From Pantoea sp. A4 (lineage in GTDB: Bacteria > Pseudomonadota > Gammaproteobacteria > Enterobacterales > Enterobacteriaceae), in the NCBI RefSeq assembly GCF_000295955.2, contig NZ_ALXE01000029.1:62001-126000 (forward strand): 64,000 nucleotides of DNA, in the 5' to 3' direction. The first letter of the stretch is position 1; the number at the start of each line of letters is the position of its first letter. The translations under genes and the position numbers were made by a program. The notes under the pieces are model-generated. The model saw only the letters and a program-made list of their open reading frames with translations, did no database searches and was not told the DNA's origin. Of this stretch, positions 1-64,000 are shown in pieces.

Positions 1-969
1 ACCGGCTTTGCCGCCGCTGACGGTAACGGTGGTTTCGCCGCCGGAAAGCAAGACTGCCGGGCCAGCAAGGGGCTGACCGTACTGCTTTACCGAACGGGCA
101 ATGCCAGCCATCACAATCGCCGCTTCGCGACTTTCACCCTCAATGGCATCCCCTAAAATCAGGGGCGTAATGCCATGACGGCGGGCGGCATCTGCCGCCG
201 CTTGCAGTGCGAGTGACGGCGTGGCAATCAGGTGCGTTTGCGCATTATCGTCCGCACTTTCACTGGCGACGGTCTGACTCAGATGACGGCGCACCGCATC
301 CGGCAACGGGATCTGATAGCGATCCAGCAGCGCGAGTGCCTGTTGTGGGGTACTGTCATCCGCTACCGTCGGGCCTGATGCAACATCAGCCGGATTATCA
401 CCCGGTACATCGCTGATGATCAGCGACACCAGACGAGCAGGGCGCGCCAGTTTCGCCAACTTGCCGCCTTTAATGGCGGAAAGATGACGTCGCACCAGGT
501 TCATCTCCTTGATGTTGGCCCCGCTGTGCAGCAGTGAGCGGGTGATGGCCTGCTTGTCTGCCAACGTCAGTCCTGCGGCTGGCAGTGCCAGCAGCGCAGA
601 ACCGCCACCTGAGATCAGCGCCAGCACTAAATCATTCGGGGTTAACCCTTGTAGCGCTTCGACTACCTGACGTGCGGCGCTTTCACTCATCTCATCGGCG
701 ACCGGGTGGGCCGCCTGTAAAATGGTGATGCGTCCGGCCGGGACAGCATGGCCATAACGTGTTACCACCACGCCACTCACATCCACATCCGGCCATGCTG
801 CATCCACCGCCGCTGCCATCGCCGCCGATGCTTTGCCTGCGCCAATCACCACGCAGCGGCCAGCGGGTTTTTCCGGTAGTGCCGGAGGGACGACAGGCCC
901 CGGCCGGGCGCTGTCAACCGCAGAGGAAAACAGATCCCACAGCAGGGATCTGGCGTCTTCATTGCGCAT
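1..969 (-). CDS. ttuD: Glycerate 2-kinase / hydroxypyruvate reductase-type protein, MOFRL family (partial)
   Basis: The gene starts at an ATG (967-969) two bases after the stop of the upstream dehydrogenase gene and runs off the window start, so 323 codons are visible and the C-terminal (MOFRL) end is missing. The visible part carries glycine-rich stretches typical of the family: GAGKASAAMA near residue 44, ALISGGGSALL near residue 117 and LLSGGETTV near the break. Family members phosphorylate D-glycerate to 2-phosphoglycerate and were long annotated as hydroxypyruvate reductase (TtuD in tartrate clusters). Its place directly after a TtuC-like gene and an MFS importer supports a role in sending tartrate-derived glycerate into central metabolism. 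It is probably the last gene of a three-gene operon. The family assignment is firm; the tartrate role is inferred from neighbours. Confidence 0.85.
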   Translation of the reverse strand, partial: MRNEDARSLLWDLFSSAVDSARPGPVVPPALPEKPAGRCVVIGAGKASAAMAAAVDAAWPDVDVSGVVVTRYGHAVPAGRITILQAAHPVADEMSESAARQVVEALQGLTPNDLVLALISGGGSALLALPAAGLTLADKQAITRSLLHSGANIKEMNLVRRHLSAIKGGKLAKLARPARLVSLIISDVPGDNPADVASGPTVADDSTPQQALALLDRYQIPLPDAVRRHLSQTVASESADDNAQTHLIATPSLALQAAADAARRHGITPLILGDAIEGESREAAIVMAGIARSVKQYGQPLAGPAVLLSGGETTVTVSGGKAG

Positions 970-971
970 AG

Positions 972-2060
972 TTATACCGTTTCTGCCACGTTGATTTTGG
1001 CTTCGATGTACGCCACGACAGCGCGCGTCACTTCAGCAGTATTGGCTTTTCCGCCGACATCAGGAGTCAGAATGCCTTTGGCGCAGGTATCCTCAATGCC
1101 TTCCATGATTAACTTCGCCGCATCATGTTCACCGAGGTGCTCCAGCATCTGCACCGCAGTCCAGAAGGTCGCGATAGGGTTCGCAATCCCTTTGCCGGTG
1201 ATATCAAATGCAGAACCATGAATCGGTTCAAACATGGAAGGGAAACGCTGTTCTGGATCGATGTTGGCGGTTGGCGCAACACCCAGACTGCCAGCCAGTG
1301 CGCCTGCCAGGTCGGAGAGAATATCCGCATGCAGGTTAGTCGCAACGATCGTGTCCAGGCTTTGTGGATGCAGGGTCATACGGTGTGTCATCGCATCGAC
1401 CAGCATTTTGTCCCAGCTCACGTCCGGGAACTCCAGCGCCACTTCAGCGGCAATCTCATCCCACATCACCATGCCGTGACGCTGGGCGTTAGACTTGGTC
1501 ACTACCGTCAGTAACTTACGTGGGCGAGACTGCGCCAGCTTAAAGGCATAACGCATGATACGGGTGACACCCACGCGGGTGAAAATCGCCACTTCAGTGC
1601 CCACTTCTTCCGGTAAGCCACGGTGCGCACGACCGCCGTTACCAGAATATTCACCTTCAGAGTTCTCACGTACGATCACCCAATCCAAATCGCCTGGGCC
1701 GCGGTTGCGCAGTGGCGAGGTCACACCCGGCAGAATTTTGGTCGGACGCACGTTGGCGTACTGGTCAAAGCCCTGGCAAATCGGCAGACGCAGGCCCCAT
1801 AAGGTGATGTGATCCGGGACATCTGGCGCGCCCACCGCGCCGAAGTAGATCGCATCAAATTTTTTCAGGGTTTGCAGGCCATCTTCCGGCATCATCACGC
1901 CATGCTGCTTATAGTAATCTGAGCCCCAGTCAAAGGTTTCGATATCAAATTTCAGCTCGCTGTTTTGGCGTTCCAGCGCGCGCAGCACTTCAACACCAGC
2001 AGAGATCACTTCTGGGCCAATACCGTCAGCAGGGATAGCAGCAATAGAATAAGTACGCAT
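972..2060 (-). CDS. ttuC: Tartrate dehydrogenase/decarboxylase or D-malate dehydrogenase (TtuC/DmlA family)
   Basis: This 362-residue protein belongs to the isocitrate/isopropylmalate dehydrogenase superfamily and has the length of E. coli DmlA. An N-terminal AAIPADGIGPEV motif, the WVIVRENSEGEYSG segment and the C-terminal MFEPIHGSAFDI segment are the family's nucleotide- and substrate-binding elements. Members use NAD and a divalent metal to decarboxylate D-malate oxidatively or to convert tartrate. I chose the ATG at 2058-2060, preceded by GGAG, over an in-frame TTG four codons upstream. The gene lies 18 bp after the MFS transporter gene and 2 bp before the glycerate kinase, so the three are probably co-transcribed. 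Whether the real substrate is tartrate or D-malate cannot be told from sequence alone; the glycerate kinase neighbour favours tartrate. Confidence 0.87.
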   Translation of the reverse strand: MRTYSIAAIPADGIGPEVISAGVEVLRALERQNSELKFDIETFDWGSDYYKQHGVMMPEDGLQTLKKFDAIYFGAVGAPDVPDHITLWGLRLPICQGFDQYANVRPTKILPGVTSPLRNRGPGDLDWVIVRENSEGEYSGNGGRAHRGLPEEVGTEVAIFTRVGVTRIMRYAFKLAQSRPRKLLTVVTKSNAQRHGMVMWDEIAAEVALEFPDVSWDKMLVDAMTHRMTLHPQSLDTIVATNLHADILSDLAGALAGSLGVAPTANIDPEQRFPSMFEPIHGSAFDITGKGIANPIATFWTAVQMLEHLGEHDAAKLIMEGIEDTCAKGILTPDVGGKANTAEVTRAVVAYIEAKINVAETV

Positions 2061-2078
2061 TGTTTTCTCCAAATCGAA

Positions 2079-3389
2079 TCAGTGTGTTTCAGGATGAGTT
2101 AAATCAGTGTTCTGCACTTTCCGCTGGCTAGTGGAGAGCCACAGCACCACTAAGGCAGAGAGCATCAGCAGCCCGGCGACAAAATAGAGTCCCCATGCAT
2201 AGCTGCCAGTTTGTTGGCGAATAACGCCGATAACGGTGGGCCCGACAAAGCCGCCGAGGTTGCCGATTGAGTTAATGGCGGCAATCCCTGCGGCCGCAGC
2301 CGGGCCGGTAAGAAACAGGGTTGGCATGCTCCAGAGCGGCGGTTTAGACGCGCTGATGCCAAGATTAACCAGGGTCAAGGCCAGGATGACGCCGAGCAAA
2401 GTGCTGACGCTGCCGGCACAAATCAGACCGACAGCGGCGATGATGCAGGCAATAATCACGTGCCAGGTGCGCTCAGATGTCCGGTCAGAGTGGCGAGCCC
2501 ACAGCACCATGCCGATCACACCCACTACCGCAGGGAACGCATTCAGGAATCCGGTCTCCAGTGCCGAGACGCCGAAGGTATGAATAATTTGCGGTGCCCA
2601 GATGCCCAAGGTATAAAGCCCGGCGGAAGTACCGAAATAAACCAGTGCCAGGGCCAGTACGCGACGGTCTGCCAGGCCACGCCATGCACTATGGCTGGCT
2701 TTGTTAACGCTGCGGCTCAGCTGCTCAGCTTCCATGGTGTTTTTCAGCCAGGTACGCTCTTCTTCATCCAGCCAGCGTGCTTTTTCTGGGCGATCGGTGA
2801 GGTAGAACAGCACCACAACACCCAGGATAACGGCGGGTACGGCTTCCAGTACAAACATCCATTGCCAGCCTGCGAAGCCAAGGTAGCCATGCAGCTCCAG
2901 CAGCGCGGCGGAAATCGGAGAGCCTAGCGCGGTTGAGATGGGTGCTGCGGCCATAAACAGTGCCGTCACTTGCGCACGACGTGCTGCCGGGAACCAGTAG
3001 CTAAGGTACAGAATGATGCCGGGGAAGAAGCCCGCTTCCGCAACACCCAGCAGGAAGCGCAACACATAGAAGCTGGTGGTGCCCTGGACGAAAGCCATAC
3101 AGCCGGACACCAGGCCCCAGGTGATCATGACGCGAGCAATCCAGATACGCGCGCCGACTTTATGTAAAATCAGGTTGCTCGGTACTTCGAACAGAAAGTA
3201 ACCGATGAAAAAGATCCCCGCGCCGATACCGAAAATGGCGGGCGACAGACCCAGATCTTTATTCATCGTTAGCGCGGCAAAACCGATATTGACGCGGTCA
3301 AGAAAAGCGATGAAATAGAGCAGCATGATGAAGGGAATAATGCGCAATGTGACTTTGCGCATCACCCTTTTTTCCAGGTGAGAATTCAT
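2079..3389 (-). CDS. MFS transporter, anion:cation symporter type (tartrate/sugar-acid importer, TtuB-like)
   Basis: The 436-residue protein has about 12 hydrophobic segments and starts with MNSHLEKRVMRKVTLRIIPF, the usual N-terminus of the ACS branch of the major facilitator superfamily (TtuB, ExuT and phthalate-permease relatives). FLDRVNIGFAAL in the first membrane segment and SYWFPAARRAQVTALFM in the middle are characteristic of the branch. It is an inner-membrane protein expected to bring organic anions in with protons. It heads the operon followed by the ttuC-like and ttuD-like genes and is divergent from a LysR regulator at 3518, so tartrate or a similar acid is the likely substrate. 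The substrate is inferred from neighbours only. Confidence 0.85.
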   Translation of the reverse strand: MNSHLEKRVMRKVTLRIIPFIMLLYFIAFLDRVNIGFAALTMNKDLGLSPAIFGIGAGIFFIGYFLFEVPSNLILHKVGARIWIARVMITWGLVSGCMAFVQGTTSFYVLRFLLGVAEAGFFPGIILYLSYWFPAARRAQVTALFMAAAPISTALGSPISAALLELHGYLGFAGWQWMFVLEAVPAVILGVVVLFYLTDRPEKARWLDEEERTWLKNTMEAEQLSRSVNKASHSAWRGLADRRVLALALVYFGTSAGLYTLGIWAPQIIHTFGVSALETGFLNAFPAVVGVIGMVLWARHSDRTSERTWHVIIACIIAAVGLICAGSVSTLLGVILALTLVNLGISASKPPLWSMPTLFLTGPAAAAGIAAINSIGNLGGFVGPTVIGVIRQQTGSYAWGLYFVAGLLMLSALVVLWLSTSQRKVQNTDLTHPETH

Positions 3390-3517
3390 ATTAGAGTGCT
3401 CCGCAGTTTGTGTAGGGTTTTTTGTGTTTTAGTGAGACTGAGTATGCGTTTTTGCCGGGCTTTATCATCGGCAGTGCTTTATATAAATAATTTGAATAAT
3501 ATTGTGGCGAGGAAAAT
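3390..3517. promoter_or_regulatory. Divergent promoter region between the MFS operon and a LysR gene
   Basis: This 128-bp AT-rich stretch separates two divergent genes, the usual arrangement of a LysR regulator and its target operon. A T/A-rich block at about 3478-3503 could hold LysR half-sites (T-N11-A), but I see no single convincing palindrome. Both promoters must lie here. Confidence 0.5.
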
Positions 3518-4426
3518 GTGGATATAAATCAATTGCGTTGCTTTATCGCGGTAGGTGAGGAACTTCACTTTGGCCGTGCAGCGCAGCGAATGGAAATGAT
3601 GCCTGCGTCACTGAGCCGTTTTATTCGTTTGCTGGAAGATGACCTCGGATTGCGTCTGCTCAACCGCTCTACGCGCAACGTGTCATTGACACCGCGCGGC
3701 GCAGAGTTTCTGCACGAAGCGTTACAGGTCGTCGCCGCCTTTGACGCGCTGGCCGCGCGCTACCGTGAAGCCAAACGCGGCGAGCGAAAAACCCTGCGCA
3801 TTGGCGTGATTGACAGCGCTGCACGCGGCTTGTTACCGGGGCTGCTTAATCTGTTTGTGCGGGAATATCCGGATGCAGATATCCATCTGACAGAAGACAA
3901 AACCAGCAACCTGATCCCGCGTTTACGTTCTGGCTGGCTGGATGTGATATTTGTGCGTCCACCTGAGACGCTGGACGTCAATCTGGCGGCACGTTTTATC
4001 ACCCGTGAAACGACGGTGTTGGCTGTACCGGCGCAGCACGTTCTGGCCCAGCGCCAACAGGTGAGTGTGGCGGATTTTCATGATGAAGCGATTATTATGC
4101 CCGAGCGCAGAACCCGTCCACACAGTCATGACTTAACCATGAATATCTTCAAAAGCGTCGGGTTAACCCCGGTTATCGCGCAATATGCCGACGAAAAGCA
4201 AACCATCCTGAGCATGGTGGCGGCGGGCCTTGGGCTGGCGCTGGTGCCTGCTTCGTACCGCAATATGAATACCGATGGTGTGAAATATATAGATCTGCAA
4301 CTGGATCAAAACGTCCCTGGATTACCGCTGAGCGTGATGTGGTATGCCGGTAATGAAGACCGTTTTGTTACCATTATTCTGGATATTTTGACGCGTTATC
4401 ATCAGGAATTAGTTAAGGATCTGTAG
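3518..4426 (+). CDS. LysR-family transcriptional regulator
   Basis: The protein has 302 residues, the standard LysR length, with an N-terminal winged helix-turn-helix (residues about 18-50, FGRAAQRMEMMPASLSRFI) and a periplasmic-binding-like effector domain. It starts at a GTG (3518-3520) behind a GAGGAAA ribosome site; the overlapping ATG at 3516 is out of frame. It is divergent from the MFS/ttuC/ttuD operon and so is its likely activator, with tartrate or malate as a plausible co-inducer. The effector is not visible from the sequence. It ends convergent with a second LysR gene at 4497. Confidence 0.9.
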   Translation: MDINQLRCFIAVGEELHFGRAAQRMEMMPASLSRFIRLLEDDLGLRLLNRSTRNVSLTPRGAEFLHEALQVVAAFDALAARYREAKRGERKTLRIGVIDSAARGLLPGLLNLFVREYPDADIHLTEDKTSNLIPRLRSGWLDVIFVRPPETLDVNLAARFITRETTVLAVPAQHVLAQRQQVSVADFHDEAIIMPERRTRPHSHDLTMNIFKSVGLTPVIAQYADEKQTILSMVAAGLGLALVPASYRNMNTDGVKYIDLQLDQNVPGLPLSVMWYAGNEDRFVTIILDILTRYHQELVKDL

Positions 4427-4449
4427 ACGCATCCAGAAATGCATTTTTT

Positions 4450-4477
4450 CATCACCAGAAGGATATTTCTGGTGATG
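4450..4477. terminator. Hairpin between two convergent LysR genes
   Basis: Perfect 11-bp arms (CATCACCAGAA / TTCTGGTGATG) enclose a 6-nt loop in the 70-bp gap between convergent genes. The T run lies on the left of the hairpin on the plus strand, so neither direction has a classical U-tract. It is probably still a shared transcription end. Confidence 0.5.
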
Positions 4478-4496
4478 GTGCCAGGAAGGTAATGGA

Positions 4497-5402
4497 TTAT
4501 TCTTCGTTATTCTTATTTAAAGACAGTAATTTTTGCAGCAGCGGCGAGGGATTATCTTTGCGCCAGATAAAGCCGATATCCAGCAGAGGCGGATTTTCCA
4601 GCAGGTCAACGTAAACCACCCCGGTTCGTGCCAGATGACGTAATGAGTCTGGCACCAGCGCAATGCCAATTCCGGAAGCCACCAAACTGATAATGGTTTG
4701 CATTTGTATTGCCTGCTGAATAATATTCGGTTTCTCACCCTGTTCAGCATAATAACGCATCACTAAAGCATGGAAAGAGGGGGCGACTTTTTGCGGAAAC
4801 AGAATCAATGGCGACGCAATCACCTGATGCGGGCAGAGTTTACCGCTAGTGAGAGAAATCCTGTCACTCTCCAGCCAGCTTTTAGGAACCGCGGCTACCA
4901 GGGGCTCGGAGAGGATTTTTTGGTAATCCAGCGTGGGCGGAAAGCTCTCTTCAGGCGGTGGGATCACAATCCCTACATCGATCTCTTCAGCGATAAGTGC
5001 GGCCAGCTGTACGTCGCTGGTGGCTTCGGTCAGGACCAGTTCAACCGAGGGAAAACGCTGGCGAAATTCACTGACTAAGCGCGGTAAAATGTTATATCCC
5101 GCGTTGCTGATGAATGAGAGTGATAATTGTCCTGACTCCCCTTTACTTAGCCGGTCGGCAATATCCGGTAGGGCATTGAGGCTGCTGAGGCTATTTTTAA
5201 CGTGAAATAACCATTGCTCGCCGAAAGGCGTTAACTGGACATTTCTTTTGGTACGAAAAAACAAGGCGTGACCTAACTCTTTTTCCAGCGCCATTATTGA
5301 CTGGCTGAGCGGAGGCTGCGTCATATGGAGGCGTTCCGCTGCCTTACCAAAATGTAGCGTCTCGGCGACTGTAACGAAGTGTTTCAGTTGTCGAACATCC
5401 AT
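4497..5402 (-). CDS. LysR-family transcriptional regulator (divergent from ilvD-like gene)
   Basis: This is a 301-residue LysR protein starting MDVRQLKHFVTVAETLHFG. Its helix-turn-helix is FGKAAERLHMTQPPLSQSI (about residues 18-36), followed by the EKELGHALFFR linker and a co-inducer domain. The start ATG is at 5400-5402. It is transcribed away from the dihydroxy-acid dehydratase gene at 5508 with only 105 bp between them, so it probably controls that gene. The HTH resembles the CatR/IlvY-like subgroup, but I cannot assign a named orthologue. In E. coli the LysR regulator IlvY sits beside ilvC, not ilvD, so this pairing is not the standard one. Confidence 0.88.
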   Translation of the reverse strand: MDVRQLKHFVTVAETLHFGKAAERLHMTQPPLSQSIMALEKELGHALFFRTKRNVQLTPFGEQWLFHVKNSLSSLNALPDIADRLSKGESGQLSLSFISNAGYNILPRLVSEFRQRFPSVELVLTEATSDVQLAALIAEEIDVGIVIPPPEESFPPTLDYQKILSEPLVAAVPKSWLESDRISLTSGKLCPHQVIASPLILFPQKVAPSFHALVMRYYAEQGEKPNIIQQAIQMQTIISLVASGIGIALVPDSLRHLARTGVVYVDLLENPPLLDIGFIWRKDNPSPLLQKLLSLNKNNEE

Positions 5403-5507
5403 GACTTATATCCACAGTGACTTAATCAGTACAAAAGAATATATTTCACCGCACAATTTGTCCATCCTAAGATTGGGGCCTTACCAGAACAATTAAGGCA
5501 CCCGAAA

Positions 5508-7349
5508 ATGTATCGTTCCCGTACTTCTACCCATGGCCGTAATATGGCTGGCGCACGTAGCTTGTGGCGCGCCACAGGCATGACTGACGCTGATTTTGAT
5601 AAACCGATCATCGCTGTCGTTAACTCGTTTACTCAGTTCGTACCGGGGCATGTGCATCTCAAAGATCTGGGGCAAATGGTCGCACGTGAGATTGAGCAGG
5701 CCGGTGGTGTGGCGAAAGAGTTCAATACCATTGCGATTGATGACGGGATTGCCATGGGCCACGGCGGCATGCTTTACAGCCTGCCTTCCCGCGAGCTGAT
5801 CGCGGACAGCGTCGAGTACATGGTCAACGCCCACTGCGCGGATGCCATGGTTTGTATCTCTAACTGCGACAAAATTACCCCCGGCATGCTGATGGCGGCG
5901 CTGCGTATTAATATCCCGGTGATCTTTGTCTCTGGCGGACCGATGGAGTCCGGCAAAATGACGCTGCGTGGGGAAAAACGCGCCTTTGACCTGATCGATG
6001 CGATGGTGGTGGCCGCTGATGACAGCATGAGTGATGAAGAGGTGAAAGCGGTCGAAGAAGCCGCCTGCCCAACCTGCGGTTCCTGTTCGGGTATGTTCAC
6101 CGCCAACTCTATGAACTGCCTGACAGAAGCCATGGGACTGGCGTTACCTGGCAACGGGTCGATGTTGGCCACCCACGCCTTGCGTAAGCAGCTGTTCCTC
6201 GATTCGGGCCGTCGCATTGTGGACCTGTGCCGTCGCTTCTATGAACAGAACGACAGCAGCGTATTGCCGCGTTCGATTGCCAGCTTCAAGGCGTTTGAAA
6301 ATGCGATGGCGATGGATATCGCCATGGGCGGCTCGACCAACACCGTGTTGCACCTGCTGGCTGCCGCGCATGAAGGAAAAGTGGATTTCAGCATGGCGGA
6401 TATCGACCGCCTGTCACGTAAAGTGCCGGTGCTGTGCAAAGTCGCCCCCGCGATTGAAAACGTGCATATGGAAGACATTCACCGAGCCGGTGGTGTGATG
6501 GGAGTAATGGCAGAACTGAACCGTGGTGGGCTGATTCATGCCGACGCAACCACGGTGCATGCCGCGACCCTGGGCGAAGCGCTGGAGGAGTGGGATATCA
6601 AATCCACCCGCAACAAGGAAGTGCGTCAATTTTATCGCGCCGCACCGGGTGGCGTCAGAACCAAAGTCGCTTTCAGCCAGAGCAACTACTATCCCGCGCT
6701 GGATACCAATCGCCAAAGCGGCTGCCTGCGTAGCACTGAACATGCCTTCACCCAGGACGGTGGCTTAGCCGTGCTGTTCGGCAATATCGCCCAGGATGGC
6801 TGCATCGTGAAAACCGCCAGCGTCGATCCCAGCATGATCTGCTTTACCGGCACGGCCAAAGTGTTTGAAGGGCAGGATGAGGCAGTCGAAGGCATTCTCT
6901 CCGGTAAGGTGCAGGCGGGGGATGTGGTGGTGGTGCGCTATGAGGGGCCGCGCGGTGGGCCGGGCATGCAGGAGATGCTCTATCCTACCAGCTACCTGAA
7001 ATCCAAAGGGCTGAATAAAAAATGCGCATTGATTACCGATGGGCGCTTTTCGGGCGGATCTTCCGGCCTTTCCATCGGTCACGCCTCACCGGAAGCGGCA
7101 GCAGGTGGCAACATCGCGCTGATTGAAGATGGCGACCTGATCGAAATTGATATCCCGAATCGCAGCATTCAACTGAAGCTCGACGATCACGAACTGGCGC
7201 TGCGCCGTCAGAAACGTGAAGCACTGGGCAAGCAAGCCTGGAAACCGGCTCAGCGCCAGCGTCGTGTCTCCGCAGCACTGAAAGCCTACGCCGCGATGAC
7301 CTCCAGTGCCGCCTTTGGCGCGGTACGTATGCTGGAAGATGACGAATGA
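5508..7349 (+). CDS. ilvD: Dihydroxy-acid dehydratase (IlvD), stand-alone copy
   Basis: The 613-residue protein aligns along its whole length with E. coli IlvD (616 residues). It keeps the [18 protein letters not shown] start, the [12 protein letters not shown] motif (Cys120, Asp121, Lys122), the [18 protein letters not shown] cluster motif (Cys193) and the [11 protein letters not shown] segment. IlvD dehydrates 2,3-dihydroxy-isovalerate and 2,3-dihydroxy-3-methylvalerate to the 2-keto acids in the last shared steps of valine and isoleucine synthesis, in the cytoplasm, using an Fe-S cluster. Here it is not inside an ilvGMEDA operon but alone, divergent from a LysR regulator and convergent with a GNAT gene. 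It may therefore be a second copy, or act on a related dihydroxy acid. The family identity is certain; the in vivo substrate is open. Confidence 0.92.
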
Positions 7350-7367
7350 AACGGCTCAGGGATTGCG

Positions 7368-7919
7368 CTATAAGCTCAGCACCTCCTGTGCTTCCTGGTG
7401 CAGCTTCAGGCTGAGAATCACACTGCGGTAGTTGGTATGGCCCCACTGCACCGTTTCAATAAAGCGATACCCAAGCCGTTGGTACCAGCCGACCAGGTGT
7501 TCAGCCTGTTCGGCGGTATCCAGCGCCAGCTCCTTTGCGCCACTCTCCCGTGCCAGTTGCTCAGCTGCCTGCATTAAGCGCCAGCCGATGCCCTGAGCCT
7601 GCAAGTCGGGATCAACCGCAAACTGCCCGATAGAAGCCACCTGAGGCTGGTTGTACCACGGGCACCCGTTGGTTTGCTGCGCATTACGCAGCAGGATGGT
7701 GCCGCATAAGCTGCCTTGATAAAAGGCCAGTAAACAGGTGCCCTGTGCCATCCTTTCCTGGGTCACGGCTTCCGTTTGGTCCACCGCCATGTACCGTAAT
7801 CCCATGTTTCCTAGCCTCTGATAGGCGCGATGGAGTAACTGGGTCAATGCAGTGATATTGTCCTGGGCGGTGGCAGGGCGAATCGACAACAAATGTTCAG
7901 CAGTGGCGTCATGATGCAT
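7368..7919 (-). CDS. GNAT-family N-acetyltransferase
   Basis: The 183-residue product has the GNAT acetyl-CoA motif A (VDPDLQAQGIGWRLM, about residues 112-126) and a following LGYR segment typical of motif B. I chose the ATG at 7917-7919, behind an AAGGAC ribosome site; a longer reading frame adds 26 residues with no such site. It probably acetylates an amine of a small molecule or a protein; the substrate is unknown. It is a single gene, convergent with ilvD 18 bp away. Confidence 0.82.
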   Translation of the reverse strand: MHHDATAEHLLSIRPATAQDNITALTQLLHRAYQRLGNMGLRYMAVDQTEAVTQERMAQGTCLLAFYQGSLCGTILLRNAQQTNGCPWYNQPQVASIGQFAVDPDLQAQGIGWRLMQAAEQLARESGAKELALDTAEQAEHLVGWYQRLGYRFIETVQWGHTNYRSVILSLKLHQEAQEVLSL

Positions 7920-8011
7920 CGGATGAAGTCCTTTTATAGGGTGCGAACATTCTGCGCTTGTCTGGCTGTGTTGGGTAATAAGAAAAAGAGCTATCACAAT
8001 TTTCTCCCTCG

Positions 8012-8039
8012 TTGACAGAAGTAGCTTATAAGCTACAAT
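8012..8039 (+). promoter_or_regulatory. Promoter with embedded operator for the HigBA-type module
   Basis: A TTGACA -35 box (8012-8017) and a TACAAT -10 box (8034-8039) are separated by 16 nt. A perfect 16-bp palindrome (GTAGCTTATAAGCTAC, 8021-8036) fills the spacer and the first half of the -10 box. This is the expected layout for an operator bound by the antitoxin to repress its own operon. The toxin start codon lies 5 nt after the -10 box, so the transcript may be leaderless. Confidence 0.75.
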
Positions 8040-8044
8040 GCAGT

Positions 8045-8362
8045 ATGAAAACGATTAAAACCTATCTGACTCATGATGGCCAAAACCTGTATGCTGAGTT
8101 TTTCAACAAGCTACGAGACCCCGTTGCTAAAGCAAAGATAGCGTCGCGAATCAACCGGATGGCAGCTGAAAATTTTGGTGATCATAAACCCTGTCGGGAA
8201 GGTGTCTGGGAGCTTAGAATCGACCAAGGGCCAGGTTATCGAGTGTATTACAGCCTGGTTAATGGGGAAGTCGTATTATTACTGCTGGCTGGCGATAAGC
8301 GTACTCAGGATGAGGATATTAACAAGGCTATTCAATGCCTTAAAGATTATTTGATGAGGTGA
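8045..8362 (+). CDS. higB: RelE/HigB-type toxin of a type II toxin-antitoxin module
   Basis: The 105-residue protein starts MKTIKTYLTHDG at the ATG 8045-8047. The upstream in-frame TTG at 8012 is part of the -35 box and is rejected as a start. It has the features of the RelE/HigB-like 'addiction module killer' family: a basic helix rich in Lys/Arg (AKAKIASRINRM), then HKPCREGVWELRIDQGPGYRVYYS and LLAGDKRTQDEDI, where the conserved Arg and Gly residues lie. Such toxins cleave mRNA on the ribosome. The antitoxin gene follows 3 bp later, the toxin-first order of HigBA systems. The palindromic operator upstream supports autoregulation. Confidence 0.85.
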   Translation: MKTIKTYLTHDGQNLYAEFFNKLRDPVAKAKIASRINRMAAENFGDHKPCREGVWELRIDQGPGYRVYYSLVNGEVVLLLLAGDKRTQDEDINKAIQCLKDYLMR

Positions 8363-8365
8363 TGT

Positions 8366-8674
8366 ATGGTCAAAGAACGTTTATATGATGATGTTATGGT
8401 TGAAGCCTTAAGAGATGATCCTGATTTTGCTCTGGCTTATCTGCATCAGGCCTTTCTTGATATTGATGAGGACGGCGGGCAAGAAGGTTTTTTGCTGGCT
8501 TTACGTCACATTGTTGAAGCAAGAGGTGGAATGGCTTCTATTGCGCAAAAAGCGGGGGTGTCACGCGAATCGCTCTATCGCACCTTGTCTCCCTCTGGTA
8601 ATCCGACCTTAAAAACCTTGCGTAATGTTATTCATGCTACTGGTTTTCAGTTCTCTTCACTTGCCTGTACGTAA
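8366..8674 (+). CDS. higA: HigA-type antitoxin with XRE helix-turn-helix (addiction module antidote)
   Basis: The 102-residue protein has a helix-turn-helix in its C-terminal half (SIAQKAGVSRESLYRTLSPSG, about residues 57-77), followed by NPTLKTLRNVIHATGF. This is the form of the 'putative addiction module antidote' subfamily that pairs with RelE/HigB-like toxins. It should neutralise the toxin encoded 3 bp upstream and bind the palindrome in the shared promoter. A 7-bp hairpin (8680-8696) follows the stop codon. Confidence 0.85.
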   Translation: MVKERLYDDVMVEALRDDPDFALAYLHQAFLDIDEDGGQEGFLLALRHIVEARGGMASIAQKAGVSRESLYRTLSPSGNPTLKTLRNVIHATGFQFSSLACT

Positions 8675-8679
8675 TGAAC

Positions 8680-8696
8680 GCCTGATGAAATCAGGC
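8680..8696 (+). terminator. Short hairpin after the toxin-antitoxin operon
   Basis: Arms GCCTGAT and ATCAGGC flank a 3-nt loop just after the antitoxin stop. There is no clear T run after it, so termination strength is uncertain. Confidence 0.4.
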
Positions 8697-8747
8697 ATTC
8701 AGACCACCTTCAGCAAAATACTCAACATCGCTTCAACATTTCTTCCA

Positions 8748-8922
8748 GGACATGTTTAAAAAAACCGATTTTATCGACATATCGCCGGAACGTGTCGATA
8801 GCATCAACATGTTGGCAGGACATGTTTAAAAAAACCGGTTTTATCGACATATCGCTGGAACGTGTCGATAACATCAACATGTTGACTGGACATGTTTAAA
8901 AAAACCGGTTTTATCGACATAT
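8748..8922. repeat. 70-bp tandem repeat, two full copies and a partial third
   Basis: Units begin at 8748, 8818 and 8888 with an exact 70-bp period; the third stops after about 35 bp, just before the stop codon of the monooxygenase gene. Copies 1 and 2 differ at only three internal bases and in their last three. Each unit holds several dyads: a near-palindrome AAAACCGGTTTT (perfect in copies 2 and 3), an inverted pair TATCGACA / TGTCGATA around an 11- to 13-nt loop, and CAACATGTTG. Bases 8728-8747 may be a decayed tail of an earlier copy. The array lies between the ends of two convergent genes. Its function is unknown. Confidence 0.85.
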
Positions 8923-8927
8923 AAGCG

Positions 8928-10304
8928 TCAGTCGGCGAGCTGCTGCGCGGGATGATCGGCAGGGGGTTCATCATTGCCGGACGGAAACAGACGCTGACGC
9001 AGTGTGGCGTGAGTACCCGCCGGATTCAGGCGACCGCGTGCGCGTAGAACGGGAATCACCCATTGGCTGAAATCCCGGAAGCTCTCGGGTGCCAGCCATT
9101 GGGCAAGGTTAATGCCGTCTGTCTCACTCTCTTCAAGCCACTGCTCAAGGTGATCGGCCACCTGCTCGCCATCACCCACAAAAACACGCTGACGCCCCAG
9201 GCCTTGCGCGGGCAGGAACACCTCACGTAGCGTTTTGCGTGGCTGCCCTGGCTCGCCAGTCACCATTTTCAGCAGTGACTGATTGGCATTGGTGTATTGC
9301 CAGTCAAGCGGGGAGTCGAGATCGTGGCCCGAAAGATCCACGCCGGTACTGGCGGCATAATGGACTAACGCGCCCTGGAGATCATAATATTCACGCAGTT
9401 GGGTAAATTTATGCTGGGCGGCAGCAGCGTTTTCCGCGGTGATGACCGTCACGCCACTAATAAACCGGATGCTCTCTGGCCCGCGCCCATAGTCACGCGC
9501 ACGCTGTTTAATCGCACGGACCTGGCGGCGTACGCCCGCCGCATCCAGACCGGCAACAAACACCACCTCTGCATGACGTGCGGCAAAGTCGATGCCGCGT
9601 GGCGAACCTCCCGCCTGAAACAGCACCGGTGTGCGTTGCGGACTGGGCTCAGAGAGGTGCGCATCAGGCACTGAAAACCAGCGACCATGGTGATTGACCG
9701 GGCGAACTTTGGTTGGATCGGTATAGATGCCCGTCTGTTTATCCCGCCGCAGCGCATCACGCTGCCAGGAGTACTGCCAGAGCTTATAGCTGACCTCCAG
9801 AAACTCATCCGCACGTTCATAGCGTTCATCGTGATCCATCTGTGCATCAAGGCCCAGATTACGCGCCGCGCTGTCGAGTTGCGATGTCACGACGTTCCAT
9901 GCGATACGCCCTTTGGTCAGGTGGTCGAGCGTGGTGAATTTGCGGGCCAGCAGATAGGGCTGTTCATAAGTGGTGGACACGGTAATGCCAAATCCCAGCC
10001 GTTTTGTGGCCGCCGCCATGGCAGAAACCAGCAGCAGCGGATCGATCAGCGGCGACTGAATTCCCTGGCGCAGCGAAGCGGCAGGCGAAGCTTGCCAGTT
10101 ATCCAGCAGCCCGAGTGCATCGGCAATAAACAGGCAATCGAAGTGATTATCTTCCAGCAAACGGGCCAGTTCAGTCCAGTAACTCAGATCGTTGTAACGC
10201 CAGCCCTGCTCATCAGGATGTCGCCACATGCCGTAATTAATGTGAGAAACCGCCGCCATGGTAAAGGCACTGAGAATGATGGGCTTGGGCTGTGTCATGG
10301 GCAT
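8928..10304 (-). CDS. FMN-dependent (luciferase-like) monooxygenase, NtaA/SnaA/DszA family
   Basis: The 458-residue protein has family landmarks: NYGMWRHPDEQ near the N-terminus, FDCLFIADALG, GFGITVSTTYEQPYLLARKF, LTKGRIAWNVVTS, MDHDERYERADEFLEV and HLSEPSPQRTPVLFQAGGSPRG. Members use FMNH2 from a separate reductase plus O2 to cleave C-S or C-N bonds (DszA on sulfones, NtaA on nitrilotriacetate). It is divergent from an ABC importer operon and closely related to the product of the gene at 15587, with which it shares long stretches. The substrate is unknown; an organosulfur compound is the best guess because a DszC-like gene lies nearby. The 219 bp to the importer operon must hold both promoters. 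Confidence 0.88.
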   Translation of the reverse strand: MPMTQPKPIILSAFTMAAVSHINYGMWRHPDEQGWRYNDLSYWTELARLLEDNHFDCLFIADALGLLDNWQASPAASLRQGIQSPLIDPLLLVSAMAAATKRLGFGITVSTTYEQPYLLARKFTTLDHLTKGRIAWNVVTSQLDSAARNLGLDAQMDHDERYERADEFLEVSYKLWQYSWQRDALRRDKQTGIYTDPTKVRPVNHHGRWFSVPDAHLSEPSPQRTPVLFQAGGSPRGIDFAARHAEVVFVAGLDAAGVRRQVRAIKQRARDYGRGPESIRFISGVTVITAENAAAAQHKFTQLREYYDLQGALVHYAASTGVDLSGHDLDSPLDWQYTNANQSLLKMVTGEPGQPRKTLREVFLPAQGLGRQRVFVGDGEQVADHLEQWLEESETDGINLAQWLAPESFRDFSQWVIPVLRARGRLNPAGTHATLRQRLFPSGNDEPPADHPAQQLAD

Positions 10305-10523
10305 CTGCCTGGGTCAAAAGCGGCGATGATAAAGAATTATTTGACCTGGCCTAACCATTAATTCCGGCTATAGATTTGCGGCCTAAGGAAATAAAAATGC
10401 TGGCAAATCAATTGCGAAATGTGCATTTAACCCGCGAAAAAACGCGTGTTACCGTCCCGGAAAATATCAAAAACAGTCTCAGCCTCACCGTGTTGGGCCG
10501 TGTGAAATTTATCGGGGATCACC

Positions 10524-12143
10524 ATGCAAACCAAAACGCCGCCATTGCGTTTCAGCCGTTCGCGTCGTCAGTTTCTGCAACTGTCTGCTTTGGCTTCCAC
10601 CGCTTTTCTCGGCATGGGGTTCTCTCAGCCGCTGTTGGCTGAAGACGAAGAGCGCCAGCGCTATGGTAAAACGCTGGTGGTTGGGCAGGCGCTGGAACCG
10701 ACACTCTACGACCCAAACCGCCAGTACTCCTATGAAACCTATCGCGTTGATCGCCATATCTATGAATCACTGGTGGGGGAAGACTTATCCGTGCCGGCTG
10801 CTCAGGGCACGCCGCCCCTGATCCCGGCGCTGGCGACCCACTGGGAAGTCAACGCCGAGGCCACGGTGTATACCTTTCATCTGCGCCAGGGCGTGAGCTT
10901 TCACGATGGCACACCCTTTAACGCCGAAGCGGTGCAGTTCAACGTGCGCCGCTTTACCGATCCGCAGTTCGAATACTTTGATGCGCGTTCACAAGCCACT
11001 ATGGCTCAGGTCTATCGTCACCTGACGCAACTGGAAGTGATTGATGCCGCGACCGTCGCCTATCATTTCAGCCAACCTTTCCCGGATTTTCTGCGTTTTT
11101 TGCCGCAGGGGAATTGGGTCTCGGGTATTTTCAGCCCGACAGCGCTGAAAAAGTGGGGACAGGATGGACTTGCCGATCACCCCACCGGCACTGGGCCGTA
11201 CCGCTTTGTCCTGCGGGTGCATAATGACCGAACGGAGTTGGTGCGCAATGACGGTTGGTGGGGCAAAAAACCCTACATGGAGAAAATTATCTTTCGCCCA
11301 ATTCTGGACGGCGGCACCGGGATTAGCGCATTGCAGTCTGGTCAGGTGGATATTTTATCGCGAACGCCAACCGACGCCGTGGATCTGCTCAGCCAGAGCG
11401 GTTTCAACGTGCATGACAGTCAGGAGGCGAATCAGCTGTTTCTCGGCTGGAATTTCGCCAACCGCTACACCAGCCAACTGGCAGTCAGACAGGCCGTTAT
11501 CAAGGGTATCGATCGTGAAGGGCTGGTTAAATCATTGCTGAATGGACATGCGGTCGCCAGCTACAACATTGTTAATCATGCCAATGAGGCTTTCCTCGCC
11601 AGCCAGAAAGATTATCTGTACGACCCGGAAGGGGCAAAAAAACTGCTCGCCGAGGCGGGTTTCAAACCCGGTGAGGTCAGTTTCACCATCATCACCTACG
11701 ACCAAAATCAGTCGATCATTGAGTGGATCCAGCGCGATCTCGCCAAAATAGGCATCACGGTCAAGGTCGTTTCACAGGAGTGGATCACTTACAGCTCTCA
11801 CCTGGCGACACTGGCCGAGGATACAGGGTTATTCACCATGGAGTGGGGGCTGATTTCACCACAGTGGCTGAATGTGGCCTGGACCAACTACATACTTGGC
11901 CGGGGCAAAGGTGAGAAAGTTATTACCGGTGTGGCCGATCTGATTAAACAGGCTTCTGTGACAACCGACAAAACCCAGGCGCTGGCGCTGTGGCATCAGG
12001 TGAACCAGCAGTTCCAGCAGCAGGCGGCCTTTGTCCCCCTACTGGCACAAAACCGGGTATTCACCAGTTCGGCTGCGGTGCAGGGCTTCAATGTTCCTGC
12101 GCAAAATTTCTATGATCTGACGCGGGTCTGGTTACGCACATGA
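10524..12143 (+). CDS. ABC importer substrate-binding protein (peptide/nickel family) with Tat signal
   Basis: The 539-residue protein is an SBP_bac_5 (DppA/OppA/NikA-like) binding protein. Typical segments are YETYRVDRHIYESLV, YTFHLRQGVSFHDGTPFNAEAVQFN and GTGPYRF. The N-terminus has a twin-arginine signal (SRSRRQFLQL around residues 11-20) followed by a hydrophobic stretch and a cleavage site near QPLLAEDEE, so it is probably exported folded by Tat. It starts a coupled operon: its TGA overlaps the ATG of the permease gene at 12140. The ligand is unknown; the co-transcribed monooxygenases imply a compound oxidised after uptake. An open frame at 10397-10642 overlaps its start in another phase (see findings). 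Confidence 0.88.
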   Translation: MQTKTPPLRFSRSRRQFLQLSALASTAFLGMGFSQPLLAEDEERQRYGKTLVVGQALEPTLYDPNRQYSYETYRVDRHIYESLVGEDLSVPAAQGTPPLIPALATHWEVNAEATVYTFHLRQGVSFHDGTPFNAEAVQFNVRRFTDPQFEYFDARSQATMAQVYRHLTQLEVIDAATVAYHFSQPFPDFLRFLPQGNWVSGIFSPTALKKWGQDGLADHPTGTGPYRFVLRVHNDRTELVRNDGWWGKKPYMEKIIFRPILDGGTGISALQSGQVDILSRTPTDAVDLLSQSGFNVHDSQEANQLFLGWNFANRYTSQLAVRQAVIKGIDREGLVKSLLNGHAVASYNIVNHANEAFLASQKDYLYDPEGAKKLLAEAGFKPGEVSFTIITYDQNQSIIEWIQRDLAKIGITVKVVSQEWITYSSHLATLAEDTGLFTMEWGLISPQWLNVAWTNYILGRGKGEKVITGVADLIKQASVTTDKTQALALWHQVNQQFQQQAAFVPLLAQNRVFTSSAAVQGFNVPAQNFYDLTRVWLRT

Positions 12144-13093
12144 TACGCCTCATCCTGTTCAGGCTGATCCAGGGCATACCCCTGCTGGTGCTGATGTCAG
12201 TAGCGGTATTCTTGCTGGCGAAGCTGGCACCGGGCGATCCCATTAGCAATGCGTTGGCCGGGCAGCTTTCGCCTGATGCCATTGCGCAAATTCGTCAGCT
12301 TTACGGCCTCGACCAGCCTGCCAGCTGGCAATATTTGCTGTGGCTCAAGAACCTGCTCAGCGGCCATTGGGGGGTATCGCTGACTATGCGCACGCCCGTG
12401 CTGGAAGTGCTGGCTCCGGCATTTATCAACACGCTGATTTTAACCCTTGCAGCGGTGGTGTTGTGCCTGATCCCCGGCGTGGTGGTTGGGGTGGTTTGTG
12501 GCCTGTGGCAGGGGAAGAAACGCGACCGTCTGGTGATGCTGCTGGTGCAGTTCAGTCACAACATTCCGGTGTTCTGGCTGGCGGTCTTTTTTATCTGGTT
12601 GTTCGCCGTCAAACTGCGCTGGTTTCCGGTGTCGGGTATGTATGACATGCGTGGCGATCAGGGAATGGGCGACCTGCTATGGCATTTGTTCCTGCCTGCG
12701 CTTTCCACCGCGCTGATCTCGATGCTGATCCTTGCCCGTCAGGTACGTAGCAGCGTGATTGATATTATGCATGCGGACTTTATGCGCACTTATCGCGCAC
12801 TGGGTTACTCACGACGGGTGCTGCTCTGGCGTCATCTGGGGCGCAATCTGCTGGCACCGATTGTCAGTATTACCGGCTTGCAGGTGGGCTACCTGCTGAG
12901 CGGTGTGCTGTTTATTGAAAAAATTTTTGCCTGGCCAGGCCTTGGTACGCAGTTGTACAACGCTGCGGCTGGACAGGATTATCCCACCCTGCAAACCGGG
13001 GTCATGCTGGTGGCGACCTGTTTCCTGTTGGTCAACCTTGTGAGCGATCTGCTACAGGATGGGCTGGATCCGCGCCATCGGGAGACCTTCTGA
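12140..13093 (+). CDS. ABC importer permease, DppB type
   Basis: This 317-residue inner-membrane protein begins MIRLILFRLIQGIPLLVLMS, the usual DppB/OppB start. It has six predicted membrane segments and the cytoplasmic loop that contacts the ATPase (DFMRTYRALGYSRRVLLWRHLGRN, about residues 213-236). It carries GDPISNALAG in the periplasmic N-terminal domain, where the family usually has GDP. It overlaps the binding-protein gene (ATGA) and the next permease gene (TGATG). It pairs with the DppC-type subunit to form the channel. Confidence 0.9.
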   Translation: MIRLILFRLIQGIPLLVLMSVAVFLLAKLAPGDPISNALAGQLSPDAIAQIRQLYGLDQPASWQYLLWLKNLLSGHWGVSLTMRTPVLEVLAPAFINTLILTLAAVVLCLIPGVVVGVVCGLWQGKKRDRLVMLLVQFSHNIPVFWLAVFFIWLFAVKLRWFPVSGMYDMRGDQGMGDLLWHLFLPALSTALISMLILARQVRSSVIDIMHADFMRTYRALGYSRRVLLWRHLGRNLLAPIVSITGLQVGYLLSGVLFIEKIFAWPGLGTQLYNAAAGQDYPTLQTGVMLVATCFLLVNLVSDLLQDGLDPRHRETF

Positions 13094-13935
13094 TGACATT
13101 GCTACGTGATATTGCCCGGCAGCGGCTGGCGCTGCTCGGGTTACTGCTGCTAGTGAGCCTGATTGCCATCAGTGCACTGGCACCCTGGCTGGCGCCCTAT
13201 GATCCTCTCCGTGCTTTTGATGGACTGCGCCTCGCACCACCCGGTACACCGCAGCACCTGTTGGGACTGGATAATCAGGGGCGCGATATCCTCAGCCGGC
13301 TGATTTGGGGCGGTCGTAGTACGCTGGGGGCCGCTATTCTGCCCGTGTTATTTGCCGCGCTGGTGAGTCTGATACTGGGCATGCTGGCAGGTTATCGCCC
13401 AACGCTACTCTCCACCCTGATTATGCGCACGATGGATATGCTGTTTGCCTTCCCCATGGTGCTGCTGGCCATCGGCCTGTCTGCGGTGCTGGGGTCGGGG
13501 TATCTCACTGTGACCGTCACGCTGATTTGCAGCGTGATCCCCTATCTGACTCGTATCGTCTACCGCACGACGCGCAGTGAAATGGCGAAAGAGTACCTTG
13601 AAGCCCTGCATGCACAGGGGGCAAGCCATGGGGATATTTTATGGCGCGAGTTACTGCCCAATGTCATTACGCCGCTGGTGACCTACACCACTTCCCTGTT
13701 AGGCGGCATGGTGGTGTTTCTGGCCGGTTTAAGTTTTCTGGGATTAGGTGTTCAGCCGCCACAGGCGGACTGGGGCCGGATGGTGGGGGAGGGATCTCCG
13801 CTCATGATTATGGGTGCCCCCCACGTGGCGACGGTGCCCGCACTGGCCATTGTTCTGGTCTCTCTGGCGTTTAACTGGTTGGGCGATGGCCTGCGCGACC
13901 TGCTTGATCCACACCGGTCAGGAGGTGAAGGGTGA
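13093..13935 (+). CDS. ABC importer permease, DppC type
   Basis: The 280-residue permease has an N-terminal membrane helix followed by HLLGLDNQGRDILSRLIWGGRSTL, the hallmark of DppC/OppC subunits. The coupling loop is EYLEALHAQGASHGDILWRELLPN. LAGLSFLGLGVQPPQADWGRM near the C-terminus is also typical. It shares one base with the upstream permease gene and overlaps the ATPase gene by four bases, indicating translational coupling and a defined subunit ratio. Confidence 0.9.
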   Translation: MTLLRDIARQRLALLGLLLLVSLIAISALAPWLAPYDPLRAFDGLRLAPPGTPQHLLGLDNQGRDILSRLIWGGRSTLGAAILPVLFAALVSLILGMLAGYRPTLLSTLIMRTMDMLFAFPMVLLAIGLSAVLGSGYLTVTVTLICSVIPYLTRIVYRTTRSEMAKEYLEALHAQGASHGDILWRELLPNVITPLVTYTTSLLGGMVVFLAGLSFLGLGVQPPQADWGRMVGEGSPLMIMGAPHVATVPALAIVLVSLAFNWLGDGLRDLLDPHRSGGEG

Positions 13936-15590
13936 GCTTACTGACGGTAGCAGGATTGCAGGTGCAATTTGATCGCCAGCCCGAGGTTGTCAAAGGCATT
14001 TCGTTCGAGATTCAGCCGGGTGAAGTGGTGGCGCTGGTGGGGGAGTCGGGTTCAGGTAAAAGCGTGACCGCGGCTGCCATTCTTGGGTTACTGCCCTCAG
14101 CGGCCCAGGTACGAGGCGACATTCACTTTTCCGGCGAGGATCTTTTGCGCCTGTCGCCAAGCGGGCTGAATCGCCTGCGCGGGCAGGCGATCGCCATGGT
14201 GTTTCAAAATTCGCTCTCTACGCTCGATCCCTCCTGGACTATCGGCAAACAGTTACAGCACAACCTGCGGCGGCTGGAGCCCACCTGGGGGCGAAAAGCG
14301 CTACGCGAATCAGCATTAGATTGGCTGAAACGGATGCACATCCGTCAGCCGCAGCAGGTGATGCAGCTCTATCCCCATCAGTTAAGCGGGGGGATGCGAC
14401 AGCGGGTGCTGATCGCTCTGGCGGCCATGTGTCGCCCCCAACTGCTGATTGCCGATGAGCCGACGACCGCGCTGGATGCCAGCGTGCAGCGTGAAGTGCT
14501 GGAACTGTTGCAGGCGCTGTGTCGTGAACAGCAGATGGCGATGCTGTTGATCAGTCATGATTTTGCTGTAGTCGCGGCATTAAGCCAGCGAGTGTTGGTG
14601 ATGCAACAGGGCAACATTGTGGAAAGCGCGACAACCCAGGCGTGTATTGGTCGCCCGCAGCATGCTTATACCCGCGCCCTGCTGGCGGCGGTTCCTCAGC
14701 CAGATGTCAGATCGGAAATCCCTGTGAAGCACGGTGACATACTGCTTAGCACCGGACAAGTTGGGCGGGATTTCTGGCGGCGCGATGCTCGCCGCTGGTG
14801 GTCAGGCAAGGTTGCGGTCAGGGCGGTGGATGACGTCACGCTGACCATCAGAGAAGGCGAAATTGTCGGGATTATCGGTGAGTCTGGATCAGGGAAATCT
14901 ACCCTGGCGCGCTTGCTGGCTCAGTTACTGCCAGCCGATCGTGGCTCAGTCGCCTGGCAACAAAACCCGATTAACCGCCAGAATGTCGGCCAAATGGCGG
15001 AATTTCGTCGCCAGATACAGTGTGTTTTTCAGGACAGCCTCGCCAGTTTTAATCCCCGACTGCGCCTCAAAGAACAGCTGATCCGTGCCCAGCTGCGTCT
15101 CGGCAGTGCCGACCAGCGTCAGCAGGCCGCCACCCGTGCAGCGGCACTGTTTAATGAAGTCGGGCTGGACGCCACACTGCTAAACCGCTATCCGCATCAA
15201 CTTTCCGGTGGGCAACGTCAGCGCGCCAATATCGCGCGGGCACTGGTGACCGATCCGCGTTGCCTGATCCTCGACGAACCCACATCAGCACTGGACCTTT
15301 CGGTACAGGCTCAGGTGATCGCACTGCTACGGCAGCTGCATCTGAGTCACGCGCTGACCTGTCTGTTTATCAGTCATAACCTTGCGCTGGTTGCGCAGTT
15401 TTGTCAGCGCATTGTGGTGATGGAGCAGGGGCGCGTCGTGGATGATTTTCCGCGTCAGGCGCTGTATGACCAAGAGCGGCATCCGGTAACGCAGCGGTTA
15501 CTGGCGGCCAGTTATCTGCTGCCCGAAGATGCATTGCCGACCCACAGTGGCGTGTATCACAGCGATGTACCAAGAGGAGTGACAGCGTGA
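13932..15590 (+). CDS. ABC importer ATPase, fused DppD-DppF type
   Basis: The 552-residue protein has two complete nucleotide-binding domains in one chain. Each has a Walker A (GESGSGKS near residue 37 and again near 315), a signature (LSGGMRQR and LSGGQRQR) and a Walker B (LLIADEPTTALD and LILDEPTSALD). It powers the importer formed by the two upstream permeases. It starts at a GTG within GTGA overlapping the permease stop, and its own end overlaps the GTG start of the monooxygenase gene at 15587. Separate DppD and DppF proteins are the more common arrangement; fused versions such as GsiA are known. Confidence 0.9.
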   Translation: MSLLTVAGLQVQFDRQPEVVKGISFEIQPGEVVALVGESGSGKSVTAAAILGLLPSAAQVRGDIHFSGEDLLRLSPSGLNRLRGQAIAMVFQNSLSTLDPSWTIGKQLQHNLRRLEPTWGRKALRESALDWLKRMHIRQPQQVMQLYPHQLSGGMRQRVLIALAAMCRPQLLIADEPTTALDASVQREVLELLQALCREQQMAMLLISHDFAVVAALSQRVLVMQQGNIVESATTQACIGRPQHAYTRALLAAVPQPDVRSEIPVKHGDILLSTGQVGRDFWRRDARRWWSGKVAVRAVDDVTLTIREGEIVGIIGESGSGKSTLARLLAQLLPADRGSVAWQQNPINRQNVGQMAEFRRQIQCVFQDSLASFNPRLRLKEQLIRAQLRLGSADQRQQAATRAAALFNEVGLDATLLNRYPHQLSGGQRQRANIARALVTDPRCLILDEPTSALDLSVQAQVIALLRQLHLSHALTCLFISHNLALVAQFCQRIVVMEQGRVVDDFPRQALYDQERHPVTQRLLAASYLLPEDALPTHSGVYHSDVPRGVTA

Positions 15591-16993
15591 GCAGTAAACG
15601 GCCACTGATTTTTAACGGCTTTATGATGAATGTCGTGGGGCATGTCTCCGCAGGGTTATGGCGTCATCCTGACGATCGCGCCAGTGAGTACACTTCGCTC
15701 GACTACTGGCTGGAGATTGCCAAATTACTGGATGAGGCCGGGTTTGACGCAATGTTTATCGCCGATGCGTTGGGACAGATTGATGTCTATCAGGGGAAAC
15801 CTGACGCTGCATTGCGTACGGCGGCACAAACGCCGGTGAACGATCCGCTGCTGTTGGTTTCCGCTATGGCGGCGGCTACGCGGCAGCTCGGTTTTGGTAT
15901 CACGGTCTCAACCACGTATGAGCAGCCTTATTTGTTGGCACGCAAGTTCTCGACGCTCGATCACCTGACGCAGGGGCGCGTGGCGTGGAACGTGGTGACA
16001 TCGGTGCTGGAATCTGCGGCGCGTAATCTCGGGCTGGAGCAGCAAATGGACCACGATGAGCGCTATGAACGGGCTCAGGAGTTTCTGGAAGTCACCTACA
16101 AACTGTGGGAAGGCTCATGGGAAGAGGATGCGGTGCAACGCGATCGGGTGCGCGGTGTGTATACCGATCCGACCAGGGTGCATCCCATCCGTCATCAGGG
16201 GCGCTGGTTCAAGGTACCAGATGCCCATCTGTCGGAACCGAGTCCACAACGCACCCCGGTGCTGTTCCAGGCGGGCACTTCCGATCGCGGGCGACAGTTT
16301 GCTGCGGAGAATGCGGAAGTGGTGTTCCTCGGCGGCACAACCGCGCAGGCGATCCGCAACAATATTGAACGCATTCGCGTGCTGGCGCGTGCCGCAGGGC
16401 GGGGTGATGAGGCGATTCGCTTTATCACCGCTATCAGTGTGGTGGTCGATGAAAGCGATGAAAAAGCCCATGCCAAATTCCAGGATTATCTGCGTTACAC
16501 CAGCCAGGAAGCCGCACTGGCGCTGTTCTCCGCCTGGACCGGCGTGGACTGGTCGGGTTGGGCGCTGGACCAGCCGCTGGAGTATATCGAAACCAACGCT
16601 GGGCGTTCAGCGTTGGCCGGTCTGACGCGCATTGATGCTGAACGGCAGTGGACGGTTGGAGATATCAGTGACTACATCGGCATCGGCGGTATTCACCCGA
16701 CGCTGGTGGGCGATGCCAGAAGCGTCGCTGATGCACTGGAAACTCTGGCCGATGAATCCGGCGTAGATGGCTTTAACCTGGCGTATGCCATCAGCCCCGG
16801 CAGCTTTGAGGATTTCGTTCGCTGGGTTGTGCCGGAGTTACAGGCACGTGGCCGGATGCGCAGCGCCAGCGGCCCGGTGCAAACGCTGCGGGAACGGTTA
16901 CAAGGGGCAGGGCAACGACGTCTGCGCGATGACCATCCCGGCGTGCGCTTCCGTCATCTTCCCCACCACTATTCAACACCCACTAAGGAATAA
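15587..16993 (+). CDS. FMN-dependent (luciferase-like) monooxygenase, NtaA/SnaA/DszA family
   Basis: The 468-residue protein has the same landmarks as the product at 8928 (GLWRHPDDRASEY, FDAMFIADALGQ, FGITVSTTYEQPYLLARKFSTLD, MDHDERYERAQEFLEV, HLSEPSPQRTPVLFQAG), so the two are close paralogues. The start is a GTG (15587-15589) inside the ATPase stop overlap, with GAGGAG upstream. As the fifth gene of the importer operon, it should act on the imported compound or its product, using reduced FMN supplied from elsewhere. A DszC-like gene follows after 1 bp, recalling the DszC-DszA oxidation sequence. The substrate is inferred, not shown. Confidence 0.88.
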   Translation: MSSKRPLIFNGFMMNVVGHVSAGLWRHPDDRASEYTSLDYWLEIAKLLDEAGFDAMFIADALGQIDVYQGKPDAALRTAAQTPVNDPLLLVSAMAAATRQLGFGITVSTTYEQPYLLARKFSTLDHLTQGRVAWNVVTSVLESAARNLGLEQQMDHDERYERAQEFLEVTYKLWEGSWEEDAVQRDRVRGVYTDPTRVHPIRHQGRWFKVPDAHLSEPSPQRTPVLFQAGTSDRGRQFAAENAEVVFLGGTTAQAIRNNIERIRVLARAAGRGDEAIRFITAISVVVDESDEKAHAKFQDYLRYTSQEAALALFSAWTGVDWSGWALDQPLEYIETNAGRSALAGLTRIDAERQWTVGDISDYIGIGGIHPTLVGDARSVADALETLADESGVDGFNLAYAISPGSFEDFVRWVVPELQARGRMRSASGPVQTLRERLQGAGQRRLRDDHPGVRFRHLPHHYSTPTKE

Positions 16994-16994
16994 C

Positions 16995-18215
16995 ATGAGT
17001 CACGCCGAGGATATTTACGCAGGTGTCAGTCCTGCTGAGTTCACCCACTGGAAACAGGTAGCACACCAGGTCGCCGGAAAATTGCGCAGTAGCCTGCTGG
17101 CGCGCGATCGGGCCAATCAGCACCCCCATGAAGAGATCGACTGGCTGCGCCAGAGCGGGCTGCTCAAACTGGCAGTACCCAAATCACAGGGTGGCGGCGG
17201 GGCCGATCTGGTCCAGGCATTGGAGATCAGCCGCATCATCTCAGCGGCGGACGGCTCCCTGGGACAGTTAATTGCCTATCACTACTCTAACGGCGTCTGG
17301 AGCTACATTCTGGGTACCCGTGAGCAGTGGCAGTTTATTGCTCAGGGCGTGGCGGAACAGGGCTGGTTCCAGTCCAGTATCAGTAATCCGCGCGATCCGC
17401 GCCTGCAAATTGAGTGGGACGGCGAAGATTTACTGGTGTCCGGACGGCGCACGTTCGCCACCGGAGCCGCTGTCTCACAGGTGATGACCATTGCCGTCTG
17501 GGTGGAAGACCAGCTGGTGCAGTACCAGATCACTGCCGATCGCCCGGAGATCCAGTTCAATGATGACTGGGATAATCTTGGCCAACGGCTCACCGCCAGC
17601 GGCACGTTGCAGTTCAACCGTCTGCGCCTGCGGCCAGAAGATCGGCTCAGCGGATTAGAACAGCAGCCGGAAAGCGCGGTATTGCGCAACGCACTGCGTA
17701 ATCAATTCAGTCAGTTGATCTTCGTTCATTTCTATTTAGGCATAGCAGAAGGGGCGTTACAGCAGGCGGCTCACTATTTCCGCGAGACGGTGAAACCCTG
17801 GCCAGAGTCTGGCGTTGAACAGGCACTGGACGATCCCTACCACCGCCTGAAAGCCGGTGAGCTGGCCTCTGAACTGGCCGCGGGTATTGCGCTGGCCGAA
17901 AAAACCGCGCATGCGTATCAGACCGCTTTCCACGCTGGCGATACGCTCACGGAACAGCAGTTTGGTGAGCTGGCGATCTTAACCGATCAGGCCAAAGTGA
18001 TTGCCAACAATGTGGCGCTAAAAGTGACGCATGAACTGTTCGAACTCACTGGCGGACGTTCAACCGGGAATCACTATGGGCTGGATATCTACTGGCGCAA
18101 TGTCCGTACCCATACGCTGCACGATCCGGTGACGTATCGCACGCGTGAAGTGGGTGATTACCTGCTCAGCGGTAAGCTGCCGGTGCCACGGGTTTACGTG
18201 CCACCGAAGGCCTAA
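16995..18215 (+). CDS. DszC/SfnB-like flavin-dependent oxidoreductase of the acyl-CoA dehydrogenase superfamily
   Basis: The 406-residue protein has the acyl-CoA dehydrogenase fold pattern: N-terminal helical domain (DWLRQSGLLKLAVPKSQGGGGADL), middle beta domain, and C-terminal helical domain. Near the end it carries the ELTGGRSTGNHYGLDIYWRN and RTHTLHDPVTYRTREVGDYLL elements, which match the DszC/SfnB sulfur-acquisition branch rather than true fatty-acid enzymes. DszC-type proteins use FMNH2 and O2 to oxygenate a thioether or sulfide. I chose the ATG at 16995, behind AAGGAATAAC; a longer frame inside the upstream gene is spurious. It sits 1 bp after the DszA-like gene, suggesting consecutive steps on one substrate. 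Confidence 0.85.
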   Translation: MSHAEDIYAGVSPAEFTHWKQVAHQVAGKLRSSLLARDRANQHPHEEIDWLRQSGLLKLAVPKSQGGGGADLVQALEISRIISAADGSLGQLIAYHYSNGVWSYILGTREQWQFIAQGVAEQGWFQSSISNPRDPRLQIEWDGEDLLVSGRRTFATGAAVSQVMTIAVWVEDQLVQYQITADRPEIQFNDDWDNLGQRLTASGTLQFNRLRLRPEDRLSGLEQQPESAVLRNALRNQFSQLIFVHFYLGIAEGALQQAAHYFRETVKPWPESGVEQALDDPYHRLKAGELASELAAGIALAEKTAHAYQTAFHAGDTLTEQQFGELAILTDQAKVIANNVALKVTHELFELTGGRSTGNHYGLDIYWRNVRTHTLHDPVTYRTREVGDYLLSGKLPVPRVYVPPKA

Positions 18216-18224
18216 GGAGCCGCA

Positions 18225-19433
18225 ATGGTAAAGGTTGCCATCATTGACGACGACGCCACGCTGGAAGCGGCTGCGACGCTGTTTCGCCAGGCGATGTTTG
18301 GCCTGCCAGGCGGCGTCACACCCACCGAAAACTGGGTCGCGCATTATCTTGAGCCGGGTCGCGTCTGGGGCGCGTGGCTGGAAGGGGAACTGGCCGGAAC
18401 GGTGAACAGCTACACCAGCGCCATGACGTTACCCGGCGGAGCCACTGTACCCCATGCTGCGGTGACGCACGTGGGGGTACTGCCACACTGGAGCCGACGC
18501 GGGGTCTTGCGCGCACTGTTCTCGCAGCAGTTAGCTGAATTTTATCAGCGCGGTATTGCGGTTGCTTCACTGCGAGCGTCTCAGGGCAACCTCTATCGCC
18601 GCTTTGGTTACGGGCTAGCGAGCTGGTTACACAGCGTTCAGATTGACAAGCGCGAACTGGGTGCCACTGCCCCCTCAGAAGCCCGCATTCAGCTGTTAAG
18701 TGCCGGTGACGCCTGGCAACAACAGCAGCAAATAGCACAGCGTTTCCCGCTGGCGCGCGCCGGGACGCTACAGCGCTGGCCGCAGTGGTGGGCACTGCAA
18801 CAGCACCGGCTGGCGCAAAGTTCGCTTAATCATTATGTCGCGCTCTTGCATGAGCAGGGCGAAGCACAGGCCTTTGTGCGTTATCACGCCCAGCCCAATG
18901 ATAACTGGCTCTACAGCCCGGAACGTACGCTGGTGGTGGACGATCTCCATGCTGCGGATGCCCGCCACTACGTCAGCCTGTTGCGCTACCTGTTGCAGTT
19001 GGATATCACCCGTTTGGTGCGCTTTGCCAGTCGTCCCGTGGATGACGTGCTGCCACTGCTGCTTGATAACCCGCGCGCGGTGCAGACCGAAGCGCGTCGA
19101 GATGAGAGCTGGCTGAGAATTATTGATGTTGGTCGCGTGCTTAACACCCGTCAGCTCAGCGGCGATCAATCGGTCCGACTGGCAATCGTTGACCCACTGC
19201 TACCCCACAACCAGGGGCACTGGCAACTGACACCGGAAGGTGCCTGTCATACCGAGCAACCTGCGGAGTTGACGCTCAGCGTGGATGCGCTGGCAATGTT
19301 ATTGCTGGGCGGGCATCAGGTCAGACAGTTAGTCGAAAGCCAACAGATTACTGTTCATCACCGCACCGCACCGGCGCGGCTGGCACAGCTGTTCGCCAGC
19401 GATCAACAGCCCTGGGCGGGTATTTTTTTCTGA
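18225..19433 (+). CDS. Eis-like GNAT acetyltransferase with C-terminal SCP2-type domain
   Basis: The 402-residue protein matches the Eis architecture: an N-terminal GNAT domain (THVGVLPHWSRRGVLRALF around residues 81-99 is the acetyl-CoA motif), a second GNAT-like domain, and a C-terminal sterol-carrier-like region. NLYRRFGYG (Tyr124) matches the segment holding the catalytic Tyr of mycobacterial Eis. The chain ends in Phe402, as in Eis, where the terminal carboxylate acts as base. Eis enzymes acetylate amines such as aminoglycosides or lysines. A strong AAGGAG site precedes it, 9 bp after the DszC-like gene, so it belongs to the same operon. Here it may acetylate a pathway intermediate or protect against one; this is inference. 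Confidence 0.8.
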   Translation: MVKVAIIDDDATLEAAATLFRQAMFGLPGGVTPTENWVAHYLEPGRVWGAWLEGELAGTVNSYTSAMTLPGGATVPHAAVTHVGVLPHWSRRGVLRALFSQQLAEFYQRGIAVASLRASQGNLYRRFGYGLASWLHSVQIDKRELGATAPSEARIQLLSAGDAWQQQQQIAQRFPLARAGTLQRWPQWWALQQHRLAQSSLNHYVALLHEQGEAQAFVRYHAQPNDNWLYSPERTLVVDDLHAADARHYVSLLRYLLQLDITRLVRFASRPVDDVLPLLLDNPRAVQTEARRDESWLRIIDVGRVLNTRQLSGDQSVRLAIVDPLLPHNQGHWQLTPEGACHTEQPAELTLSVDALAMLLLGGHQVRQLVESQQITVHHRTAPARLAQLFASDQQPWAGIFF

Positions 19434-19456
19434 TTTTTTCACCAGGAGAGTTTGCT

Positions 19457-21208
19457 ATGGGCCATTTACGCCCTGCTGTGATTCATAGTGCGCTGCTGTG
19501 CGCACTGCTGACCGGTGTTAGCGCCAACGTCAGCGCAGATGAGGCACCAAAACCCGGCGGTACGCTGCGTATTGCCTCGCTTCAGCCCGATATGGACGCG
19601 TTTGATCCTCTTACCGGTTATTCGGTGGATTCGTGGGAGATCCTGCGTGCGGTGACGCGCCAGTTGGTGACTTATCCCGGCTCGGAGAAAAGCCTGAAAG
19701 ATGACACCACGCTGGTGCCCGACCTGGCGAAATCGTGGGACGTCAGTGCCGACGGTAAAACCTACACCTTCCATCTGCGGGACGGGATCCGCTATGCCGG
19801 ACCCACCACGCGCCCCATCGTCGCAAAGGATTTTGTCTATGCGATTAAACGCTTCTGCGATCCCAATAAGCAGGTGGCCGCAGTAAATTACTTCAACCTG
19901 GCTTTTTCCGGTTTCGCTGAGTATTGCAAGGCGTTCAGTCAAGTGCCCACCGGCGATTTGGCGGCCAGCAAAGCGTTTATCGACAGCCATGAGATCCCCG
20001 GCGTCAGTGCGCCAGATGATAAAACGCTGGTGCTGCGATCTGACAGTAAGAACTACGATTTCCTCAACATTCTGTCTATGAACTTCGTTACGCCGTTACC
20101 GGAGGAGGTCGCGTCACGCTATTTCCCGGATTCGCTGGCGTTCCGACAGAATTTCCCCTCCAGTGGCCCTTACGAGGTCGCGAACTACGTTAGCGGTCAG
20201 CAACTGGTGTTAAAGAAAGTGCCCGGCTACAACCACGAGGCCGATCCGGCGCGTAAAGCTTACGTTGATCAAATCGATATCAGCTTTACCGGCAACACCG
20301 AAGACAGCGTAGTGCAGCGGATTCAGGCAGGTGACGCAGACCTGTCGCTGTATCTGGATGTGCCGCCACAGGCTGCGCTGCGTCAATATCTGTTACGCAA
20401 CAGCCCTGATTTACACAGTGCTAACAGCGGTGCCGCTAACTTCATTTCAATTAACGCCCAGCCACAGGCGAAAAGTCCCGGTGCAACCGCGCTGCGGGAT
20501 TTACGCGTGCGTCAGGCGCTGGACTATGCCATTGATAAAGCACATATCGTACAGGCTCAGGGGGGCAAAATTGCCGCTCTGCCTCTCGGGCAGATCATTA
20601 CCAGTACGCTGCTAGGGCATGAAACCTTCGATCCTTACGCCACACCCGGCAGTAAAGGGGATGTGGAGAAAGCGAAAGCCTTGCTGCAACAAGCTGGTTT
20701 TGCACAAGGGCTGACGCTGGACCTGGTCTACCGTGCCAATAACCAATTCAGCACTATTGCGGTGATCCTGAAAGAAGATGTCGCTAAAGCGGGGATTAAA
20801 CTCAACCTGATCCCGCTCCCGCCACCCCAGTTTATGGCTTATCTGCAAAGTCCGACCAACCGCTGGGATCTGGCATTAGGCCAGACCTCCCCGGACTGGC
20901 AGGGTCCAGCCACACGCATGTTGCTCGGTGGCTGGCTCAACTCGGATGCCTCCCCTTGCGGACGTGGTAACGTCTATGCCATCTGCTACAGCAACCCGCA
21001 GCTGAATGCGCTGGCAAAACAAGCCTATGCGTCTGATAACCCCGGGCCGCTATGGCAACAGGCGGATAAACTGGTGTCAGCGGACCTGCCGTGGATACCG
21101 CTGTTTGAGAAACGCCGTGTGGTAATCACCTCTGATCGGGTGACTCACTGGACCTGGTCTTCACTGGCGACGCAGGCAGATATCACCAACATCGCTTTGA
21201 AGCCCTGA
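19457..21208 (+). CDS. ABC importer substrate-binding protein (peptide family), second system
   Basis: The 583-residue protein is an SBP_bac_5 member with an ordinary Sec signal peptide (hydrophobic stretch about residues 9-25, cleavage near ANVSADE). It contains TYTFHLRDGIRYAGP, FPSSGPYEVANYV and RVRQALDYAIDKAHI. It differs clearly from the Tat-type binding protein at 10524. It lies 23 bp after the Eis-like gene and 10 bp before its own ATPase gene, so transcription probably continues through from the first importer operon. The ligand is unknown. Confidence 0.88.
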   Translation: MGHLRPAVIHSALLCALLTGVSANVSADEAPKPGGTLRIASLQPDMDAFDPLTGYSVDSWEILRAVTRQLVTYPGSEKSLKDDTTLVPDLAKSWDVSADGKTYTFHLRDGIRYAGPTTRPIVAKDFVYAIKRFCDPNKQVAAVNYFNLAFSGFAEYCKAFSQVPTGDLAASKAFIDSHEIPGVSAPDDKTLVLRSDSKNYDFLNILSMNFVTPLPEEVASRYFPDSLAFRQNFPSSGPYEVANYVSGQQLVLKKVPGYNHEADPARKAYVDQIDISFTGNTEDSVVQRIQAGDADLSLYLDVPPQAALRQYLLRNSPDLHSANSGAANFISINAQPQAKSPGATALRDLRVRQALDYAIDKAHIVQAQGGKIAALPLGQIITSTLLGHETFDPYATPGSKGDVEKAKALLQQAGFAQGLTLDLVYRANNQFSTIAVILKEDVAKAGIKLNLIPLPPPQFMAYLQSPTNRWDLALGQTSPDWQGPATRMLLGGWLNSDASPCGRGNVYAICYSNPQLNALAKQAYASDNPGPLWQQADKLVSADLPWIPLFEKRRVVITSDRVTHWTWSSLATQADITNIALKP

Positions 21209-21218
21209 CGAGGTCTCT

Positions 21219-22853
21219 GTGACGCTGCTTCGTATCCGTCAGTTAACCGTGGGACCTGAGGATGCTGCACCGCTGGTGCAGCACGTTAACCTGAGCGTGG
21301 AAAAGGGGGAAACGCTGGCGATTGTGGGTGAGTCCGGTTCGGGAAAAAGCCTGACCATGCTGTCAGTGCCTGGCTTGTTACCGCCGGGCATTCGCGCACA
21401 AGGATCGGTGACGTTAAACGGTCAGTCGCTGCTAGACCTGCCAGCGTCTCAGCTACGAGCGCTGCGTGGATCTCACATTGGCTATATTTCTCAGGACCCA
21501 CTGAGTAACCTGCATCCGTTGAAAAGTATCGGTCGGCAGATTGAAGAGGCGATTCTGGCACACCATAAGGTGCCGCGTCGTGCGCTACAAGCCCGGGTAC
21601 TGGCGCTGCTGGAAGAGGTGGGGATCAGAGACGCGGCCCGGCGTTATCACGATCGGCCGGCCCGGTTTTCCGGTGGGATGCGGCAGCGGGTGATGATTGC
21701 CATCGCGATTGCGCTGAACCCGTCGTTGATCATCGCCGATGAGCCGACAACAGCACTGGATGCCACCGTGCAGGCTTCGATTCTGCAACTGCTCAAGCGA
21801 CTGCAACAACAGCACGGCTGTGCTCTGGTCTTTATCAGCCACGATTTACGCGTTGTGGCGGATATTGCTGACCGCATCGCGGTCATGCAGCAGGGCAAGG
21901 TTGTAGAGCAGGGGCCAGCGCAATTGCTGTTCCGTGCACCGCAGCACCCCTACACCCGCAGTTTGTTACAGGCGGGGCATATCCCCCTAAAAACCTACGA
22001 TCTGGCGGGTGCGAAGCCGTTGTTGCAGGTGGAAGATCTGGCGCGACAATTCCGGCAGCAGCGTCTGTTTGGCCGGTCAGGCCACATCCATACGGTGCTG
22101 GACGGCATCAGCTTCACGTTGCATGCCGGTGAGATAGTGGGGCTGGTCGGCGAGTCGGGATCGGGAAAAACAACGCTCGGGCGCACGCTGGTGGGGCTTG
22201 ATGCACCGGATCGCGGCCAAATAGACTTGAACGGTGCGACATGGCTGCGTGCCGGTGGCGCATTGCCTGACTGGCACCATCCGCAGCGTCATCTGGTGCA
22301 GATGGTGTTTCAGGACCCTTACAGCAGCCTCAATCCGCGCCGTCGTCTGAGTGACACCCTGGCGGAGCCATTGCAAATACGTGCTGGCCAACGTGACGGT
22401 AAACCGCTGTCAGCGGCGGCCCTGGCTAACGCGGTGGATCAGCTGCTGCAAACTGTAGAACTGGCACCCGAACTCCGGCATCGCTATCCCGCCCAGCTTT
22501 CCGGTGGACAGCGCCAGCGAGTCGCCATTGCGCGCGCGCTGGCGCTGGAACCACAAATTATCGTGGCAGATGAAGCGGTGTCTGCGCTGGATATCACTAC
22601 GCAGCAGCGCATTGTGCAACTGCTGTTGCGCCTGAGGGCTGAACGCGGGCTGGCCATACTGTTTATCTCACACGATCTGGCTGCGGTGGCAGCATTGTGC
22701 GATCGGGTCATGGTGCTACAGGACGGACGTATTATCGAACAGGGGCTGACGGCACAGGTATTTACTGCGCCGCAGCAGCCATGGACCCAGGCGCTGCTGA
22801 ATGCGCTGCCTGGTCAACACAGAGAGAGAGATTATGGCGCAGCATCTGCTTGA
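21219..22853 (+). CDS. ABC importer ATPase, fused DppD-DppF type, second system
   Basis: The 544-residue protein has two nucleotide-binding domains, each with Walker A (GESGSGKS and GESGSGKT), signature (FSGGMRQR and LSGGQRQR) and Walker B (LIIADEPTTALD and IIVADEAVSALD). In the second, Pro of the usual DEP is replaced by Ala. The start is a GTG at 21219, with GAGG upstream. It energises the permeases encoded next. Its 3' end overlaps the following permease gene by 20 bp. It is a paralogue of the ATPase at 13932. Confidence 0.9.
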   Translation: MTLLRIRQLTVGPEDAAPLVQHVNLSVEKGETLAIVGESGSGKSLTMLSVPGLLPPGIRAQGSVTLNGQSLLDLPASQLRALRGSHIGYISQDPLSNLHPLKSIGRQIEEAILAHHKVPRRALQARVLALLEEVGIRDAARRYHDRPARFSGGMRQRVMIAIAIALNPSLIIADEPTTALDATVQASILQLLKRLQQQHGCALVFISHDLRVVADIADRIAVMQQGKVVEQGPAQLLFRAPQHPYTRSLLQAGHIPLKTYDLAGAKPLLQVEDLARQFRQQRLFGRSGHIHTVLDGISFTLHAGEIVGLVGESGSGKTTLGRTLVGLDAPDRGQIDLNGATWLRAGGALPDWHHPQRHLVQMVFQDPYSSLNPRRRLSDTLAEPLQIRAGQRDGKPLSAAALANAVDQLLQTVELAPELRHRYPAQLSGGQRQRVAIARALALEPQIIVADEAVSALDITTQQRIVQLLLRLRAERGLAILFISHDLAAVAALCDRVMVLQDGRIIEQGLTAQVFTAPQQPWTQALLNALPGQHRERDYGAASA

Positions 22854-23766
22854 TGGACCACCGGGGGTGGCAGGCGTTTCGTTCTGGCAGCGGCTATGGC
22901 AGGAGAAAACGGCGCGACGCGGTATTGTGCTGGTGGCATGCGTGGTGTTGGCGGCACTTTGTGCACCGCTGGTCGCGACGCTGACCGGGCATGCTGAGAC
23001 CCAACAGTTTCGCGACACCGCGCTGTCTGACATGGGGATCCCCATCGGGCCGTCACGCGCATTTCTGCTGGGTGCGGATGATAACGGTCGTGACGTGCTG
23101 GTACGCACGCTGTATGGCACACGCATCTCGCTCCTGGTGGCGTTGCCTGCGACTTCCCTCGCGCTGGTAACAGGCTTACTGGTGGGGCTGTTGGGCGGTT
23201 ATCGTGGCGGAAAAACCGATGCACTCTGTCAACAGTTGATTAACCTGGTGCTCTCTTTTCCGTTTGTGGTAACGGCGTTAAGCCTGCTAGCCCTGAATCT
23301 GGCGGGGAGCGAGGGGCCGCGTGTCAATCCGGCCTGGGTGGTGATCTTCATCATCAGCTTTTTCTCATGGGGCTATTTTGCCCGTCTGACGCGCAGCCTG
23401 GTACTGGATCTGCGCCAGCAGCCCTATGTCTCCGCTGCGCAGCTGATGGGGCTCTCCAGCCGCCGCATTATCTGGCGTGATATTTTACCCGGTGTGTTAC
23501 CCGCGGTCGGGGTTTACTGGGCGATTCAACTGCCGACCAATATTATCGCCGAAGCCACGCTCTCGTTTCTGGGCGTGGGTATTCCCGCGCCTGCTGCCAG
23601 CCTCGGAAACATGATTGCTGATGTGCAGCGTTCAGCGATGTACCAGGCGCAACCCTGGTTTTTGATTGCCCCTGCGCTGGCATTATTTCTGACGGTATTG
23701 GGATTTAACTGCCTGAGCAGTGGCCTGCGTAATGTACTCGATCCCCACATGGAGACCCGCCGATGA
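22834..23766 (+). CDS. ABC importer permease, DppC type, second system
   Basis: This 310-residue membrane protein contains LLGADDNGRDVLVRTLYGTRISL and FLGVGIPAPAASLGNM, both typical of DppC subunits. The coupling loop is QPYVSAAQLMGLSSRRIIWRDILPG. I chose the ATG at 22834, preceded by a GAGAGAGAG purine run, within the end of the ATPase gene. Its TGA overlaps the ATG of the next permease gene. In this system the C-type permease precedes the B-type, the reverse of the first importer. Confidence 0.88.
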   Translation: MAQHLLDGPPGVAGVSFWQRLWQEKTARRGIVLVACVVLAALCAPLVATLTGHAETQQFRDTALSDMGIPIGPSRAFLLGADDNGRDVLVRTLYGTRISLLVALPATSLALVTGLLVGLLGGYRGGKTDALCQQLINLVLSFPFVVTALSLLALNLAGSEGPRVNPAWVVIFIISFFSWGYFARLTRSLVLDLRQQPYVSAAQLMGLSSRRIIWRDILPGVLPAVGVYWAIQLPTNIIAEATLSFLGVGIPAPAASLGNMIADVQRSAMYQAQPWFLIAPALALFLTVLGFNCLSSGLRNVLDPHMETRR

Positions 23767-24755
23767 CGGTTTATCGCCTGTGCAGCACCGTCCTCCGTGC
23801 CTTGCTGACGTTGCTGCTGGTACTGATCCTGGCTTTCTTTTTAACTCGCGTCGCCTATCAGGATCCGGCGGTGATGTTGGCACCCCGTAATGCCACGGCG
23901 GAGGCGATCGCTGCCATTGCTCGTGCGCTTCACCTTAACGATCCCTGGTATCAACAGCTGCGCTACTTTTTACTGCGCGGCCCTGAAATACAGGGTGCGC
24001 CGGTGGGGTTATTGCACTGGCCACCCGCGCTTGGCTACTCGTTCCGTTTTCAGACTCCTGTTACCCAGCTTATTCTGGCGAAAGCGCCAGTGACGCTGTC
24101 ACTTGCGCTGGGCTCGCTGGTGATCTGGATGGCGATCTCACTGTTAACCGGTGTGCTGGCGGCACGCTATCAGGGACGTTGGCTGGATCGTTTGCTGGGG
24201 CTGTTTTCCTATGCCGTGCTTTCGCTGCCGACCTTCTTAAGTGGAATGCTGCTCATCTTCTTCCTTTTCTATCAGCTGTCGCTGCATAACCTGAACTGGT
24301 TTCCGGCGGGCGGCTATGTGGCGTTAACGGAAAATCCGTGGCAGTGGGCGCGCCATCTGTTGCTGCCGTGGTTAACGCTGGCGCTGGCAGAAGCAGGTAT
24401 TTTCCAACGGGTGTTACGCGCCAGCTTGCTGGAGGTGCTGCACCGCGATTATATCCGCACGGCTCGTGCCAAGGGAGTGGGTGAGTGGCGGATCTATTTC
24501 GACCATGCGTTAAAGCCCGCTTTCAGCCCGGTGTTGGTGCTCACCGGGATGGAACTGGCAGCCATTATGGGCGGGGCGATAGTGACCGAGCAGATGTTTG
24601 GTCTTGACGGGATAGGCAGGCTGGCAATCAGCGCCGCCCTGGACGGCGATTTTCCTGTGGTAATAGGCACCACCGTGTTTGCTGCTGCCGTGTTTATTAT
24701 TTGTAATCTGGTGGCGGATCTGTTGCATAGCGCTTACTACGGCGATACGCATTAA
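23763..24755 (+). CDS. ABC importer permease, DppB type, second system
   Basis: The 330-residue permease begins MTVYRLCSTVLRALLTLLLVLILAFFL, and carries the DppB coupling loop DYIRTARAKGVGEWRIYFDHALKP and the EQMFGLDGIGRLAISAALDGDFPVV end. It is the last gene of the island and is followed by a strong hairpin 3 bp after the stop. Together with the upstream subunits it forms a second complete peptide-type importer. Confidence 0.88.
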   Translation: MTVYRLCSTVLRALLTLLLVLILAFFLTRVAYQDPAVMLAPRNATAEAIAAIARALHLNDPWYQQLRYFLLRGPEIQGAPVGLLHWPPALGYSFRFQTPVTQLILAKAPVTLSLALGSLVIWMAISLLTGVLAARYQGRWLDRLLGLFSYAVLSLPTFLSGMLLIFFLFYQLSLHNLNWFPAGGYVALTENPWQWARHLLLPWLTLALAEAGIFQRVLRASLLEVLHRDYIRTARAKGVGEWRIYFDHALKPAFSPVLVLTGMELAAIMGGAIVTEQMFGLDGIGRLAISAALDGDFPVVIGTTVFAAAVFIICNLVADLLHSAYYGDTH

Positions 24756-24758
24756 ACC

Positions 24759-24805
24759 ATAACGGCACCAGCGCAATGAAGATTTCCCCGCGCTGGTGCC
24801 GTTAT
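24759..24805 (+). terminator. Strong hairpin ending the ABC/monooxygenase island
   Basis: Perfect 16-bp arms (ATAACGGCACCAGCGC and its complement) surround a 15-nt loop directly after the last permease stop. No T run follows, so it may act as a Rho-linked or 3'-protecting structure. The remaining bases to 24963 show no gene. Confidence 0.65.
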
Positions 24806-24963
24806 GCGTAGCAAAGTCGTGTGCTGTAGCGTTCCTGCAATATGCGCTGCTGATATTCCGTGGGGGTGGTGTTGGCCAGGTTGCGTTAGAGCAGCACAGG
24901 AAACCTGAACACAAAGCTGCACCGGTTGTTAAAAAGCCGCTATTTTTTCCCGCCCACGCCACG

Positions 24964-25989
24964 TTAAAGCGGGTTAATGTCACCAAACCACGAGTAGCGA
25001 GTGTAAGTGATCAGCGGCAGAATAATCCGCGAGCTACTGATATTTTCCGGTGGTTGGCTGGCAATATCGATCGCCTGCTTGACGACACGCTTCATGTCGT
25101 AAGAGAACACCACATCCATGTCGCCCTGTTCCAGCAGCTTCTGCGTATGCTCAGTCAGGTCATGACCGACAAACACGATATCCTGTGCTAGCTGTGCTTC
25201 TTTAATGGCGCGCGCAATGCCGCGATTACCGCCCGCTGAATTATAAATCCCGACGGTGCCTGGATTTTTCGCGAGGAATTTGGTCATTAACGCGTAGGTC
25301 TTGTCGGATTCGTCGTTAGAGATAAAGGTCTCTTCAATCTCCAGACCAGGGAAATCACTGCGGATCACCCGGCGGAAGCCCATCTCACGCTCTTCCTGAC
25401 AGCGGTAAGTGGCGCTGGCGACGAACAGCAATTTTTTCGCCTCTGAACGTGCCATCCGACCAATAAACAGCGCGGCGTTAGCGCCTGCGCTGACTTCATC
25501 CACCCCGACATAGGCGCTGGCTGAAGGCAAGTCAGTGACCAGCGCGATCACCGGTACGCCATTGGCAATTGCCTTACGCACTTCACTGTTAACCTGAACA
25601 TGGTCGCGTGATACCAGAATAATGGCATCCGCTTCCGCGCTGCGTGCCGCGATCAAAGGGCAGAAACTGGCGGGGTCAAACTGGTAACCGGGGACGCTGT
25701 CAAAGCTAAAACTGATATGCGGATAGTACGCCTTTAGCTGCTCCATCGCCTCACGTACGGTTTGGGCAAAGCTGGAACCGGCCTCAATGATAAAGGCGAT
25801 GCGCTGGGTGGCTAACTCTTGTTGCTGTGCCTGCTGCGACTGAGCAATCGCCGCTTCAACCCGCAAGCGGGTACTTTCACGCACGCCAGGACGCTGATTT
25901 AACACGCGGTCAATCGTCGCCGTGCTGAGCCCGGAAATACGCGCAATTTCATGAATGGTGATCTTTTTATGAATGCTGGGTTTTGTCAT
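24964..25989 (-). CDS. LacI-family transcriptional regulator
   Basis: The 341-residue protein has an N-terminal LacI helix-turn-helix (TIHEIARISGLSTATIDRVL, about residues 11-30, then NQRPGVRESTRLRVEAAI) and a periplasmic-binding-like sensor domain (IVLVSRDHVQVNSEVRKAI-type segment, IYNSAGGNRGIARAIKEAQ). It resembles the regulator at 35121 along its length, so the two are paralogues on either side of the sugar operon at 27012-34852. It probably represses that operon or part of it; the effector sugar or polyol is unknown. Confidence 0.88.
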   Translation of the reverse strand: MTKPSIHKKITIHEIARISGLSTATIDRVLNQRPGVRESTRLRVEAAIAQSQQAQQQELATQRIAFIIEAGSSFAQTVREAMEQLKAYYPHISFSFDSVPGYQFDPASFCPLIAARSAEADAIILVSRDHVQVNSEVRKAIANGVPVIALVTDLPSASAYVGVDEVSAGANAALFIGRMARSEAKKLLFVASATYRCQEEREMGFRRVIRSDFPGLEIEETFISNDESDKTYALMTKFLAKNPGTVGIYNSAGGNRGIARAIKEAQLAQDIVFVGHDLTEHTQKLLEQGDMDVVFSYDMKRVVKQAIDIASQPPENISSSRIILPLITYTRYSWFGDINPL

Positions 25990-26100
25990 TGCGGATACAT
26001 GATTGATGATGAGTGAGTCACATCATAGAGCATCAAAGAAGAAAGTCTAACCGAGTTAAAACATCATCCGTGCAACAGCCATCAACCTCGGGTGATGTCA

Positions 26101-26295
26101 TCATTTCAGTTGCTTTAGGTGCTGAGAATCATTGGCAATCGACAATCCAGCAAGTTCTGCCAGGCGTTCCACCCAACGTTCTCCTTGCGAAATCAGCTCG
26201 GGCAGAATCAAACGATGGGCATTACTCAAAGTGCGGGTGACTTCTGCGAGTTCATGAAAAGCATTGAGATTGTTGTGAATCGGGTGAGTTGACAC
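26101..26295 (-). pseudogene. Truncated ArsR-family regulator remnant
   Basis: A 64-residue frame contains the start of an ArsR/SmtB winged helix: FHELAEVTRTLSNAHRLILPELI, then a recognition-helix region LAELAGLSIANDSQHLKQLK. It stops there, where intact proteins continue with the wing and often a rhodanese domain. No continuation in any frame is evident in the 110 bp downstream. The start is at 26293-26295. It is divergent from the DUF2938 gene at 26437, a combination I recall from other enterobacteria, so it is likely the decayed regulator of that gene. The rest of 25990-26436 shows no gene. Confidence 0.6.
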
Positions 26296-26436
26296 AGGAA
26301 AAACATTCGCTCATGATTCAATCAACTTATTGGTTGTTATAACATCACACATGACTCGTCAGTGGTAGTGTCAAGCAATGGGTTCAGTCGCACCAAAGAT
26401 GCTGTTTGACCGGAAACTTCTTAAAAGGACTAGAGG

Positions 26437-26934
26437 ATGAATATTGCGTTACAGGCTGCGCTTCTTGGCATTGGGGCAACGCTGATTATGGATATCTGGG
26501 CAATCTTACAAAAACGGTTATTCAACATTGCGGGCCTGGATTATCGCTTAGTGGGACGATGGCTGCTCCACATGACCCATGGGCAGTTCGTTCACCACAC
26601 GATTTTAAATTCAAAGAAAATGTGTGGTGAAATTGTCTTAGGATGGAGTGCTCACTATCTGATTGGCATGATTTTTTGTTATTTCATGCTCGCTTTTTCA
26701 GGGCGCGACTGGCTTACACAACCCACGTTTATACCCGCGCTTCTCACCGGCATCATTAGCGTATGCGCACCATTTTTTATTATGCAGCCTGGATTTGGTT
26801 TTGGCGTCGCAGCATCTCATACTCCCGCTCCAGCGGTTGCTCGCCGTCGTAGTCTGATCGCACACACCTCCTTTGGTATCGGAATTTACATTACCGCGTT
26901 GTTATTAAAACCCCTCTTTGTGGCTTTCATGTAA
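26437..26934 (+). CDS. DUF2938 membrane protein
   Basis: The 165-residue protein has about four hydrophobic segments and matches the DUF2938 pattern: GIGATLIMDIWAIL at the start, DYRLVGRWLLHM, GWSAHYLIGMIFCY and FFIMQPGFGFGVAASHTP. It is an inner-membrane protein of unknown function. The start ATG follows AAAAGGACTAGAGG. It ends convergent with the sugar operon, with a shared terminator. The truncated ArsR frame upstream suggests it has lost its regulator. Confidence 0.8.
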   Translation: MNIALQAALLGIGATLIMDIWAILQKRLFNIAGLDYRLVGRWLLHMTHGQFVHHTILNSKKMCGEIVLGWSAHYLIGMIFCYFMLAFSGRDWLTQPTFIPALLTGIISVCAPFFIMQPGFGFGVAASHTPAPAVARRRSLIAHTSFGIGIYITALLLKPLFVAFM

Positions 26935-26975
26935 AACACAGGCACTTTTCCTAAAGTGAATCTCTCAACGTAAAA

Positions 26976-27005
26976 AACCCATCCGGGACACTTCCCAAAT
27001 GGGTT
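26976..27005 (-). terminator. Terminator of the sugar operon (possibly bidirectional)
   Basis: Read on the minus strand, AACCCAT...ATGGGTT forms the outer stem, an inner GGGA/TCCC pair extends it, and a run of T residues follows. It lies 6 bp past the stop of the permease gene at 27012. Confidence 0.75.
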
Positions 27006-27011
27006 GTTCAA

Positions 27012-28064
27012 TTAACCCTGGGTCAAGGCACGCGCTTTTTTCCGGGTTTTTCGCGACTGGCGATATTGGTCTACGATCACCGCAATGATGATAATGCCAC
27101 CTTTAATGATGTCCTGATAATAGGCATCGACGCGTAAAAAGGTGAAGCCAGACATCATGACGCCGAGAATTAAGGCACCAATTACCGTGCCCAGTACCCG
27201 TCCGCGCCCACCGGAGAGCGAGACGCCACCAATCACGGCAGCGGTGATCGCATCAAGTTCATACATCATCCCCATGCCAGCCTGCGCGGTTTGAATACGG
27301 GCGATAGCCACCATGGAAGCCAGCCCGGCCAGCAAACCGGCAATCACATACACTTTGATCAGATGGCGCTCAATATTGATGCCTGAAGCACGGGCAGCAG
27401 GCAAATTGGCGCCAATAGCATAGGTGAATTTGCCAAAGCGGGTATAGCGCATCACCAGGTGGAACAGCAGCGCCACTAACAGGAATATCACTACCGGTGC
27501 CCAGCGTCCGAGCCCATTGCCCAGCCATGCAAAGCCGGTGGTGAACCCCGAAACCGGGCTGCCTGCGGTAAACCAGTTACTGATACCGCGCGCGGCGACC
27601 ATCATGCCGAGGGTGGCAATAAACGGCGGAATGCGCGTCAGGCTGATGAAAATGCCATTCACAAGGCCCGCTAACGCGCCAATCAGCAAGCCGATGGCGA
27701 GGGGAACGAAGAAGGGCAGATCGGTGAGCGATGGATAGAACAGGGTTGGCCACTGCGCAGTTTGTGCAAACGTGGCGGCAATCATCGCGCTCATGGCCAC
27801 GACCGATCCTGATGAGAGGTCGATACCGCCTGTAATAATGACCAACGTCACGCCAACGGCAATAATGCCAATTACCGCCACCTGTAACACCATGATCTGC
27901 AAGCGGTGCAGGTTAAACAGGAAGCTTTGTCCCACCACTATCCACCCCACCACCTCAAACAAGACGGCAATGCCAATCAGCACCAGAAAGATACTGACTT
28001 CCGCCGGTACACGCCGCTGACGTGTCACCCGTGGAGCCTGAAAATTCTCTGTTGATACGCTCAT
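27012..28064 (-). CDS. Sugar/polyol ABC importer permease (RbsC/IatP family)
   Basis: The 350-residue membrane protein has the conserved GVTLVIITGGIDLSSGSVVAMSAM segment, LTRIPPFIATLGMM and ANLPAARASGINIERHLIKVYVIAG of the ribose/inositol/galactose permease family. It acts as a homodimer in the inner membrane with the ATPase encoded upstream. It is the last gene of a seven-gene minus-strand operon. The substrate is probably an inositol or a hexose-type compound, judged from the dehydrogenases in the operon; the permease alone does not reveal it. Confidence 0.88.
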   Translation of the reverse strand: MSVSTENFQAPRVTRQRRVPAEVSIFLVLIGIAVLFEVVGWIVVGQSFLFNLHRLQIMVLQVAVIGIIAVGVTLVIITGGIDLSSGSVVAMSAMIAATFAQTAQWPTLFYPSLTDLPFFVPLAIGLLIGALAGLVNGIFISLTRIPPFIATLGMMVAARGISNWFTAGSPVSGFTTGFAWLGNGLGRWAPVVIFLLVALLFHLVMRYTRFGKFTYAIGANLPAARASGINIERHLIKVYVIAGLLAGLASMVAIARIQTAQAGMGMMYELDAITAAVIGGVSLSGGRGRVLGTVIGALILGVMMSGFTFLRVDAYYQDIIKGGIIIIAVIVDQYRQSRKTRKKARALTQG

Positions 28065-28083
28065 AATATGTTCTCAGGGTAAG

Positions 28084-29631
28084 TTAACGAGCCGCAAGGC
28101 TCATAATGGTGACTTGATCCGCGCTTGCCGCATCGACAATCCCGGTGACTTGTCCTTCGTGCATCACGACGATGCGGTCGCTCATGCCCAGCACTTCAGG
28201 CAACTCCGAGGAGATCATGATGATGGCGACACCGGTACGCGCCAGCTCGACAATCAGCCGGTGGATCTCTGCTTTGGCCCCCACATCGATGCCGCGCGTA
28301 GGTTCATCAAGGATCAGAATGTCAGGCTGGGTGAGCAACCAGCGGCAAATCAGCACTTTTTGCTGATTACCCCCGGAGAGGTTCTCAATGCACTCATACA
28401 GGTTGGGGGTCTTTACGCGGAGTTGTTGTGCCATGTTATGACAGGCTTGTTCTACGGCGGCTTCACGTACTACACCGTGTTGGCTGTACCCCTGTTGCAA
28501 CGCGACAATTTGCATGTTCTCCAGGATATTGAGCGGCAAAAAGCAGCCCGTTTCTTTACGATCTTCAGTCAACATCGCCAGGCGGTGGCGGATGGCCGTT
28601 CCGGCGCAGTCGATCACGCAGGGCTGTCCTTTCAGTTTGATGGTGCCGTGGGTAGCTGGCGTGATACCAAACAACGTTTCCGCGACGTTGGAACGGCCTG
28701 AACCGACCAAACCGGCAAAGCCGAGAATCTCACCGGCACGCAGGTCAAAACTGACGTTGGCGAACACGCCATCCAGTCCGAGTTGATCAACGCTTAATAC
28801 CACCTCGCCCAATGCCACAGGTTGTTTCGGGAACATCTGACTGATTTCCCGACCCACCATCAATTTGATGATCGCCTCACGGGTGATGCCACTGGCCGGA
28901 TGCGTTGCGACATATTTACCATCGCGGAACACGGTAAACTCATCGGCAATGGCAAACAGCTCATTCATCTTGTGGGTGATATAGACGATGCCAATCCCGC
29001 TGGCACGGAGGTCGTTAACGATGGCAAACAGATGTTCGACTTCGGTTTCGGTCAGGGAAGAGGTCGATTCATCCATGATCAGCACATCGGCTTCCAGCGA
29101 CACGGCTTTCGCAATCTCCACCATCTGGCGGTTCGCCATGGAGAGCGACTGAATTTCACTTTCCGCATCGAGATTCAGCTTCAGGCGCTGTAGTAAGTCT
29201 TCGGTCTGGCGTTGCATCTGGGTATGGTCGATGACGCCGAAGCGGTTGCGCGGTTCACGGCCAATCCAGATGTTTTCGGCGACCGTCATGGAGTTCATCA
29301 AGAGCAACTCCTGATGAATCATAGCAATACCAGCACGCTGGGCGGCAAGTGGGCTGTTGAGTTGCACCGTTTTGCCCCGCAGACGCAGCGTGCCGCTGTC
29401 CGGCTGATATAAACCGGAGATGATTTTCATCAGGGTAGATTTGCCGGCACCGTTCTCGCCCATCAGGACATGCACACTGCCGGGGCGGATGCGTAATGAC
29501 ACGTTGTCCAGTGCAATCACGCCAGGGAAAGCTTTCGTTACCTGGTCTACTTCCAGCACAAAATCGCCGCTGTAGGTGCTACGTTTAGGCTGCCCGCTAT
29601 GGGCGACCTGATTCAGAGTGGCTGAGATCAT
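28084..29631 (-). CDS. Sugar ABC importer ATPase (RbsA/MglA/IatA family)
   Basis: The 515-residue protein has two ABC domains. The first has an intact Walker A (GENGAGKST, about residues 57-65), a degenerate signature ([14 protein letters not shown]) and [11 protein letters not shown] as Walker B. The second has a degenerate Walker A region (GLVGSGRSN), a good signature (LSGGNQQKV) and [17 protein letters not shown]. This asymmetry is normal for the family. It sits 12 bp after the binding-protein gene and 19 bp before the permease gene. Confidence 0.9.
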
Positions 29632-29643
29632 TGTCGCCTCCGG

Positions 29644-30600
29644 TTATTTTTTCGGATACTGATTCACCGTGGCCGGGGTCACCAGGGTATAAGGGATCAG
29701 GATCGACTTGGGCACGGCAGTGGGCTGGTTTTGCTGTTTGGCTTTGATCAGCTGCTCGGCGACCTGCAGCGACTGGCGGCCCTGAGCCCTGGCATCCTGG
29801 AACACGGTGACAGCCAAATCGCCTGCTTTCATGGCGGCCACGGCATCATCAGTGGCGTCGATCCCCGCGACTACGACCGATTTCATATCCCGACCAGAGG
29901 CTTTCAGCGCCTGAATCGCACCCAAGGCCATTTCATCGTTGTTGGCGACCACCGCATCAAATTTCACGTTGGTGGAGAGCCAGTTCGCCATCAGGTCGTT
30001 GCCGCCGGTGCGCGTCCATTTGCCAATCTGTTTATCGACCACTTTAATGCCGTTACAGTCTGGACGTTTGAATACCTCTTCCACCGCTTTGGTACGGAGA
30101 ATGGCCGACTGTTGTGACAGATCGCCCTGCATAATCAGCACGTTACCTTTGCCGTGCAGCAGACGACACACCTCGTTGGCTTCCAGCGTGCCGCCTTCAA
30201 TTTCGGAGGAGCCGACAAAGGCCTGATAGGGCGGCAGGGTTTTGATGTTGATCGGTTCACGATTAACGTAAACCAGCGGAATGTCTGCATCAGCGGCGTT
30301 CTGACTGATGGGCAGTACGCCGGTGCTGTCGACAGGATTAATGATGATGGCGTCAGGTTGCGAGGAGATAAAGTTGTCGATCTGGCTCGATTGTTTACTG
30401 ACGTCGTTTTTTCCATCCTCGAACTGGACTTTGACCCCGTCCGTCGCCGCTTGCTGAGCGATGGCGCTGCGTAAAACGGTAAGAAAATTATCGTCAAAGG
30501 CCGACATCGTCACACTAACGCGTGGGCTGGCGGCCAGTACCTGGGTGGAGAGCGGCAACATGCAAAGCAGGGTAGCGAGGGTTTTTAACGTTGTACGCAT
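29644..30600 (-). CDS. Sugar ABC importer periplasmic binding protein (RbsB/IbpA family)
   Basis: The 318-residue protein has a Sec signal peptide (MRTTLKTLATLLCMLPLSTQ, cleavage near VLAASP) and a type-1 periplasmic-binding fold: SVTMSAFDDNFLTVLRSAI, IDNFISSQPDAIIINPVDSTGV, VVANNDEMALGAIQALKASG and VAGIDATDDAVAAMKAGDLAVTV. It resembles inositol- and ribose-binding proteins. A GC-rich hairpin lies between it and the isomerase gene upstream and could adjust its expression relative to the enzymes. Confidence 0.88.
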   Translation of the reverse strand: MRTTLKTLATLLCMLPLSTQVLAASPRVSVTMSAFDDNFLTVLRSAIAQQAATDGVKVQFEDGKNDVSKQSSQIDNFISSQPDAIIINPVDSTGVLPISQNAADADIPLVYVNREPINIKTLPPYQAFVGSSEIEGGTLEANEVCRLLHGKGNVLIMQGDLSQQSAILRTKAVEEVFKRPDCNGIKVVDKQIGKWTRTGGNDLMANWLSTNVKFDAVVANNDEMALGAIQALKASGRDMKSVVVAGIDATDDAVAAMKAGDLAVTVFQDARAQGRQSLQVAEQLIKAKQQNQPTAVPKSILIPYTLVTPATVNQYPKK

Positions 30601-30631
30601 GATGTTTTCTCTTCTTTTTTATAGGAATAAG

Positions 30632-30652
30632 AGGGCGGCATGACACCGCCCT
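30632..30652 (-). promoter_or_regulatory. Intra-operon GC-rich hairpin
   Basis: Arms AGGGCGG and CCGCCCT enclose a 7-nt loop in the 67-bp gap between the isomerase and binding-protein genes. Such hairpins often stabilise the downstream binding-protein mRNA or end part of the transcripts. The role here is inferred. Confidence 0.5.
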
Positions 30653-30667
30653 TGTAGGTACAGCGAA

Positions 30668-31633
30668 TTAACCGATATCCGGCAGTTGATAGTCAGAAGG
30701 CTCCGCTGCCAGCGTGCGCTGCAACAGATCCACCGATTTGCGTATTCCCTCCAGGCGGGAGAGCTGCGCATCCTCATGTTCAATACTCAGCACATCGTCA
30801 TATCCCACCAGACGCAGCTGATAGCAGAACTGCTTCCACCACCGCTCATCCTGCCCGTAGCCCAGCGTGACGTAGTTCCAGCTACGTTCACGCGGATGGG
30901 CACGCTGCTGTGACTCAAGGCGTGAGTTCAGCGCTGCCCGACGGGGGTTAATCGACGTATCCTTTGCATGGACGTGATAAATCGCATCGCCCAGTTCATC
31001 AATACAGGCCAGGGGATCGGCACCCATCCACAACAGATGGCTGGGGTCGAAGTTAACGCCCACCGTCTCGCCCACCGCCTCACGCAGACGCCAGAACGTC
31101 GGCAAGTTGTAGACCAGTTGCCCGCCGTGGAACTCAATGCACAGCTTCTCGATACCGTGCTGATTAGCGGTACGCACCGTCTGTTTCCACCACGGGATCG
31201 CCACGTCGTTCCACTGATAGTCGAGAATTTGGGCGCAGAAGGGGGGCCAGGCTACGGTGATCCAGTTCGGCCATTGATCGCCCGGTCCACCGGGTAAGCC
31301 AGACATCATCACCACCCGTTCCACTCCCAGCTTGCCAGCCAGTTCCAGCGTGCCTTCCACACAGGCATGGTGCTCCGCGCCGCTTTTTCCAGGATGCAAC
31401 GGATTGCCACTGGCGTTGAGGGCCGAGATGGTCAAGCCGTGATCGCGCACTCTGGCGTGGAAGTCTTCGCGCGCTTTGGTATTGCTCAATAGCTGTTGCA
31501 GATTCAGGTGTGGTGCGGCACTCCAGTTGCCGCAGCAGAATTCGACCGATTTCAGTCCCAGTTCGGCGGCGGTATGGAGCACCTCATCGGTGCTGAGCTG
31601 CGCCAGGCTGTCAGTAACCATGCCGATATGCAT
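30668..31633 (-). CDS. TIM-barrel sugar isomerase/epimerase (IolE/IolH-like, AP endonuclease 2 fold)
   Basis: The 321-residue protein has the xylose-isomerase-like TIM-barrel pattern with metal-ligand segments CIEFHGG, VNFDPSHLLWMG, YHVHAKDT and SIEHEDA, giving the Glu, Asp/His, His and Glu of the family. Such proteins isomerise, epimerise or dehydrate keto sugars and inosose. Its start overlaps the stop of the IolG-like gene (ATGA), so the two are coupled. With three dehydrogenases in the operon it probably acts on an oxidised (keto) sugar or polyol. The exact reaction is unknown. Confidence 0.82.
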   Translation of the reverse strand: MHIGMVTDSLAQLSTDEVLHTAAELGLKSVEFCCGNWSAAPHLNLQQLLSNTKAREDFHARVRDHGLTISALNASGNPLHPGKSGAEHHACVEGTLELAGKLGVERVVMMSGLPGGPGDQWPNWITVAWPPFCAQILDYQWNDVAIPWWKQTVRTANQHGIEKLCIEFHGGQLVYNLPTFWRLREAVGETVGVNFDPSHLLWMGADPLACIDELGDAIYHVHAKDTSINPRRAALNSRLESQQRAHPRERSWNYVTLGYGQDERWWKQFCYQLRLVGYDDVLSIEHEDAQLSRLEGIRKSVDLLQRTLAAEPSDYQLPDIG

Positions 31634-32628
31634 CAGAGTGCTCCTGGCGCAACCGGTTTGCCGGTTTTCAGTGATTCCAGTGCGGCATCCGCCAGCAACA
31701 GGGCTTGTAATCCATCCTCGCCACCCGGTGCAATCGCAGTGCCTTTACTAAGCTGATCGATGAACGCGGCCAGTTCGTTGCGGTAGGCATCACCGTAGCG
31801 TTGCAGGAAGAAGTGCATCGGTTTTTGAGCGATCACGCCGGTTGCGACGGATTTCACCAGGCTGGTTTCCGGGTGATTGACTACCGCTAACATGCCTTCG
31901 CTGCCATGAACTTCAATGCGCTGATCGTAGCCGTAGCTGGCGCGGCGGCTGTTGGTGATCACCGCCATTTTTCCGCTGGCACAGGTCAGGGTCACCACCG
32001 CAGTATCCACATCGCCCGCAGCTCCGATTTTTTCATCCACTAATGCGGCCGCTGAGGCGAACACCGACACCGGTTCTTCATCCAGCAGCCAGCGCGCCAT
32101 GTCGAAGTCATGGATGGTCATATCGCGGAACAGCCCGCCGGAGGTTTTCACATATTCGGGAGACGGCGCGCCGGGGTCACGTGAGCTGATCGTGACGATT
32201 TCAGTGGCCCCGATTTCACCCGCCCGTAAGCTTTCACGCAGTTGCGCCATGCTGGGATCAAAGCGGCGGTTGAAACCGACCATCAGCGGCACGTTGTGTT
32301 CGCGCACGGTCGCCAGACAGCGGCGCACCCGTTCGAGGCTTAAATCCACCGGCTTCTCGCAGAAAATGGCTTTTTTGGCCCGGGCTGCGGCTTCGATTAA
32401 ATCGGCATGGGTATCGGTGGCGCTACAGATCGCGACCAGGTCGATACTCGCATCGCCTAAAATCTCATCCAGCGTCGCAACCTGTGCCCCCAGTTTTTCC
32501 GCCAGTGCCGTAGCAGCGGGTGCATAGACATCGGTGACTTTGACCAATTGACACTGCGGGTGAGCTGCAATATTGCCTGCATGAATCTGACCAATTCGGC
32601 CTGCGCCGATAACAGCAACTTTCAACAT
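31633..32628 (-). CDS. iolG: Inositol 2-dehydrogenase-like oxidoreductase (IolG type, Gfo/Idh/MocA)
   Basis: The 331-residue protein begins MLKVAVIGAGRIGQIHAGNI, an NAD(P)-binding Rossmann motif. It has FCEKPVDL (Lys92) and GLFRDMTIHDFDMARWLL, placing Asp169 and His173 where IolG has its Lys-Asp-His catalytic triad. IolG oxidises myo-inositol to scyllo-inosose. I chose the ATG at 32626-32628; an upstream in-frame extension of 32 residues has no family similarity. It is coupled to the isomerase gene. No iolB, iolC, iolD or iolA gene is in the window, so inositol itself is not certain as the substrate. Confidence 0.78.
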   Translation of the reverse strand: MLKVAVIGAGRIGQIHAGNIAAHPQCQLVKVTDVYAPAATALAEKLGAQVATLDEILGDASIDLVAICSATDTHADLIEAAARAKKAIFCEKPVDLSLERVRRCLATVREHNVPLMVGFNRRFDPSMAQLRESLRAGEIGATEIVTISSRDPGAPSPEYVKTSGGLFRDMTIHDFDMARWLLDEEPVSVFASAAALVDEKIGAAGDVDTAVVTLTCASGKMAVITNSRRASYGYDQRIEVHGSEGMLAVVNHPETSLVKSVATGVIAQKPMHFFLQRYGDAYRNELAAFIDQLSKGTAIAPGGEDGLQALLLADAALESLKTGKPVAPGAL

Positions 32629-32641
32629 AATGTATCCCCGG

Positions 32642-33817
32642 TTAAAACGTGAGTTCACGGATAGCGACGGGACGTTGCTGCTCAGCAGCACGTTGGATCG
32701 CTTCCAGTATCTGGGCAACGGCAAAGCCGTCAGAGAAGGTGCCGTTGCGATACGGACGGTTTTCGCTGACCGCCTGCATAAACTCGGCGATCATGAAGCC
32801 GAAGCCTTCGGCATAGCCAATCGCGACACCGTCATGGGGCACCGGTATCCACTGGCTGAGATAAGGAAAAGCGGGCTGGTTCGGCACGGTGACAAAGGCA
32901 CCGTTTTCACGGCCAAAGCGACTGATCTGAAACTCGCCCGGTCGCTCCGAATTAAACTGAATAGTCCCGGTGCTGCCGGTGAGCGTGAAGGAGAGGGTAT
33001 TACCCATGCCCACCGTAACGCGGCTGGCGGAGAACAGCCCCTGGCACCCGGAGGTAAAGCGCATGACGCAGGAAGCGATGTCATCGGTATCGACGGTTTC
33101 ACTCTTGTTGCTCAGCGCCACATGGCTATGACCCGCATTTGCGCCTAATGCCACGAAACGCTGGGGAATGGTGATGCTACTGCATGCCCCATTGATGGTT
33201 TCGACATCTCCGGCAATAAAGCGAGCAATATCAATCGCGTGAGCACCAATGTCATGCAGCGCACCTCCACCTGCCGTCTGCTGGCGGTAGCGCCAGCTGT
33301 AAGGAAGCTGCGGATCGGCGGCATAGCCGCACTGATACTGGATCAGCAGATGCTGTAAGTTGCCGATTTCACCGGCATCCACCCACTGTTTAATCTGTGC
33401 CACCGCCGGGATGCGGCGATAGTTAAAGACGCTGCCGCAAATGCTGTCGCTCTGCTGCGCCAGTTGGGTCAGTTCCCAGGCCTCTTTGGCAGTTAACGCC
33501 AGCGGCTTTTCACACAGCACATGCTTACCCGCTTTTAATGCAGCGGCGGCCACTTCGGCATGGAGGAAATTAGGCAACGCAATACTGATGAGCTGAATCT
33601 CGGGATCGTTGACTACCGCCTGCCAGTCAGTGGCAACATGCGCAAAACCCCAGACAGCGGCCAGTTCAGCGGCGGCGGATTCACGTGCATCACACACCGT
33701 GTGGAGTACGAATTGTTGCTGGCTCGTGGATAGCCGCGCCTGATGGCTGCGGTAGCCGCTGGCATGTGCTGCACCAATCATCCCTGCGCCGATAATGGCA
33801 ATATTGATCTGTTTCAT
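32642..33817 (-). CDS. Gfo/Idh/MocA-family oxidoreductase (second of three)
   Basis: The 391-residue protein has the Rossmann motif IAIIGAGMIGAAHASGY, the CEKPLAL segment with its catalytic Lys, and GGGALHDIGAHAIDIARFI carrying the family's Asp and His. It is longer than IolG, in the size class of sugar dehydrogenases such as levoglucosan dehydrogenase and inositol-type enzymes. It should oxidise or reduce a sugar or polyol with NAD(P). It lies 13 bp upstream of the IolG-like gene and 9 bp downstream of the third family member. The substrate is unknown. Confidence 0.82.
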   Translation of the reverse strand: MKQINIAIIGAGMIGAAHASGYRSHQARLSTSQQQFVLHTVCDARESAAAELAAVWGFAHVATDWQAVVNDPEIQLISIALPNFLHAEVAAAALKAGKHVLCEKPLALTAKEAWELTQLAQQSDSICGSVFNYRRIPAVAQIKQWVDAGEIGNLQHLLIQYQCGYAADPQLPYSWRYRQQTAGGGALHDIGAHAIDIARFIAGDVETINGACSSITIPQRFVALGANAGHSHVALSNKSETVDTDDIASCVMRFTSGCQGLFSASRVTVGMGNTLSFTLTGSTGTIQFNSERPGEFQISRFGRENGAFVTVPNQPAFPYLSQWIPVPHDGVAIGYAEGFGFMIAEFMQAVSENRPYRNGTFSDGFAVAQILEAIQRAAEQQRPVAIRELTF

Positions 33818-33826
33818 GCCGTCTCC

Positions 33827-34852
33827 TTAAACCTTGACCCATTGGCCCGAGGCCGCAGAGGCGAATAGCGCATCCATGACCTGCATCTGTTCAATGGCAT
33901 CGTTAATGCCAAACTCAGGCTGTACTTCCCCGCGTACCGCACGGGAAAAATGCTCAACTTCGCACTGATATTGTTCAACCACCGGCAGGGCTTCTGGCTG
34001 CAAGGCGGCATCATCCAACCCGGCGTGACTACTGATACTCAATGTGGCGGGCGATCCCTGGCTGGGCACATAAGGTGCATTCAGGTCGAGCAGCGATTTT
34101 TCACACACGACCTGTACGCGTTGTGCCGCAGCCTGCTTCAGGCCCACGCTCAGCGTGACCTGTTGGCCGTGACCAAAATCGAGGATCGCGTGGGTCTGCT
34201 CATCGGTGCCGTTGACCGGGGAGCGCACCATGGAACAGAACACCCGTTCAGGTTGGCGTTCCAGCAGATAACGCGCCGTCATGACCGTGTAACACCCGAG
34301 GTCAAACAGCGCTCCGCCTCCTTTGGTGACGTCGAAGCGGAAGTCCCCTGGGTTATCCAGCAGGAAAGAGAGCAGGATCTGTGCGGTTTGCAGTTTGCCG
34401 TGACGGCCGCTGCGCAACTCTGTCCGCAGGCGGGCAAACTGTGGGTGATGGCGCACCATGAACGCTTCCGCCACCACCAGATGTTGCGGCACATCCAGCA
34501 GTCGGCGAGCTTGTTCGGCGTTCAAAGCCACCGGTTTTTCGCACAGTACGTGCTTACCTCTGGCGGTTGCGGCTAACACCATATCCACATGCTGGTCATT
34601 GGGCAGTGGGACATAAATCGCTTCGATCTGGGGATCGTTGAGCAACGCTTCATAAGAGCCATAAGCCACCGGAATGCCAAACGCAGCCGCTTTTTCGGCG
34701 GCCTTCGCCTGCGAACGTGAGGCAATGGCGTGGATAACACTGTTACTGCTCGCCAGCAGGGCCGGAATAATTCGGGCACAGGCGATATTGGCGGTGCTGA
34801 CGATCCCCCAGCGTACGGGGTTGGCGGTTTTGGTTACTGCTTGGGTAGACAT
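33827..34852 (-). CDS. Gfo/Idh/MocA-family oxidoreductase (third of three, operon head)
   Basis: The 341-residue protein starts MSTQAVTKTANPVRWGIVSTANIA, the shape of the glucose-fructose oxidoreductase/dimeric dihydrodiol dehydrogenase-like branch. It has LCEKPVALNAEQARRLL and GGALFDLGCYTVMTARYLL as catalytic segments. I chose the ATG at 34850-34852, with AGGAG 5 nt upstream, over an in-frame TTG five codons earlier. It is the first gene of the seven-gene sugar operon, divergent from a LacI regulator. It may carry out the first oxidation or a final reduction; the sequence does not tell. Confidence 0.82.
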   Translation of the reverse strand: MSTQAVTKTANPVRWGIVSTANIACARIIPALLASSNSVIHAIASRSQAKAAEKAAAFGIPVAYGSYEALLNDPQIEAIYVPLPNDQHVDMVLAATARGKHVLCEKPVALNAEQARRLLDVPQHLVVAEAFMVRHHPQFARLRTELRSGRHGKLQTAQILLSFLLDNPGDFRFDVTKGGGALFDLGCYTVMTARYLLERQPERVFCSMVRSPVNGTDEQTHAILDFGHGQQVTLSVGLKQAAAQRVQVVCEKSLLDLNAPYVPSQGSPATLSISSHAGLDDAALQPEALPVVEQYQCEVEHFSRAVRGEVQPEFGINDAIEQMQVMDALFASAASGQWVKV

Positions 34853-35120
34853 AACGGCTCCTGACAATCACGGCCACTGCATCAGGCAATGGCAAAGGGG
34901 TGAAATGTGACGTCATTAATCGGCCTGGCGGGAGATGAAGTCAAAGCAATGTGATGTTTTATGTTTTAAATAATGATTTAAATCACACATTTATTTGATT
35001 TAATTAACATCAAAATGAACTTTATCTATACGCATCAATAGATTGCTTGATTTCTTTTTTTGCGATCTATTTGTTATGCTTCATGCATTGAATGAGGTTT
35101 AGACAATCAGGAAAACAGTG
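34853..35120. promoter_or_regulatory. Divergent control region of the sugar operon and LacI gene
   Basis: This 268-bp AT-rich region holds a perfect 12-bp palindrome TGATTTAAATCA (34974-34985) and a second dyad TTGAT-N9-ATCAA (34995-35013) with the same half-site, both plausible LacI operators. TCACA at 34983-34987 with AATGA eleven bases upstream is a weak CRP-like site. All three lie between the two start codons, nearer the operon's likely promoter. Assignments are by eye only. Confidence 0.5.
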
Positions 35121-36146
35121 ATGCTGGCGAAACCATCATGGAAAAATCCCACCATAGGCCAAATTGCCGCAGAGGCAAAAGTCAGTACCGCCACCGCAGA
35201 TCGCGTCCTTAATGGTCGCCCTGGTGTACGAGAAGCGACGCGTAAAAAAGTGGAGGCGGCCTTGTTTCGGCTGGGAAAACCGGAGGCCGTAGGGGAGTTA
35301 AGCCCGGAAAAACGGCGAATTGCTTTTATTTGTGAAGCCGGTTCCGGCTTCCTGACGTTGGTGGAAAAAGAGGCGCGGGCGCTGATTGCCGCTCGCCCGG
35401 ATATCAGCTTTACGCTGGACAGTGTGCCCAATGTGCAGGTTGATGCGGATCGTTTCAGTCTGACCATTACACGACGGGCGCGTGAGTGTGAAGCCATCAT
35501 TTTAGTCTCGCGCGATCACCTCAAAGTGAACCGAGCCGTGCGCGAGGCGGTGGATAACGGCGTGCATGTCATCTGCCTGTCTACCGATCTGCCCAACTCC
35601 CGGCGTTCGGCCTATATTGGTATTGACCAAATCAGTACTGGCGCCACCGCTGGATGGTTTATGGGCCGATTGTTACCCCAGCAGAGCGGCAATATTTTGT
35701 TGGTTTACAGTTCAACCTATCGCACGCAGGAAGAGCGGGAAGTGGGGTTTCGTCGCGTGCTGCGTGAACAGTTCCCGTGGCTGAACGTGGTCGAGCGCGT
35801 AAATATCAATGATGAGTCAGACGGGGCTTATCAGAGCGTGAAAAAATTCCTGGCGAGCAATCCGCCGATGGTGGGTATTTATAACATGGCGGGGGGGAAT
35901 CGTGGTGTGGCGCGGGCGCTAAAAGAGTATCAGTTGCAGGAGAACGTGATCTTTATCGGTCACGAGCTGAGTGAAGAGAGCCGCCTGTTACTGGAGTCCG
36001 GTGAGATGGATATTGTGCTGGGACATGATATCCGTACGGAAATCCAACACTGTCTTGAGCTGGTCAACCGAATGCGGCGGGGGGAAGCCGTAGCCAGCGT
36101 GAAAACCCCGCTACATGTGTTTAATCGCTATTCCTATTTTCCGTGA
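35121..36146 (+). CDS. LacI-family transcriptional regulator
   Basis: The 341-residue protein has a LacI helix-turn-helix (TIGQIAAEAKVSTATADRVL, then NGRPGVREATRKKVEAAL) and a sensor domain with IILVSRDHLKVNRAVREAV and IYNMAGGNRGVARALKEYQ. It is a paralogue of the regulator at 24964. The ATG at 35121 has AGGA 8 nt upstream; a GTG one codon earlier is also possible. It is divergent from the dehydrogenase operon, so it is the most likely primary regulator there. Confidence 0.88.
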   Translation: MLAKPSWKNPTIGQIAAEAKVSTATADRVLNGRPGVREATRKKVEAALFRLGKPEAVGELSPEKRRIAFICEAGSGFLTLVEKEARALIAARPDISFTLDSVPNVQVDADRFSLTITRRARECEAIILVSRDHLKVNRAVREAVDNGVHVICLSTDLPNSRRSAYIGIDQISTGATAGWFMGRLLPQQSGNILLVYSSTYRTQEEREVGFRRVLREQFPWLNVVERVNINDESDGAYQSVKKFLASNPPMVGIYNMAGGNRGVARALKEYQLQENVIFIGHELSEESRLLLESGEMDIVLGHDIRTEIQHCLELVNRMRRGEAVASVKTPLHVFNRYSYFP

Positions 36147-36183
36147 TCGGCAAGGTGAGAAGCAGGCAGACAACCAAGGCGTA

Positions 36184-36202
36184 GCGAGCACAAGGTGCTC
36201 GC
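36184..36202. terminator. Hairpin between convergent LacI and Fsr genes
   Basis: Eight-base arms GCGAGCAC / GTGCTCGC enclose a 3-nt loop in the 65-bp gap between two convergent genes. It has no T run. It is a likely transcription end. Confidence 0.5.
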
Positions 36203-36211
36203 CACCGGGTA

Positions 36212-37435
36212 TCACTGTTTTTTCAGACGGGTTTCAGGCATCAAGAGCGTGGCAAATCCGAGCAGTGGCAGGAAGCCGCAGGCGTTATACACCAGCGTAA
36301 TCCCCCAGGTATCCGCAAACTTGCCCAGTGCCGCTGCGGCAATACCGCCAATGCCGAACATGGTCCCAAACATAATGCCGGACACCATCCCGGTGCGTCC
36401 GGGCACCACTTCTTGCGCATAGACAACCAGTGCTGCGAAGGCGGATGACAGCACCAGACCGATGCAAATGGTGAGGATCACGGTCCACATCAGGTTCGCG
36501 TGCGGCATCAGCAGTGCGAACGGGATCACACCGAGAAAAGAGATCCATACCACGGCTTTGCGCCCAATACGGTCGCCAATCGGGCCACCCACAAAGGTGC
36601 CAATCGCCACAGCCGCAAGGAAGCTGAACAGGTAGTACTGTGCGTGTTCAAGGGTAAGGTTGAAACGCTGCATCAGATAAAAGCTGTAATAGGTACTGAT
36701 CGACGAGATATAGGTGAACTTCGCCAGCATCAGAATGCCCACTACGCCCAGCGCCTGCCAAACCTCTTTGCGCGACAGTTGGCGCAGTGCGGCACCGCCT
36801 TTTCTCTTCATGTTGGCGTGGCCATGTTTAACCGTCCAGCGGCTGATCACCGACAGGATCACCACGGCTAACAGCGCCACCAGCATCATCCAGGCGACCG
36901 ACATCTGACCATGAGGAATAATCAGCAGCGCCGCCGCGAGTGGCCCAATAGCCGTGCCGATATAACCGCCGACCTGGAATGTAGACTGTGCGGTGCCATA
37001 GCGTCCGCCAGAGGCCATGCGCGCCACGCGGGAGGCTTCAGGGTGGAAGGTCGCGGAGCCGACGCCAATCAACGCGGCGGCAAGCAGGATCAGGCCGAAA
37101 CTTGAGGCCATCGCCAACAGGCCGACGCCCACCAGTGAAACCACCATGCCGCCTGGCAGCAGCAGCGGCTTCGGATGCTTATCGGTGTACATACCAATCC
37201 ACGGCTGTAGCAGCGAAGCGGTGATCTGGAAGACCAGCGTAATCAGGCCAATTTGTGCGTAGCTCAGGCTGTAGCTGTCTTTCAGCATCGGATAGATCGA
37301 CGGCAGCATCGATTGCAGGAAGTCATTGCAGCCATGTGAAATGGCTACCGCACCGACAATACTCACCAGTAACTGTTGAGCATCAGTTTCCTGGTTGGGC
37401 GACGCAGCGTGCGCGTTGGTTGAGGTTAGAGACAT
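36212..37435 (-). CDS. fsr: MFS efflux transporter, fosmidomycin-resistance (Fsr) type
   Basis: The 407-residue protein has about 12 membrane segments and Fsr-type landmarks: AISHGCNDFLQSMLPSIYPMLK in the first segment, FQITASLLQPWIGMYTDKHPKP, and FHPEASRVARMASGGRYGTAQS. Fsr-type pumps export fosmidomycin and related small molecules out through the inner membrane. The gene is divergent from an AraC-family regulator, with a clear inverted repeat between them. This pairing recalls NimR/NimT-like arrangements, so the natural substrate may not be an antibiotic. Confidence 0.85.
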   Translation of the reverse strand: MSLTSTNAHAASPNQETDAQQLLVSIVGAVAISHGCNDFLQSMLPSIYPMLKDSYSLSYAQIGLITLVFQITASLLQPWIGMYTDKHPKPLLLPGGMVVSLVGVGLLAMASSFGLILLAAALIGVGSATFHPEASRVARMASGGRYGTAQSTFQVGGYIGTAIGPLAAALLIIPHGQMSVAWMMLVALLAVVILSVISRWTVKHGHANMKRKGGAALRQLSRKEVWQALGVVGILMLAKFTYISSISTYYSFYLMQRFNLTLEHAQYYLFSFLAAVAIGTFVGGPIGDRIGRKAVVWISFLGVIPFALLMPHANLMWTVILTICIGLVLSSAFAALVVYAQEVVPGRTGMVSGIMFGTMFGIGGIAAAALGKFADTWGITLVYNACGFLPLLGFATLLMPETRLKKQ

Positions 37436-37535
37436 AGTAAGATTCCGTTAGCAGGTGAGGCCATAGCCCCTGTTTTCCAAAAAATCACGCTTCACCTTAT
37501 GCCCTGTTCACCTCTACACTGGTTTCAGGACTTGT

Positions 37536-37554
37536 CTGACTTAAGCCAAGTCAG
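37536..37554. promoter_or_regulatory. Inverted repeat, likely AraC-family regulator operator
   Basis: CTGACTT and AAGTCAG flank a 5-nt spacer, and outer CTTG/CAAG bases extend the symmetry. It lies between the divergent efflux gene and the regulator, 37 bp before the regulator start. A binding site for that regulator is the simplest reading. Confidence 0.55.
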
Positions 37555-37590
37555 GTCAAGCGTGCTGGTGCCAATCGCGCCAGAGAAACC

Positions 37591-38391
37591 ATGTTAAATG
37601 TAATTTCAGAATGCGAAATGCCAAACAAGATAGATGACACGCCAAAAGTAAATACCCAGCCCGGTTGGGGATGCCTTGCCCGTACCTATGAGCGCGGAGA
37701 TATTCGCCTACCGCATTCACATCCGCAGGGGCAGTTACTGTTTGCCATCACCGGTGTGATGTTGGTGGAGTCCGCAAATAAGCGTTGGGTGATCCCCCCG
37801 CAGCGCGCGCTGTGGCTGCCTTCCAACGTTGAGCACACCTTTAACGTGTTTTCCCGCACTGAACTGCGAACGGTGTATTTTGAGCCGCCGTTTATTGCGT
37901 TGTGCCAGGATTTTAAGGCGCGTGATGAGGTGCATGTTATTGCGGTCACCAATCTGTTTCGTCAACTGATCGCCGGGATGTTTGATCACAGCTATAACGC
38001 TGAAAGTCATCGCCTGATGGCAAGCCTGTTGTTGCAGGTCTTGAGTGAAACGGAGATCTTGCCAGCCGCACTGCCGATGCCGCTGGACAGCCGCCTGCAT
38101 CGTGCTGCACTGGAAATGATGATGCACAATAACTGGCACGCCTCACTCAGCCAACTGGCCGAGCTGGCGACCATGTCAGAACGTACTTTTTCACGACAGT
38201 TCGTGAAAGATACCGGCTTTACGCTGCGTGGCTGGAAGCAGTGGGCGCGTATCTATGCCTCGCTGGATCTGCTGGCGAATGGCATTTCACTGAAACAAAT
38301 CGCCTTTCAACTCGGGTTCTCCTGCCCGGCAGCGTTTACCGCCGCTTTCCGTGAAGTGATGGGCAGTACACCGGGGCAGTTTCAGCAGTGA
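37591..38391 (+). CDS. AraC-family regulator with N-terminal cupin domain
   Basis: The 266-residue protein has a cupin-like N-terminal half (DIRLPHSHPQGQLLFAITG, WVIPPQRALWLPSNVEHTF) and two C-terminal helix-turn-helix motifs (SLSQLAELATMSERTFSRQF and SLKQIAFQLGFSCPAAFTAAF). It resembles E. coli NimR (YeaM)-type regulators. An alternative ATG nine codons downstream (37618) would also leave the cupin domain intact. It is divergent from the Fsr-type pump, its likely target. Confidence 0.85.
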   Translation: MLNVISECEMPNKIDDTPKVNTQPGWGCLARTYERGDIRLPHSHPQGQLLFAITGVMLVESANKRWVIPPQRALWLPSNVEHTFNVFSRTELRTVYFEPPFIALCQDFKARDEVHVIAVTNLFRQLIAGMFDHSYNAESHRLMASLLLQVLSETEILPAALPMPLDSRLHRAALEMMMHNNWHASLSQLAELATMSERTFSRQFVKDTGFTLRGWKQWARIYASLDLLANGISLKQIAFQLGFSCPAAFTAAFREVMGSTPGQFQQ

Positions 38392-38443
38392 ATGCGTAGC
38401 GCTTTCCAGCGCCAGCAACAGCGCATCCAGATCAGGCATACCG

Positions 38444-39376
38444 TCAGAAAATCCACATGTGCAGCGCGGCGCGCAGTGCGATGCCGACAACTACGCCAGG
38501 AATGACAAAGCGAAACAGCCGTACGAAACGCGGCGCGAGGCCGAGGAAAATGCCCACACCGGGCAGGTCAAAGGTCTGGATCAGCAGTCCGGCAGACGCA
38601 TTGATCTGGTGGACATTCACCATTCCTTTGTGAATTAAATCGCTCAGCACGCCGAAATAGGCCGTTCCCCCGGCAAGACATTTGGTCAGCGCGGGAAGGA
38701 CAAAGACCGTAGGAATGGTCAGCCAGTTGAGTAACGGTGTCAGCGCGCGCGTTAACGCATCAATCGCACCTGCCTGCGTTAAAATACCGACCACCGTCAG
38801 TGACAAAATCAGCATTGGCACTGAGCCTAAAGAGAGGCGAATGGCATCGGCACCTGCGCCATTAATAATCGCGATCAACCCGGTATTACTCTTCTCCTGC
38901 ATCAGTTCATCTTCATCACGCGCCAGGGTGGCGGATGAGAGCTTTCGCCCCACGACATGCCAGGTGAGGGCGGAAGCACATAAGCCGCCGACGATGGAGA
39001 TAGCCACCGCCGCGCCCATGTGGAGGCCGTAGGGGATGAGCGGGTAGAACACGTTACCCTGACCCATCGCAAATAACATCGCCAGGGCCGCCGCGATATG
39101 GCGATCGGAGATGCCGCGTTTTTCCATTACCGCCAGTGCGGCCAACGGGGCGGCAAAGCTGACAAAGTTCAGTTGAATCAGCGCGAAGATAGCCATGCCG
39201 GTGACACCAAACGGACGTAGCAGCGGCGTCATCAGGTGGACGATTCGATCAAGAATGCCGCGATTTTCCAGGTAGCGCATGATAATCAACATGACCACCA
39301 TGATTGGAATAAGTGTGTAAAGCGCCACATTCACCGAGGCTTTCCCGGCTGACATGATAATACCGATGAGATCCAT
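38444..39376 (-). CDS. Nucleoside-recognition (Gate) domain membrane protein
   Basis: The 310-residue protein has around eight hydrophobic segments and two Gate-like repeats. It contains FVSFAAPLAALAVMEKRGISD, AMGQGNVFYPLIPYGLHMGAA and LTKCLAGGTAYFGVLSDL. Members are annotated as nucleoside recognition or spore-maturation-like transporters; the substrate is unknown. It stands alone, convergent with the AraC gene 52 bp away. Confidence 0.75.
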   Translation of the reverse strand: MDLIGIIMSAGKASVNVALYTLIPIMVVMLIIMRYLENRGILDRIVHLMTPLLRPFGVTGMAIFALIQLNFVSFAAPLAALAVMEKRGISDRHIAAALAMLFAMGQGNVFYPLIPYGLHMGAAVAISIVGGLCASALTWHVVGRKLSSATLARDEDELMQEKSNTGLIAIINGAGADAIRLSLGSVPMLILSLTVVGILTQAGAIDALTRALTPLLNWLTIPTVFVLPALTKCLAGGTAYFGVLSDLIHKGMVNVHQINASAGLLIQTFDLPGVGIFLGLAPRFVRLFRFVIPGVVVGIALRAALHMWIF

Positions 39377-39512
39377 CTGGTTTCCTGATGCGATAAAGAT
39401 AAGGGGCTGAATAAGAGGCGTTTATCTTATCATGCTCTGATGTGATACGGATCGCGGAGCAATGCGGCTGCTACAGGTGAAGAAAGTGCGTACTGCTCTT
39501 TCGGTGAGAATT

Positions 39513-39542
39513 AACAGGCAGCCTGCAAACGGGCTGCCTGTT
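39513..39542 (-). terminator. Terminator of the betIBA operon
   Basis: Perfect 11-bp arms AACAGGCAGCC / GGCTGCCTGTT enclose an 8-nt loop, 8 bp beyond the betA stop on the minus strand. The arm ends in TT, but no long T run follows. The rest of 39377-39512 shows nothing further. Confidence 0.7.
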
Positions 39543-39550
39543 GTCGCGTA

Positions 39551-41224
39551 TTACGCACGTTTTACCGGTGCGCCATTCGCCACATAGTAAGGGACTTCAA
39601 CGCGCGGTAACGGTGGACGGCCGCGAATCATGTCGGCAATTTTTTCGGCGATCATGATGGTTGGTGCGTTCAGGTTCCCGGTGGTGATTTGCGGCATGAT
39701 CGAGGCATCGACTACGCGTAATCCCTCCATGCCATGCACTTTACCGTCATTACCTACGACTGCCATTTCGTGATACCCCATCGCATTCGAGCACGAAGGG
39801 TGATAGGCCGTTTCTGCATGTTCGCGCACAAAGGCATCTAACTGCTCATCGGTTACGACGTCTGCACCCGGTGAAATCTCCCGCCCACGGAACGGGTCCA
39901 GCGCGCGTTGCTGCATAATTTCACGTGTGATGCGGATGGCGGCACGAAATTCGCGCCAGTCCTGCTCGTGTTCCATGTAGTTGAACAGAATGCTCGGGTG
40001 CTCATGGGGATCTTTCGAGCGGATTTGCACGCGGCCTCGGCTTGGTGAACGCATCGAGCCCACATGCGCCTGGAAGCTGTGCTCTTTAATCGGGTTGGAG
40101 CCGTTGTAGTTAATCGCCACCGGCAGGAAGTGGTACTGGATATTTGGCCACTCAAACTCTTCATCCGAGCGAATAAAGCCGCCAGCCTCAAACTGATTAC
40201 TGGCCCCGATCCCACTGCCGTTAAACAACCATTCCGCCCCGATCGCCGGTTGATTGTGTAGCTTCAATGCCGGTGACAGGGAAACAGGCTGTTTGCACTC
40301 GTATTGCAGGTACATCTCCAGGTGGTCTTGCAGATTGGCCCCGACACCGGGCAAATCATGCACGACATCAATGTTCAGGCTGCGCAGCAGTTCTGCCGGG
40401 CCTACGCCGGAGCGTTGCAGAATTTGTGGCGAGGCGATAGCACCGCCACACAGCAAGACTTCACGGCGCGCCCGCGCCTGATGCTTTGTCTCTTCGTGCA
40501 GCCAGAGCACGCCAGTGGCGCGTTTGTTATCAAACAAGATACGGTCAGTCAGCGCATTGACTTCAATGGTCAGGTTAGGGCGCGATCGTGCCTGGTCGAG
40601 ATAACCGCGTGCGGTGCTGGCCCGGCGACCCTGTGGCGTCACCGTCCGGTCCATCGGCCCAAAGCCTTCCTGTTGATAGCCATTCAGGTCATCCGTACGA
40701 GGATAGCCCGCCTGTACACCGGCTTCGATCATGGCGTTGAACAGGACGTTTTTGCTGGCTTTAGGGGTTGTGACGCTCACCGGGCCGCTTTCACCGTGGT
40801 AATCATTGCCGCCAATATCACGGCGTTCTGCCGCTTTGAAGTAGGGCAGACAGTCGAGGTAGCTCCAGTTTTCCAGCCCAGGCTGGCGCGCCCAGTTATC
40901 GTAATCCAGCGCGTTCCCACGGATATAACACATGCCGTTGATCAACGAAGATCCACCCAGCCCTTTGCCACGACCACACTCCATGCGACGGTTGTTCATA
41001 TGGGGTTCAGGATCGGTCAGGTAGGCCCAGTTATAGCGGCGGCCCTGAAGTGGGTAAGCCAGCGCGGCGGGCATTTGGGTGCGGAAATCAAGGCGATGAT
41101 CCGGGCCTCCGGCCTCCAGTAACAGCACCGACACAGACGGATCTTCAGTCAGGCGCGTTGCCAGGACGTTGCCAGCAGAACCGGCACCGATGATGATGTA
41201 GTCATATTCCCTGATGGTGGTCAT
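39551..41224 (-). CDS. betA: Choline dehydrogenase
   Basis: The 557-residue flavoprotein matches E. coli BetA in length and form. It has the FAD-binding [18 protein letters not shown] at the N-terminus, [21 protein letters not shown] and [19 protein letters not shown] (GMC signatures), and the C-terminal [12 protein letters not shown] with the catalytic His. BetA oxidises choline to betaine aldehyde at the membrane, and on to glycine betaine. It is the last gene of betI-betB-betA, 15 bp after betB, as in E. coli. The product protects against osmotic stress. Confidence 0.95.
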
Positions 41225-41239
41225 TGCAGTCTCCTTGGA

Positions 41240-42712
41240 TTAAAACACTGAGCTGAAGGGCGCGAGTTCGACCTGAACTGACTTGATACGCGTGTAGTGT
41301 GCCAGGGTGGAAATGCCGTTTTCACGCCCGACCCCCGACTGTTTGTAACCGCCTACCGGCATCTGCGCCGGAGATTCTCCCCAACTGTTGATCCAGCAAA
41401 TACCGGCTTCAATCTGGTGGATGATGCGATGGGCACTGGCCAGGTTTTGCGTAACAACGCCAGCGGCAAGACCAAAGTGGGTTGCGTTGGCACGACGAAT
41501 AACTTCCTCTTCGTCATCCCAGGTAAGAATGCTCATCACCGGGCCAAAAATTTCATCCTGCACAATACGCTGGTGGTCAGTACAGTCGGTGAAGATGGTG
41601 GGTTGGACAAAGGCACCGTTGGCGAACTCACCACGGGTTTCACGCTGGCCGCCGGTCAGCAGGGTTGCGCCTTCCTGTTTACCCAGTTCAATGTAGTGCA
41701 GCACTTTTTCCATGTGTGAGAAGCTGACCAGAGGACCAAAGTTGGTTGCGGGATCGGTCGGCATGCCCAGACGAATGCGCTGAGCACGTACCAACAACGC
41801 CTGCTCAAAGGCCGCTTTCTGCGAACGATGAATAAATACCCGGGTGCCGTTGGTGCAGACCTGGCCGGAACTGTAGAAGTTAGCCATCATGGCAATATCT
41901 GCAGCCTGTTCGATATCCGCATCTGGCAGAATAATCAGCGGTGATTTTCCGCCCAGCTCCATGGTCACCTCTTTCAGGCTCGACGCCGCTGCGCTGGCCA
42001 TCACTTTTTTGCCGGTTTCCACCCCGCCCGTGAAGGAGATTTTTTCAATTTTAGGATGCTCAGTCAGCCATTGTCCGACTTGTGCGCCTACGCCCTGTAG
42101 CACGTTAAACACGCCATCAGGCAAGCCCGCTTCGCTGTAGATTTGCGCCAGCTTCAGGGCCGTCAGTGGGGTGACTTCACTAGGTTTGAAAATCATGGCA
42201 TTACCGGCGGCCAGCGCCGGAGCGGACTTCCACAAGGCGATTTGAATCGGATAGTTCCAGGCACCAATCCCGGCCGTGACGCCCAACGGTTCACGGCGCG
42301 TGTAGAAAAAGCTGCTGTCACGCAGCGGATACTGTTGCCCTTCAATCGCCGTTGCCAGGCCGGCGTAATACTCCAGCACGTCTGCGCCGGTCACGATATC
42401 CACGGCCTGGGTTTCTGACAGCGGTTTGCCGGTGTCCAGCGTTTCCAGCGCGGCGAGTTCATCGTTGCGTTCGCGCAGCAGTTCTACGGCACGCAACAGG
42501 ATGCGGGCACGTTCAGTGGCTGTCATCGCGGCCCAGATGCGTTGGCCTCGGATTGCGCTCTCCACTGCACGCTCAACATCCGCCTCGCTAGCTGCCTGTA
42601 CGTCTGCCAGCAATTCGCCATTGGCAGGGTTGAAGGTCTGGAATGTTTGATTCCCGGTGGCATCGCATAACCGGCCATCAATATAGAGTTGTTGCAGGGG
42701 AAACTTTGCCAT
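41240..42712 (-). CDS. betB: Betaine-aldehyde dehydrogenase
   Basis: The 490-residue protein has the same length as E. coli BetB. It has [49 protein letters not shown], the ELGGKSPLI catalytic-Glu motif and [12 protein letters not shown] with the catalytic Cys. It oxidises betaine aldehyde to glycine betaine with NAD(P) in the cytoplasm. Its ATG overlaps the betI stop by one base (TAATG), indicating coupling. Confidence 0.95.
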
Positions 42713-43311
42713 TAGTGTGCTTTCTCCACAGAGTGAGTTGAAAGTTTTTGCGTGACATAGTCACGCGCAATTAAGCGGGCTTTTTCTACATCAAACTGAT
42801 TACCTGTCAGGCTGCCACGCAGCCACAGGCCATCGATCATCGCTGCCAGGCCGCGTGCGGCAGATCGGGCGTGTTGCTGGGGGAACACGCGAGCAAACTG
42901 ATAACAGATATTCGAGAACAGACGATGATCGTTGATGTGCTGCAAGCGACGCAGGTCGTCGCAGTGCATGCTGGCGGCCCAGAAATCGAGCCAGACCCGC
43001 ATTGAGGTTTCATTGGTCTGGCTGGGATCGAAGTTGCCATCAATGATGGCGTACAGCTGCGACTGCGGATCGCCTTCTGCCTGCTGGCGACATTCCGCCA
43101 CCGCGAGCTGCAAATCCCGCAGGATTGTGCGCATGGTGGCGTGGAGCAGGCCGTGCTTATCACCGAAGTAGTGGCTGACCAGACCCGTGGACATGCCTGC
43201 CAGCTTAGCCACTTGTGACATCGTGACGCCTGCCAGGCCGACATTACGTATTGCTTCAAAGGCAGCTTCAATCAGCTGCTGTTTGCGCTGTTCTGGAATT
43301 TCTTTGCGCAC
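42712..43311 (-). CDS. betI: TetR-family repressor of the bet genes
   Basis: The 199-residue protein starts [20 protein letters not shown] with the TetR-type helix-turn-helix [19 protein letters not shown] (about residues 31-49). It begins with GTG (complement of 43309-43311). BetI represses betIBA and betT until choline binds. An inverted repeat lies 39 bp upstream of its start between the two promoters. It is the first gene of betIBA. Confidence 0.93.
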
Positions 43312-43349
43312 CGGGTTCTCTCCGTAGGGTTCAGGCTTTTATTTTATTC

Positions 43350-43371
43350 ATTGATTGAATGATCAATCAAT
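43350..43371. promoter_or_regulatory. BetI operator
   Basis: ATTGATTGA and TCAATCAAT form perfect 9-bp arms around a 4-nt spacer. The site lies between divergent betI and betT, where BetI binds in E. coli, and this is the only strong dyad I see there. Confidence 0.75.
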
Positions 43372-43468
43372 AGCGAATATGCTGCAAAAGTGTCATATAA
43401 ATGTCGCCAGTTGTCATATTCGATGTAGCAAGAGCGGCTCTTACCACTCAGAACTCGGAACCTTCAAC

Positions 43469-45031
43469 ATGACAGTGATAAGTCAACAAACTGAAGAAAC
43501 TCAACCACCTATACGTGTAAATCTCCCTGTTTTTATTGGCTCAGCCAGCGTTATTCTGCTGCTCAGCCTCCTGATTGTTCTTTATCCCCAGGCAAGCCAG
43601 GCATGGCTAAATAAAGCCCAGCTTTGGGTGTCAGATGTGTTTGGCTGGTACTACATGCTGCTGATGGTGGTGTGTATGGTGTTTGTCTTTTGGTTAGCAT
43701 TGTCGCGTTTCGGCCATCTCAGGCTTGGACGCGAAGATGAAAAACCTGAGTTTAGCTATGTTTCCTGGGTTGCGATGTTGTTCTCTGCCGGTATCGGTAT
43801 TGCGCTGGTTTACTATGGCGCTTACGAACCGCTGGATCACTTCCTCGAACCGCCTGAAGGCCAGGGAGGCACGGTTGCCGCGGCCCGACAGGCGATGGCG
43901 ATTACCTTCCTCCATTGGGGGTTACACGGCTGGGCGCTGTATGCGCTGATTGCGACGGCGCTGGCCTGGTTTGCTTATCGACGTGAGCAACCGCTGGCAC
44001 TGCGTTCGGCGCTCTATCCGCTGTTTGGCCACCGTATTCATGGCTGGCCTGGGCATCTGGTAGACAGCTTTGGCATTCTGGTCACGGTGATTTCGATGGT
44101 GACCAACCTTGGTATCGGGGCGCTGTTGGTGAATTCCGGGCTCAATTATCTGTTCCACATCCCGCAGAATACCCAGGTGTTGTTGATTTTAATTGTGGTG
44201 ATGATGGCGGTAGCGACGCTGGCGGCTGTGTCCGGCGTCGAGAAAGGGATTGCCATGCTCTCTAACCTCAATGTGGTGTTCCTCTGCTTGCTGCTGTTCT
44301 TCATCTTTGTGACCGGACCGACGCTCACCTTGCTAAACGGGCTGTTACAAAATACCGGTGACTACCTGACATCACTGGTAAACCGCAGTTTTGATGTCTA
44401 TCTGTACGGTAAAGCGAAGGCGTGGCAGGGCGCATGGACCCTGTTTTACTGGGCCTGGTGGATTGCCTGGGCACCGTTTGTCGGTTTGTTCATTGCGCGT
44501 ATTTCCAAAGGCCGTACCATTCGTGAGCTGATCTTTGGCGTACTGTTGATCCCGCTGGGTTTCACCCTGGCCTGGCTGTCGTTGTTTGGGAATACGGCGA
44601 TTAATCTGGTGCTTGAAGGCGGTCAACATCTGCTGGGGCAGATTGCCATTAGCGATCCCCCGATGGCGCTATTTAAATTGTTTGAATACCTGCCCTGGAC
44701 CACGGCGATTGCTGGCTTCACCGTGGTAATCAGTTTTGTTTTGTTCCTGACCCCGGTGGATTCTGGCACGCTGATGATTGCGAACCTTTCCAGCGTCGGC
44801 GGGACAGCCAGTGATGATGCCCCCGCATGGCTACGCATTTTCTGGGCGGTGGTGACCACGCTGGTGTGTGCTGGTCTGTTATCCGCGGGCAGCTTCAGCG
44901 CGATGCAAACGGCGGTGGTACTCTGTGGCCTGCCGTTTTCCGTGGTGATACTGCTTTATATGGTGAGCCTCTACCGCGATCTCCGTCAGGTGGAAATGAC
45001 TCTCAGCGTGGCCATTCCACGGACTGAGTAA
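43469..45031 (+). CDS. betT: BCCT-family choline transporter, short form
   Basis: The 520-residue protein has about 12 membrane segments and BCCT landmarks: MLFSAGIGIALVYYGAYEPLDHF near the N-terminus, FLHWGLHGWALYALIATALAWF, FYWAWWIAWAPFVGLFIARISKGRTIREL in the core. It imports choline with protons (BetT type) for the betaine pathway. I chose the ATG at 43469; the frame extends 38 codons upstream through the BetI operator and is spurious there. E. coli BetT is 677 residues with a long cytoplasmic tail for osmotic control; here the chain stops shortly after the last helix (SVAIPRTE). The tail has been lost or never was present. Confidence 0.9.
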   Translation: MTVISQQTEETQPPIRVNLPVFIGSASVILLLSLLIVLYPQASQAWLNKAQLWVSDVFGWYYMLLMVVCMVFVFWLALSRFGHLRLGREDEKPEFSYVSWVAMLFSAGIGIALVYYGAYEPLDHFLEPPEGQGGTVAAARQAMAITFLHWGLHGWALYALIATALAWFAYRREQPLALRSALYPLFGHRIHGWPGHLVDSFGILVTVISMVTNLGIGALLVNSGLNYLFHIPQNTQVLLILIVVMMAVATLAAVSGVEKGIAMLSNLNVVFLCLLLFFIFVTGPTLTLLNGLLQNTGDYLTSLVNRSFDVYLYGKAKAWQGAWTLFYWAWWIAWAPFVGLFIARISKGRTIRELIFGVLLIPLGFTLAWLSLFGNTAINLVLEGGQHLLGQIAISDPPMALFKLFEYLPWTTAIAGFTVVISFVLFLTPVDSGTLMIANLSSVGGTASDDAPAWLRIFWAVVTTLVCAGLLSAGSFSAMQTAVVLCGLPFSVVILLYMVSLYRDLRQVEMTLSVAIPRTE

Positions 45032-45037
45032 TTACAT

Positions 45038-45065
45038 GGGCCAGGCAATGACGACTGCCTGGCCC
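45038..45065 (+). terminator. Terminator of betT
   Basis: Ten-base arms GGGCCAGGCA / TGCCTGGCCC surround an 8-nt loop, 7 bp after the betT stop. A long T run is absent. Confidence 0.65.
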
Positions 45066-45110
45066 TGCTACATTGTGTTTCCCTGCATAACCTTTCCCTG
45101 TTAAAGCATT

Positions 45111-45138
45111 TTGTTTGCCCCGGTTGAATTATGATAAT
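45111..45138 (+). promoter_or_regulatory. Candidate sigma-70 promoter of the amino-acid ABC operon
   Basis: TTGTTT (45111-45116) and GATAAT (45133-45138) are 16 nt apart, 32 bp before the ATPase start codon. It was found by eye. Confidence 0.4.
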
Positions 45139-45170
45139 CACTCCCGTGTGGTTAATGGCCATTTGGGGAA

Positions 45171-45908
45171 ATGATGATAAGTGTTCAGGGAATAAATAAA
45201 AGATTTCATACCTTTCAGGCGCTCGCTGATATTAATTTCTCTGTGGCACCGCAGGAAGTGGTCTCAATTATCGGCCCTTCAGGATCGGGAAAGTCGACGC
45301 TGCTGCGATCGCTTAATTTACTGGTCAAGCCAGACAGTGGGAAAATGACGATTGCTGACATTAACGTCGATATGGCGAAAATAAGCCATCAAGAGATCAA
45401 TCAAATCCGACAAAAAACGTCAATGGTGTTTCAGCATTATAATTTATTTCGCAACAAAACGGCGTTGGAAAATATTACAGAAGTGCTGCGATATGGCAAA
45501 AAACTCAGTGCCAGGGTGGCGCGGGAACAGGGATTACATTATCTCAACACGGTGGGACTCAGTAGTAAAGCGGATGCCTATCCAGCAACCTTGTCTGGCG
45601 GACAGCAGCAGCGGGTAGGTATTGCTCGTGCGCTAAGCCTACAGCCTGAAGTCATTCTGATGGATGAGCCGACTTCATCTCTCGATCCTGAAATGCGGCG
45701 CGGCGTGCTGCGGCTGATTTCTGACATCGCCCAGCAGAAACTGACAATGGTGATTGTGACGCATGAAATGAGCTTTGCCCGAGAAATCTCCGACCGCCTG
45801 TTTTTCATGGAACAGGGGAAAATTACCGCACAGGGCAACCCTGAACAATTTTTTAATCATGAAGCAAACAGCCGTATTGGTGCCTTTGTCAATGATTACG
45901 AAATTTAA
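45171..45908 (+). CDS. Polar amino-acid ABC importer ATPase (GlnQ/TcyN family)
   Basis: The 245-residue protein has Walker A (GPSGSGKST, about residues 35-43), the Q-loop FQHYNLF, signature LSGGQQQRVGIARAL and Walker B VILMDEPTSSLD, with the HEM switch motif of the amino-acid subfamily. It starts the four-gene operon ATPase-permease-binding lipoprotein-monooxygenase. The closest functional parallel is the Bacillus ytm/cmo operon for salvage of modified cysteines, which also links such an importer to a luciferase-like monooxygenase. Confidence 0.88.
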   Translation: MMISVQGINKRFHTFQALADINFSVAPQEVVSIIGPSGSGKSTLLRSLNLLVKPDSGKMTIADINVDMAKISHQEINQIRQKTSMVFQHYNLFRNKTALENITEVLRYGKKLSARVAREQGLHYLNTVGLSSKADAYPATLSGGQQQRVGIARALSLQPEVILMDEPTSSLDPEMRRGVLRLISDIAQQKLTMVIVTHEMSFAREISDRLFFMEQGKITAQGNPEQFFNHEANSRIGAFVNDYEI

Positions 45909-45925
45909 ATTTGAGATGAAGAACG

Positions 45926-46594
45926 ATGAATTTTGATTTGATTTACATGTTTAAGGTGATTCCGGTTATTTTGGCTTATCTCCCGGTCACCCTGGTGATT
46001 TCTGTGGCTGCGATGGTGATATCCACCCTGATTGGTGTGTTTATGGCGGTATTATTACGCCGTGGCAGGGTGCTTAAATCTTTAGCTGCGATATATATCT
46101 CCTTCTTTCGCGGTACACCGGTACTGGTGCAATTACTGATTATCTATTTTGGTTTACCACAGTTATTCCCGGTGCTGAACGCGATGGGGGCGATTTATGC
46201 GGTGATTATCGGCCTGGCGTTAAATACATCGGCTTATCTGGCAGAGATTTTTCGCGCGGGGATCGACTCGGTGGATAAAGGGCAAACCGAGGCGGCGCTG
46301 GCGAGCGGCCTCAGCCTGCCGGTGGCCTGCTGGCGCATTCTGTTGCCGCAGGTCTGTCGTAATGCCATTCCCGCGACCGGCAATGTTTACATTGGTCTGA
46401 TCAAGAACTCATCGCTGGCGTTTACCCTGGGCGTCACCGAGTTGCTTTCGGCGGGCAAACTGGCGGCAACCGAATCGCTGAAATTTTTTGAAGCTTACGC
46501 TGCGGTCGCGCTGGTGTACTGGGCGCTGACCATTCTGCTGGGAGAAGGGCAGCGGCGCTTAGAGAAGTATGTCGGTAAACCTTATAACAACTGA
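45926..46594 (+). CDS. Polar amino-acid ABC importer permease
   Basis: The 222-residue membrane protein belongs to the HisMQ/GlnP type. It has FRGTPVLVQLLIIYFGLPQLFP and LALNTSAYLAEIFRAGIDSVDKGQTEAALASGLS, the ATPase-coupling segment, followed by RILLPQVCRNAIPATGN. It is probably a homodimer because only one permease gene is present. The gene follows the ATPase by 17 bp. Confidence 0.88.
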   Translation: MNFDLIYMFKVIPVILAYLPVTLVISVAAMVISTLIGVFMAVLLRRGRVLKSLAAIYISFFRGTPVLVQLLIIYFGLPQLFPVLNAMGAIYAVIIGLALNTSAYLAEIFRAGIDSVDKGQTEAALASGLSLPVACWRILLPQVCRNAIPATGNVYIGLIKNSSLAFTLGVTELLSAGKLAATESLKFFEAYAAVALVYWALTILLGEGQRRLEKYVGKPYNN

Positions 46595-46610
46595 AACAGG
46601 AGTTTTACCC

Positions 46611-47405
46611 ATGAAGCTGTTGCATACCGGGGTTATTTTGTTGGCGGGTCTGATACTGAGCGGTTGTGATAAAACCGACACGGCGGCCTCTGGTCAGGAG
46701 GTGATTCGCGTTGGCGCGACGCCGGAAGGCTATCCCCATAACTTTCTCGATCACGGCCAGCTTAAAGGCTTTAGCGTTGACATCATCACGGCGATTGCCC
46801 AAAAAGCCAACCTGAAAATTGAATGGGTGATGTCTGACTGGGTCGGGGTGCTGGGATCGCTACAAACCGGCAAGATTGATACGGTGGGCAACTTTGCCGA
46901 TACGCCGGAACGGCGCAAACAGTATGATTTCACCACGCCTTACTACTATTCCGCTGCCCAGCTTGCCGTCAGTAAAGATAATTACAACATACACGGATTG
47001 GCGGATATGAAAGGCAAAACCGTAGCTGCGGAGCTGGGTTCGAATTACGCCAACGTATTAAAGGAGTTTGACCCGCAAAATCAGATCAAACTGGTGACTT
47101 TTGAAGGGATGGATGTGGTCGCCAATGCGGTGGCGCAGGGCAAAGTGGATGCCTTTGTCTCCGGGCAGGTGATTTTGCTTGGCCAAATCAAACAGAAAGG
47201 GCTGCCATTGAAGGTCGTTGGTGAGCCATTTGGGGTGAAACCTGCTGCATTACCGTTCCGCAAAGATGCGCGCGGTGAGGAGCTGCGTAAAAAGGTAGAT
47301 CAGGCCATTCAGCAACTGCGCGCCGACGGCACCTTAAAGAAAATTTCCGAGAAATGGTTTGATACTGATTTGAGCCAACCACCCGCTAGCCATCAGGGAG
47401 CTTGA
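46611..47405 (+). CDS. Amino-acid-type ABC substrate-binding lipoprotein
   Basis: The 264-residue protein has a lipoprotein signal with lipobox LSGC (Cys at about residue 19) after MKLLHTGVILLAGLI. The mature part has the SBP_bac_3 pattern: IRVGATPEGYPHNF, GFSVDIITAIAQKANLKIEW, GKIDTVGNFADTPERRKQYDFTTPYYYS and LRADGTLKKISEKWF. I chose the ATG at 46611, preceded by AGGAG; the frame begins 14 codons earlier in the permease gene. Membrane-anchored binding proteins of this type are uncommon in Gram-negative bacteria, where they are usually free in the periplasm. The substrate is unknown. Confidence 0.86.
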   Translation: MKLLHTGVILLAGLILSGCDKTDTAASGQEVIRVGATPEGYPHNFLDHGQLKGFSVDIITAIAQKANLKIEWVMSDWVGVLGSLQTGKIDTVGNFADTPERRKQYDFTTPYYYSAAQLAVSKDNYNIHGLADMKGKTVAAELGSNYANVLKEFDPQNQIKLVTFEGMDVVANAVAQGKVDAFVSGQVILLGQIKQKGLPLKVVGEPFGVKPAALPFRKDARGEELRKKVDQAIQQLRADGTLKKISEKWFDTDLSQPPASHQGA

Positions 47406-48712
47406 TGATGTCCTTACACCTGGCGCTATTTCTTGAAACTACGGGGTGTCACTACGCGGGCTGGCGCATGCCAGGTTTGCCTGAGGTGCCTCATCCTGCT
47501 GACTTCCGCCTGCTAAAAAGTCTGGCGCAGCAGGCAGAGGCTGCTAAATTCGATCTGGTGTTCATGGCCGATAAGCTCTCGGTGGATGACATCTATGCTG
47601 ACCACTTTGCCGATGCGGTACAGCATCGTGTCACCGAACGGCCCGATCCCTTTTCAGTGCTCTCGGCGCTGGCAGCGGTAACCGACCGGATTGGTCTGGC
47701 AGGCACCATTTCCAGTTCATTTGCCAGCCCTTTTGCTACTGCACGCACGCTGGCAACGCTGGATCATATCAGTGCCGGCCGGGCCGGGTGGAATGTCGTC
47801 ACCTCCACCAGTGCCGCAGAGGCGCGCAATTTTGGTCAGAAACTGCTTAGCCACGACCAGCGCTACCTGAAAGCGGAAGCTTTTATTCAGGCAGTTACGC
47901 AACTTTGGGATGGCTGGCAGGATGATGCGATAAAAGGTGACCGTGAACAGGGGGTGTATGCGGATGGCAGAAAAATCCGTTATGCCGATATCGATAATCA
48001 GTGGTTCCAGGTTAAAGGCCCGCTGAATCTCTCCCGGCCACCGCAGGGGCATCCGGTCACGATTCAGGCGGGAGGTTCCACTGCGTTCACTGAACTGGCT
48101 GCGCGACATGCCGACGTTATTTTTGCCGCCGAGAAAGCCGATCTTGCCAGTGCCAAAAGTTATTACGCCAACCTTAAAGCGCTGGTTGAACGGCAAGGGC
48201 GGCAAGCAGACAGCCTGAAGGTGTTGCCAGGATTACAACCGATTATTGCTGCGACACAAAAAGAGGCGGATGAGCTGTTAGAAGCGCTAACGCAGTTGCA
48301 TCATCCGCTGGCAACGTTAACACACCTTTCGAACACCATGGATTACGACTGGTCGCAGCACGCGCTGGATGAACCCGTGCCAGATATTGCAGCCCAGTTG
48401 GGCCGTCGTGAGCGTTTCTCACCGATGTTAAATCACGCCAGAGCTGAGAATATGACGCTGCGCCAGTTTACTAAATGGGTGGCGCGCAGTGGTTTCATTG
48501 TGGCAGGCACCGCCGAGTCGATAGCAGCCCGCATTGCTCTCTGGTATCAGGAACGGGCCGTGGATGGTTTTGTCATCATGCCGCCCTATGTGCCCGGCGC
48601 GTCAGACGCCTTTTTCAAGCAAGTCGTACCGCTGTTGCAGGAGCGTGGCATTTTCCGTACTGAGTATCAACATGCGACCTTGCGCGGGCATCTTGGCCTC
48701 CCGGCAGTGTGA
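47405..48712 (+). CDS. Luciferase-like FMN-dependent monooxygenase (NtaA/YtnJ family)
   Basis: The 435-residue protein has ALFLETTGCHYAGWRMPG, FDLVFMADKLS, GLAGTISSSFASPFATARTLATLDHISAGRAGWNVVTSTSA and SRPPQGHPVTIQAGGS, the pattern of the NtaA/SnaA/DszA/YtnJ group. Its ATG overlaps the binding-protein stop (TGATG); a second ATG one codon later has better spacing to GGGAG. Being in one operon with a polar amino-acid importer suggests it oxidises the imported compound, for example an S-substituted cysteine, to free sulfur. It is more distant from the two monooxygenases at 8928 and 15587 than they are from each other. Confidence 0.85.
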   Translation: MMSLHLALFLETTGCHYAGWRMPGLPEVPHPADFRLLKSLAQQAEAAKFDLVFMADKLSVDDIYADHFADAVQHRVTERPDPFSVLSALAAVTDRIGLAGTISSSFASPFATARTLATLDHISAGRAGWNVVTSTSAAEARNFGQKLLSHDQRYLKAEAFIQAVTQLWDGWQDDAIKGDREQGVYADGRKIRYADIDNQWFQVKGPLNLSRPPQGHPVTIQAGGSTAFTELAARHADVIFAAEKADLASAKSYYANLKALVERQGRQADSLKVLPGLQPIIAATQKEADELLEALTQLHHPLATLTHLSNTMDYDWSQHALDEPVPDIAAQLGRRERFSPMLNHARAENMTLRQFTKWVARSGFIVAGTAESIAARIALWYQERAVDGFVIMPPYVPGASDAFFKQVVPLLQERGIFRTEYQHATLRGHLGLPAV

Positions 48713-48813
48713 TTGCCTTGAGCGACATAGGGAATTTGTCGCTACAATGACTCACTATCACAAAATCTTATGCATATTGTTTGGGTTTTGTCGTTGAGGA
48801 CGCTGGAGAGAGC

Positions 48814-49995
48814 ATGTCGGTTTCGTTATGGCGGCAAAAAGCCGCGCTGTATGGATTAATGTTTTTGCCCGGATTTAGCTGGGCGAGTTGGGTAACACGA
48901 ACGCCAGCGATGCGTGACACCTTACACGCATCCACTGAGCTGATGGGTTTGATCCTGTTTGGTTTTTCCTGTGGTTCTCTGTTTGGGGTACTGAGTGCGG
49001 GCAAAGTGACCCATCGGTTTGGTATTCGTACCGTGATGGCCGCCGGGTTTATTTTATTGCTGATGGGGTTGCCGGTGCTGGCGGCAGGCCTGGCGTTACA
49101 AAGCACCGCGCTGGCGTTTTTGGGGCTGGCGTTGTTTGGCGCAGGCACGGGCTGGATTGATATTTCCATCAATATTGAAGGCGCGGCGTTTGAGCAAAGC
49201 AGCGGTCAGACCATTATGACCACGCTGCACGGCTTTTTCAGTTTTGGCACGCTGTGTGGCGCGCTACTTGGCATGGCGATGACAGCGCTGAATATCAGCA
49301 CCGCACTGCACTTTAGCCTTGTGTTCGTGGTAGCCGTGCTGATGGCGTTGATGATGTGGCGTCAGTTTCCCTGGTCGCAGCCGGTTGAAGATGAACATGC
49401 CCAGCAGGAAAATTATCTTACACAGGTGAAAGCACAGCTGCGCGATCGGCGGTTGCTGTTACTGGGCGTGGTGATTCTGGCGATGGCGCTGGCGGAAGGC
49501 TCTGCCAACGACTGGATCCCGTTACTGATGATCGATGGTCATAACTTCGGTGCAGCGGCAGGGACATTGATCTATGTGGGTTTCACTGCCGGAATGACAG
49601 CCGGACGCTTTTTGGGCGGTTTTCTGGTGGCGCTGTTTGGTCGGGTCTGGATGCTCCGTGCCAGCGCAGCCTCTGCCGCAATCGGACTCGCGCTGGTGAT
49701 TTTTTCCAGCCACGCATGGCTGGCGGCGGCGGCAGTGTTGTTCTGGGGCATGGGCGCTTCCCTCGGGTTCCCGTTGACCATCTCAGCCGCCGGTGAAGGC
49801 AAAAACAGTGCGGTAAGAGTGACGATTGCCGCCACCTTAGGCTATATCGCGTTTCTTGTCGGGCCACCTGCGTTGGGCTTTATTGGTGAACATGCCGGGT
49901 TGCGGATGGCGATGCTGCCGGTGTTAATCATGGTGATTCTGGCGCTGTGCTGCTCAACGTCAGCACGGGATGAACAGCAAACACAGAACGCCTGA
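48814..49995 (+). CDS. MFS transporter (YbjJ-like)
   Basis: The 393-residue protein has 12 hydrophobic segments, with GFSWASWVTRTPAMRDTL in the first loop, LFGFSCGSLFGVLSAGKVTHRFG, and GTGWIDISINIEGAAFEQSSG. It resembles E. coli YbjJ-type inner-membrane transporters of unknown substrate. I chose the ATG at 48814 behind GGAGAGA, not the longer frame from 48781. It stands between the monooxygenase gene and Kup and may be independent. Confidence 0.8.
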   Translation: MSVSLWRQKAALYGLMFLPGFSWASWVTRTPAMRDTLHASTELMGLILFGFSCGSLFGVLSAGKVTHRFGIRTVMAAGFILLLMGLPVLAAGLALQSTALAFLGLALFGAGTGWIDISINIEGAAFEQSSGQTIMTTLHGFFSFGTLCGALLGMAMTALNISTALHFSLVFVVAVLMALMMWRQFPWSQPVEDEHAQQENYLTQVKAQLRDRRLLLLGVVILAMALAEGSANDWIPLLMIDGHNFGAAAGTLIYVGFTAGMTAGRFLGGFLVALFGRVWMLRASAASAAIGLALVIFSSHAWLAAAAVLFWGMGASLGFPLTISAAGEGKNSAVRVTIAATLGYIAFLVGPPALGFIGEHAGLRMAMLPVLIMVILALCCSTSARDEQQTQNA

Positions 49996-50021
49996 TACGC
50001 ATAGTTTCCCCCTTTCTACTC

Positions 50022-50054
50022 GCCAGCAAAGTGCTTGATAAGGACTTTGCTGGC
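50022..50054 (+). terminator. Terminator after the MFS gene
   Basis: Perfect 11-bp arms GCCAGCAAAGT / ACTTTGCTGGC enclose an 11-nt loop, 26 bp after the MFS stop and upstream of kup. No strong T run follows. Confidence 0.6.
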
Positions 50055-50173
50055 CCCGTCTAATCTTCATACCTGATGCGCAGATGTCAGCTTATACTGA
50101 CTGAACAGGTGGCAAGGTTCTCACCTGTCTGGATTTTTGGCTGCTCAACAACTGACGGGAATCATCACTTTTT

Positions 50174-52039
50174 ATGACCGCAAATAAACAGCCTCTTCCT
50201 GCTGCGATGCTGGCAGCGGCAGGCATTGTGTTTGGTGATATCGGCACTAGTCCGCTTTACACCCTTAAGGAATGCCTGTCGATCTTACCAAATGGGCACA
50301 TTTCCCCGACCGCCATTATGGGTTTTCTCTCGCTGATTTTCTGGGGATTAACGCTGATCGTCACGCTTAAATATGTCTGCTTTGTGATGCGAGCGGATCA
50401 TGATGGCGAAGGGGGCATTTTGACCCTGATGTCCTTAGCCAGGCAGCATGTATCGGCGCGTGCCAGCCAAATCATCGTCTTAATGGGCCTGATTGGCAGT
50501 GCTTTCTTTTATGGTGATGGGGTCATTACGCCGGCCATTTCGGTGCTCTCAGCCATAGAAGGGATCGAGGTGGTGGCCCCCAGTCTGTCACATATTATTG
50601 TCCCGCTGTCTCTGCTGATTCTGGTCGGGCTGTTTATGATTCAAAAACACGGCACAGAAAAAGTGAGCCGGATCTTTGGCCCGATTATGCTGGTATGGTT
50701 CATCACCCTGGCGCTGCTTGGCGTGCGGGGCATTATGATGAATCCGACCGTGCTGTTGTCGATCAACCCGGCCTATGCGCTGGAATTCTTATTCAGCCAT
50801 AAAGCCTTGTCATTTGCGGCGTTGGGCATGGTTGTGCTGGCGGTGACCGGGGCGGAAGCCCTGTATGCCGATATGGGCCATTTGGGAAAAAAACCGATAC
50901 GTCTGGCGTGGATAGTGCTGGTGATGCCAGCGCTGGTGATTAACTACTTTGGGCAGGGCGCACTGGTATTGGCGCAACCTGAAGCAGTACAAAACCCGTT
51001 CTATATCCTGGCCCCGGGTTGGGGGCAAATCCCCCTGATTGTGCTGGCGACGCTGGCGACAGTGATTGCGGCTCAGTCGGTGATCAGTGGCGTCTATACG
51101 CTGACACATCAGGCGATTCGCCAGGGCTTTTTACCGCCGGTACGCATTATCTATACTTCGTCTACCGAATCCGGGCAGATCTATATTCCGGTGGTGAACT
51201 GGCTGTTGTTTGTTGCCGTGGCGGTTATCGTGTTGGCATTCCGCCAGTCTTCCGCGCTCTCATCGGCCTATGGCATCGTTGTTACCGGTACGATGGTGTT
51301 GACCGCGTGCCTGGTGTGCATTGTGGCCTTTAAAAACTGGCACTGGCCTTTGCCTGCGGTGCTGGTTTGCCTCGCTGTGATGCTGTTGGTGGATGTTACG
51401 CTGTTTAGCGCCAATCTGATGAAACTGCTCTCCGGCGGCTGGGTGCCGGTGTTGCTGGCGTTTACCATGTTACTGTTTATGTGGATCTGGAGCAGTGAGC
51501 GTATCCGCCTGATCCGCCGTCTTGACAATGACCCCGTAGGCTTAAAAGCGATGATTCAGTCGCTGGAAGCCAATCCGCCTCAGCGTGTAGCAGGCACCGC
51601 CATCTTCCTGGCGCGTAAAGAGTACGAAATCCCGCAGGCGCTTCTGCATAACCTGAAACACAACCGGGTGTTACATGCGCGTACCGTGCTGTTGCACATC
51701 CGCACCGTTGATACGCCACGCGTATACAATCAGCAGCGCCTGAGCATGCAGCAACTTTCACCCACTTTCTGGCAGGTGACGGCGGCTTACGGTTGGCATG
51801 AAGTTCCCTCAATGCAGGAGATTCTGCATTTATGCGGCATGGAAGGCTTTGGCTGTTCAGTTAACGAAGCCTCATTCTTTACTTCCCATGACACGCTGGT
51901 GATGAAAAAGCGCAAGGGGCTGGCGCGAATCAAAGGCGGGATCTTCCATTTCTTCCAGCGGAATGCTTTGCGGGTTCACGAGCAGTTCCGCATCCCGCCC
52001 AACCGGGTGATTGAGTTGGGTGGACAGAAGGAGTTTTAA
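50174..52039 (+). CDS. kup: Kup low-affinity potassium transporter
   Basis: The 621-residue protein aligns over its length with E. coli Kup (622 residues): GDIGTSPLYTLKECLS at the N-terminus, MRADHDGEGGILTLMSLA, FFYGDGVITPAISVLSAIEG, GAEALYADMGHLGKKPIRLAW and the C-terminal cytoplasmic domain ending RIPPNRVIELGGQKEF. It imports K+ with protons across the inner membrane. The start follows a poor ribosome site (no clear AGGAG within 15 bp). The gene is single. E. coli Kup lies beside the ribose operon; this copy is next to other genes, so it may be an additional paralogue. Confidence 0.93.
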   Translation: MTANKQPLPAAMLAAAGIVFGDIGTSPLYTLKECLSILPNGHISPTAIMGFLSLIFWGLTLIVTLKYVCFVMRADHDGEGGILTLMSLARQHVSARASQIIVLMGLIGSAFFYGDGVITPAISVLSAIEGIEVVAPSLSHIIVPLSLLILVGLFMIQKHGTEKVSRIFGPIMLVWFITLALLGVRGIMMNPTVLLSINPAYALEFLFSHKALSFAALGMVVLAVTGAEALYADMGHLGKKPIRLAWIVLVMPALVINYFGQGALVLAQPEAVQNPFYILAPGWGQIPLIVLATLATVIAAQSVISGVYTLTHQAIRQGFLPPVRIIYTSSTESGQIYIPVVNWLLFVAVAVIVLAFRQSSALSSAYGIVVTGTMVLTACLVCIVAFKNWHWPLPAVLVCLAVMLLVDVTLFSANLMKLLSGGWVPVLLAFTMLLFMWIWSSERIRLIRRLDNDPVGLKAMIQSLEANPPQRVAGTAIFLARKEYEIPQALLHNLKHNRVLHARTVLLHIRTVDTPRVYNQQRLSMQQLSPTFWQVTAAYGWHEVPSMQEILHLCGMEGFGCSVNEASFFTSHDTLVMKKRKGLARIKGGIFHFFQRNALRVHEQFRIPPNRVIELGGQKEF

Positions 52040-52048
52040 CCTGGAGCG

Positions 52049-52074
52049 GCAGGAAACGCGACGGCGTTTCCTGC
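52049..52074. terminator. Bidirectional terminator between kup and thiY
   Basis: Eleven-base arms GCAGGAAACGC / GCGTTTCCTGC surround a 4-nt loop in the 44-bp gap between convergent genes. It is a compact and strong hairpin. Confidence 0.7.
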
Positions 52075-52083
52075 ACGGAGGCC

Positions 52084-53016
52084 TTACTCAGGATCGACGG
52101 CGTAGCTGTCAACCGGCGTGATTTTTTTGATCAGCTTGTTATCAAACAGGAATTTTTCGTACGCGTCGTAGCGGGCTTTGTCCAGCTTCGCCGGGTTGCG
52201 TGCGAACAGAGGCAGTGATGCCATCCATGCCTGATGATTGAAGTCGGTATTCAGCTCCGGGTGCGCGGCGGCAAATGCTTTCCAGCTCTCTTCCGGATGC
52301 GCGTGCAGGTAGTCACTGCCTTTTTTCAGCGCGTCGAGGAATTTCTTAATCCGTGGGTCGTTCACTTCGTCGCGGTTAGCAACGATGATCAGCTCATCGT
52401 AAGCAGGTACGCCATAATCTTCCACGTTGAACACCACCGGGTTTGCCCCCTGCATTTTCATCTCCAGCGCTTCAATATTGCGATAACCGCCAATCACGGC
52501 ATCGACTTTGTGCGTCAACAGGGCGCTGGTGAGCTGGAAGTTAACATTGACCAGTTTGACCTCTTTGCCACTGACGCCGTCGTGGGCCAGCATGGTGTTC
52601 AGCGTGGCCTGTTCAATCCCGCTGACGGAGAAACCGATGGTCTTACCTTTCAGTTCCGCCGGAGATTTAACTTTAGGATCGAGGGTAATGACCGTGTTCA
52701 GCGGCGTGTTGATTAACGTGCCCACGCGCACCAGCGGCAAACCTTCATCGGCGAAGAAGTGCAACTGCGGCTGGTAGGTGATGGCTAAATCAGCCTGTTT
52801 CGCTGCTACCAGACGCGGCGGCAGTGAAGGATCGGAAGGTGGAACGATTTTCACGTCCAGCCCTTCTGCTTTGAAGGCGCCGATCTGCTCTGCCACCATA
52901 ATCGGCGCGTGATCCGGGTTAACATACCAGTCGAGCATCAGTGTCAGTTTTTCCGCCGCATGCGCCTGACTAACACAGGCGGTTAACAGTAGGGCGGTCG
53001 CCGTTTTCTTAAACAT
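52084..53016 (-). CDS. thiY: ThiY-like ABC binding protein for a thiamine pyrimidine precursor
   Basis: The 310-residue periplasmic protein has a Sec signal (MFKKTATALLLTACVSQAHA) and the NMT1/THI5 pattern: LMLDWYVNPDHAPIMVAEQIGAF, LVAAKQADLAITYQPQ, and GIEQATLNTMLAHDGV. ThiY proteins bind formyl-aminopyrimidine or HMP derivatives from degraded thiamine. It is the last gene of tenA-thiZ-thiX-thiY, controlled by an upstream TPP riboswitch, which supports the assignment. A 21-bp gap separates it from thiX. Confidence 0.87.
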   Translation of the reverse strand: MFKKTATALLLTACVSQAHAAEKLTLMLDWYVNPDHAPIMVAEQIGAFKAEGLDVKIVPPSDPSLPPRLVAAKQADLAITYQPQLHFFADEGLPLVRVGTLINTPLNTVITLDPKVKSPAELKGKTIGFSVSGIEQATLNTMLAHDGVSGKEVKLVNVNFQLTSALLTHKVDAVIGGYRNIEALEMKMQGANPVVFNVEDYGVPAYDELIIVANRDEVNDPRIKKFLDALKKGSDYLHAHPEESWKAFAAAHPELNTDFNHQAWMASLPLFARNPAKLDKARYDAYEKFLFDNKLIKKITPVDSYAVDPE

Positions 53017-53037
53017 GGTCTTTCCTTGGTAAAATTT

Positions 53038-53802
53038 TTAATGTGTATCCGGTGCCCAGCTAATCAGGCGGCGGAGTAGGGTATCGATCGCCACCCACAG
53101 CGCGATGGTCATCAAAATCAAAATAAACAGCGCAGCAAAGCATAAGTCGCTCTGCATTCGGGCGTTGGCGTTCATCATGACGTAGCCCAGCCCTTCGGCT
53201 GACCCTACCCATTCGCCAATGATCGCTCCAATAGGTGCCACGGCCGCCGCCATGCGAAGTCCGGTGCCGAAGGCAGGCAAGGCGGCCATCAGCCGCACAT
53301 GGCGCAGCTGTGCCCAGCCTGAAGCGCGCATGGTGCGAGCCAGATCAAGGTAGTCATTGCTGACGCGGCGCAGGCCGTCATAGAAAGCGGAGGTGACAGG
53401 AAAGAAAATCACCAGTACGGCCATAACTACCTTGGCGCTCATGCCAAAACCAAACCACAACACCAGCAGCGGCGCTAAGGCGAAAACCGGAATGGCCTGA
53501 CTGGTGAGCACCATGGGCATCACCCAGCGCTGCAAGCGCGGTGAAAACACCATACACAGTGCCAGCACACTGCCCAGCAACACACCGCATACCAGCCCGC
53601 TGAGAATTTCCATCGCAGTGACCAGCGTATGGTCGGCCAGATAATCCCGGTTCTGCCACAAGGCTTCGACCACGGCGGCAGGATTGGGCAACAGAAAACG
53701 AGGAACGCCGCTCATCGTGACCAGCGTCCACAGCAGCAGCAAACCCGCAAAGACCACAGCCCCGCGCCAGAGGCGGTTCAGGCGAGAATCGGTTCTCTCC
53801 AT
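53038..53802 (-). CDS. thiX: ThiX-like ABC permease
   Basis: The 254-residue permease has about six membrane segments and the SsuC/TauC/ThiX coupling region DYLDLARTMRASGWAQLRHVRLMAALPAFGTGLRM, then APIGAIIGEWVGSAEGLG. It pairs with ThiZ and ThiY for import of a thiamine pyrimidine precursor. Its start shares one base with the thiZ stop. The family alone could also be nitrate, sulfonate or taurine permeases; the riboswitch and TenA decide for thiamine. Confidence 0.87.
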   Translation of the reverse strand: MERTDSRLNRLWRGAVVFAGLLLLWTLVTMSGVPRFLLPNPAAVVEALWQNRDYLADHTLVTAMEILSGLVCGVLLGSVLALCMVFSPRLQRWVMPMVLTSQAIPVFALAPLLVLWFGFGMSAKVVMAVLVIFFPVTSAFYDGLRRVSNDYLDLARTMRASGWAQLRHVRLMAALPAFGTGLRMAAAVAPIGAIIGEWVGSAEGLGYVMMNANARMQSDLCFAALFILILMTIALWVAIDTLLRRLISWAPDTH

Positions 53803-54557
53803 TATTCGGCTCCTCGCAGAAGTTGTTGAGCTAACGCCCCCTGGCTGCGGAGCAGTTCAGGATCATCTAACGCGCGCGGCGGGGTTCCTGCCAGCGTGTG
53901 CGAGGTGTCCAGTCCGGCAGGATGCGGCGACAGCACCATCAGTTGGTGCGCCAGACGACAGGCTTCCACCGGATCGTGAGTGATAAGCAGCACGGTGTGA
54001 TCCTGTAGCAGTTCAGCGGCCAGATTCTGGACTCGCGCGCGGGTTATCGCATCAAGGGCGGAGAAGGGCTCATCCATCAGGACAATGGGCTGACGTTCAT
54101 ACAGGGTACGGGCAATCGCAGCCCGCTGGCGCATCCCTCCCGAAAGCGTGTCCGGACGTGCATCACGCTGATCCTGCAAACCGACGCGTTCGAGCAGATG
54201 CAAAGCCCAATCGTGGTCCGGTTGCTCGCCACGCAGGCGCGCACCGAGCATCACGTTTTGTTGCACGCTAAGCCACGGGTAGAGCAGATCCTTTTGGCCC
54301 ATCCACGCAATTCTGCCGCTGATGGGTAGCCCATCGCTGCCCATGACACTGCCGGACGTGGCTTGTGCCAGTCCGGCGATGATCCTGAGCAGGCTGGTTT
54401 TTCCCGCCCCGCTGGCCCCCAGCAGGGCGACGATTTGCCCGCTGGCAATATCGACACTCAACCGTTCGAAAATGGTGCGCTGACCGAAGCGTAAACAGAG
54501 ATCGCGCACGGCGATACCCGGTGGCACCTGGGTGCGATTAAACGGTGGATTTCTCAT
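53802..54557 (-). CDS. thiZ: ThiZ-like ABC ATPase
   Basis: The 251-residue ATPase has Walker A (GASGAGKTS, about residues 42-50), signature LSGGMRQRAAIARTL and Walker B IVLMDEPFSALD, followed by the D-loop/H-switch LLITHDPVEACRLA. It belongs to the SsuB/TauB/ThiZ group. It overlaps tenA upstream by four bases and thiX downstream by one base. Confidence 0.88.
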   Translation of the reverse strand: MRNPPFNRTQVPPGIAVRDLCLRFGQRTIFERLSVDIASGQIVALLGASGAGKTSLLRIIAGLAQATSGSVMGSDGLPISGRIAWMGQKDLLYPWLSVQQNVMLGARLRGEQPDHDWALHLLERVGLQDQRDARPDTLSGGMRQRAAIARTLYERQPIVLMDEPFSALDAITRARVQNLAAELLQDHTVLLITHDPVEACRLAHQLMVLSPHPAGLDTSHTLAGTPPRALDDPELLRSQGALAQQLLRGAE

Positions 54558-55240
54558 TGCGCCGGTGCATCCAACCCCATTTGCCAGAAAGCGGCTTCAA
54601 GCCGGGTTGCGGTGTTAAAAATGGTGTTAAGTTCGGCCAGACGGCTCTCTCCACCGCGCTGATGAGCCACTTTCTCCAGCAGATCAAGGGATGACTGCAC
54701 GCCACGCAGATAAGCCTGATCGCCGTAGTTACGGATCCAGTCAGCATACGGATTGCCTTCCAGCACCGTATTGGGATCATTGAGCAGGCGTAAGCCGATT
54801 TCGGCATAACCGGCAACACATGGCATCAATGCTGCGAGCAGATCCAGTGCATCACCACGATGACCAATATCCAGCACATAGCGGGTGTAGTTCATGGTTT
54901 CAGCCGCTTCCGTCACCTGTTCCATCTCGCTTTCATTCAGCCCCCATTGCTGGCAATAGGCCACGTGCAGCGGCAGTTCATTCACGATGGCATTGAGGGA
55001 AGTTGTCGCCGCACGCATTTCCGGCAAGGTAGAGAATTTACTGACCAGCAGCGCATAAGCGCGTGCAAAGTGGATCAGGAACAGATAGTCCTGGGTCAGA
55101 TAGTGGCGGAAAGCATGATGTGGCAGGGTGCCTGCACCCAGTTGCTGGACGAAATCATGACAGACATAGGATTGCCAGACGGAGCCAGCATTGCGGCGTA
55201 ACTGACCATACAGGCCAGCATCAAACTGAGGAAGAAACAT
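54554..55240 (-). CDS. tenA: TenA aminopyrimidine aminohydrolase (thiaminase II)
   Basis: The 228-residue helical protein matches TenA: HHAFRHYLTQDYLFLIHFARAYAL, MNYTRYVLDIGHRGDALDLLAALMPCVAGYAEIG with the likely nucleophile Cys141, and LNTIFNTATRLEAAFWQMG near the C-terminus. TenA hydrolyses aminomethyl-pyrimidine to hydroxymethyl-pyrimidine for re-use in thiamine synthesis. I chose the ATG at 55238-55240 with GGAGG 4 nt upstream. The frame extends into the riboswitch, which is rejected as coding. It heads the salvage operon tenA-thiZXY. Confidence 0.9.
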   Translation of the reverse strand: MFLPQFDAGLYGQLRRNAGSVWQSYVCHDFVQQLGAGTLPHHAFRHYLTQDYLFLIHFARAYALLVSKFSTLPEMRAATTSLNAIVNELPLHVAYCQQWGLNESEMEQVTEAAETMNYTRYVLDIGHRGDALDLLAALMPCVAGYAEIGLRLLNDPNTVLEGNPYADWIRNYGDQAYLRGVQSSLDLLEKVAHQRGGESRLAELNTIFNTATRLEAAFWQMGLDAPAQ

Positions 55241-55318
55241 TGGACCTCCATTCGCTTTCAGGAGATCCGGGCATCCGGAGGTAAGAACAGGCAGTTGCAC
55301 GTAGCAGGATTGCCGACC

Positions 55319-55400
55319 CGTCCCTTCGCTGGCATGACCCAGATCAGGTTCAAAGGGTTCGGTTTGCACCATCTCAGCCCATCACTGGACACCCCTCGGA
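55319..55400 (-). promoter_or_regulatory. TPP (thiamine pyrophosphate) riboswitch
   Basis: On the minus strand the conserved TPP aptamer elements are in order: a GGGGTGT 5' stem, CTGAGA with flanking A-rich/G pairing, then CCTTTGAACCTGATCTGGGT and a closing CGAAGGGA. Downstream, ACCTCC (complement of 55277-55282) can pair with the GGAGGT ribosome site of tenA (complement of 55244-55249). This suggests translational control, as for E. coli thiM. Ligand binding should lower tenA-thiZXY expression. Confidence 0.92.
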
Positions 55401-55466
55401 GAGGCATTTTTTATACGTGATTCAGCGGGCGATTACAATCACCGACAAGAGAAAAGCCGGGATTGA

Positions 55467-55491
55467 AAACCCCCGCAAAAAGCGGGGGTTT
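55467..55491 (-). terminator. Terminator after the siderophore receptor gene
   Basis: AAACCCCCGC and GCGGGGGTTT form 10-bp arms around a 5-nt loop, 8 bp past the receptor stop. On the minus strand the second arm is followed by T residues. It separates the receptor gene from the thiamine operon. Confidence 0.75.
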
Positions 55492-55499
55492 GAGCGGCA

Positions 55500-57707
55500 T
55501 CAGAAGTGATAAGAGAGGCTGACGGAGTAGTTAAACGGCTGACCGTAGACCAGGTCATCATCCATGGAGGTGTAGTAACCACGGTCAAACAGGTTTTGCA
55601 GGTTGGCCTGCACGGAAAGCTGTTTCGTCACGTCATAGCGTGCAAACAGATTAACCAGCGGGTAGCTGCCCTGATAGTAACGTTTGGTTGAGCCATCAAC
55701 ATAGGTCGCATCTTTATACACGCGGTTTTGCCAGTTTACGCCCCCGCCGACGGTAAGTTCCGGCAGCATTGGCAGGTTATAACTGGTGAACAGCTTGATC
55801 TCCGTTTCCGGCATATCACTGTTCAGGCGTGCGCCGGTATTGTCACGCGCCACGTAACGGCTGATGCCAAACGTCATTTTCAGGTTGTCAGTGACGGCAC
55901 CATTCAGTTCAAACTCGGCCCCTTTACTGACGGTGCCGTTGGCGGTGGCATAGGCCTGTTCGCTGGAGTTATTGACGAACACACCATCCAGCGCCTGCGC
56001 GACGTTGCTTTGTTCCAGACGGAATACTGCCAGCGTCGCGGTAAGTTTTCCGTTGTACCAGTCTGATTTCAGGCCGGTTTCATAGTTCTTCCCGGTAACC
56101 GGTGAAAGATAATGGCCGTTGGCATCACGATAGGTTTGCGGCTGGAAGATGGAGGTATAGCTGGCATAGGCGGACCAGGTGTCATTAATGTCATACACCA
56201 GGCCACCATACGGCGTGGTGTTATATTTGGTGACGTTACCGCTGCTGCCGTGGGTGCTCCATTGGGTGTAGCGCGCGCCAATGATCAACGAGAGCGGATC
56301 GGCCAGGGAGAAGCGGGCGGCGGTGTACATGGATTTCTGTCGCACGATATCGTCAGAGTCCAGATACCAGTCGCCCCATGACGGCTCTGCCACGTCACCG
56401 TTCCAGTTGTTGATGTCTGGCATGGTGGTATCACCAAAGTCACCATCAGAACTGTAATAGCGGTTGTGCTGGCGGCTGAAGCTGAGTCCTGCCAGCAGTT
56501 GATGCTGGCGACCAAACAGCTCAATCGGGCCACTGGTAAAGGTATCCACAGAATCCAGATTACGTTTGCCCTGATCCTTACTGCCAAAGGCGGATAAACC
56601 AAGACCGGTTTGCGCATCAGCAAAATCTTCAAGGTAGATCAGCTTGTCATTCACGGTCGCCTGGGCATGGGTGGCATTGAGACGGAATACCCAGCCGTTG
56701 TCGAATTTCTGGTCGAGGTTAACAAAGACCTTGTGTGAGCTGAGGTCGTAATGTGTCCAGTCCGCTGAAGGGTTGGTGCTGCGGGCAAAGTGGGTTGGTG
56801 CGCCGTTGCTGTACCAAATAGGCAGCCCGCCCCAGGTTGGGTTCGCGGTCTGGCTCTCCTGGAAGTCATAGCCCAATGAGAGCGTTGTGCTGTCGGTGAG
56901 GTCCGCATCGACCACGCCATACAGGAACTCTTTGCGCTTGTGGTAGCGGTCTAACCAACTGTCCTGATCCTGATAACCCGCCACTACGCGGCCACGCACC
57001 GAACCCGTGCTGTTGAGGGGACCAGACAGGTCGGCGACATAGCGTTGATTGTTCCAGCTACCATAACTGGCATAGAGATCGCCAGTGAAGGTTTTGCTAT
57101 CGGCACGTTTGCGCACCATATTCACCGACGCGCCCGGACTGCCCGATCCGCTCATCAGGCCATTGGCACCTCGTACGATCTCAATTTTGTCATAGATAGC
57201 CGAGTCTTCTGCGGCGTCGCCGAGGTTCCAGGTATCACTGACCGAGGTTGGGATATCGTCGTAGCTGTAGCTGGTTATTTCATAGCCGCGAGAGTAGTAG
57301 CTCGATCGCTCACTGTCATACAGGCTGGCCGAGATCCCGGTGGTATTCGTAAGAACATCGCCAACCGTCTGCAACTGCTGATCTTTCATGCGCTGCTGTG
57401 TCACGACCGTCACAGATTGCGGTACATCACGCGGTGCCAGTAGCAGCTTTGTGCCCGCACGCGTGACCTGCTCGGTGTAATCCTTTTTATCGCTGTCATC
57501 ACTGCCCGCGACGCTGGCATCGACCACCAGATCCTGTGAAGTCGCTGCCGTTGTGGTGGTGGTTGCTGTGCTGCTTGCTGCCAATGCTGCCAGCGGATTG
57601 AACAGCGCATTGACAGAAAGGGCTAATAAAGACCATTTAAAGCTTGTTTTGACACCGGCGGTTTGCAGACCGGTGCCGGTTTCCCTGCTTTTGAAAGACA
57701 TATTCAC
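55500..57707 (-). CDS. TonB-dependent siderophore receptor, FhuE/FoxA-like
   Basis: The 735-residue protein has a signal region (hydrophobic stretch to about residue 43, ending PLAALAAS), a plug domain (APRDVPQSVTVVTQQRMKD, VGDVLTNTTGIS, IYDKIEIVRGANGLMSGSGSPGASVNMVRKR) and a beta-barrel ending SYHF with terminal Phe. These match the ferrichrome/coprogen/ferrioxamine receptor group, closest in shape to FhuE (729 residues). It passes an Fe-siderophore through the outer membrane using TonB energy. A Fur-like box lies about 100 bp upstream of the start. The divergent neighbour is a YncE-like protein. The exact siderophore is not determinable here. An alternative start two codons downstream is possible. 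Confidence 0.87.
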   Translation of the reverse strand: MNMSFKSRETGTGLQTAGVKTSFKWSLLALSVNALFNPLAALAASSTATTTTTAATSQDLVVDASVAGSDDSDKKDYTEQVTRAGTKLLLAPRDVPQSVTVVTQQRMKDQQLQTVGDVLTNTTGISASLYDSERSSYYSRGYEITSYSYDDIPTSVSDTWNLGDAAEDSAIYDKIEIVRGANGLMSGSGSPGASVNMVRKRADSKTFTGDLYASYGSWNNQRYVADLSGPLNSTGSVRGRVVAGYQDQDSWLDRYHKRKEFLYGVVDADLTDSTTLSLGYDFQESQTANPTWGGLPIWYSNGAPTHFARSTNPSADWTHYDLSSHKVFVNLDQKFDNGWVFRLNATHAQATVNDKLIYLEDFADAQTGLGLSAFGSKDQGKRNLDSVDTFTSGPIELFGRQHQLLAGLSFSRQHNRYYSSDGDFGDTTMPDINNWNGDVAEPSWGDWYLDSDDIVRQKSMYTAARFSLADPLSLIIGARYTQWSTHGSSGNVTKYNTTPYGGLVYDINDTWSAYASYTSIFQPQTYRDANGHYLSPVTGKNYETGLKSDWYNGKLTATLAVFRLEQSNVAQALDGVFVNNSSEQAYATANGTVSKGAEFELNGAVTDNLKMTFGISRYVARDNTGARLNSDMPETEIKLFTSYNLPMLPELTVGGGVNWQNRVYKDATYVDGSTKRYYQGSYPLVNLFARYDVTKQLSVQANLQNLFDRGYYTSMDDDLVYGQPFNYSVSLSYHF

Positions 57708-57807
57708 TTCCCTAAAAGGAATGTAGGTTTTATGGCGTGATGCCGACCAGCAGTGGGTTTTCCTGCCAACTGTTGCAGGTTACCCATTACCGGTATCGTT
57801 CTCTCAT

Positions 57808-57826
57808 GAGAATCGCAATGATAATA
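57808..57826. promoter_or_regulatory. Fur-like box for the siderophore receptor
   Basis: GAGAAT-CGCAAT-GATAAT reads as three hexamers close to the Fur repeat unit GATAAT, the third exact. It lies in the divergent control region, about 100 bp from the receptor start. Confidence 0.6.
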
Positions 57827-57918
57827 ATTAGCCTTTGAGTCGTCGCGACATTACTGCAGGCAAGGTGTAACAAAAATTGACGAAAATGCGCTGGGGGCAT
57901 GTCGATTTACTTAATGGT

Positions 57919-57938
57919 TGATAATACGTATGCTTCTC
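57919..57938. promoter_or_regulatory. Weaker Fur-like box upstream of the yncE-like gene
   Basis: The 19 bases from 57920 match the Fur consensus at 12 positions, starting with an exact GATAAT. The site is 69 bp upstream of the yncE-like start. E. coli yncE is Fur-regulated, which makes the reading plausible. Confidence 0.4.
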
Positions 57939-58006
57939 ATTCTTTTTGACGTCTGCATCGGTAATTTTGCTGGATGCAAAGACCTCATTATTCAAGGGAG
58001 TTCAGC

Positions 58007-59101
58007 ATGAAAGCGTTGTTCAAGCCGCGTCATAGCGCGGCGGCTCTGGCGGTGGTTGCCGCCTTTACTTTGTCAGCCTGCCAGGCACCCGCGCAGAAAA
58101 CCCAGGCCCCTGCGGTTGTGGCTGCTCCAGCGAAAGCGGCAGACAGTCAGATAACCAAAGCCACTCTGGGCGATGGTCTGTATGAAATGGCGCTCTCCGG
58201 CCAGAACAACGCACTGTTCGTTGCCAGCGCGCAGTCATTCAAAGATGTTAACGGTGGGGTGATTTATCGTCTTGATCCCGCCACGCTGAAAATCACCGGA
58301 GAAACCCACACCGATCTGAAAAACTTCGGTATGGCGAGCAATCCAGAGGGCAGCGAAGTGTTCGCCACCAATTCACTGGATGGCACTATCTCCAAAATTG
58401 ATGCGAAGAGCGGTAAAGTCCTACAGCGTCTGGAATTTAGCGAACGCAGCAAAGATGGCGACCACTACGGTGCTCGTGAAATTTTCTGGCATAAAGGCGA
58501 TCTGTTTATTGGTGGTGTCGGCGACCCAGGCGTGATTTGGGTGGTTGATGCGAAGACCATGAAACTGAAAGCGCGCATCAAAAATGCCGGGAAATGGGTA
58601 ACCGGGATTATTTATTCCCCAGTGACCGACCGTATTTATGCTGCGAACGGCGGCGGTGAAGTGCTGGTTATCAATCCACACAGCCACAAGATTGAAAAAC
58701 GCTGGACGCCGGGTGACGGTAAAGAGTACCTGCTGTTGAACCTGGCAGAAGATCCGGCTACGGGTCGCCTGTTTGTGACTGACGATTCTAAAGCGAAAAC
58801 CACGCTGGTATTCGACGAGCACACTGGAAAAGTGATTAAGCGTATTGAAGGTGATGCCCTGGGTATCAAGTTTAATGCGAAACGCAATGAGATTTATATC
58901 AGTCAGCGTGAAAGTCAGAAAGTATTGCAGCTGAATGCCACCACGCTGGCAGTAAAAAATAGCTGGTCGTTTGACACGCACCCAAATAGCCTGCTGCTCT
59001 CTGCTGATGGTGAAACGCTGTATGTCACGCTGAAACAGGACTTCAATAAAGACAACACCACAAAAGGCCCTGATAGCGTCGTCCGTATTGCGCTGAAATA
59101 A
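58007..59101 (+). CDS. yncE: YncE-like beta-propeller lipoprotein
   Basis: The 364-residue protein has a lipoprotein signal (lipobox LSAC near residue 25) and repeated beta-propeller blades: YRLDPATLKITGE, KIDAKSGKVLQRLEF, VVDAKTMKLKARI, VINPHSHKIEKRW, FDEHTGKVIKRI, LNATTLAVKNSW. It resembles E. coli YncE, a periplasmic seven-blade propeller with iron-regulated expression next to the TonB receptor yncD. The same pairing occurs here with an FhuE-like receptor in the other direction. Its role is unknown, possibly linked to metal uptake or DNA binding. The ATG at 58007 has GGGAG upstream; a longer frame begins at 57974 and is less likely. The lipobox differs from the soluble E. coli protein. Confidence 0.8.
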   Translation: MKALFKPRHSAAALAVVAAFTLSACQAPAQKTQAPAVVAAPAKAADSQITKATLGDGLYEMALSGQNNALFVASAQSFKDVNGGVIYRLDPATLKITGETHTDLKNFGMASNPEGSEVFATNSLDGTISKIDAKSGKVLQRLEFSERSKDGDHYGAREIFWHKGDLFIGGVGDPGVIWVVDAKTMKLKARIKNAGKWVTGIIYSPVTDRIYAANGGGEVLVINPHSHKIEKRWTPGDGKEYLLLNLAEDPATGRLFVTDDSKAKTTLVFDEHTGKVIKRIEGDALGIKFNAKRNEIYISQRESQKVLQLNATTLAVKNSWSFDTHPNSLLLSADGETLYVTLKQDFNKDNTTKGPDSVVRIALK

Positions 59102-59112
59102 GGGTTATCTGG

Positions 59113-59130
59113 CGGCAGCTAAGGCTGCCG
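59113..59130 (+). terminator. Hairpin after the yncE-like gene
   Basis: CGGCAGC and GCTGCCG form 7-bp arms around a 4-nt loop, 12 bp past the stop. No strong T run follows. Confidence 0.5.
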
Positions 59131-59415
59131 TTACTGCTTTCGCATATCACTCTCCATTCCCGCCAGGCTGTCCACACTCCAGAAAAATATTCAAGTTAAA
59201 TATCCAGTAATTTGAATATGGTTTAATTATCAATAAAATTTACAGCGGTTTAAAGAGCCAACTTATAATCATAGACCATGCACAAAAATTAGCGCTGAGA
59301 GTGCCGTTTTTTTTACAAAAAAAGCGTCATTTATTTTTCACTTTACTTACATACCGTTTCGCTCGCTATTTGTTACACTGGGAAACTGATTTCATAATAT
59401 AAAAGGACTGACCTT
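59131..59415 (+). promoter_or_regulatory. AT-rich upstream region of the RND efflux operon
   Basis: This non-coding stretch holds no gene. A promoter-like pair TTGTTA (59370-59375) and CATAAT (59393-59398) is 17 nt apart, but the start it predicts lies within about 12 nt of the first codon. No regulator gene is adjacent, so control must come from elsewhere. Confidence 0.4.
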
Positions 59416-60567
59416 ATGGTTATTCAGCGGCTTATGATTCCCGCGCTGGTTTTGTTGTTAAGTGCTTGCGATAAACCTGCGACGGAATCTGCAACCCCGC
59501 CCGCGACGGAAGTCGGTGTGGTTACGCTTAAAGCCCAACCTGTTGGGCTATCCAGTCAGTTAACCGGACGCGTGACCGATTCCATGGTTTCAGATGTTCG
59601 CCCTCAGGTTGATGGCATTATTCTCAAGCGTCTTTTTACCGAAGGTGATGAAGTAAAAGCGGGCCAGGTGCTATACCAGATTGATCCGGCCAGTTATCAA
59701 GCGACGTACGATCAAGCGGTGGCGCAGTTGAAAAACGCCGTGGCGATTGTCAAAAGCAGCAAACTGAAAGCTGAACGCTACAGTGCATTAGTGAAAGAAA
59801 ACGGTGTCTCGCGTCAGGATGCTGATGATGCCGATGCCACTTACCAACAAAACCTCGCCTCAGTCGCGCAATATAAAGCCGCGGTTGAAAGTGCGCGTAT
59901 TAATCTTAACTACACCGCAGTGCGAGCGCCTATTGCTGGCCGCATCGGTATCTCTTCTGTCACGCCTGGCGCACTGGTTTCAGCGGCACAAACGACGGCA
60001 CTGGCAACCATTCGTGCCCTCGACCCGATCTATGTGGATTTAACCCAGTCCAGCGTGCAACTGCTCAAGCTGCGTAAAGCGCAAACGGCCCAGCATCAGT
60101 CAAATGAGATCGTACCCGTGACTGTCACGCTGGAAGATGGCTCAACCTATCAACATCAGGGCAAGCTGGAGTTAGTGGAAGTCTCTGTGGATGAGTCGAC
60201 CGGTTCTGTGACCCTGCGTGCAGTCTTCCCGAATCCTGAGCATGAATTGCTGCCGGGCATGTATGTGCGTGCTGCTGTCAGTAACGGGACGCGTCAGGAC
60301 GCGATATTGGCGCCACAGCAGGGCATTACGCGTGATGCTAAAGGTAATGCCACGGCACTGGTAGTAGATAAAGACAATAAAGTTGAGAGTCGTACCGTCG
60401 TGACCGACCAGGTGATTGGCAGCAACTGGCTAGTGGATAGCGGGTTGCAGAACGGCGATCGTCTGATTGTCCAGGGCACGGCTAAAGTTCAGGCTGGTAT
60501 GACGGTGAAGCCGGTAGAAACTGACAGCAGCACCACCAACAATAGCGACGCGAGCGGAGGCAAGTAA
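59416..60567 (+). CDS. RND efflux periplasmic adaptor lipoprotein (AcrA/MexA family)
   Basis: The 383-residue protein has a lipobox LSAC (Cys near residue 18) after MVIQRLMIPALVLLL. It then has the barrel-sandwich/lipoyl segment (VRPQVDGIILKRLFTEGDEVKAGQVLYQIDPASY), a helical hairpin (about residues 100-150) and a beta-barrel domain (LPGMYVRAAVSNG). It joins the inner-membrane pump to the outer-membrane channel. It is 1 bp before the pump gene. The cassette resembles AcrAB or EefABC; I cannot pick between them without alignment. Confidence 0.9.
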   Translation: MVIQRLMIPALVLLLSACDKPATESATPPATEVGVVTLKAQPVGLSSQLTGRVTDSMVSDVRPQVDGIILKRLFTEGDEVKAGQVLYQIDPASYQATYDQAVAQLKNAVAIVKSSKLKAERYSALVKENGVSRQDADDADATYQQNLASVAQYKAAVESARINLNYTAVRAPIAGRIGISSVTPGALVSAAQTTALATIRALDPIYVDLTQSSVQLLKLRKAQTAQHQSNEIVPVTVTLEDGSTYQHQGKLELVEVSVDESTGSVTLRAVFPNPEHELLPGMYVRAAVSNGTRQDAILAPQQGITRDAKGNATALVVDKDNKVESRTVVTDQVIGSNWLVDSGLQNGDRLIVQGTAKVQAGMTVKPVETDSSTTNNSDASGGK

Positions 60568-60568
60568 T

Positions 60569-63500
60569 ATGCTGGCTCAGTTTTTCATACGCCGCCCTGT
60601 TTTTGCGTGGGTGATCGCCATTGTGATTATGCTGTTCGGCATAATCAGTATTCAAAGTCTACCGATTGCGCAGTACCCTGACGTCGCGCCACCGCAAATC
60701 AGTATTCAGGCCACCTACACCGGTGCCTCAGCGGCAACGCTGGAGAGCAGCGTTACTCAGGTTATTGAACAGCAATTAACCGGATTGGATGGGTTACTCT
60801 ACTTCTCCTCCAGCAGTACTGCTTCCACCGGGCAGGTCAAGATAACCGTGACGTTCGCCCAGGGAACTGATCCGGATATCGCTCAGGTTCAGGTCCAGAA
60901 CAAAGTTCAGCAGGCTGAAAGCCGATTGCCAGATGCGGTGACCACACAGGGGGTTACGGTAGAGAAGGCACAAAGTGACTTCTTGTTGATCATGGCGCTG
61001 TATGACAAAAGCAACAAAAGTAACTCTGCTGATGTTGCCGACTATCTGGTCAGTAACTTCGAAGATACGCTGGCTCGTGTATCTGGGGTTGGTGGGGTAC
61101 AGGTGTTTGGTGCAGAGTACGCGATGCGTATCTGGCTGGACCCGGTTAAGCTGGCTGCCTACTCGCTGATGCCTTCGGATGTGGAAACAGCCATTGAAGC
61201 GCAAAACACCCAGGTCTCTTCCGGGCAATTAGGTGCCCAACCTGCCAGTAAAGAGCAGCAGTTGGTGGCGACGGTGCAGTCTCGCTCGCGCCTGCAAACG
61301 CCAGAACAGTTCCGGAACATTGTGCTGAAAAGTAAAACGGACGGTTCGGTCGTGCATCTCAGCGATGTTGCTCGCGTTGAGATGGGCGCGGAAGACTACA
61401 GTGCTGATGTGCTGGCTAATGGTCATCCTGCTTCCGGTATCGCGGTGCAATTGGCTTCTGGCGCGAATGCGCTGACCACAGCGGAGAAAGTGAAAAGTAC
61501 CGTCGCAGAACTCGAACGCGGTATGCCATCTAACTATGTGGTGGCGTATCCGCTGGACAGTACCGATTTCGTAAAAGTCTCCATTGAAGAAGTCGTAAAA
61601 ACGCTGGTTGAGGCAATCATTCTCGTGGTTATCGTGATGTTTGTGTTCCTGCAAAATATCCGTACCACGTTAATTCCCGCGATTGCCGTCCCGGTGGTTC
61701 TGCTCGGCACGTTTGGCGTACTGGCGGCCTTCGGTTATTCCATCAACACCTTAACCATGTTCGGTATGGTGCTGGCGATAGGGCTGTTGGTGGATGATGC
61801 CATCGTGGTGGTGGAGAACGTGGAACGCGTGATGCGAGAGCAACACCTGCTGCCACGGGAAGCCACGGAAAAGTCCATGCGTGAGATCACCGGAGCGTTA
61901 GTCGGGATCGCGATGGTGCTGTCGGCGGTATTCCTGCCAATGACCTTCTTTAGCGGTTCGACCGGCGTTATTTATCGCCAGTTCTCCATTACCATTGTCT
62001 CTTCTATGGTGCTTTCAGTGATTGTCGCATTGACGCTGACGCCAGCGCTGTGTGCCACCTTGCTCAAGCCACATGACAAAAACAAGAAAGAGGGACGTTT
62101 CTTCGCCTGGTTTAACCGCAATTACGAAAAATTGCAGGGCAAATATCACCATCGTGTCGCACACGTGATCCACAGCCGCGCGCGTTATTTATTACTGTAT
62201 GCCATTGTGTTGGCGACCTGTGCGGTGATTTATATCAAGCTGCCTACTGGCTTCCTGCCAACGGAAGACCAGGGCTACATTATGGTGCAGTACACCCTGG
62301 CACCCGGTGCAACGGAAAACCGGACCAATGCGGTGCGTGACCAGATTCAGCACTATTTCGCGACCGAAGAGAAAGATAACGTTAACGTTAGCATGCTGGT
62401 TAACGGCTTTAGCTTCGCTGGCAGTGGACAGAATGCCGGTGTCGGGTTCATCGCACTGAAAAACTGGAGCGATCGCAAGGGCAGTGAAAATACCGCAGAT
62501 GCCATCGCCGGTCGCGCCATGATGAAGCTCTCTTCCATCCGTGACGCACAGGTGTTTGTCCTGTCACCACCCGCCGTTTCCGGTTTGGGGCAGTCTAATG
62601 GCTTTACGTTTGAACTTCAGGCGAAAGCGGGCACCAGCCGTGATGAGCTGTTGAAAATGCGTGACCAGCTGATTGCTGAAGCGAACAAAGACAGTGCGAT
62701 GGCGAACGTGCGTGCCAACACCTTGCCTGACCTGCCTCAGCTGCAGGTGGATATCGATGATGAAAAAGCACAGTCACTGGGGCTTTCAATCAGTAATATC
62801 AACAGTACGCTCAGTGCCGCCATTGGCGGAACTTATGTGAATGATTTCACCGATCGCGGTCGTGTGAAAAAAGTGTACATGCAGGGCGATCAGCAGTTCC
62901 GTAGCAAGCCAGAAGATATCAATCAGTGGTTTGTCAGTGGAACAGACAGCAGTGGTGACACCGTGATGGCACCGTTCTCAGCGTTCTCAACCTCACACTG
63001 GGCGTATGGCGCGGATGCACTGTCACGCTACAACGGTCTGCCTTCCTATGAAATTGAGGGGGAAGCGGGTAATGGGGGAAGCTCAGGGGATGCGATGACA
63101 GCCATGGAAAAGCTGGCTGCGAAACTGCCTGCGGGTACCACATACTCGTGGAACGGTCTCTCTTATCAAGAGCGTCTGTCGGGCAATCAGGCCATGTCTC
63201 TGTATGGGCTGTCGTTGATTGTGGTGTTCCTCTGTCTGGCTGCACTGTATGAAAGCTGGTCAGTGCCGTTCTCTGTAATGATGGTAGTACCGCTGGGCGT
63301 TGTGGGAGCTCTGCTGGCTGTAGCGGTGCGCGGCCTCGAAAACGACGTGTATTTCCAGGTAGCCCTGCTCACCATCATTGGTCTTTCAGCGAAGAATGCC
63401 ATCTTGATTGTTGAATTTGCTGAAGAAAATTACCGTAAAGGGGAAGGGCTGATTGAGTCGGCCATTCACGCCGCATCCATGCGTTTGCGCCCCATCATCA

Positions 63501-63730
63501 TGACGTCGCTGGCCTTTACCGCCGGGGTTCTGCCACTGGCAATCTCCAGCGGTGCGGGCGCTAACAGCCGCATCGCCATCGGTACAGGTATCATCGGCGG
63601 TACGCTTTCTGCGACCGCATTGGCGATTTTCCTGGTGCCGCTGTTCTTTGTGATTGTGCGCCGAGTCTTCCCGTCTGTGCCTTATGGACATGGAAAAGAG
63701 ACTGATACTGCCGCGCAGGAGGAGAAATAA
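60569..63730 (+). CDS. RND efflux inner-membrane transporter (HAE1/AcrB family)
   Basis: The 1053-residue protein has the AcrB layout: MLAQFFIRRPVFAWVIAIVIMLFGI as first helix, two large periplasmic loops, and the proton-relay aspartates Asp409 and Asp410 in GLLVDDAIVVVENVERVM. GYEDQGY-like (TEDQGYIMVQ) follows at about residue 570, and a second half with LSAKNAILIVEFAEE near the C-terminus. It exports hydrophobic drugs, bile salts or toxins using the proton gradient, working with the adaptor encoded before it and the outer-membrane factor after it. The substrate is unknown. The gene is complete. Confidence 0.93.
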   Translation: MLAQFFIRRPVFAWVIAIVIMLFGIISIQSLPIAQYPDVAPPQISIQATYTGASAATLESSVTQVIEQQLTGLDGLLYFSSSSTASTGQVKITVTFAQGTDPDIAQVQVQNKVQQAESRLPDAVTTQGVTVEKAQSDFLLIMALYDKSNKSNSADVADYLVSNFEDTLARVSGVGGVQVFGAEYAMRIWLDPVKLAAYSLMPSDVETAIEAQNTQVSSGQLGAQPASKEQQLVATVQSRSRLQTPEQFRNIVLKSKTDGSVVHLSDVARVEMGAEDYSADVLANGHPASGIAVQLASGANALTTAEKVKSTVAELERGMPSNYVVAYPLDSTDFVKVSIEEVVKTLVEAIILVVIVMFVFLQNIRTTLIPAIAVPVVLLGTFGVLAAFGYSINTLTMFGMVLAIGLLVDDAIVVVENVERVMREQHLLPREATEKSMREITGALVGIAMVLSAVFLPMTFFSGSTGVIYRQFSITIVSSMVLSVIVALTLTPALCATLLKPHDKNKKEGRFFAWFNRNYEKLQGKYHHRVAHVIHSRARYLLLYAIVLATCAVIYIKLPTGFLPTEDQGYIMVQYTLAPGATENRTNAVRDQIQHYFATEEKDNVNVSMLVNGFSFAGSGQNAGVGFIALKNWSDRKGSENTADAIAGRAMMKLSSIRDAQVFVLSPPAVSGLGQSNGFTFELQAKAGTSRDELLKMRDQLIAEANKDSAMANVRANTLPDLPQLQVDIDDEKAQSLGLSISNINSTLSAAIGGTYVNDFTDRGRVKKVYMQGDQQFRSKPEDINQWFVSGTDSSGDTVMAPFSAFSTSHWAYGADALSRYNGLPSYEIEGEAGNGGSSGDAMTAMEKLAAKLPAGTTYSWNGLSYQERLSGNQAMSLYGLSLIVVFLCLAALYESWSVPFSVMMVVPLGVVGALLAVAVRGLENDVYFQVALLTIIGLSAKNAILIVEFAEENYRKGEGLIESAIHAASMRLRPIIMTSLAFTAGVLPLAISSGAGANSRIAIGTGIIGGTLSATALAIFLVPLFFVIVRRVFPSVPYGHGKETDTAAQEEK

Positions 63731-63731
63731 G

Positions 63732-64000
63732 ATGTCACCACGTTTTCTGATCGCGGTTCTGCCCCTGTTACTTTCGGGCTGTATTTCTCTTGATCCGCAC
63801 TATGACCGACCAGCATCACCTGTTCCAGGCCAGACGCCGCAGGGCGCAGCCTATACTGCGCTGACACCGGTGCAGAAAGAGGAGTATCGCAATACGAGCT
63901 GGCAGCAGTATGTGCTCGATGCCCGCCTGCGCCAGGTGGTGACCATGGCACTGAGCAGCAGTCGTGATCTACGTGAAGCGATTGCCAGCGTGAAATCGGC
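63732..64000 (+). CDS. Outer-membrane efflux lipoprotein (OprM/NodT family), partial
   Basis: The gene begins at an ATG 1 bp after the pump stop and continues past the window end; 89 complete codons are visible. It starts MSPRFLIAVLPLLLSGC with a lipobox LSGC (Cys17), then an SLDPHYDRPASPVPG segment typical of mature OprM-like channels, followed by the WQQYVLDARLRQVVTMAL start of the alpha-helical TolC-like region. It should be the outer-membrane channel for the adaptor and pump encoded before it. Confidence 0.85.
   Translation, partial: MSPRFLIAVLPLLLSGCISLDPHYDRPASPVPGQTPQGAAYTALTPVQKEEYRNTSWQQYVLDARLRQVVTMALSSSRDLREAIASVKS

Follow-up and report, generated by a model that had tools for sequence, protein, structure and literature searches.

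The operon at positions 10524-24755 of the DNA analysed here most likely frees sulfur from an organic compound when sulfate is scarce, and this compound probably bears an amino group. The window, meaning the whole stretch of 64,000 nt from contig NZ_ALXE01000029.1 of Pantoea sp. A4 to whose positions all coordinates refer, carries on its plus strand a compact array of 11 genes. Given that adjacent genes overlap or are separated by at most 23 bp in the open reading frames, the array is likely transcribed as a single unit. It runs from importer 1 through the monooxygenase LLM2, a DszC/MsuC-type S-oxygenase and an Eis-like acetyltransferase to importer 2, and the gene for a second monooxygenase, LLM1, lies divergently beside it. 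Every gene named by the initial annotation was recovered as an open frame at the positions in Table 1. The core of that annotation, organosulfur uptake followed by oxidative sulfur release, is supported by gene neighbourhoods, by the depletion of methionine and cysteine, and by gene co-variation in M. abscessus. The sulfur reading is thus well supported; what we infer is the sequence of reactions, the kind of substrate, the part played by acetylation and sulfite as the product.

Table 1. Genes of the putative sulfur-scavenging operon and of the divergent monooxygenase, in window coordinates
Gene	Product and proposed role	Position	Strand	Basis
LLM1	DmoA/NtaA-type FMNH2-dependent monooxygenase	8928..10304	-	TIGR03860, DmoA 6ak1
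SBP1	Family-5 periplasmic binding protein, importer 1	10524..12143	+	PF00496
PermB1	Permease	12140..13093	+	PF00528, PF19300
PermC1	Permease	13093..13935	+	PF00528, PF12911
ATP1	Fused double ATPase, importer 1	13932..15590	+	Two ABC_tran stretches
LLM2	DmoA/NtaA-type monooxygenase, proposed C-S bond cleaver	15587..16993	+	TIGR03860, DmoA 6ak1
DszC/MsuC-type	Acyl-CoA-dehydrogenase-fold monooxygenase, proposed S-oxygenase, 406 aa	16995..18215	+	8cda, DszC and MsuC matches
Eis-like	GNAT N-acetyltransferase, proposed acetylator of the substrate amino group	18225..19433	+	PF13527, PF17668, PF13530; 6yca
SBP2	Family-5 binding protein, importer 2	19457..21208	+	PF00496
ATP2	Fused double ATPase, importer 2	21219..22853	+	Two ABC_tran stretches
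PermC2	Permease (alternative start 22801)	22837..23766	+	Opp4C/GsiD-type matches, below cut-offs
PermB2	Permease	23763..24755	+	Opp2B/Opp4B-type matches, below cut-offs

Both LLM monooxygenases, initially described as DszA/NtaA-type, do belong to the NtaA/DmoA subfamily (TIGR03860; 504.9 bits for LLM1 and 528.2 bits for LLM2 against a curated NCBIfam cut-off of 279.7). The DszA part of the description was rejected, since DmoA (6ak1) is the nearest solved relative of each (439.2 bits for LLM1 and 523.9 bits for LLM2, against 246.5 and 252.0 bits for DszA). LLM2 matched YtnJ at 209.6 bits, and the EDTA monooxygenase 5dqp was distant from it (136.7 bits). The gene proposed to encode a DszC/SfnB-type enzyme, whose ATG at 16995 sits within a longer mechanical ORF (16767-18215), is present and its product has the related fold, but it scores below the equivalog cut-offs of both DszC (NF043015; 271.3 against 850 bits) and the SfnB family sulfur acquisition oxidoreductases (TIGR04022; 267.0 against 430.9 bits). 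Its PDB matches comprised 8cda (434.4 bits), DszC (249.8 bits) and MsuC (218.4 bits); the literature matches listed for the code 8CDA were all unrelated papers. At the positions of His92 and Ser163 of DszC, the protein has Gln and Thr, both invariant in A1.

The Eis-like acetyltransferase, also predicted initially, combines a GNAT domain, a second GNAT-type domain and an SCP2-like C-terminal domain (all three Pfam models above their cut-offs), and its nearest solved relative is 6yca (242.6 bits). It matches six NCBIfam models, each of them below the cut-off. Scores for the Eis equivalog models were 102.8 against 701 bits (NF002364) and 165 against 576 bits (NF002368), and PRK01346.1-3 (348.2 against 624) and PRK01346.1-4 (246.3 against 259) were likewise below cut-off. 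Because the DszC-like and Eis-like proteins miss these equivalog cut-offs, their chemistry is not transferable from DszC, SfnB or Eis; filing the window enzymes under those names was rejected, and DszA and DszC in the title of the initial annotation are analogies.

Two complete peptide-type importers had been proposed, and both proved to be family-5 (Opp/Dpp-type) ABC systems (10524-15590 and 19457-24755), each built from one binding protein, a pair of permeases and a fused double ATPase. Two PDB searches for the binding proteins returned broad family-5 relatives only, HbpA, YliB/GsiB and DppA being among the best named relatives of SBP1. In alignments whose DppA-like reference (L102) is the genome's best family-5 match rather than a protein confirmed by a DppA model, SBP2 retains an Asp at the position of the amino-group-binding Asp of DppA, as do all 12 of the 12 relatives compared, and SBP1 lacks it. 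Judging from this residue, and from the amino acid permease of related Mycobacteroides loci, importer 2 probably binds a peptide- or amino-acid-like ligand with a free amino group.

Amino acid composition also points towards sulfur scavenging. Methionine and cysteine make up 1.87% of the products of the 12 cluster genes versus 3.59% for 33 other window ORFs, a hand-picked subset of the ORF list. Start residues excluded, the DszC-like protein has one Met and no Cys in 406 residues, and SBP1 has four Met and no Cys. Mean values in related loci were 0.11% for the DszC-like protein (n = 24), 0.58% for LLM2 (n = 23) and 0.47% for the Eis-like protein (n = 21), with one LLM gene possibly serving as the best match for both LLM1 and LLM2. 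The median for Eis-like proteins was 0.50% in 27 cluster-linked rows versus 1.49% in 32 unlinked rows, the latter including L152 and L165 (distant ATPase nearby), L169 (distant LLM, 26%) and L183 (importer-permease relatives nearby); L144, L145 and L146 duplicated L015, L023 and L022 and were dropped, and the identical pair L029/L182 was retained. All of these comparisons count related proteins as independent. Sulfur sparing has been described for DszA/B/C, SfnG and TauD of Rhodococcus IGTS8 (available text of PMC8557817), and the scarcity of Met and Cys in the cluster enzymes and SBP1 is this published mark. Two observations count against it: the permeases (2.4-4.1%) and ATP1 (3.1%) show no clear depletion, and depletion is just as strong in DszC-type proteins from outside the clade (0.07%, 58 loci).

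The gene order of the array recurs identically in Kluyvera, Klebsiella, Enterobacter and Pantoea and is therefore not a product of chance; LLM1 is conserved beside the operon in the same four genera. Of 22 close loci, 19 have an Eis-like gene no more than 10 kb away from the DszC-like one, across a range that reaches from Enterobacterales to alphaproteobacteria and actinobacteria, and neighbourhoods combining DszC-like, Eis-like and LLM genes occur in two phyla. Since the script used to call genes for clustering is crude and mis-calls some high-G+C loci, locus counts were taken from tblastn tables; absences carry little weight in those of the 80 loci whose flanks are short. Against a fixed association stand a Variovorax locus (L018) with DszC-like and LLM genes and no Eis-like gene, and two loci (L019 and L082) in which the Eis-like gene is 5-7 kb distant. 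A second MsuC/DszC-type gene beside LLM1, an alphaproteobacterial feature, was found in six close loci out of 22. Paracoccus has one as well, and its copy is nearest to MsuC.

Among 24 related loci, 10 carry an SsuD/MsuD-like gene immediately upstream of the DszC-like one, and in Kluyvera the solved protein that this copy matches best is MsuD (enzyme name from PMC8234197). The SsuD-like proteins of the four relatives tested scored 373.7 to 441.2 bits, under the SsuD equivalog cut-off of 518.2. The absence of this gene from the window and from the other 14 loci, some of them short-flanked, is a point against the sulfur reading, and any step from sulfonate to sulfite in this strain must be encoded at another place in its genome. 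Other contigs of the same genome carry SsuD-like paralogues (52% and 51%), and the genome encodes SsuE (229.1 bits against a cut-off of 164.05). The core reading held up in the neighbourhood test that the initial annotation had proposed: related loci contain SsuD/MsuD-like and MsuC/DszC-type partners, and clustering of the 22 loci with the crude gene caller revealed no gene for nitrogen- or carbon-source use that came back in several genera; genes recurring only within Mycobacteroides loci were left unannotated in this clustering. One gene resembling mannonate dehydratase by eye (c24) recurs in two Mesorhizobium loci. A LacI-type regulator (24964-25989) was rejected as a member of the system, its sole relative in the clustering lying elsewhere in the window.

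Five Mycobacteroides loci extend the comparison to a distant lineage. They share DszC-like (50-53% identical) and Eis-like (37-39%) genes in the same order as the window, and differ in having an amino acid permease (four of the five loci) instead of the importers, in an LLM only 34-38% identical to LLM1 and LLM2, which is a point against the main reading, and in the lack of an SsuD-like match in all five. The solved proteins 8cda and 6yca are 83-90% (over 202-203 residues) and 80-86% identical, respectively, to proteins of L021 and L023-L026. The permease-DszC-Eis-LLM locus is probably that of M. abscessus MAB_4122, MAB_4123 and eis1 (MAB_4124), and MAB_4123 is a probable orthologue of the DszC-like protein. 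According to the available part of PMC13340314, MAB_4123 and the permease MAB_4122 fall together with SsuA/SsuB and an alkanesulfonate monooxygenase. This co-variation is no proof of a regulon, because it also appears between the wild type and the complemented strain. The Eis-like group is much broader than the module, which weighs against a strict Eis link: an Eis-like match (E <= 1e-40) was found in 86 of 401 M. franklinii-family (mycobacterial) genomes and a DszC-like protein (E <= 1e-100) in only one of the 401, counts that may miss some because just four candidates were scored per genome where candidates were many. Among the 30 best loci fetched, only L172 and L174 had close module genes within 1.5 kb.

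Taken as a whole, the mechanism that we consider likely is sulfur scavenging under sulfate scarcity through organosulfur import and oxidation. The two importers would take up organosulfur compounds, and the ligand of importer 2, bearing a free amino group, would be N-acetylated by the Eis-like enzyme. With FMNH2 and O2, the DszC/MsuC-type enzyme may convert a thioether to a sulfoxide or sulfone, or a sulfinate to a sulfonate, and LLM2 together with LLM1 would cleave C-S bonds oxidatively, which would yield an aldehyde and leave the sulfur fragment in a higher oxidation state. An SsuD/MsuD-like enzyme, here borrowed from the paralogues on other contigs, could then release sulfite, with flavin reduction by SsuE. 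Similar elements occur in the dszABC (4S) pathway for dibenzothiophene, in which a DszC-type S-oxygenase also adjoins a DszA-superfamily LLM and the proteins are sulfur-sparing; the window differs in its peptide-type importers, in the absence of a DszB-like gene among those identified, in LLMs nearer to DmoA, and in the score and the Gln/Thr residues of its DszC-like protein.

Cysteine salvage resembling that of the Bacillus subtilis yxe (2SC) and cmo systems is an alternative that we regard as unlikely. An S-substituted cysteine would first be N-acetylated; oxidation and dealkylation would then leave N-acetylcysteine (sulfenate), which would be deacetylated to cysteine, so that the sulfur would stay as cysteine instead of leaving as sulfite. 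In the available text of PMC9706529 and PMC10863075, these systems follow the same logic of an acetyltransferase, an S-oxygenase and an NtaA-family C-S monooxygenase, namely YxeK, or CmoJ after S-oxidation by CmoO, and the yxe locus includes an ABC importer. The amino-group signature of SBP2 and the Mycobacteroides permease are also consistent with salvage. The window differs from these systems in an S-oxygenase of the acyl-CoA-dehydrogenase fold, an Eis-like acetyltransferase and family-5 importers. Against salvage, LLM2 is far nearer to DmoA than to CmoJ/YtnJ. Searches with nine queries of the M20 family found no deacetylase of this type in the window and one in 24 related loci (Paracoccus, within another gene block), so an M20-type N-acetylcysteine deacetylase is not part of the locus, and the SsuD-like gene in the 10 loci points to complete desulfurisation.

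A simpler route for sulfones, sulfinates and sulfonates of the dimethyl sulfone type appears quite improbable. Here small sulfides or sulfones would be the compounds that the LLMs cleave, oxidation of the sulfinate (the MsuC step) would fall to the DszC-like enzyme and SsuD would finish, leaving the Eis-like enzyme to an unrelated task such as modification of a toxic by-product. The enzyme set mirrors the SfnG-MsuC-MsuD route from dimethyl sulfone to sulfite in Pseudomonas (available text of PMC8234197), with FMNH2-dependent group C C-S cleavers, a group D S-oxygenase of the acyl-CoA-dehydrogenase fold, SsuD/MsuD-like enzymes in the relatives and a setting of sulfur starvation; the close match of LLM1 and LLM2 alike to DmoA, nearer than any other solved protein, and the many Eis-like homologues that lack a DszC-like gene fit as well. 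The window differs from the Pseudomonas route in having DmoA/NtaA-type LLMs in place of SfnG, two peptide-type importers and an Eis-like acetyltransferase; its enzymes score under the equivalog cut-offs for SfnB and SfnG, and the SsuD-like proteins of relatives, which have no counterpart in the window, are below that of SsuD. Against the simpler route, small volatile sulfur compounds should not require peptide-type importers, the Eis-like gene accompanies the other enzymes and is as sulfur-sparing as they are, and the DszC-like protein is slightly nearer to DszC than to MsuC. A nitrogen- or carbon-source cluster degrading aminopolycarboxylates of the nitrilotriacetate/EDTA type would suit the NtaA/DmoA subfamily of the LLMs, but composition and neighbours speak against it, as do the M. 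abscessus co-variation with sulfonate genes and the distance from EDTA monooxygenase, and it is very improbable. Detoxification or antibiotic modification, with the Eis-like enzyme and monooxygenases inactivating an imported or ambient bioactive compound, recalls the naming of mycobacterial Eis enzymes for resistance and survival (excerpts of PMC6839843), which PDB names share, and is scarcely credible given two importers with no exporter, the sulfur-sparing composition and the SsuD-like monooxygenase of relatives.

To our knowledge, sulfur-freeing routes have been worked out for only some organic compounds. The initial annotation knew of no described pathway with this full set, and our full-text searches likewise listed no description of the importer, Eis-like, DszC-like and LLM combination, its parts being of known kinds. 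Sulfur in aerobic soils is largely organic (available text of PMC3839906). If the proposed sulfur-scavenging mechanism is true, the module of importer, acetyltransferase, S-oxygenase and C-S monooxygenase would be a new sulfur route with a testable substrate class. Tentatively, and with more doubt than confidence, we suggest that an Eis-type subgroup including M. abscessus Eis1 may N-acetylate amino acids or peptides in a desulfurisation pathway that spans phyla and is not known to have been described as such; drug modification or action on the host would then not be the primary role of these enzymes. In this pathway N-acetylation would precede S-oxygenation by an acyl-CoA-dehydrogenase-fold enzyme, cleavage by an NtaA/DmoA-family enzyme and release of sulfite. 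Distant bacteria, relatives of M. abscessus among them, share the core enzymes, and the proposed mechanism, if right, would explain what an Eis-type enzyme does in normal physiology, in a family investigated mainly for drug resistance and macrophage survival.

Domain scans assigned SBP1, PermB1, PermC1 and a double ATPase to importer 1 and SBP2, a double ATPase, PermC2 and PermB2 to importer 2, with LLM2, a DszC/MsuC-type enzyme and an Eis-like acetyltransferase encoded between the two. The stop codon of LLM2 ends at 16993, and the ATG of the DszC-like gene lies at 16995. Both complete peptide-type importers of the initial annotation were seen by domain scan, and the genes it described as mostly overlapping do overlap or stand at most 23 bp apart.

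Coordinates of the cluster and of other loci in the window
Feature	Position	Strand	Remark
ilvD-type dehydratase	5508-7349		
Stand-alone GNAT acetyltransferase	7371-7997	-	between dehydratase and LLM1
LLM1	8928-10304	-	divergent from array
11-gene array	10524-24755	+	adjacent genes overlap or lie ≤23 bp apart
Possibly separate uptake locus	45171-48709		Met/Cys higher, 2.1-3.7% for the three genes counted
Third LLM	47402-48709		immediately preceded by a small ABC importer of amino-acid type (SBP_bac_3); BCCT transporter adjoining

Contigs from one genome per species (84,980 species) were scanned with A1, a 20-sequence DszC-like alignment, which confirmed 195 relatives. The top 80 loci were retained, and 22 of these 80, with DszC-like identity of at least 50%, form the close set (L009-L029, L082). 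The neighborhood search for the LLM2/DszC-like pair recovered the full order of LLM1/importer 1, LLM2, DszC, Eis and importer 2 in Kluyvera, Klebsiella and Enterobacter and on plasmid pPAT9B01 of Pantoea sp. At-9b; on the Pantoea plasmid, the gene adjoining LLM1 differs from that in the window. Of the 22 close loci, 19 have an Eis-like gene no more than about 10 kb from the DszC-like gene, adjoining it in 17 and standing 5-7 kb away in two (L019, L082); the three without a match are L018 (Variovorax), L020 (Jiangella) and L012, where the contig breaks off within the gene. No Eis-like gene was found in the other 58 of the best 80 loci, some of which have short flanks. In Mycobacteroides, DszC, Eis and LLM are consecutive in all five loci; this LLM is only 34-38% identical to LLM1 or LLM2. 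An amino acid permease precedes the row in L021, L024 and L025 (Pfam) and in L023 (seen as L145), and none was called by the gene-calling script in L026. A second DszC-type gene stands beside an LLM in six alphaproteobacterial loci (L013-L016, L027, L029) and on Paracoccus pAMI4, the Paracoccus copy being closest to MsuC by a small margin (232.6 versus 224.3 for DszC).

The DszC-like gene is rare: two genomes carry it among the 295 of the window's family, and two among the 394 of the family that includes Mesorhizobium L015. It adjoins an Eis-like gene in four of five genomes from three family scans (G000, G295, G296, G935); linkage in G064 cannot be judged because its contig coordinates are those of L012. 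In the M. franklinii family (401 genomes), an Eis-like match at E ≤ 1e-40 occurs in 86 genomes and a DszC-like protein at E ≤ 1e-100 in only one. Among the 394 genomes of the Mesorhizobium family, four of the five Eis-like matches adjoin a DszC- or SsuD-like gene. Among the best 30 Eis-like loci (L150-L179), close module genes lie within 1.5 kb in L172 and L174 (SsuD-like 62%, ATP2 50-51%, LLM1 59%), distant relatives only in L152, L165 (ATPase) and L169 (LLM, 26%), and nothing in the other 25; the Eis-like group is therefore wider than the sulfur module. Nevertheless, median Met+Cys is 0.50% in linked (27 rows) versus 1.49% in unlinked proteins (32 rows), a test that is no more than indicative, since the rows are related. 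The linkage label requires 4 changes on the Eis-like tree, versus about 20 expected by shuffling. Three loci (L172, L180, L181) carry an Eis-like beside an SsuD-like gene with no DszC-like gene within the fetched 1.5 kb flanks, possibly a reduced version of the module.

For the monooxygenases proposed as DszA/NtaA-type, DmoA rather than DszA is the nearest solved relative: LLM2 scored 523.9 bits against DmoA, 446.6 against the 'alkane monooxygenase' 3b9n, 252.0 against DszA and 209.6 against YtnJ (CmoJ), and LLM1 scored best against DmoA (439.2). The DszC-like protein fell below the equivalog cut-offs of both DszC and SfnB and matched 8cda, a 'Probable monooxygenase' (434.4 bits), ahead of DszC (249.8) and MsuC (218.4). 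Its Gln91 and Thr156, both invariant in A1, align with DszC His92 and Ser163, which we take to be catalytic positions. By sequence it looks like a separate clade, and the DszC substrate is not transferable to it. The Eis-like protein matched 6yca (242.6 bits), Eis2 (124.3) and the 'Enhanced intracellular survival protein' 3ryo (90.8).

With the start Met excluded, Met+Cys amounts to 1.87% in the 12 cluster genes versus 3.59% in 33 hand-picked other ORFs of the window. Values are 0.25% for the DszC-like protein (one Met, no Cys), 0.74% for SBP1, 1.00% for the Eis-like protein, 1.28% for LLM2, 1.53% for LLM1, 1.55% for SBP2, 1.47% for ATP2, 3.09% for ATP1 and 2.4-4.1% for the four permeases. Means in related loci are 0.11% for DszC-like (n=24), 0.47% for Eis-like (n=21), 0.58% for LLM2 (n=23), 0.59% for SBP1 (n=11) and 1.30% for SBP2 (n=12). 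Depletion is just as strong in the 58 more remote DszC-type proteins (0.07%) and so marks the wider family rather than this clade alone. Among family-5 binding proteins of the same genome, values span 0 to 3.75%, which places SBP1 toward the bottom of the range, though not alone there. Like depletion of DszA, DszB, DszC, SfnG, TauD and others was reported in IGTS8 and read as sulfur sparing (PMC8557817).

An SsuD/MsuD-like gene is present in 10 of 24 related loci (the 22 close loci plus L125 and L126), in all 10 directly upstream of the DszC-like gene, and is absent from the window. Among solved structures, the Kluyvera copy is closest to 7jv3 (331.7 bits), presumably MsuD; none of the four SsuD-like copies tested reached the SsuD equivalog cut-off. 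MsuD structures have been reported (PMC8234197). Elsewhere in the same genome, contigs C37 and C50 carry SsuD-like genes (52% and 51% identity), and C50 also holds a single SsuE gene that scores above cut-off; the sulfonate-to-sulfite step could therefore be supplied in trans.

In published data on M. abscessus, probable counterparts of the module co-vary with sulfur genes. Eis of M. franklinii (L023) shares 86% identity with the 6yca stretch, and its DszC-like neighbor shares 90% with 8cda over 203 residues; in M. abscessus, eis1 is MAB_4124 (PMC6839843). The order permease, monooxygenase, eis1 agrees with L021 and L023-L025, and from name, gene order and identity we infer that MAB_4123 is 8cda. 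In Table 2 of PMC13340314, MAB_4122 ('putative amino acid permease', log2 -4.40) and MAB_4123 ('Probable monooxygenase', log2 -4.92) are lowered in a sigH deletion mutant versus wild type, listed with a sulfate/sulfonate ABC system (MAB_2461 to MAB_2463), SsuA/SsuB (MAB_2218/2217) and the alkanesulfonate monooxygenase MAB_1060; MAB_4124 is absent from that table. Since wild type versus complemented strain shows about the same difference for those genes in PMC13340314, and mutant versus complemented little, this indicates co-variation with sulfur genes rather than SigH control.

SBP2 and all 12 relatives compared carry an Asp aligning with the amino-group-binding Asp of DppA, presumably Asp408; the alignment shows none at this position in SBP1 and its nine compared relatives. 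The columns were set on the genome's own DppA-like protein (L102), and two alignments disagree at the DppA Arg position, giving no reliable alignment there. Together with the Mycobacteroides permease, this Asp suggests that the organosulfur substrate resembles an amino acid or peptide, which would account for the N-acetyltransferase. The substrate would be imported, N-acetylated, S-oxygenated and cleaved at a C-S bond, with sulfite release. The Pseudomonas SfnG-MsuC-MsuD route comprises the same enzyme classes, but importers of this type and an acetyltransferase are not named in the portion of PMC8234197 available. Cysteine salvage, for which B. subtilis offers precedents of acetylation, then oxidation or cleavage, then deacetylation (PMC10863075; PMC9706529), is opposed by the scarcity of M20-type deacetylase genes, which are absent from the window and were seen in Paracoccus alone among 24 related loci, and by the SsuD-like partner, which argues for complete desulfurization.

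A full-text literature search, which mostly leaves subscription papers outside its scope, returned no description of the gene set among the matches listed, in line with the initial annotation, which knew of no described pathway with this full set; description elsewhere, including alongside the 8cda or 6yca structures, is possible. Every component belongs to a known kind; what looks new is how they are combined, that this combination recurs across two phyla, and the link to Eis. Across the genome, LLM and SBP_bac_5 matches number 23 each, with four more family-5 ABC and luciferase-like clusters on C18, C20, C26 and C45 and a DszC-type, LLM and SsuD-like cluster on C37 (L132-L136), whose LLM, DszC-type and binding proteins contain 0-1.4% Met+Cys. 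In one of them (L134, C18:86000-103000), LLM genes stand together with a pair of M20 amidohydrolases and a binding protein of 544 aa that is devoid of Met and Cys (0.00%), an arrangement resembling yxe/cmo-type cysteine salvage. Pantoea sp. A4 looks like an organosulfur specialist.
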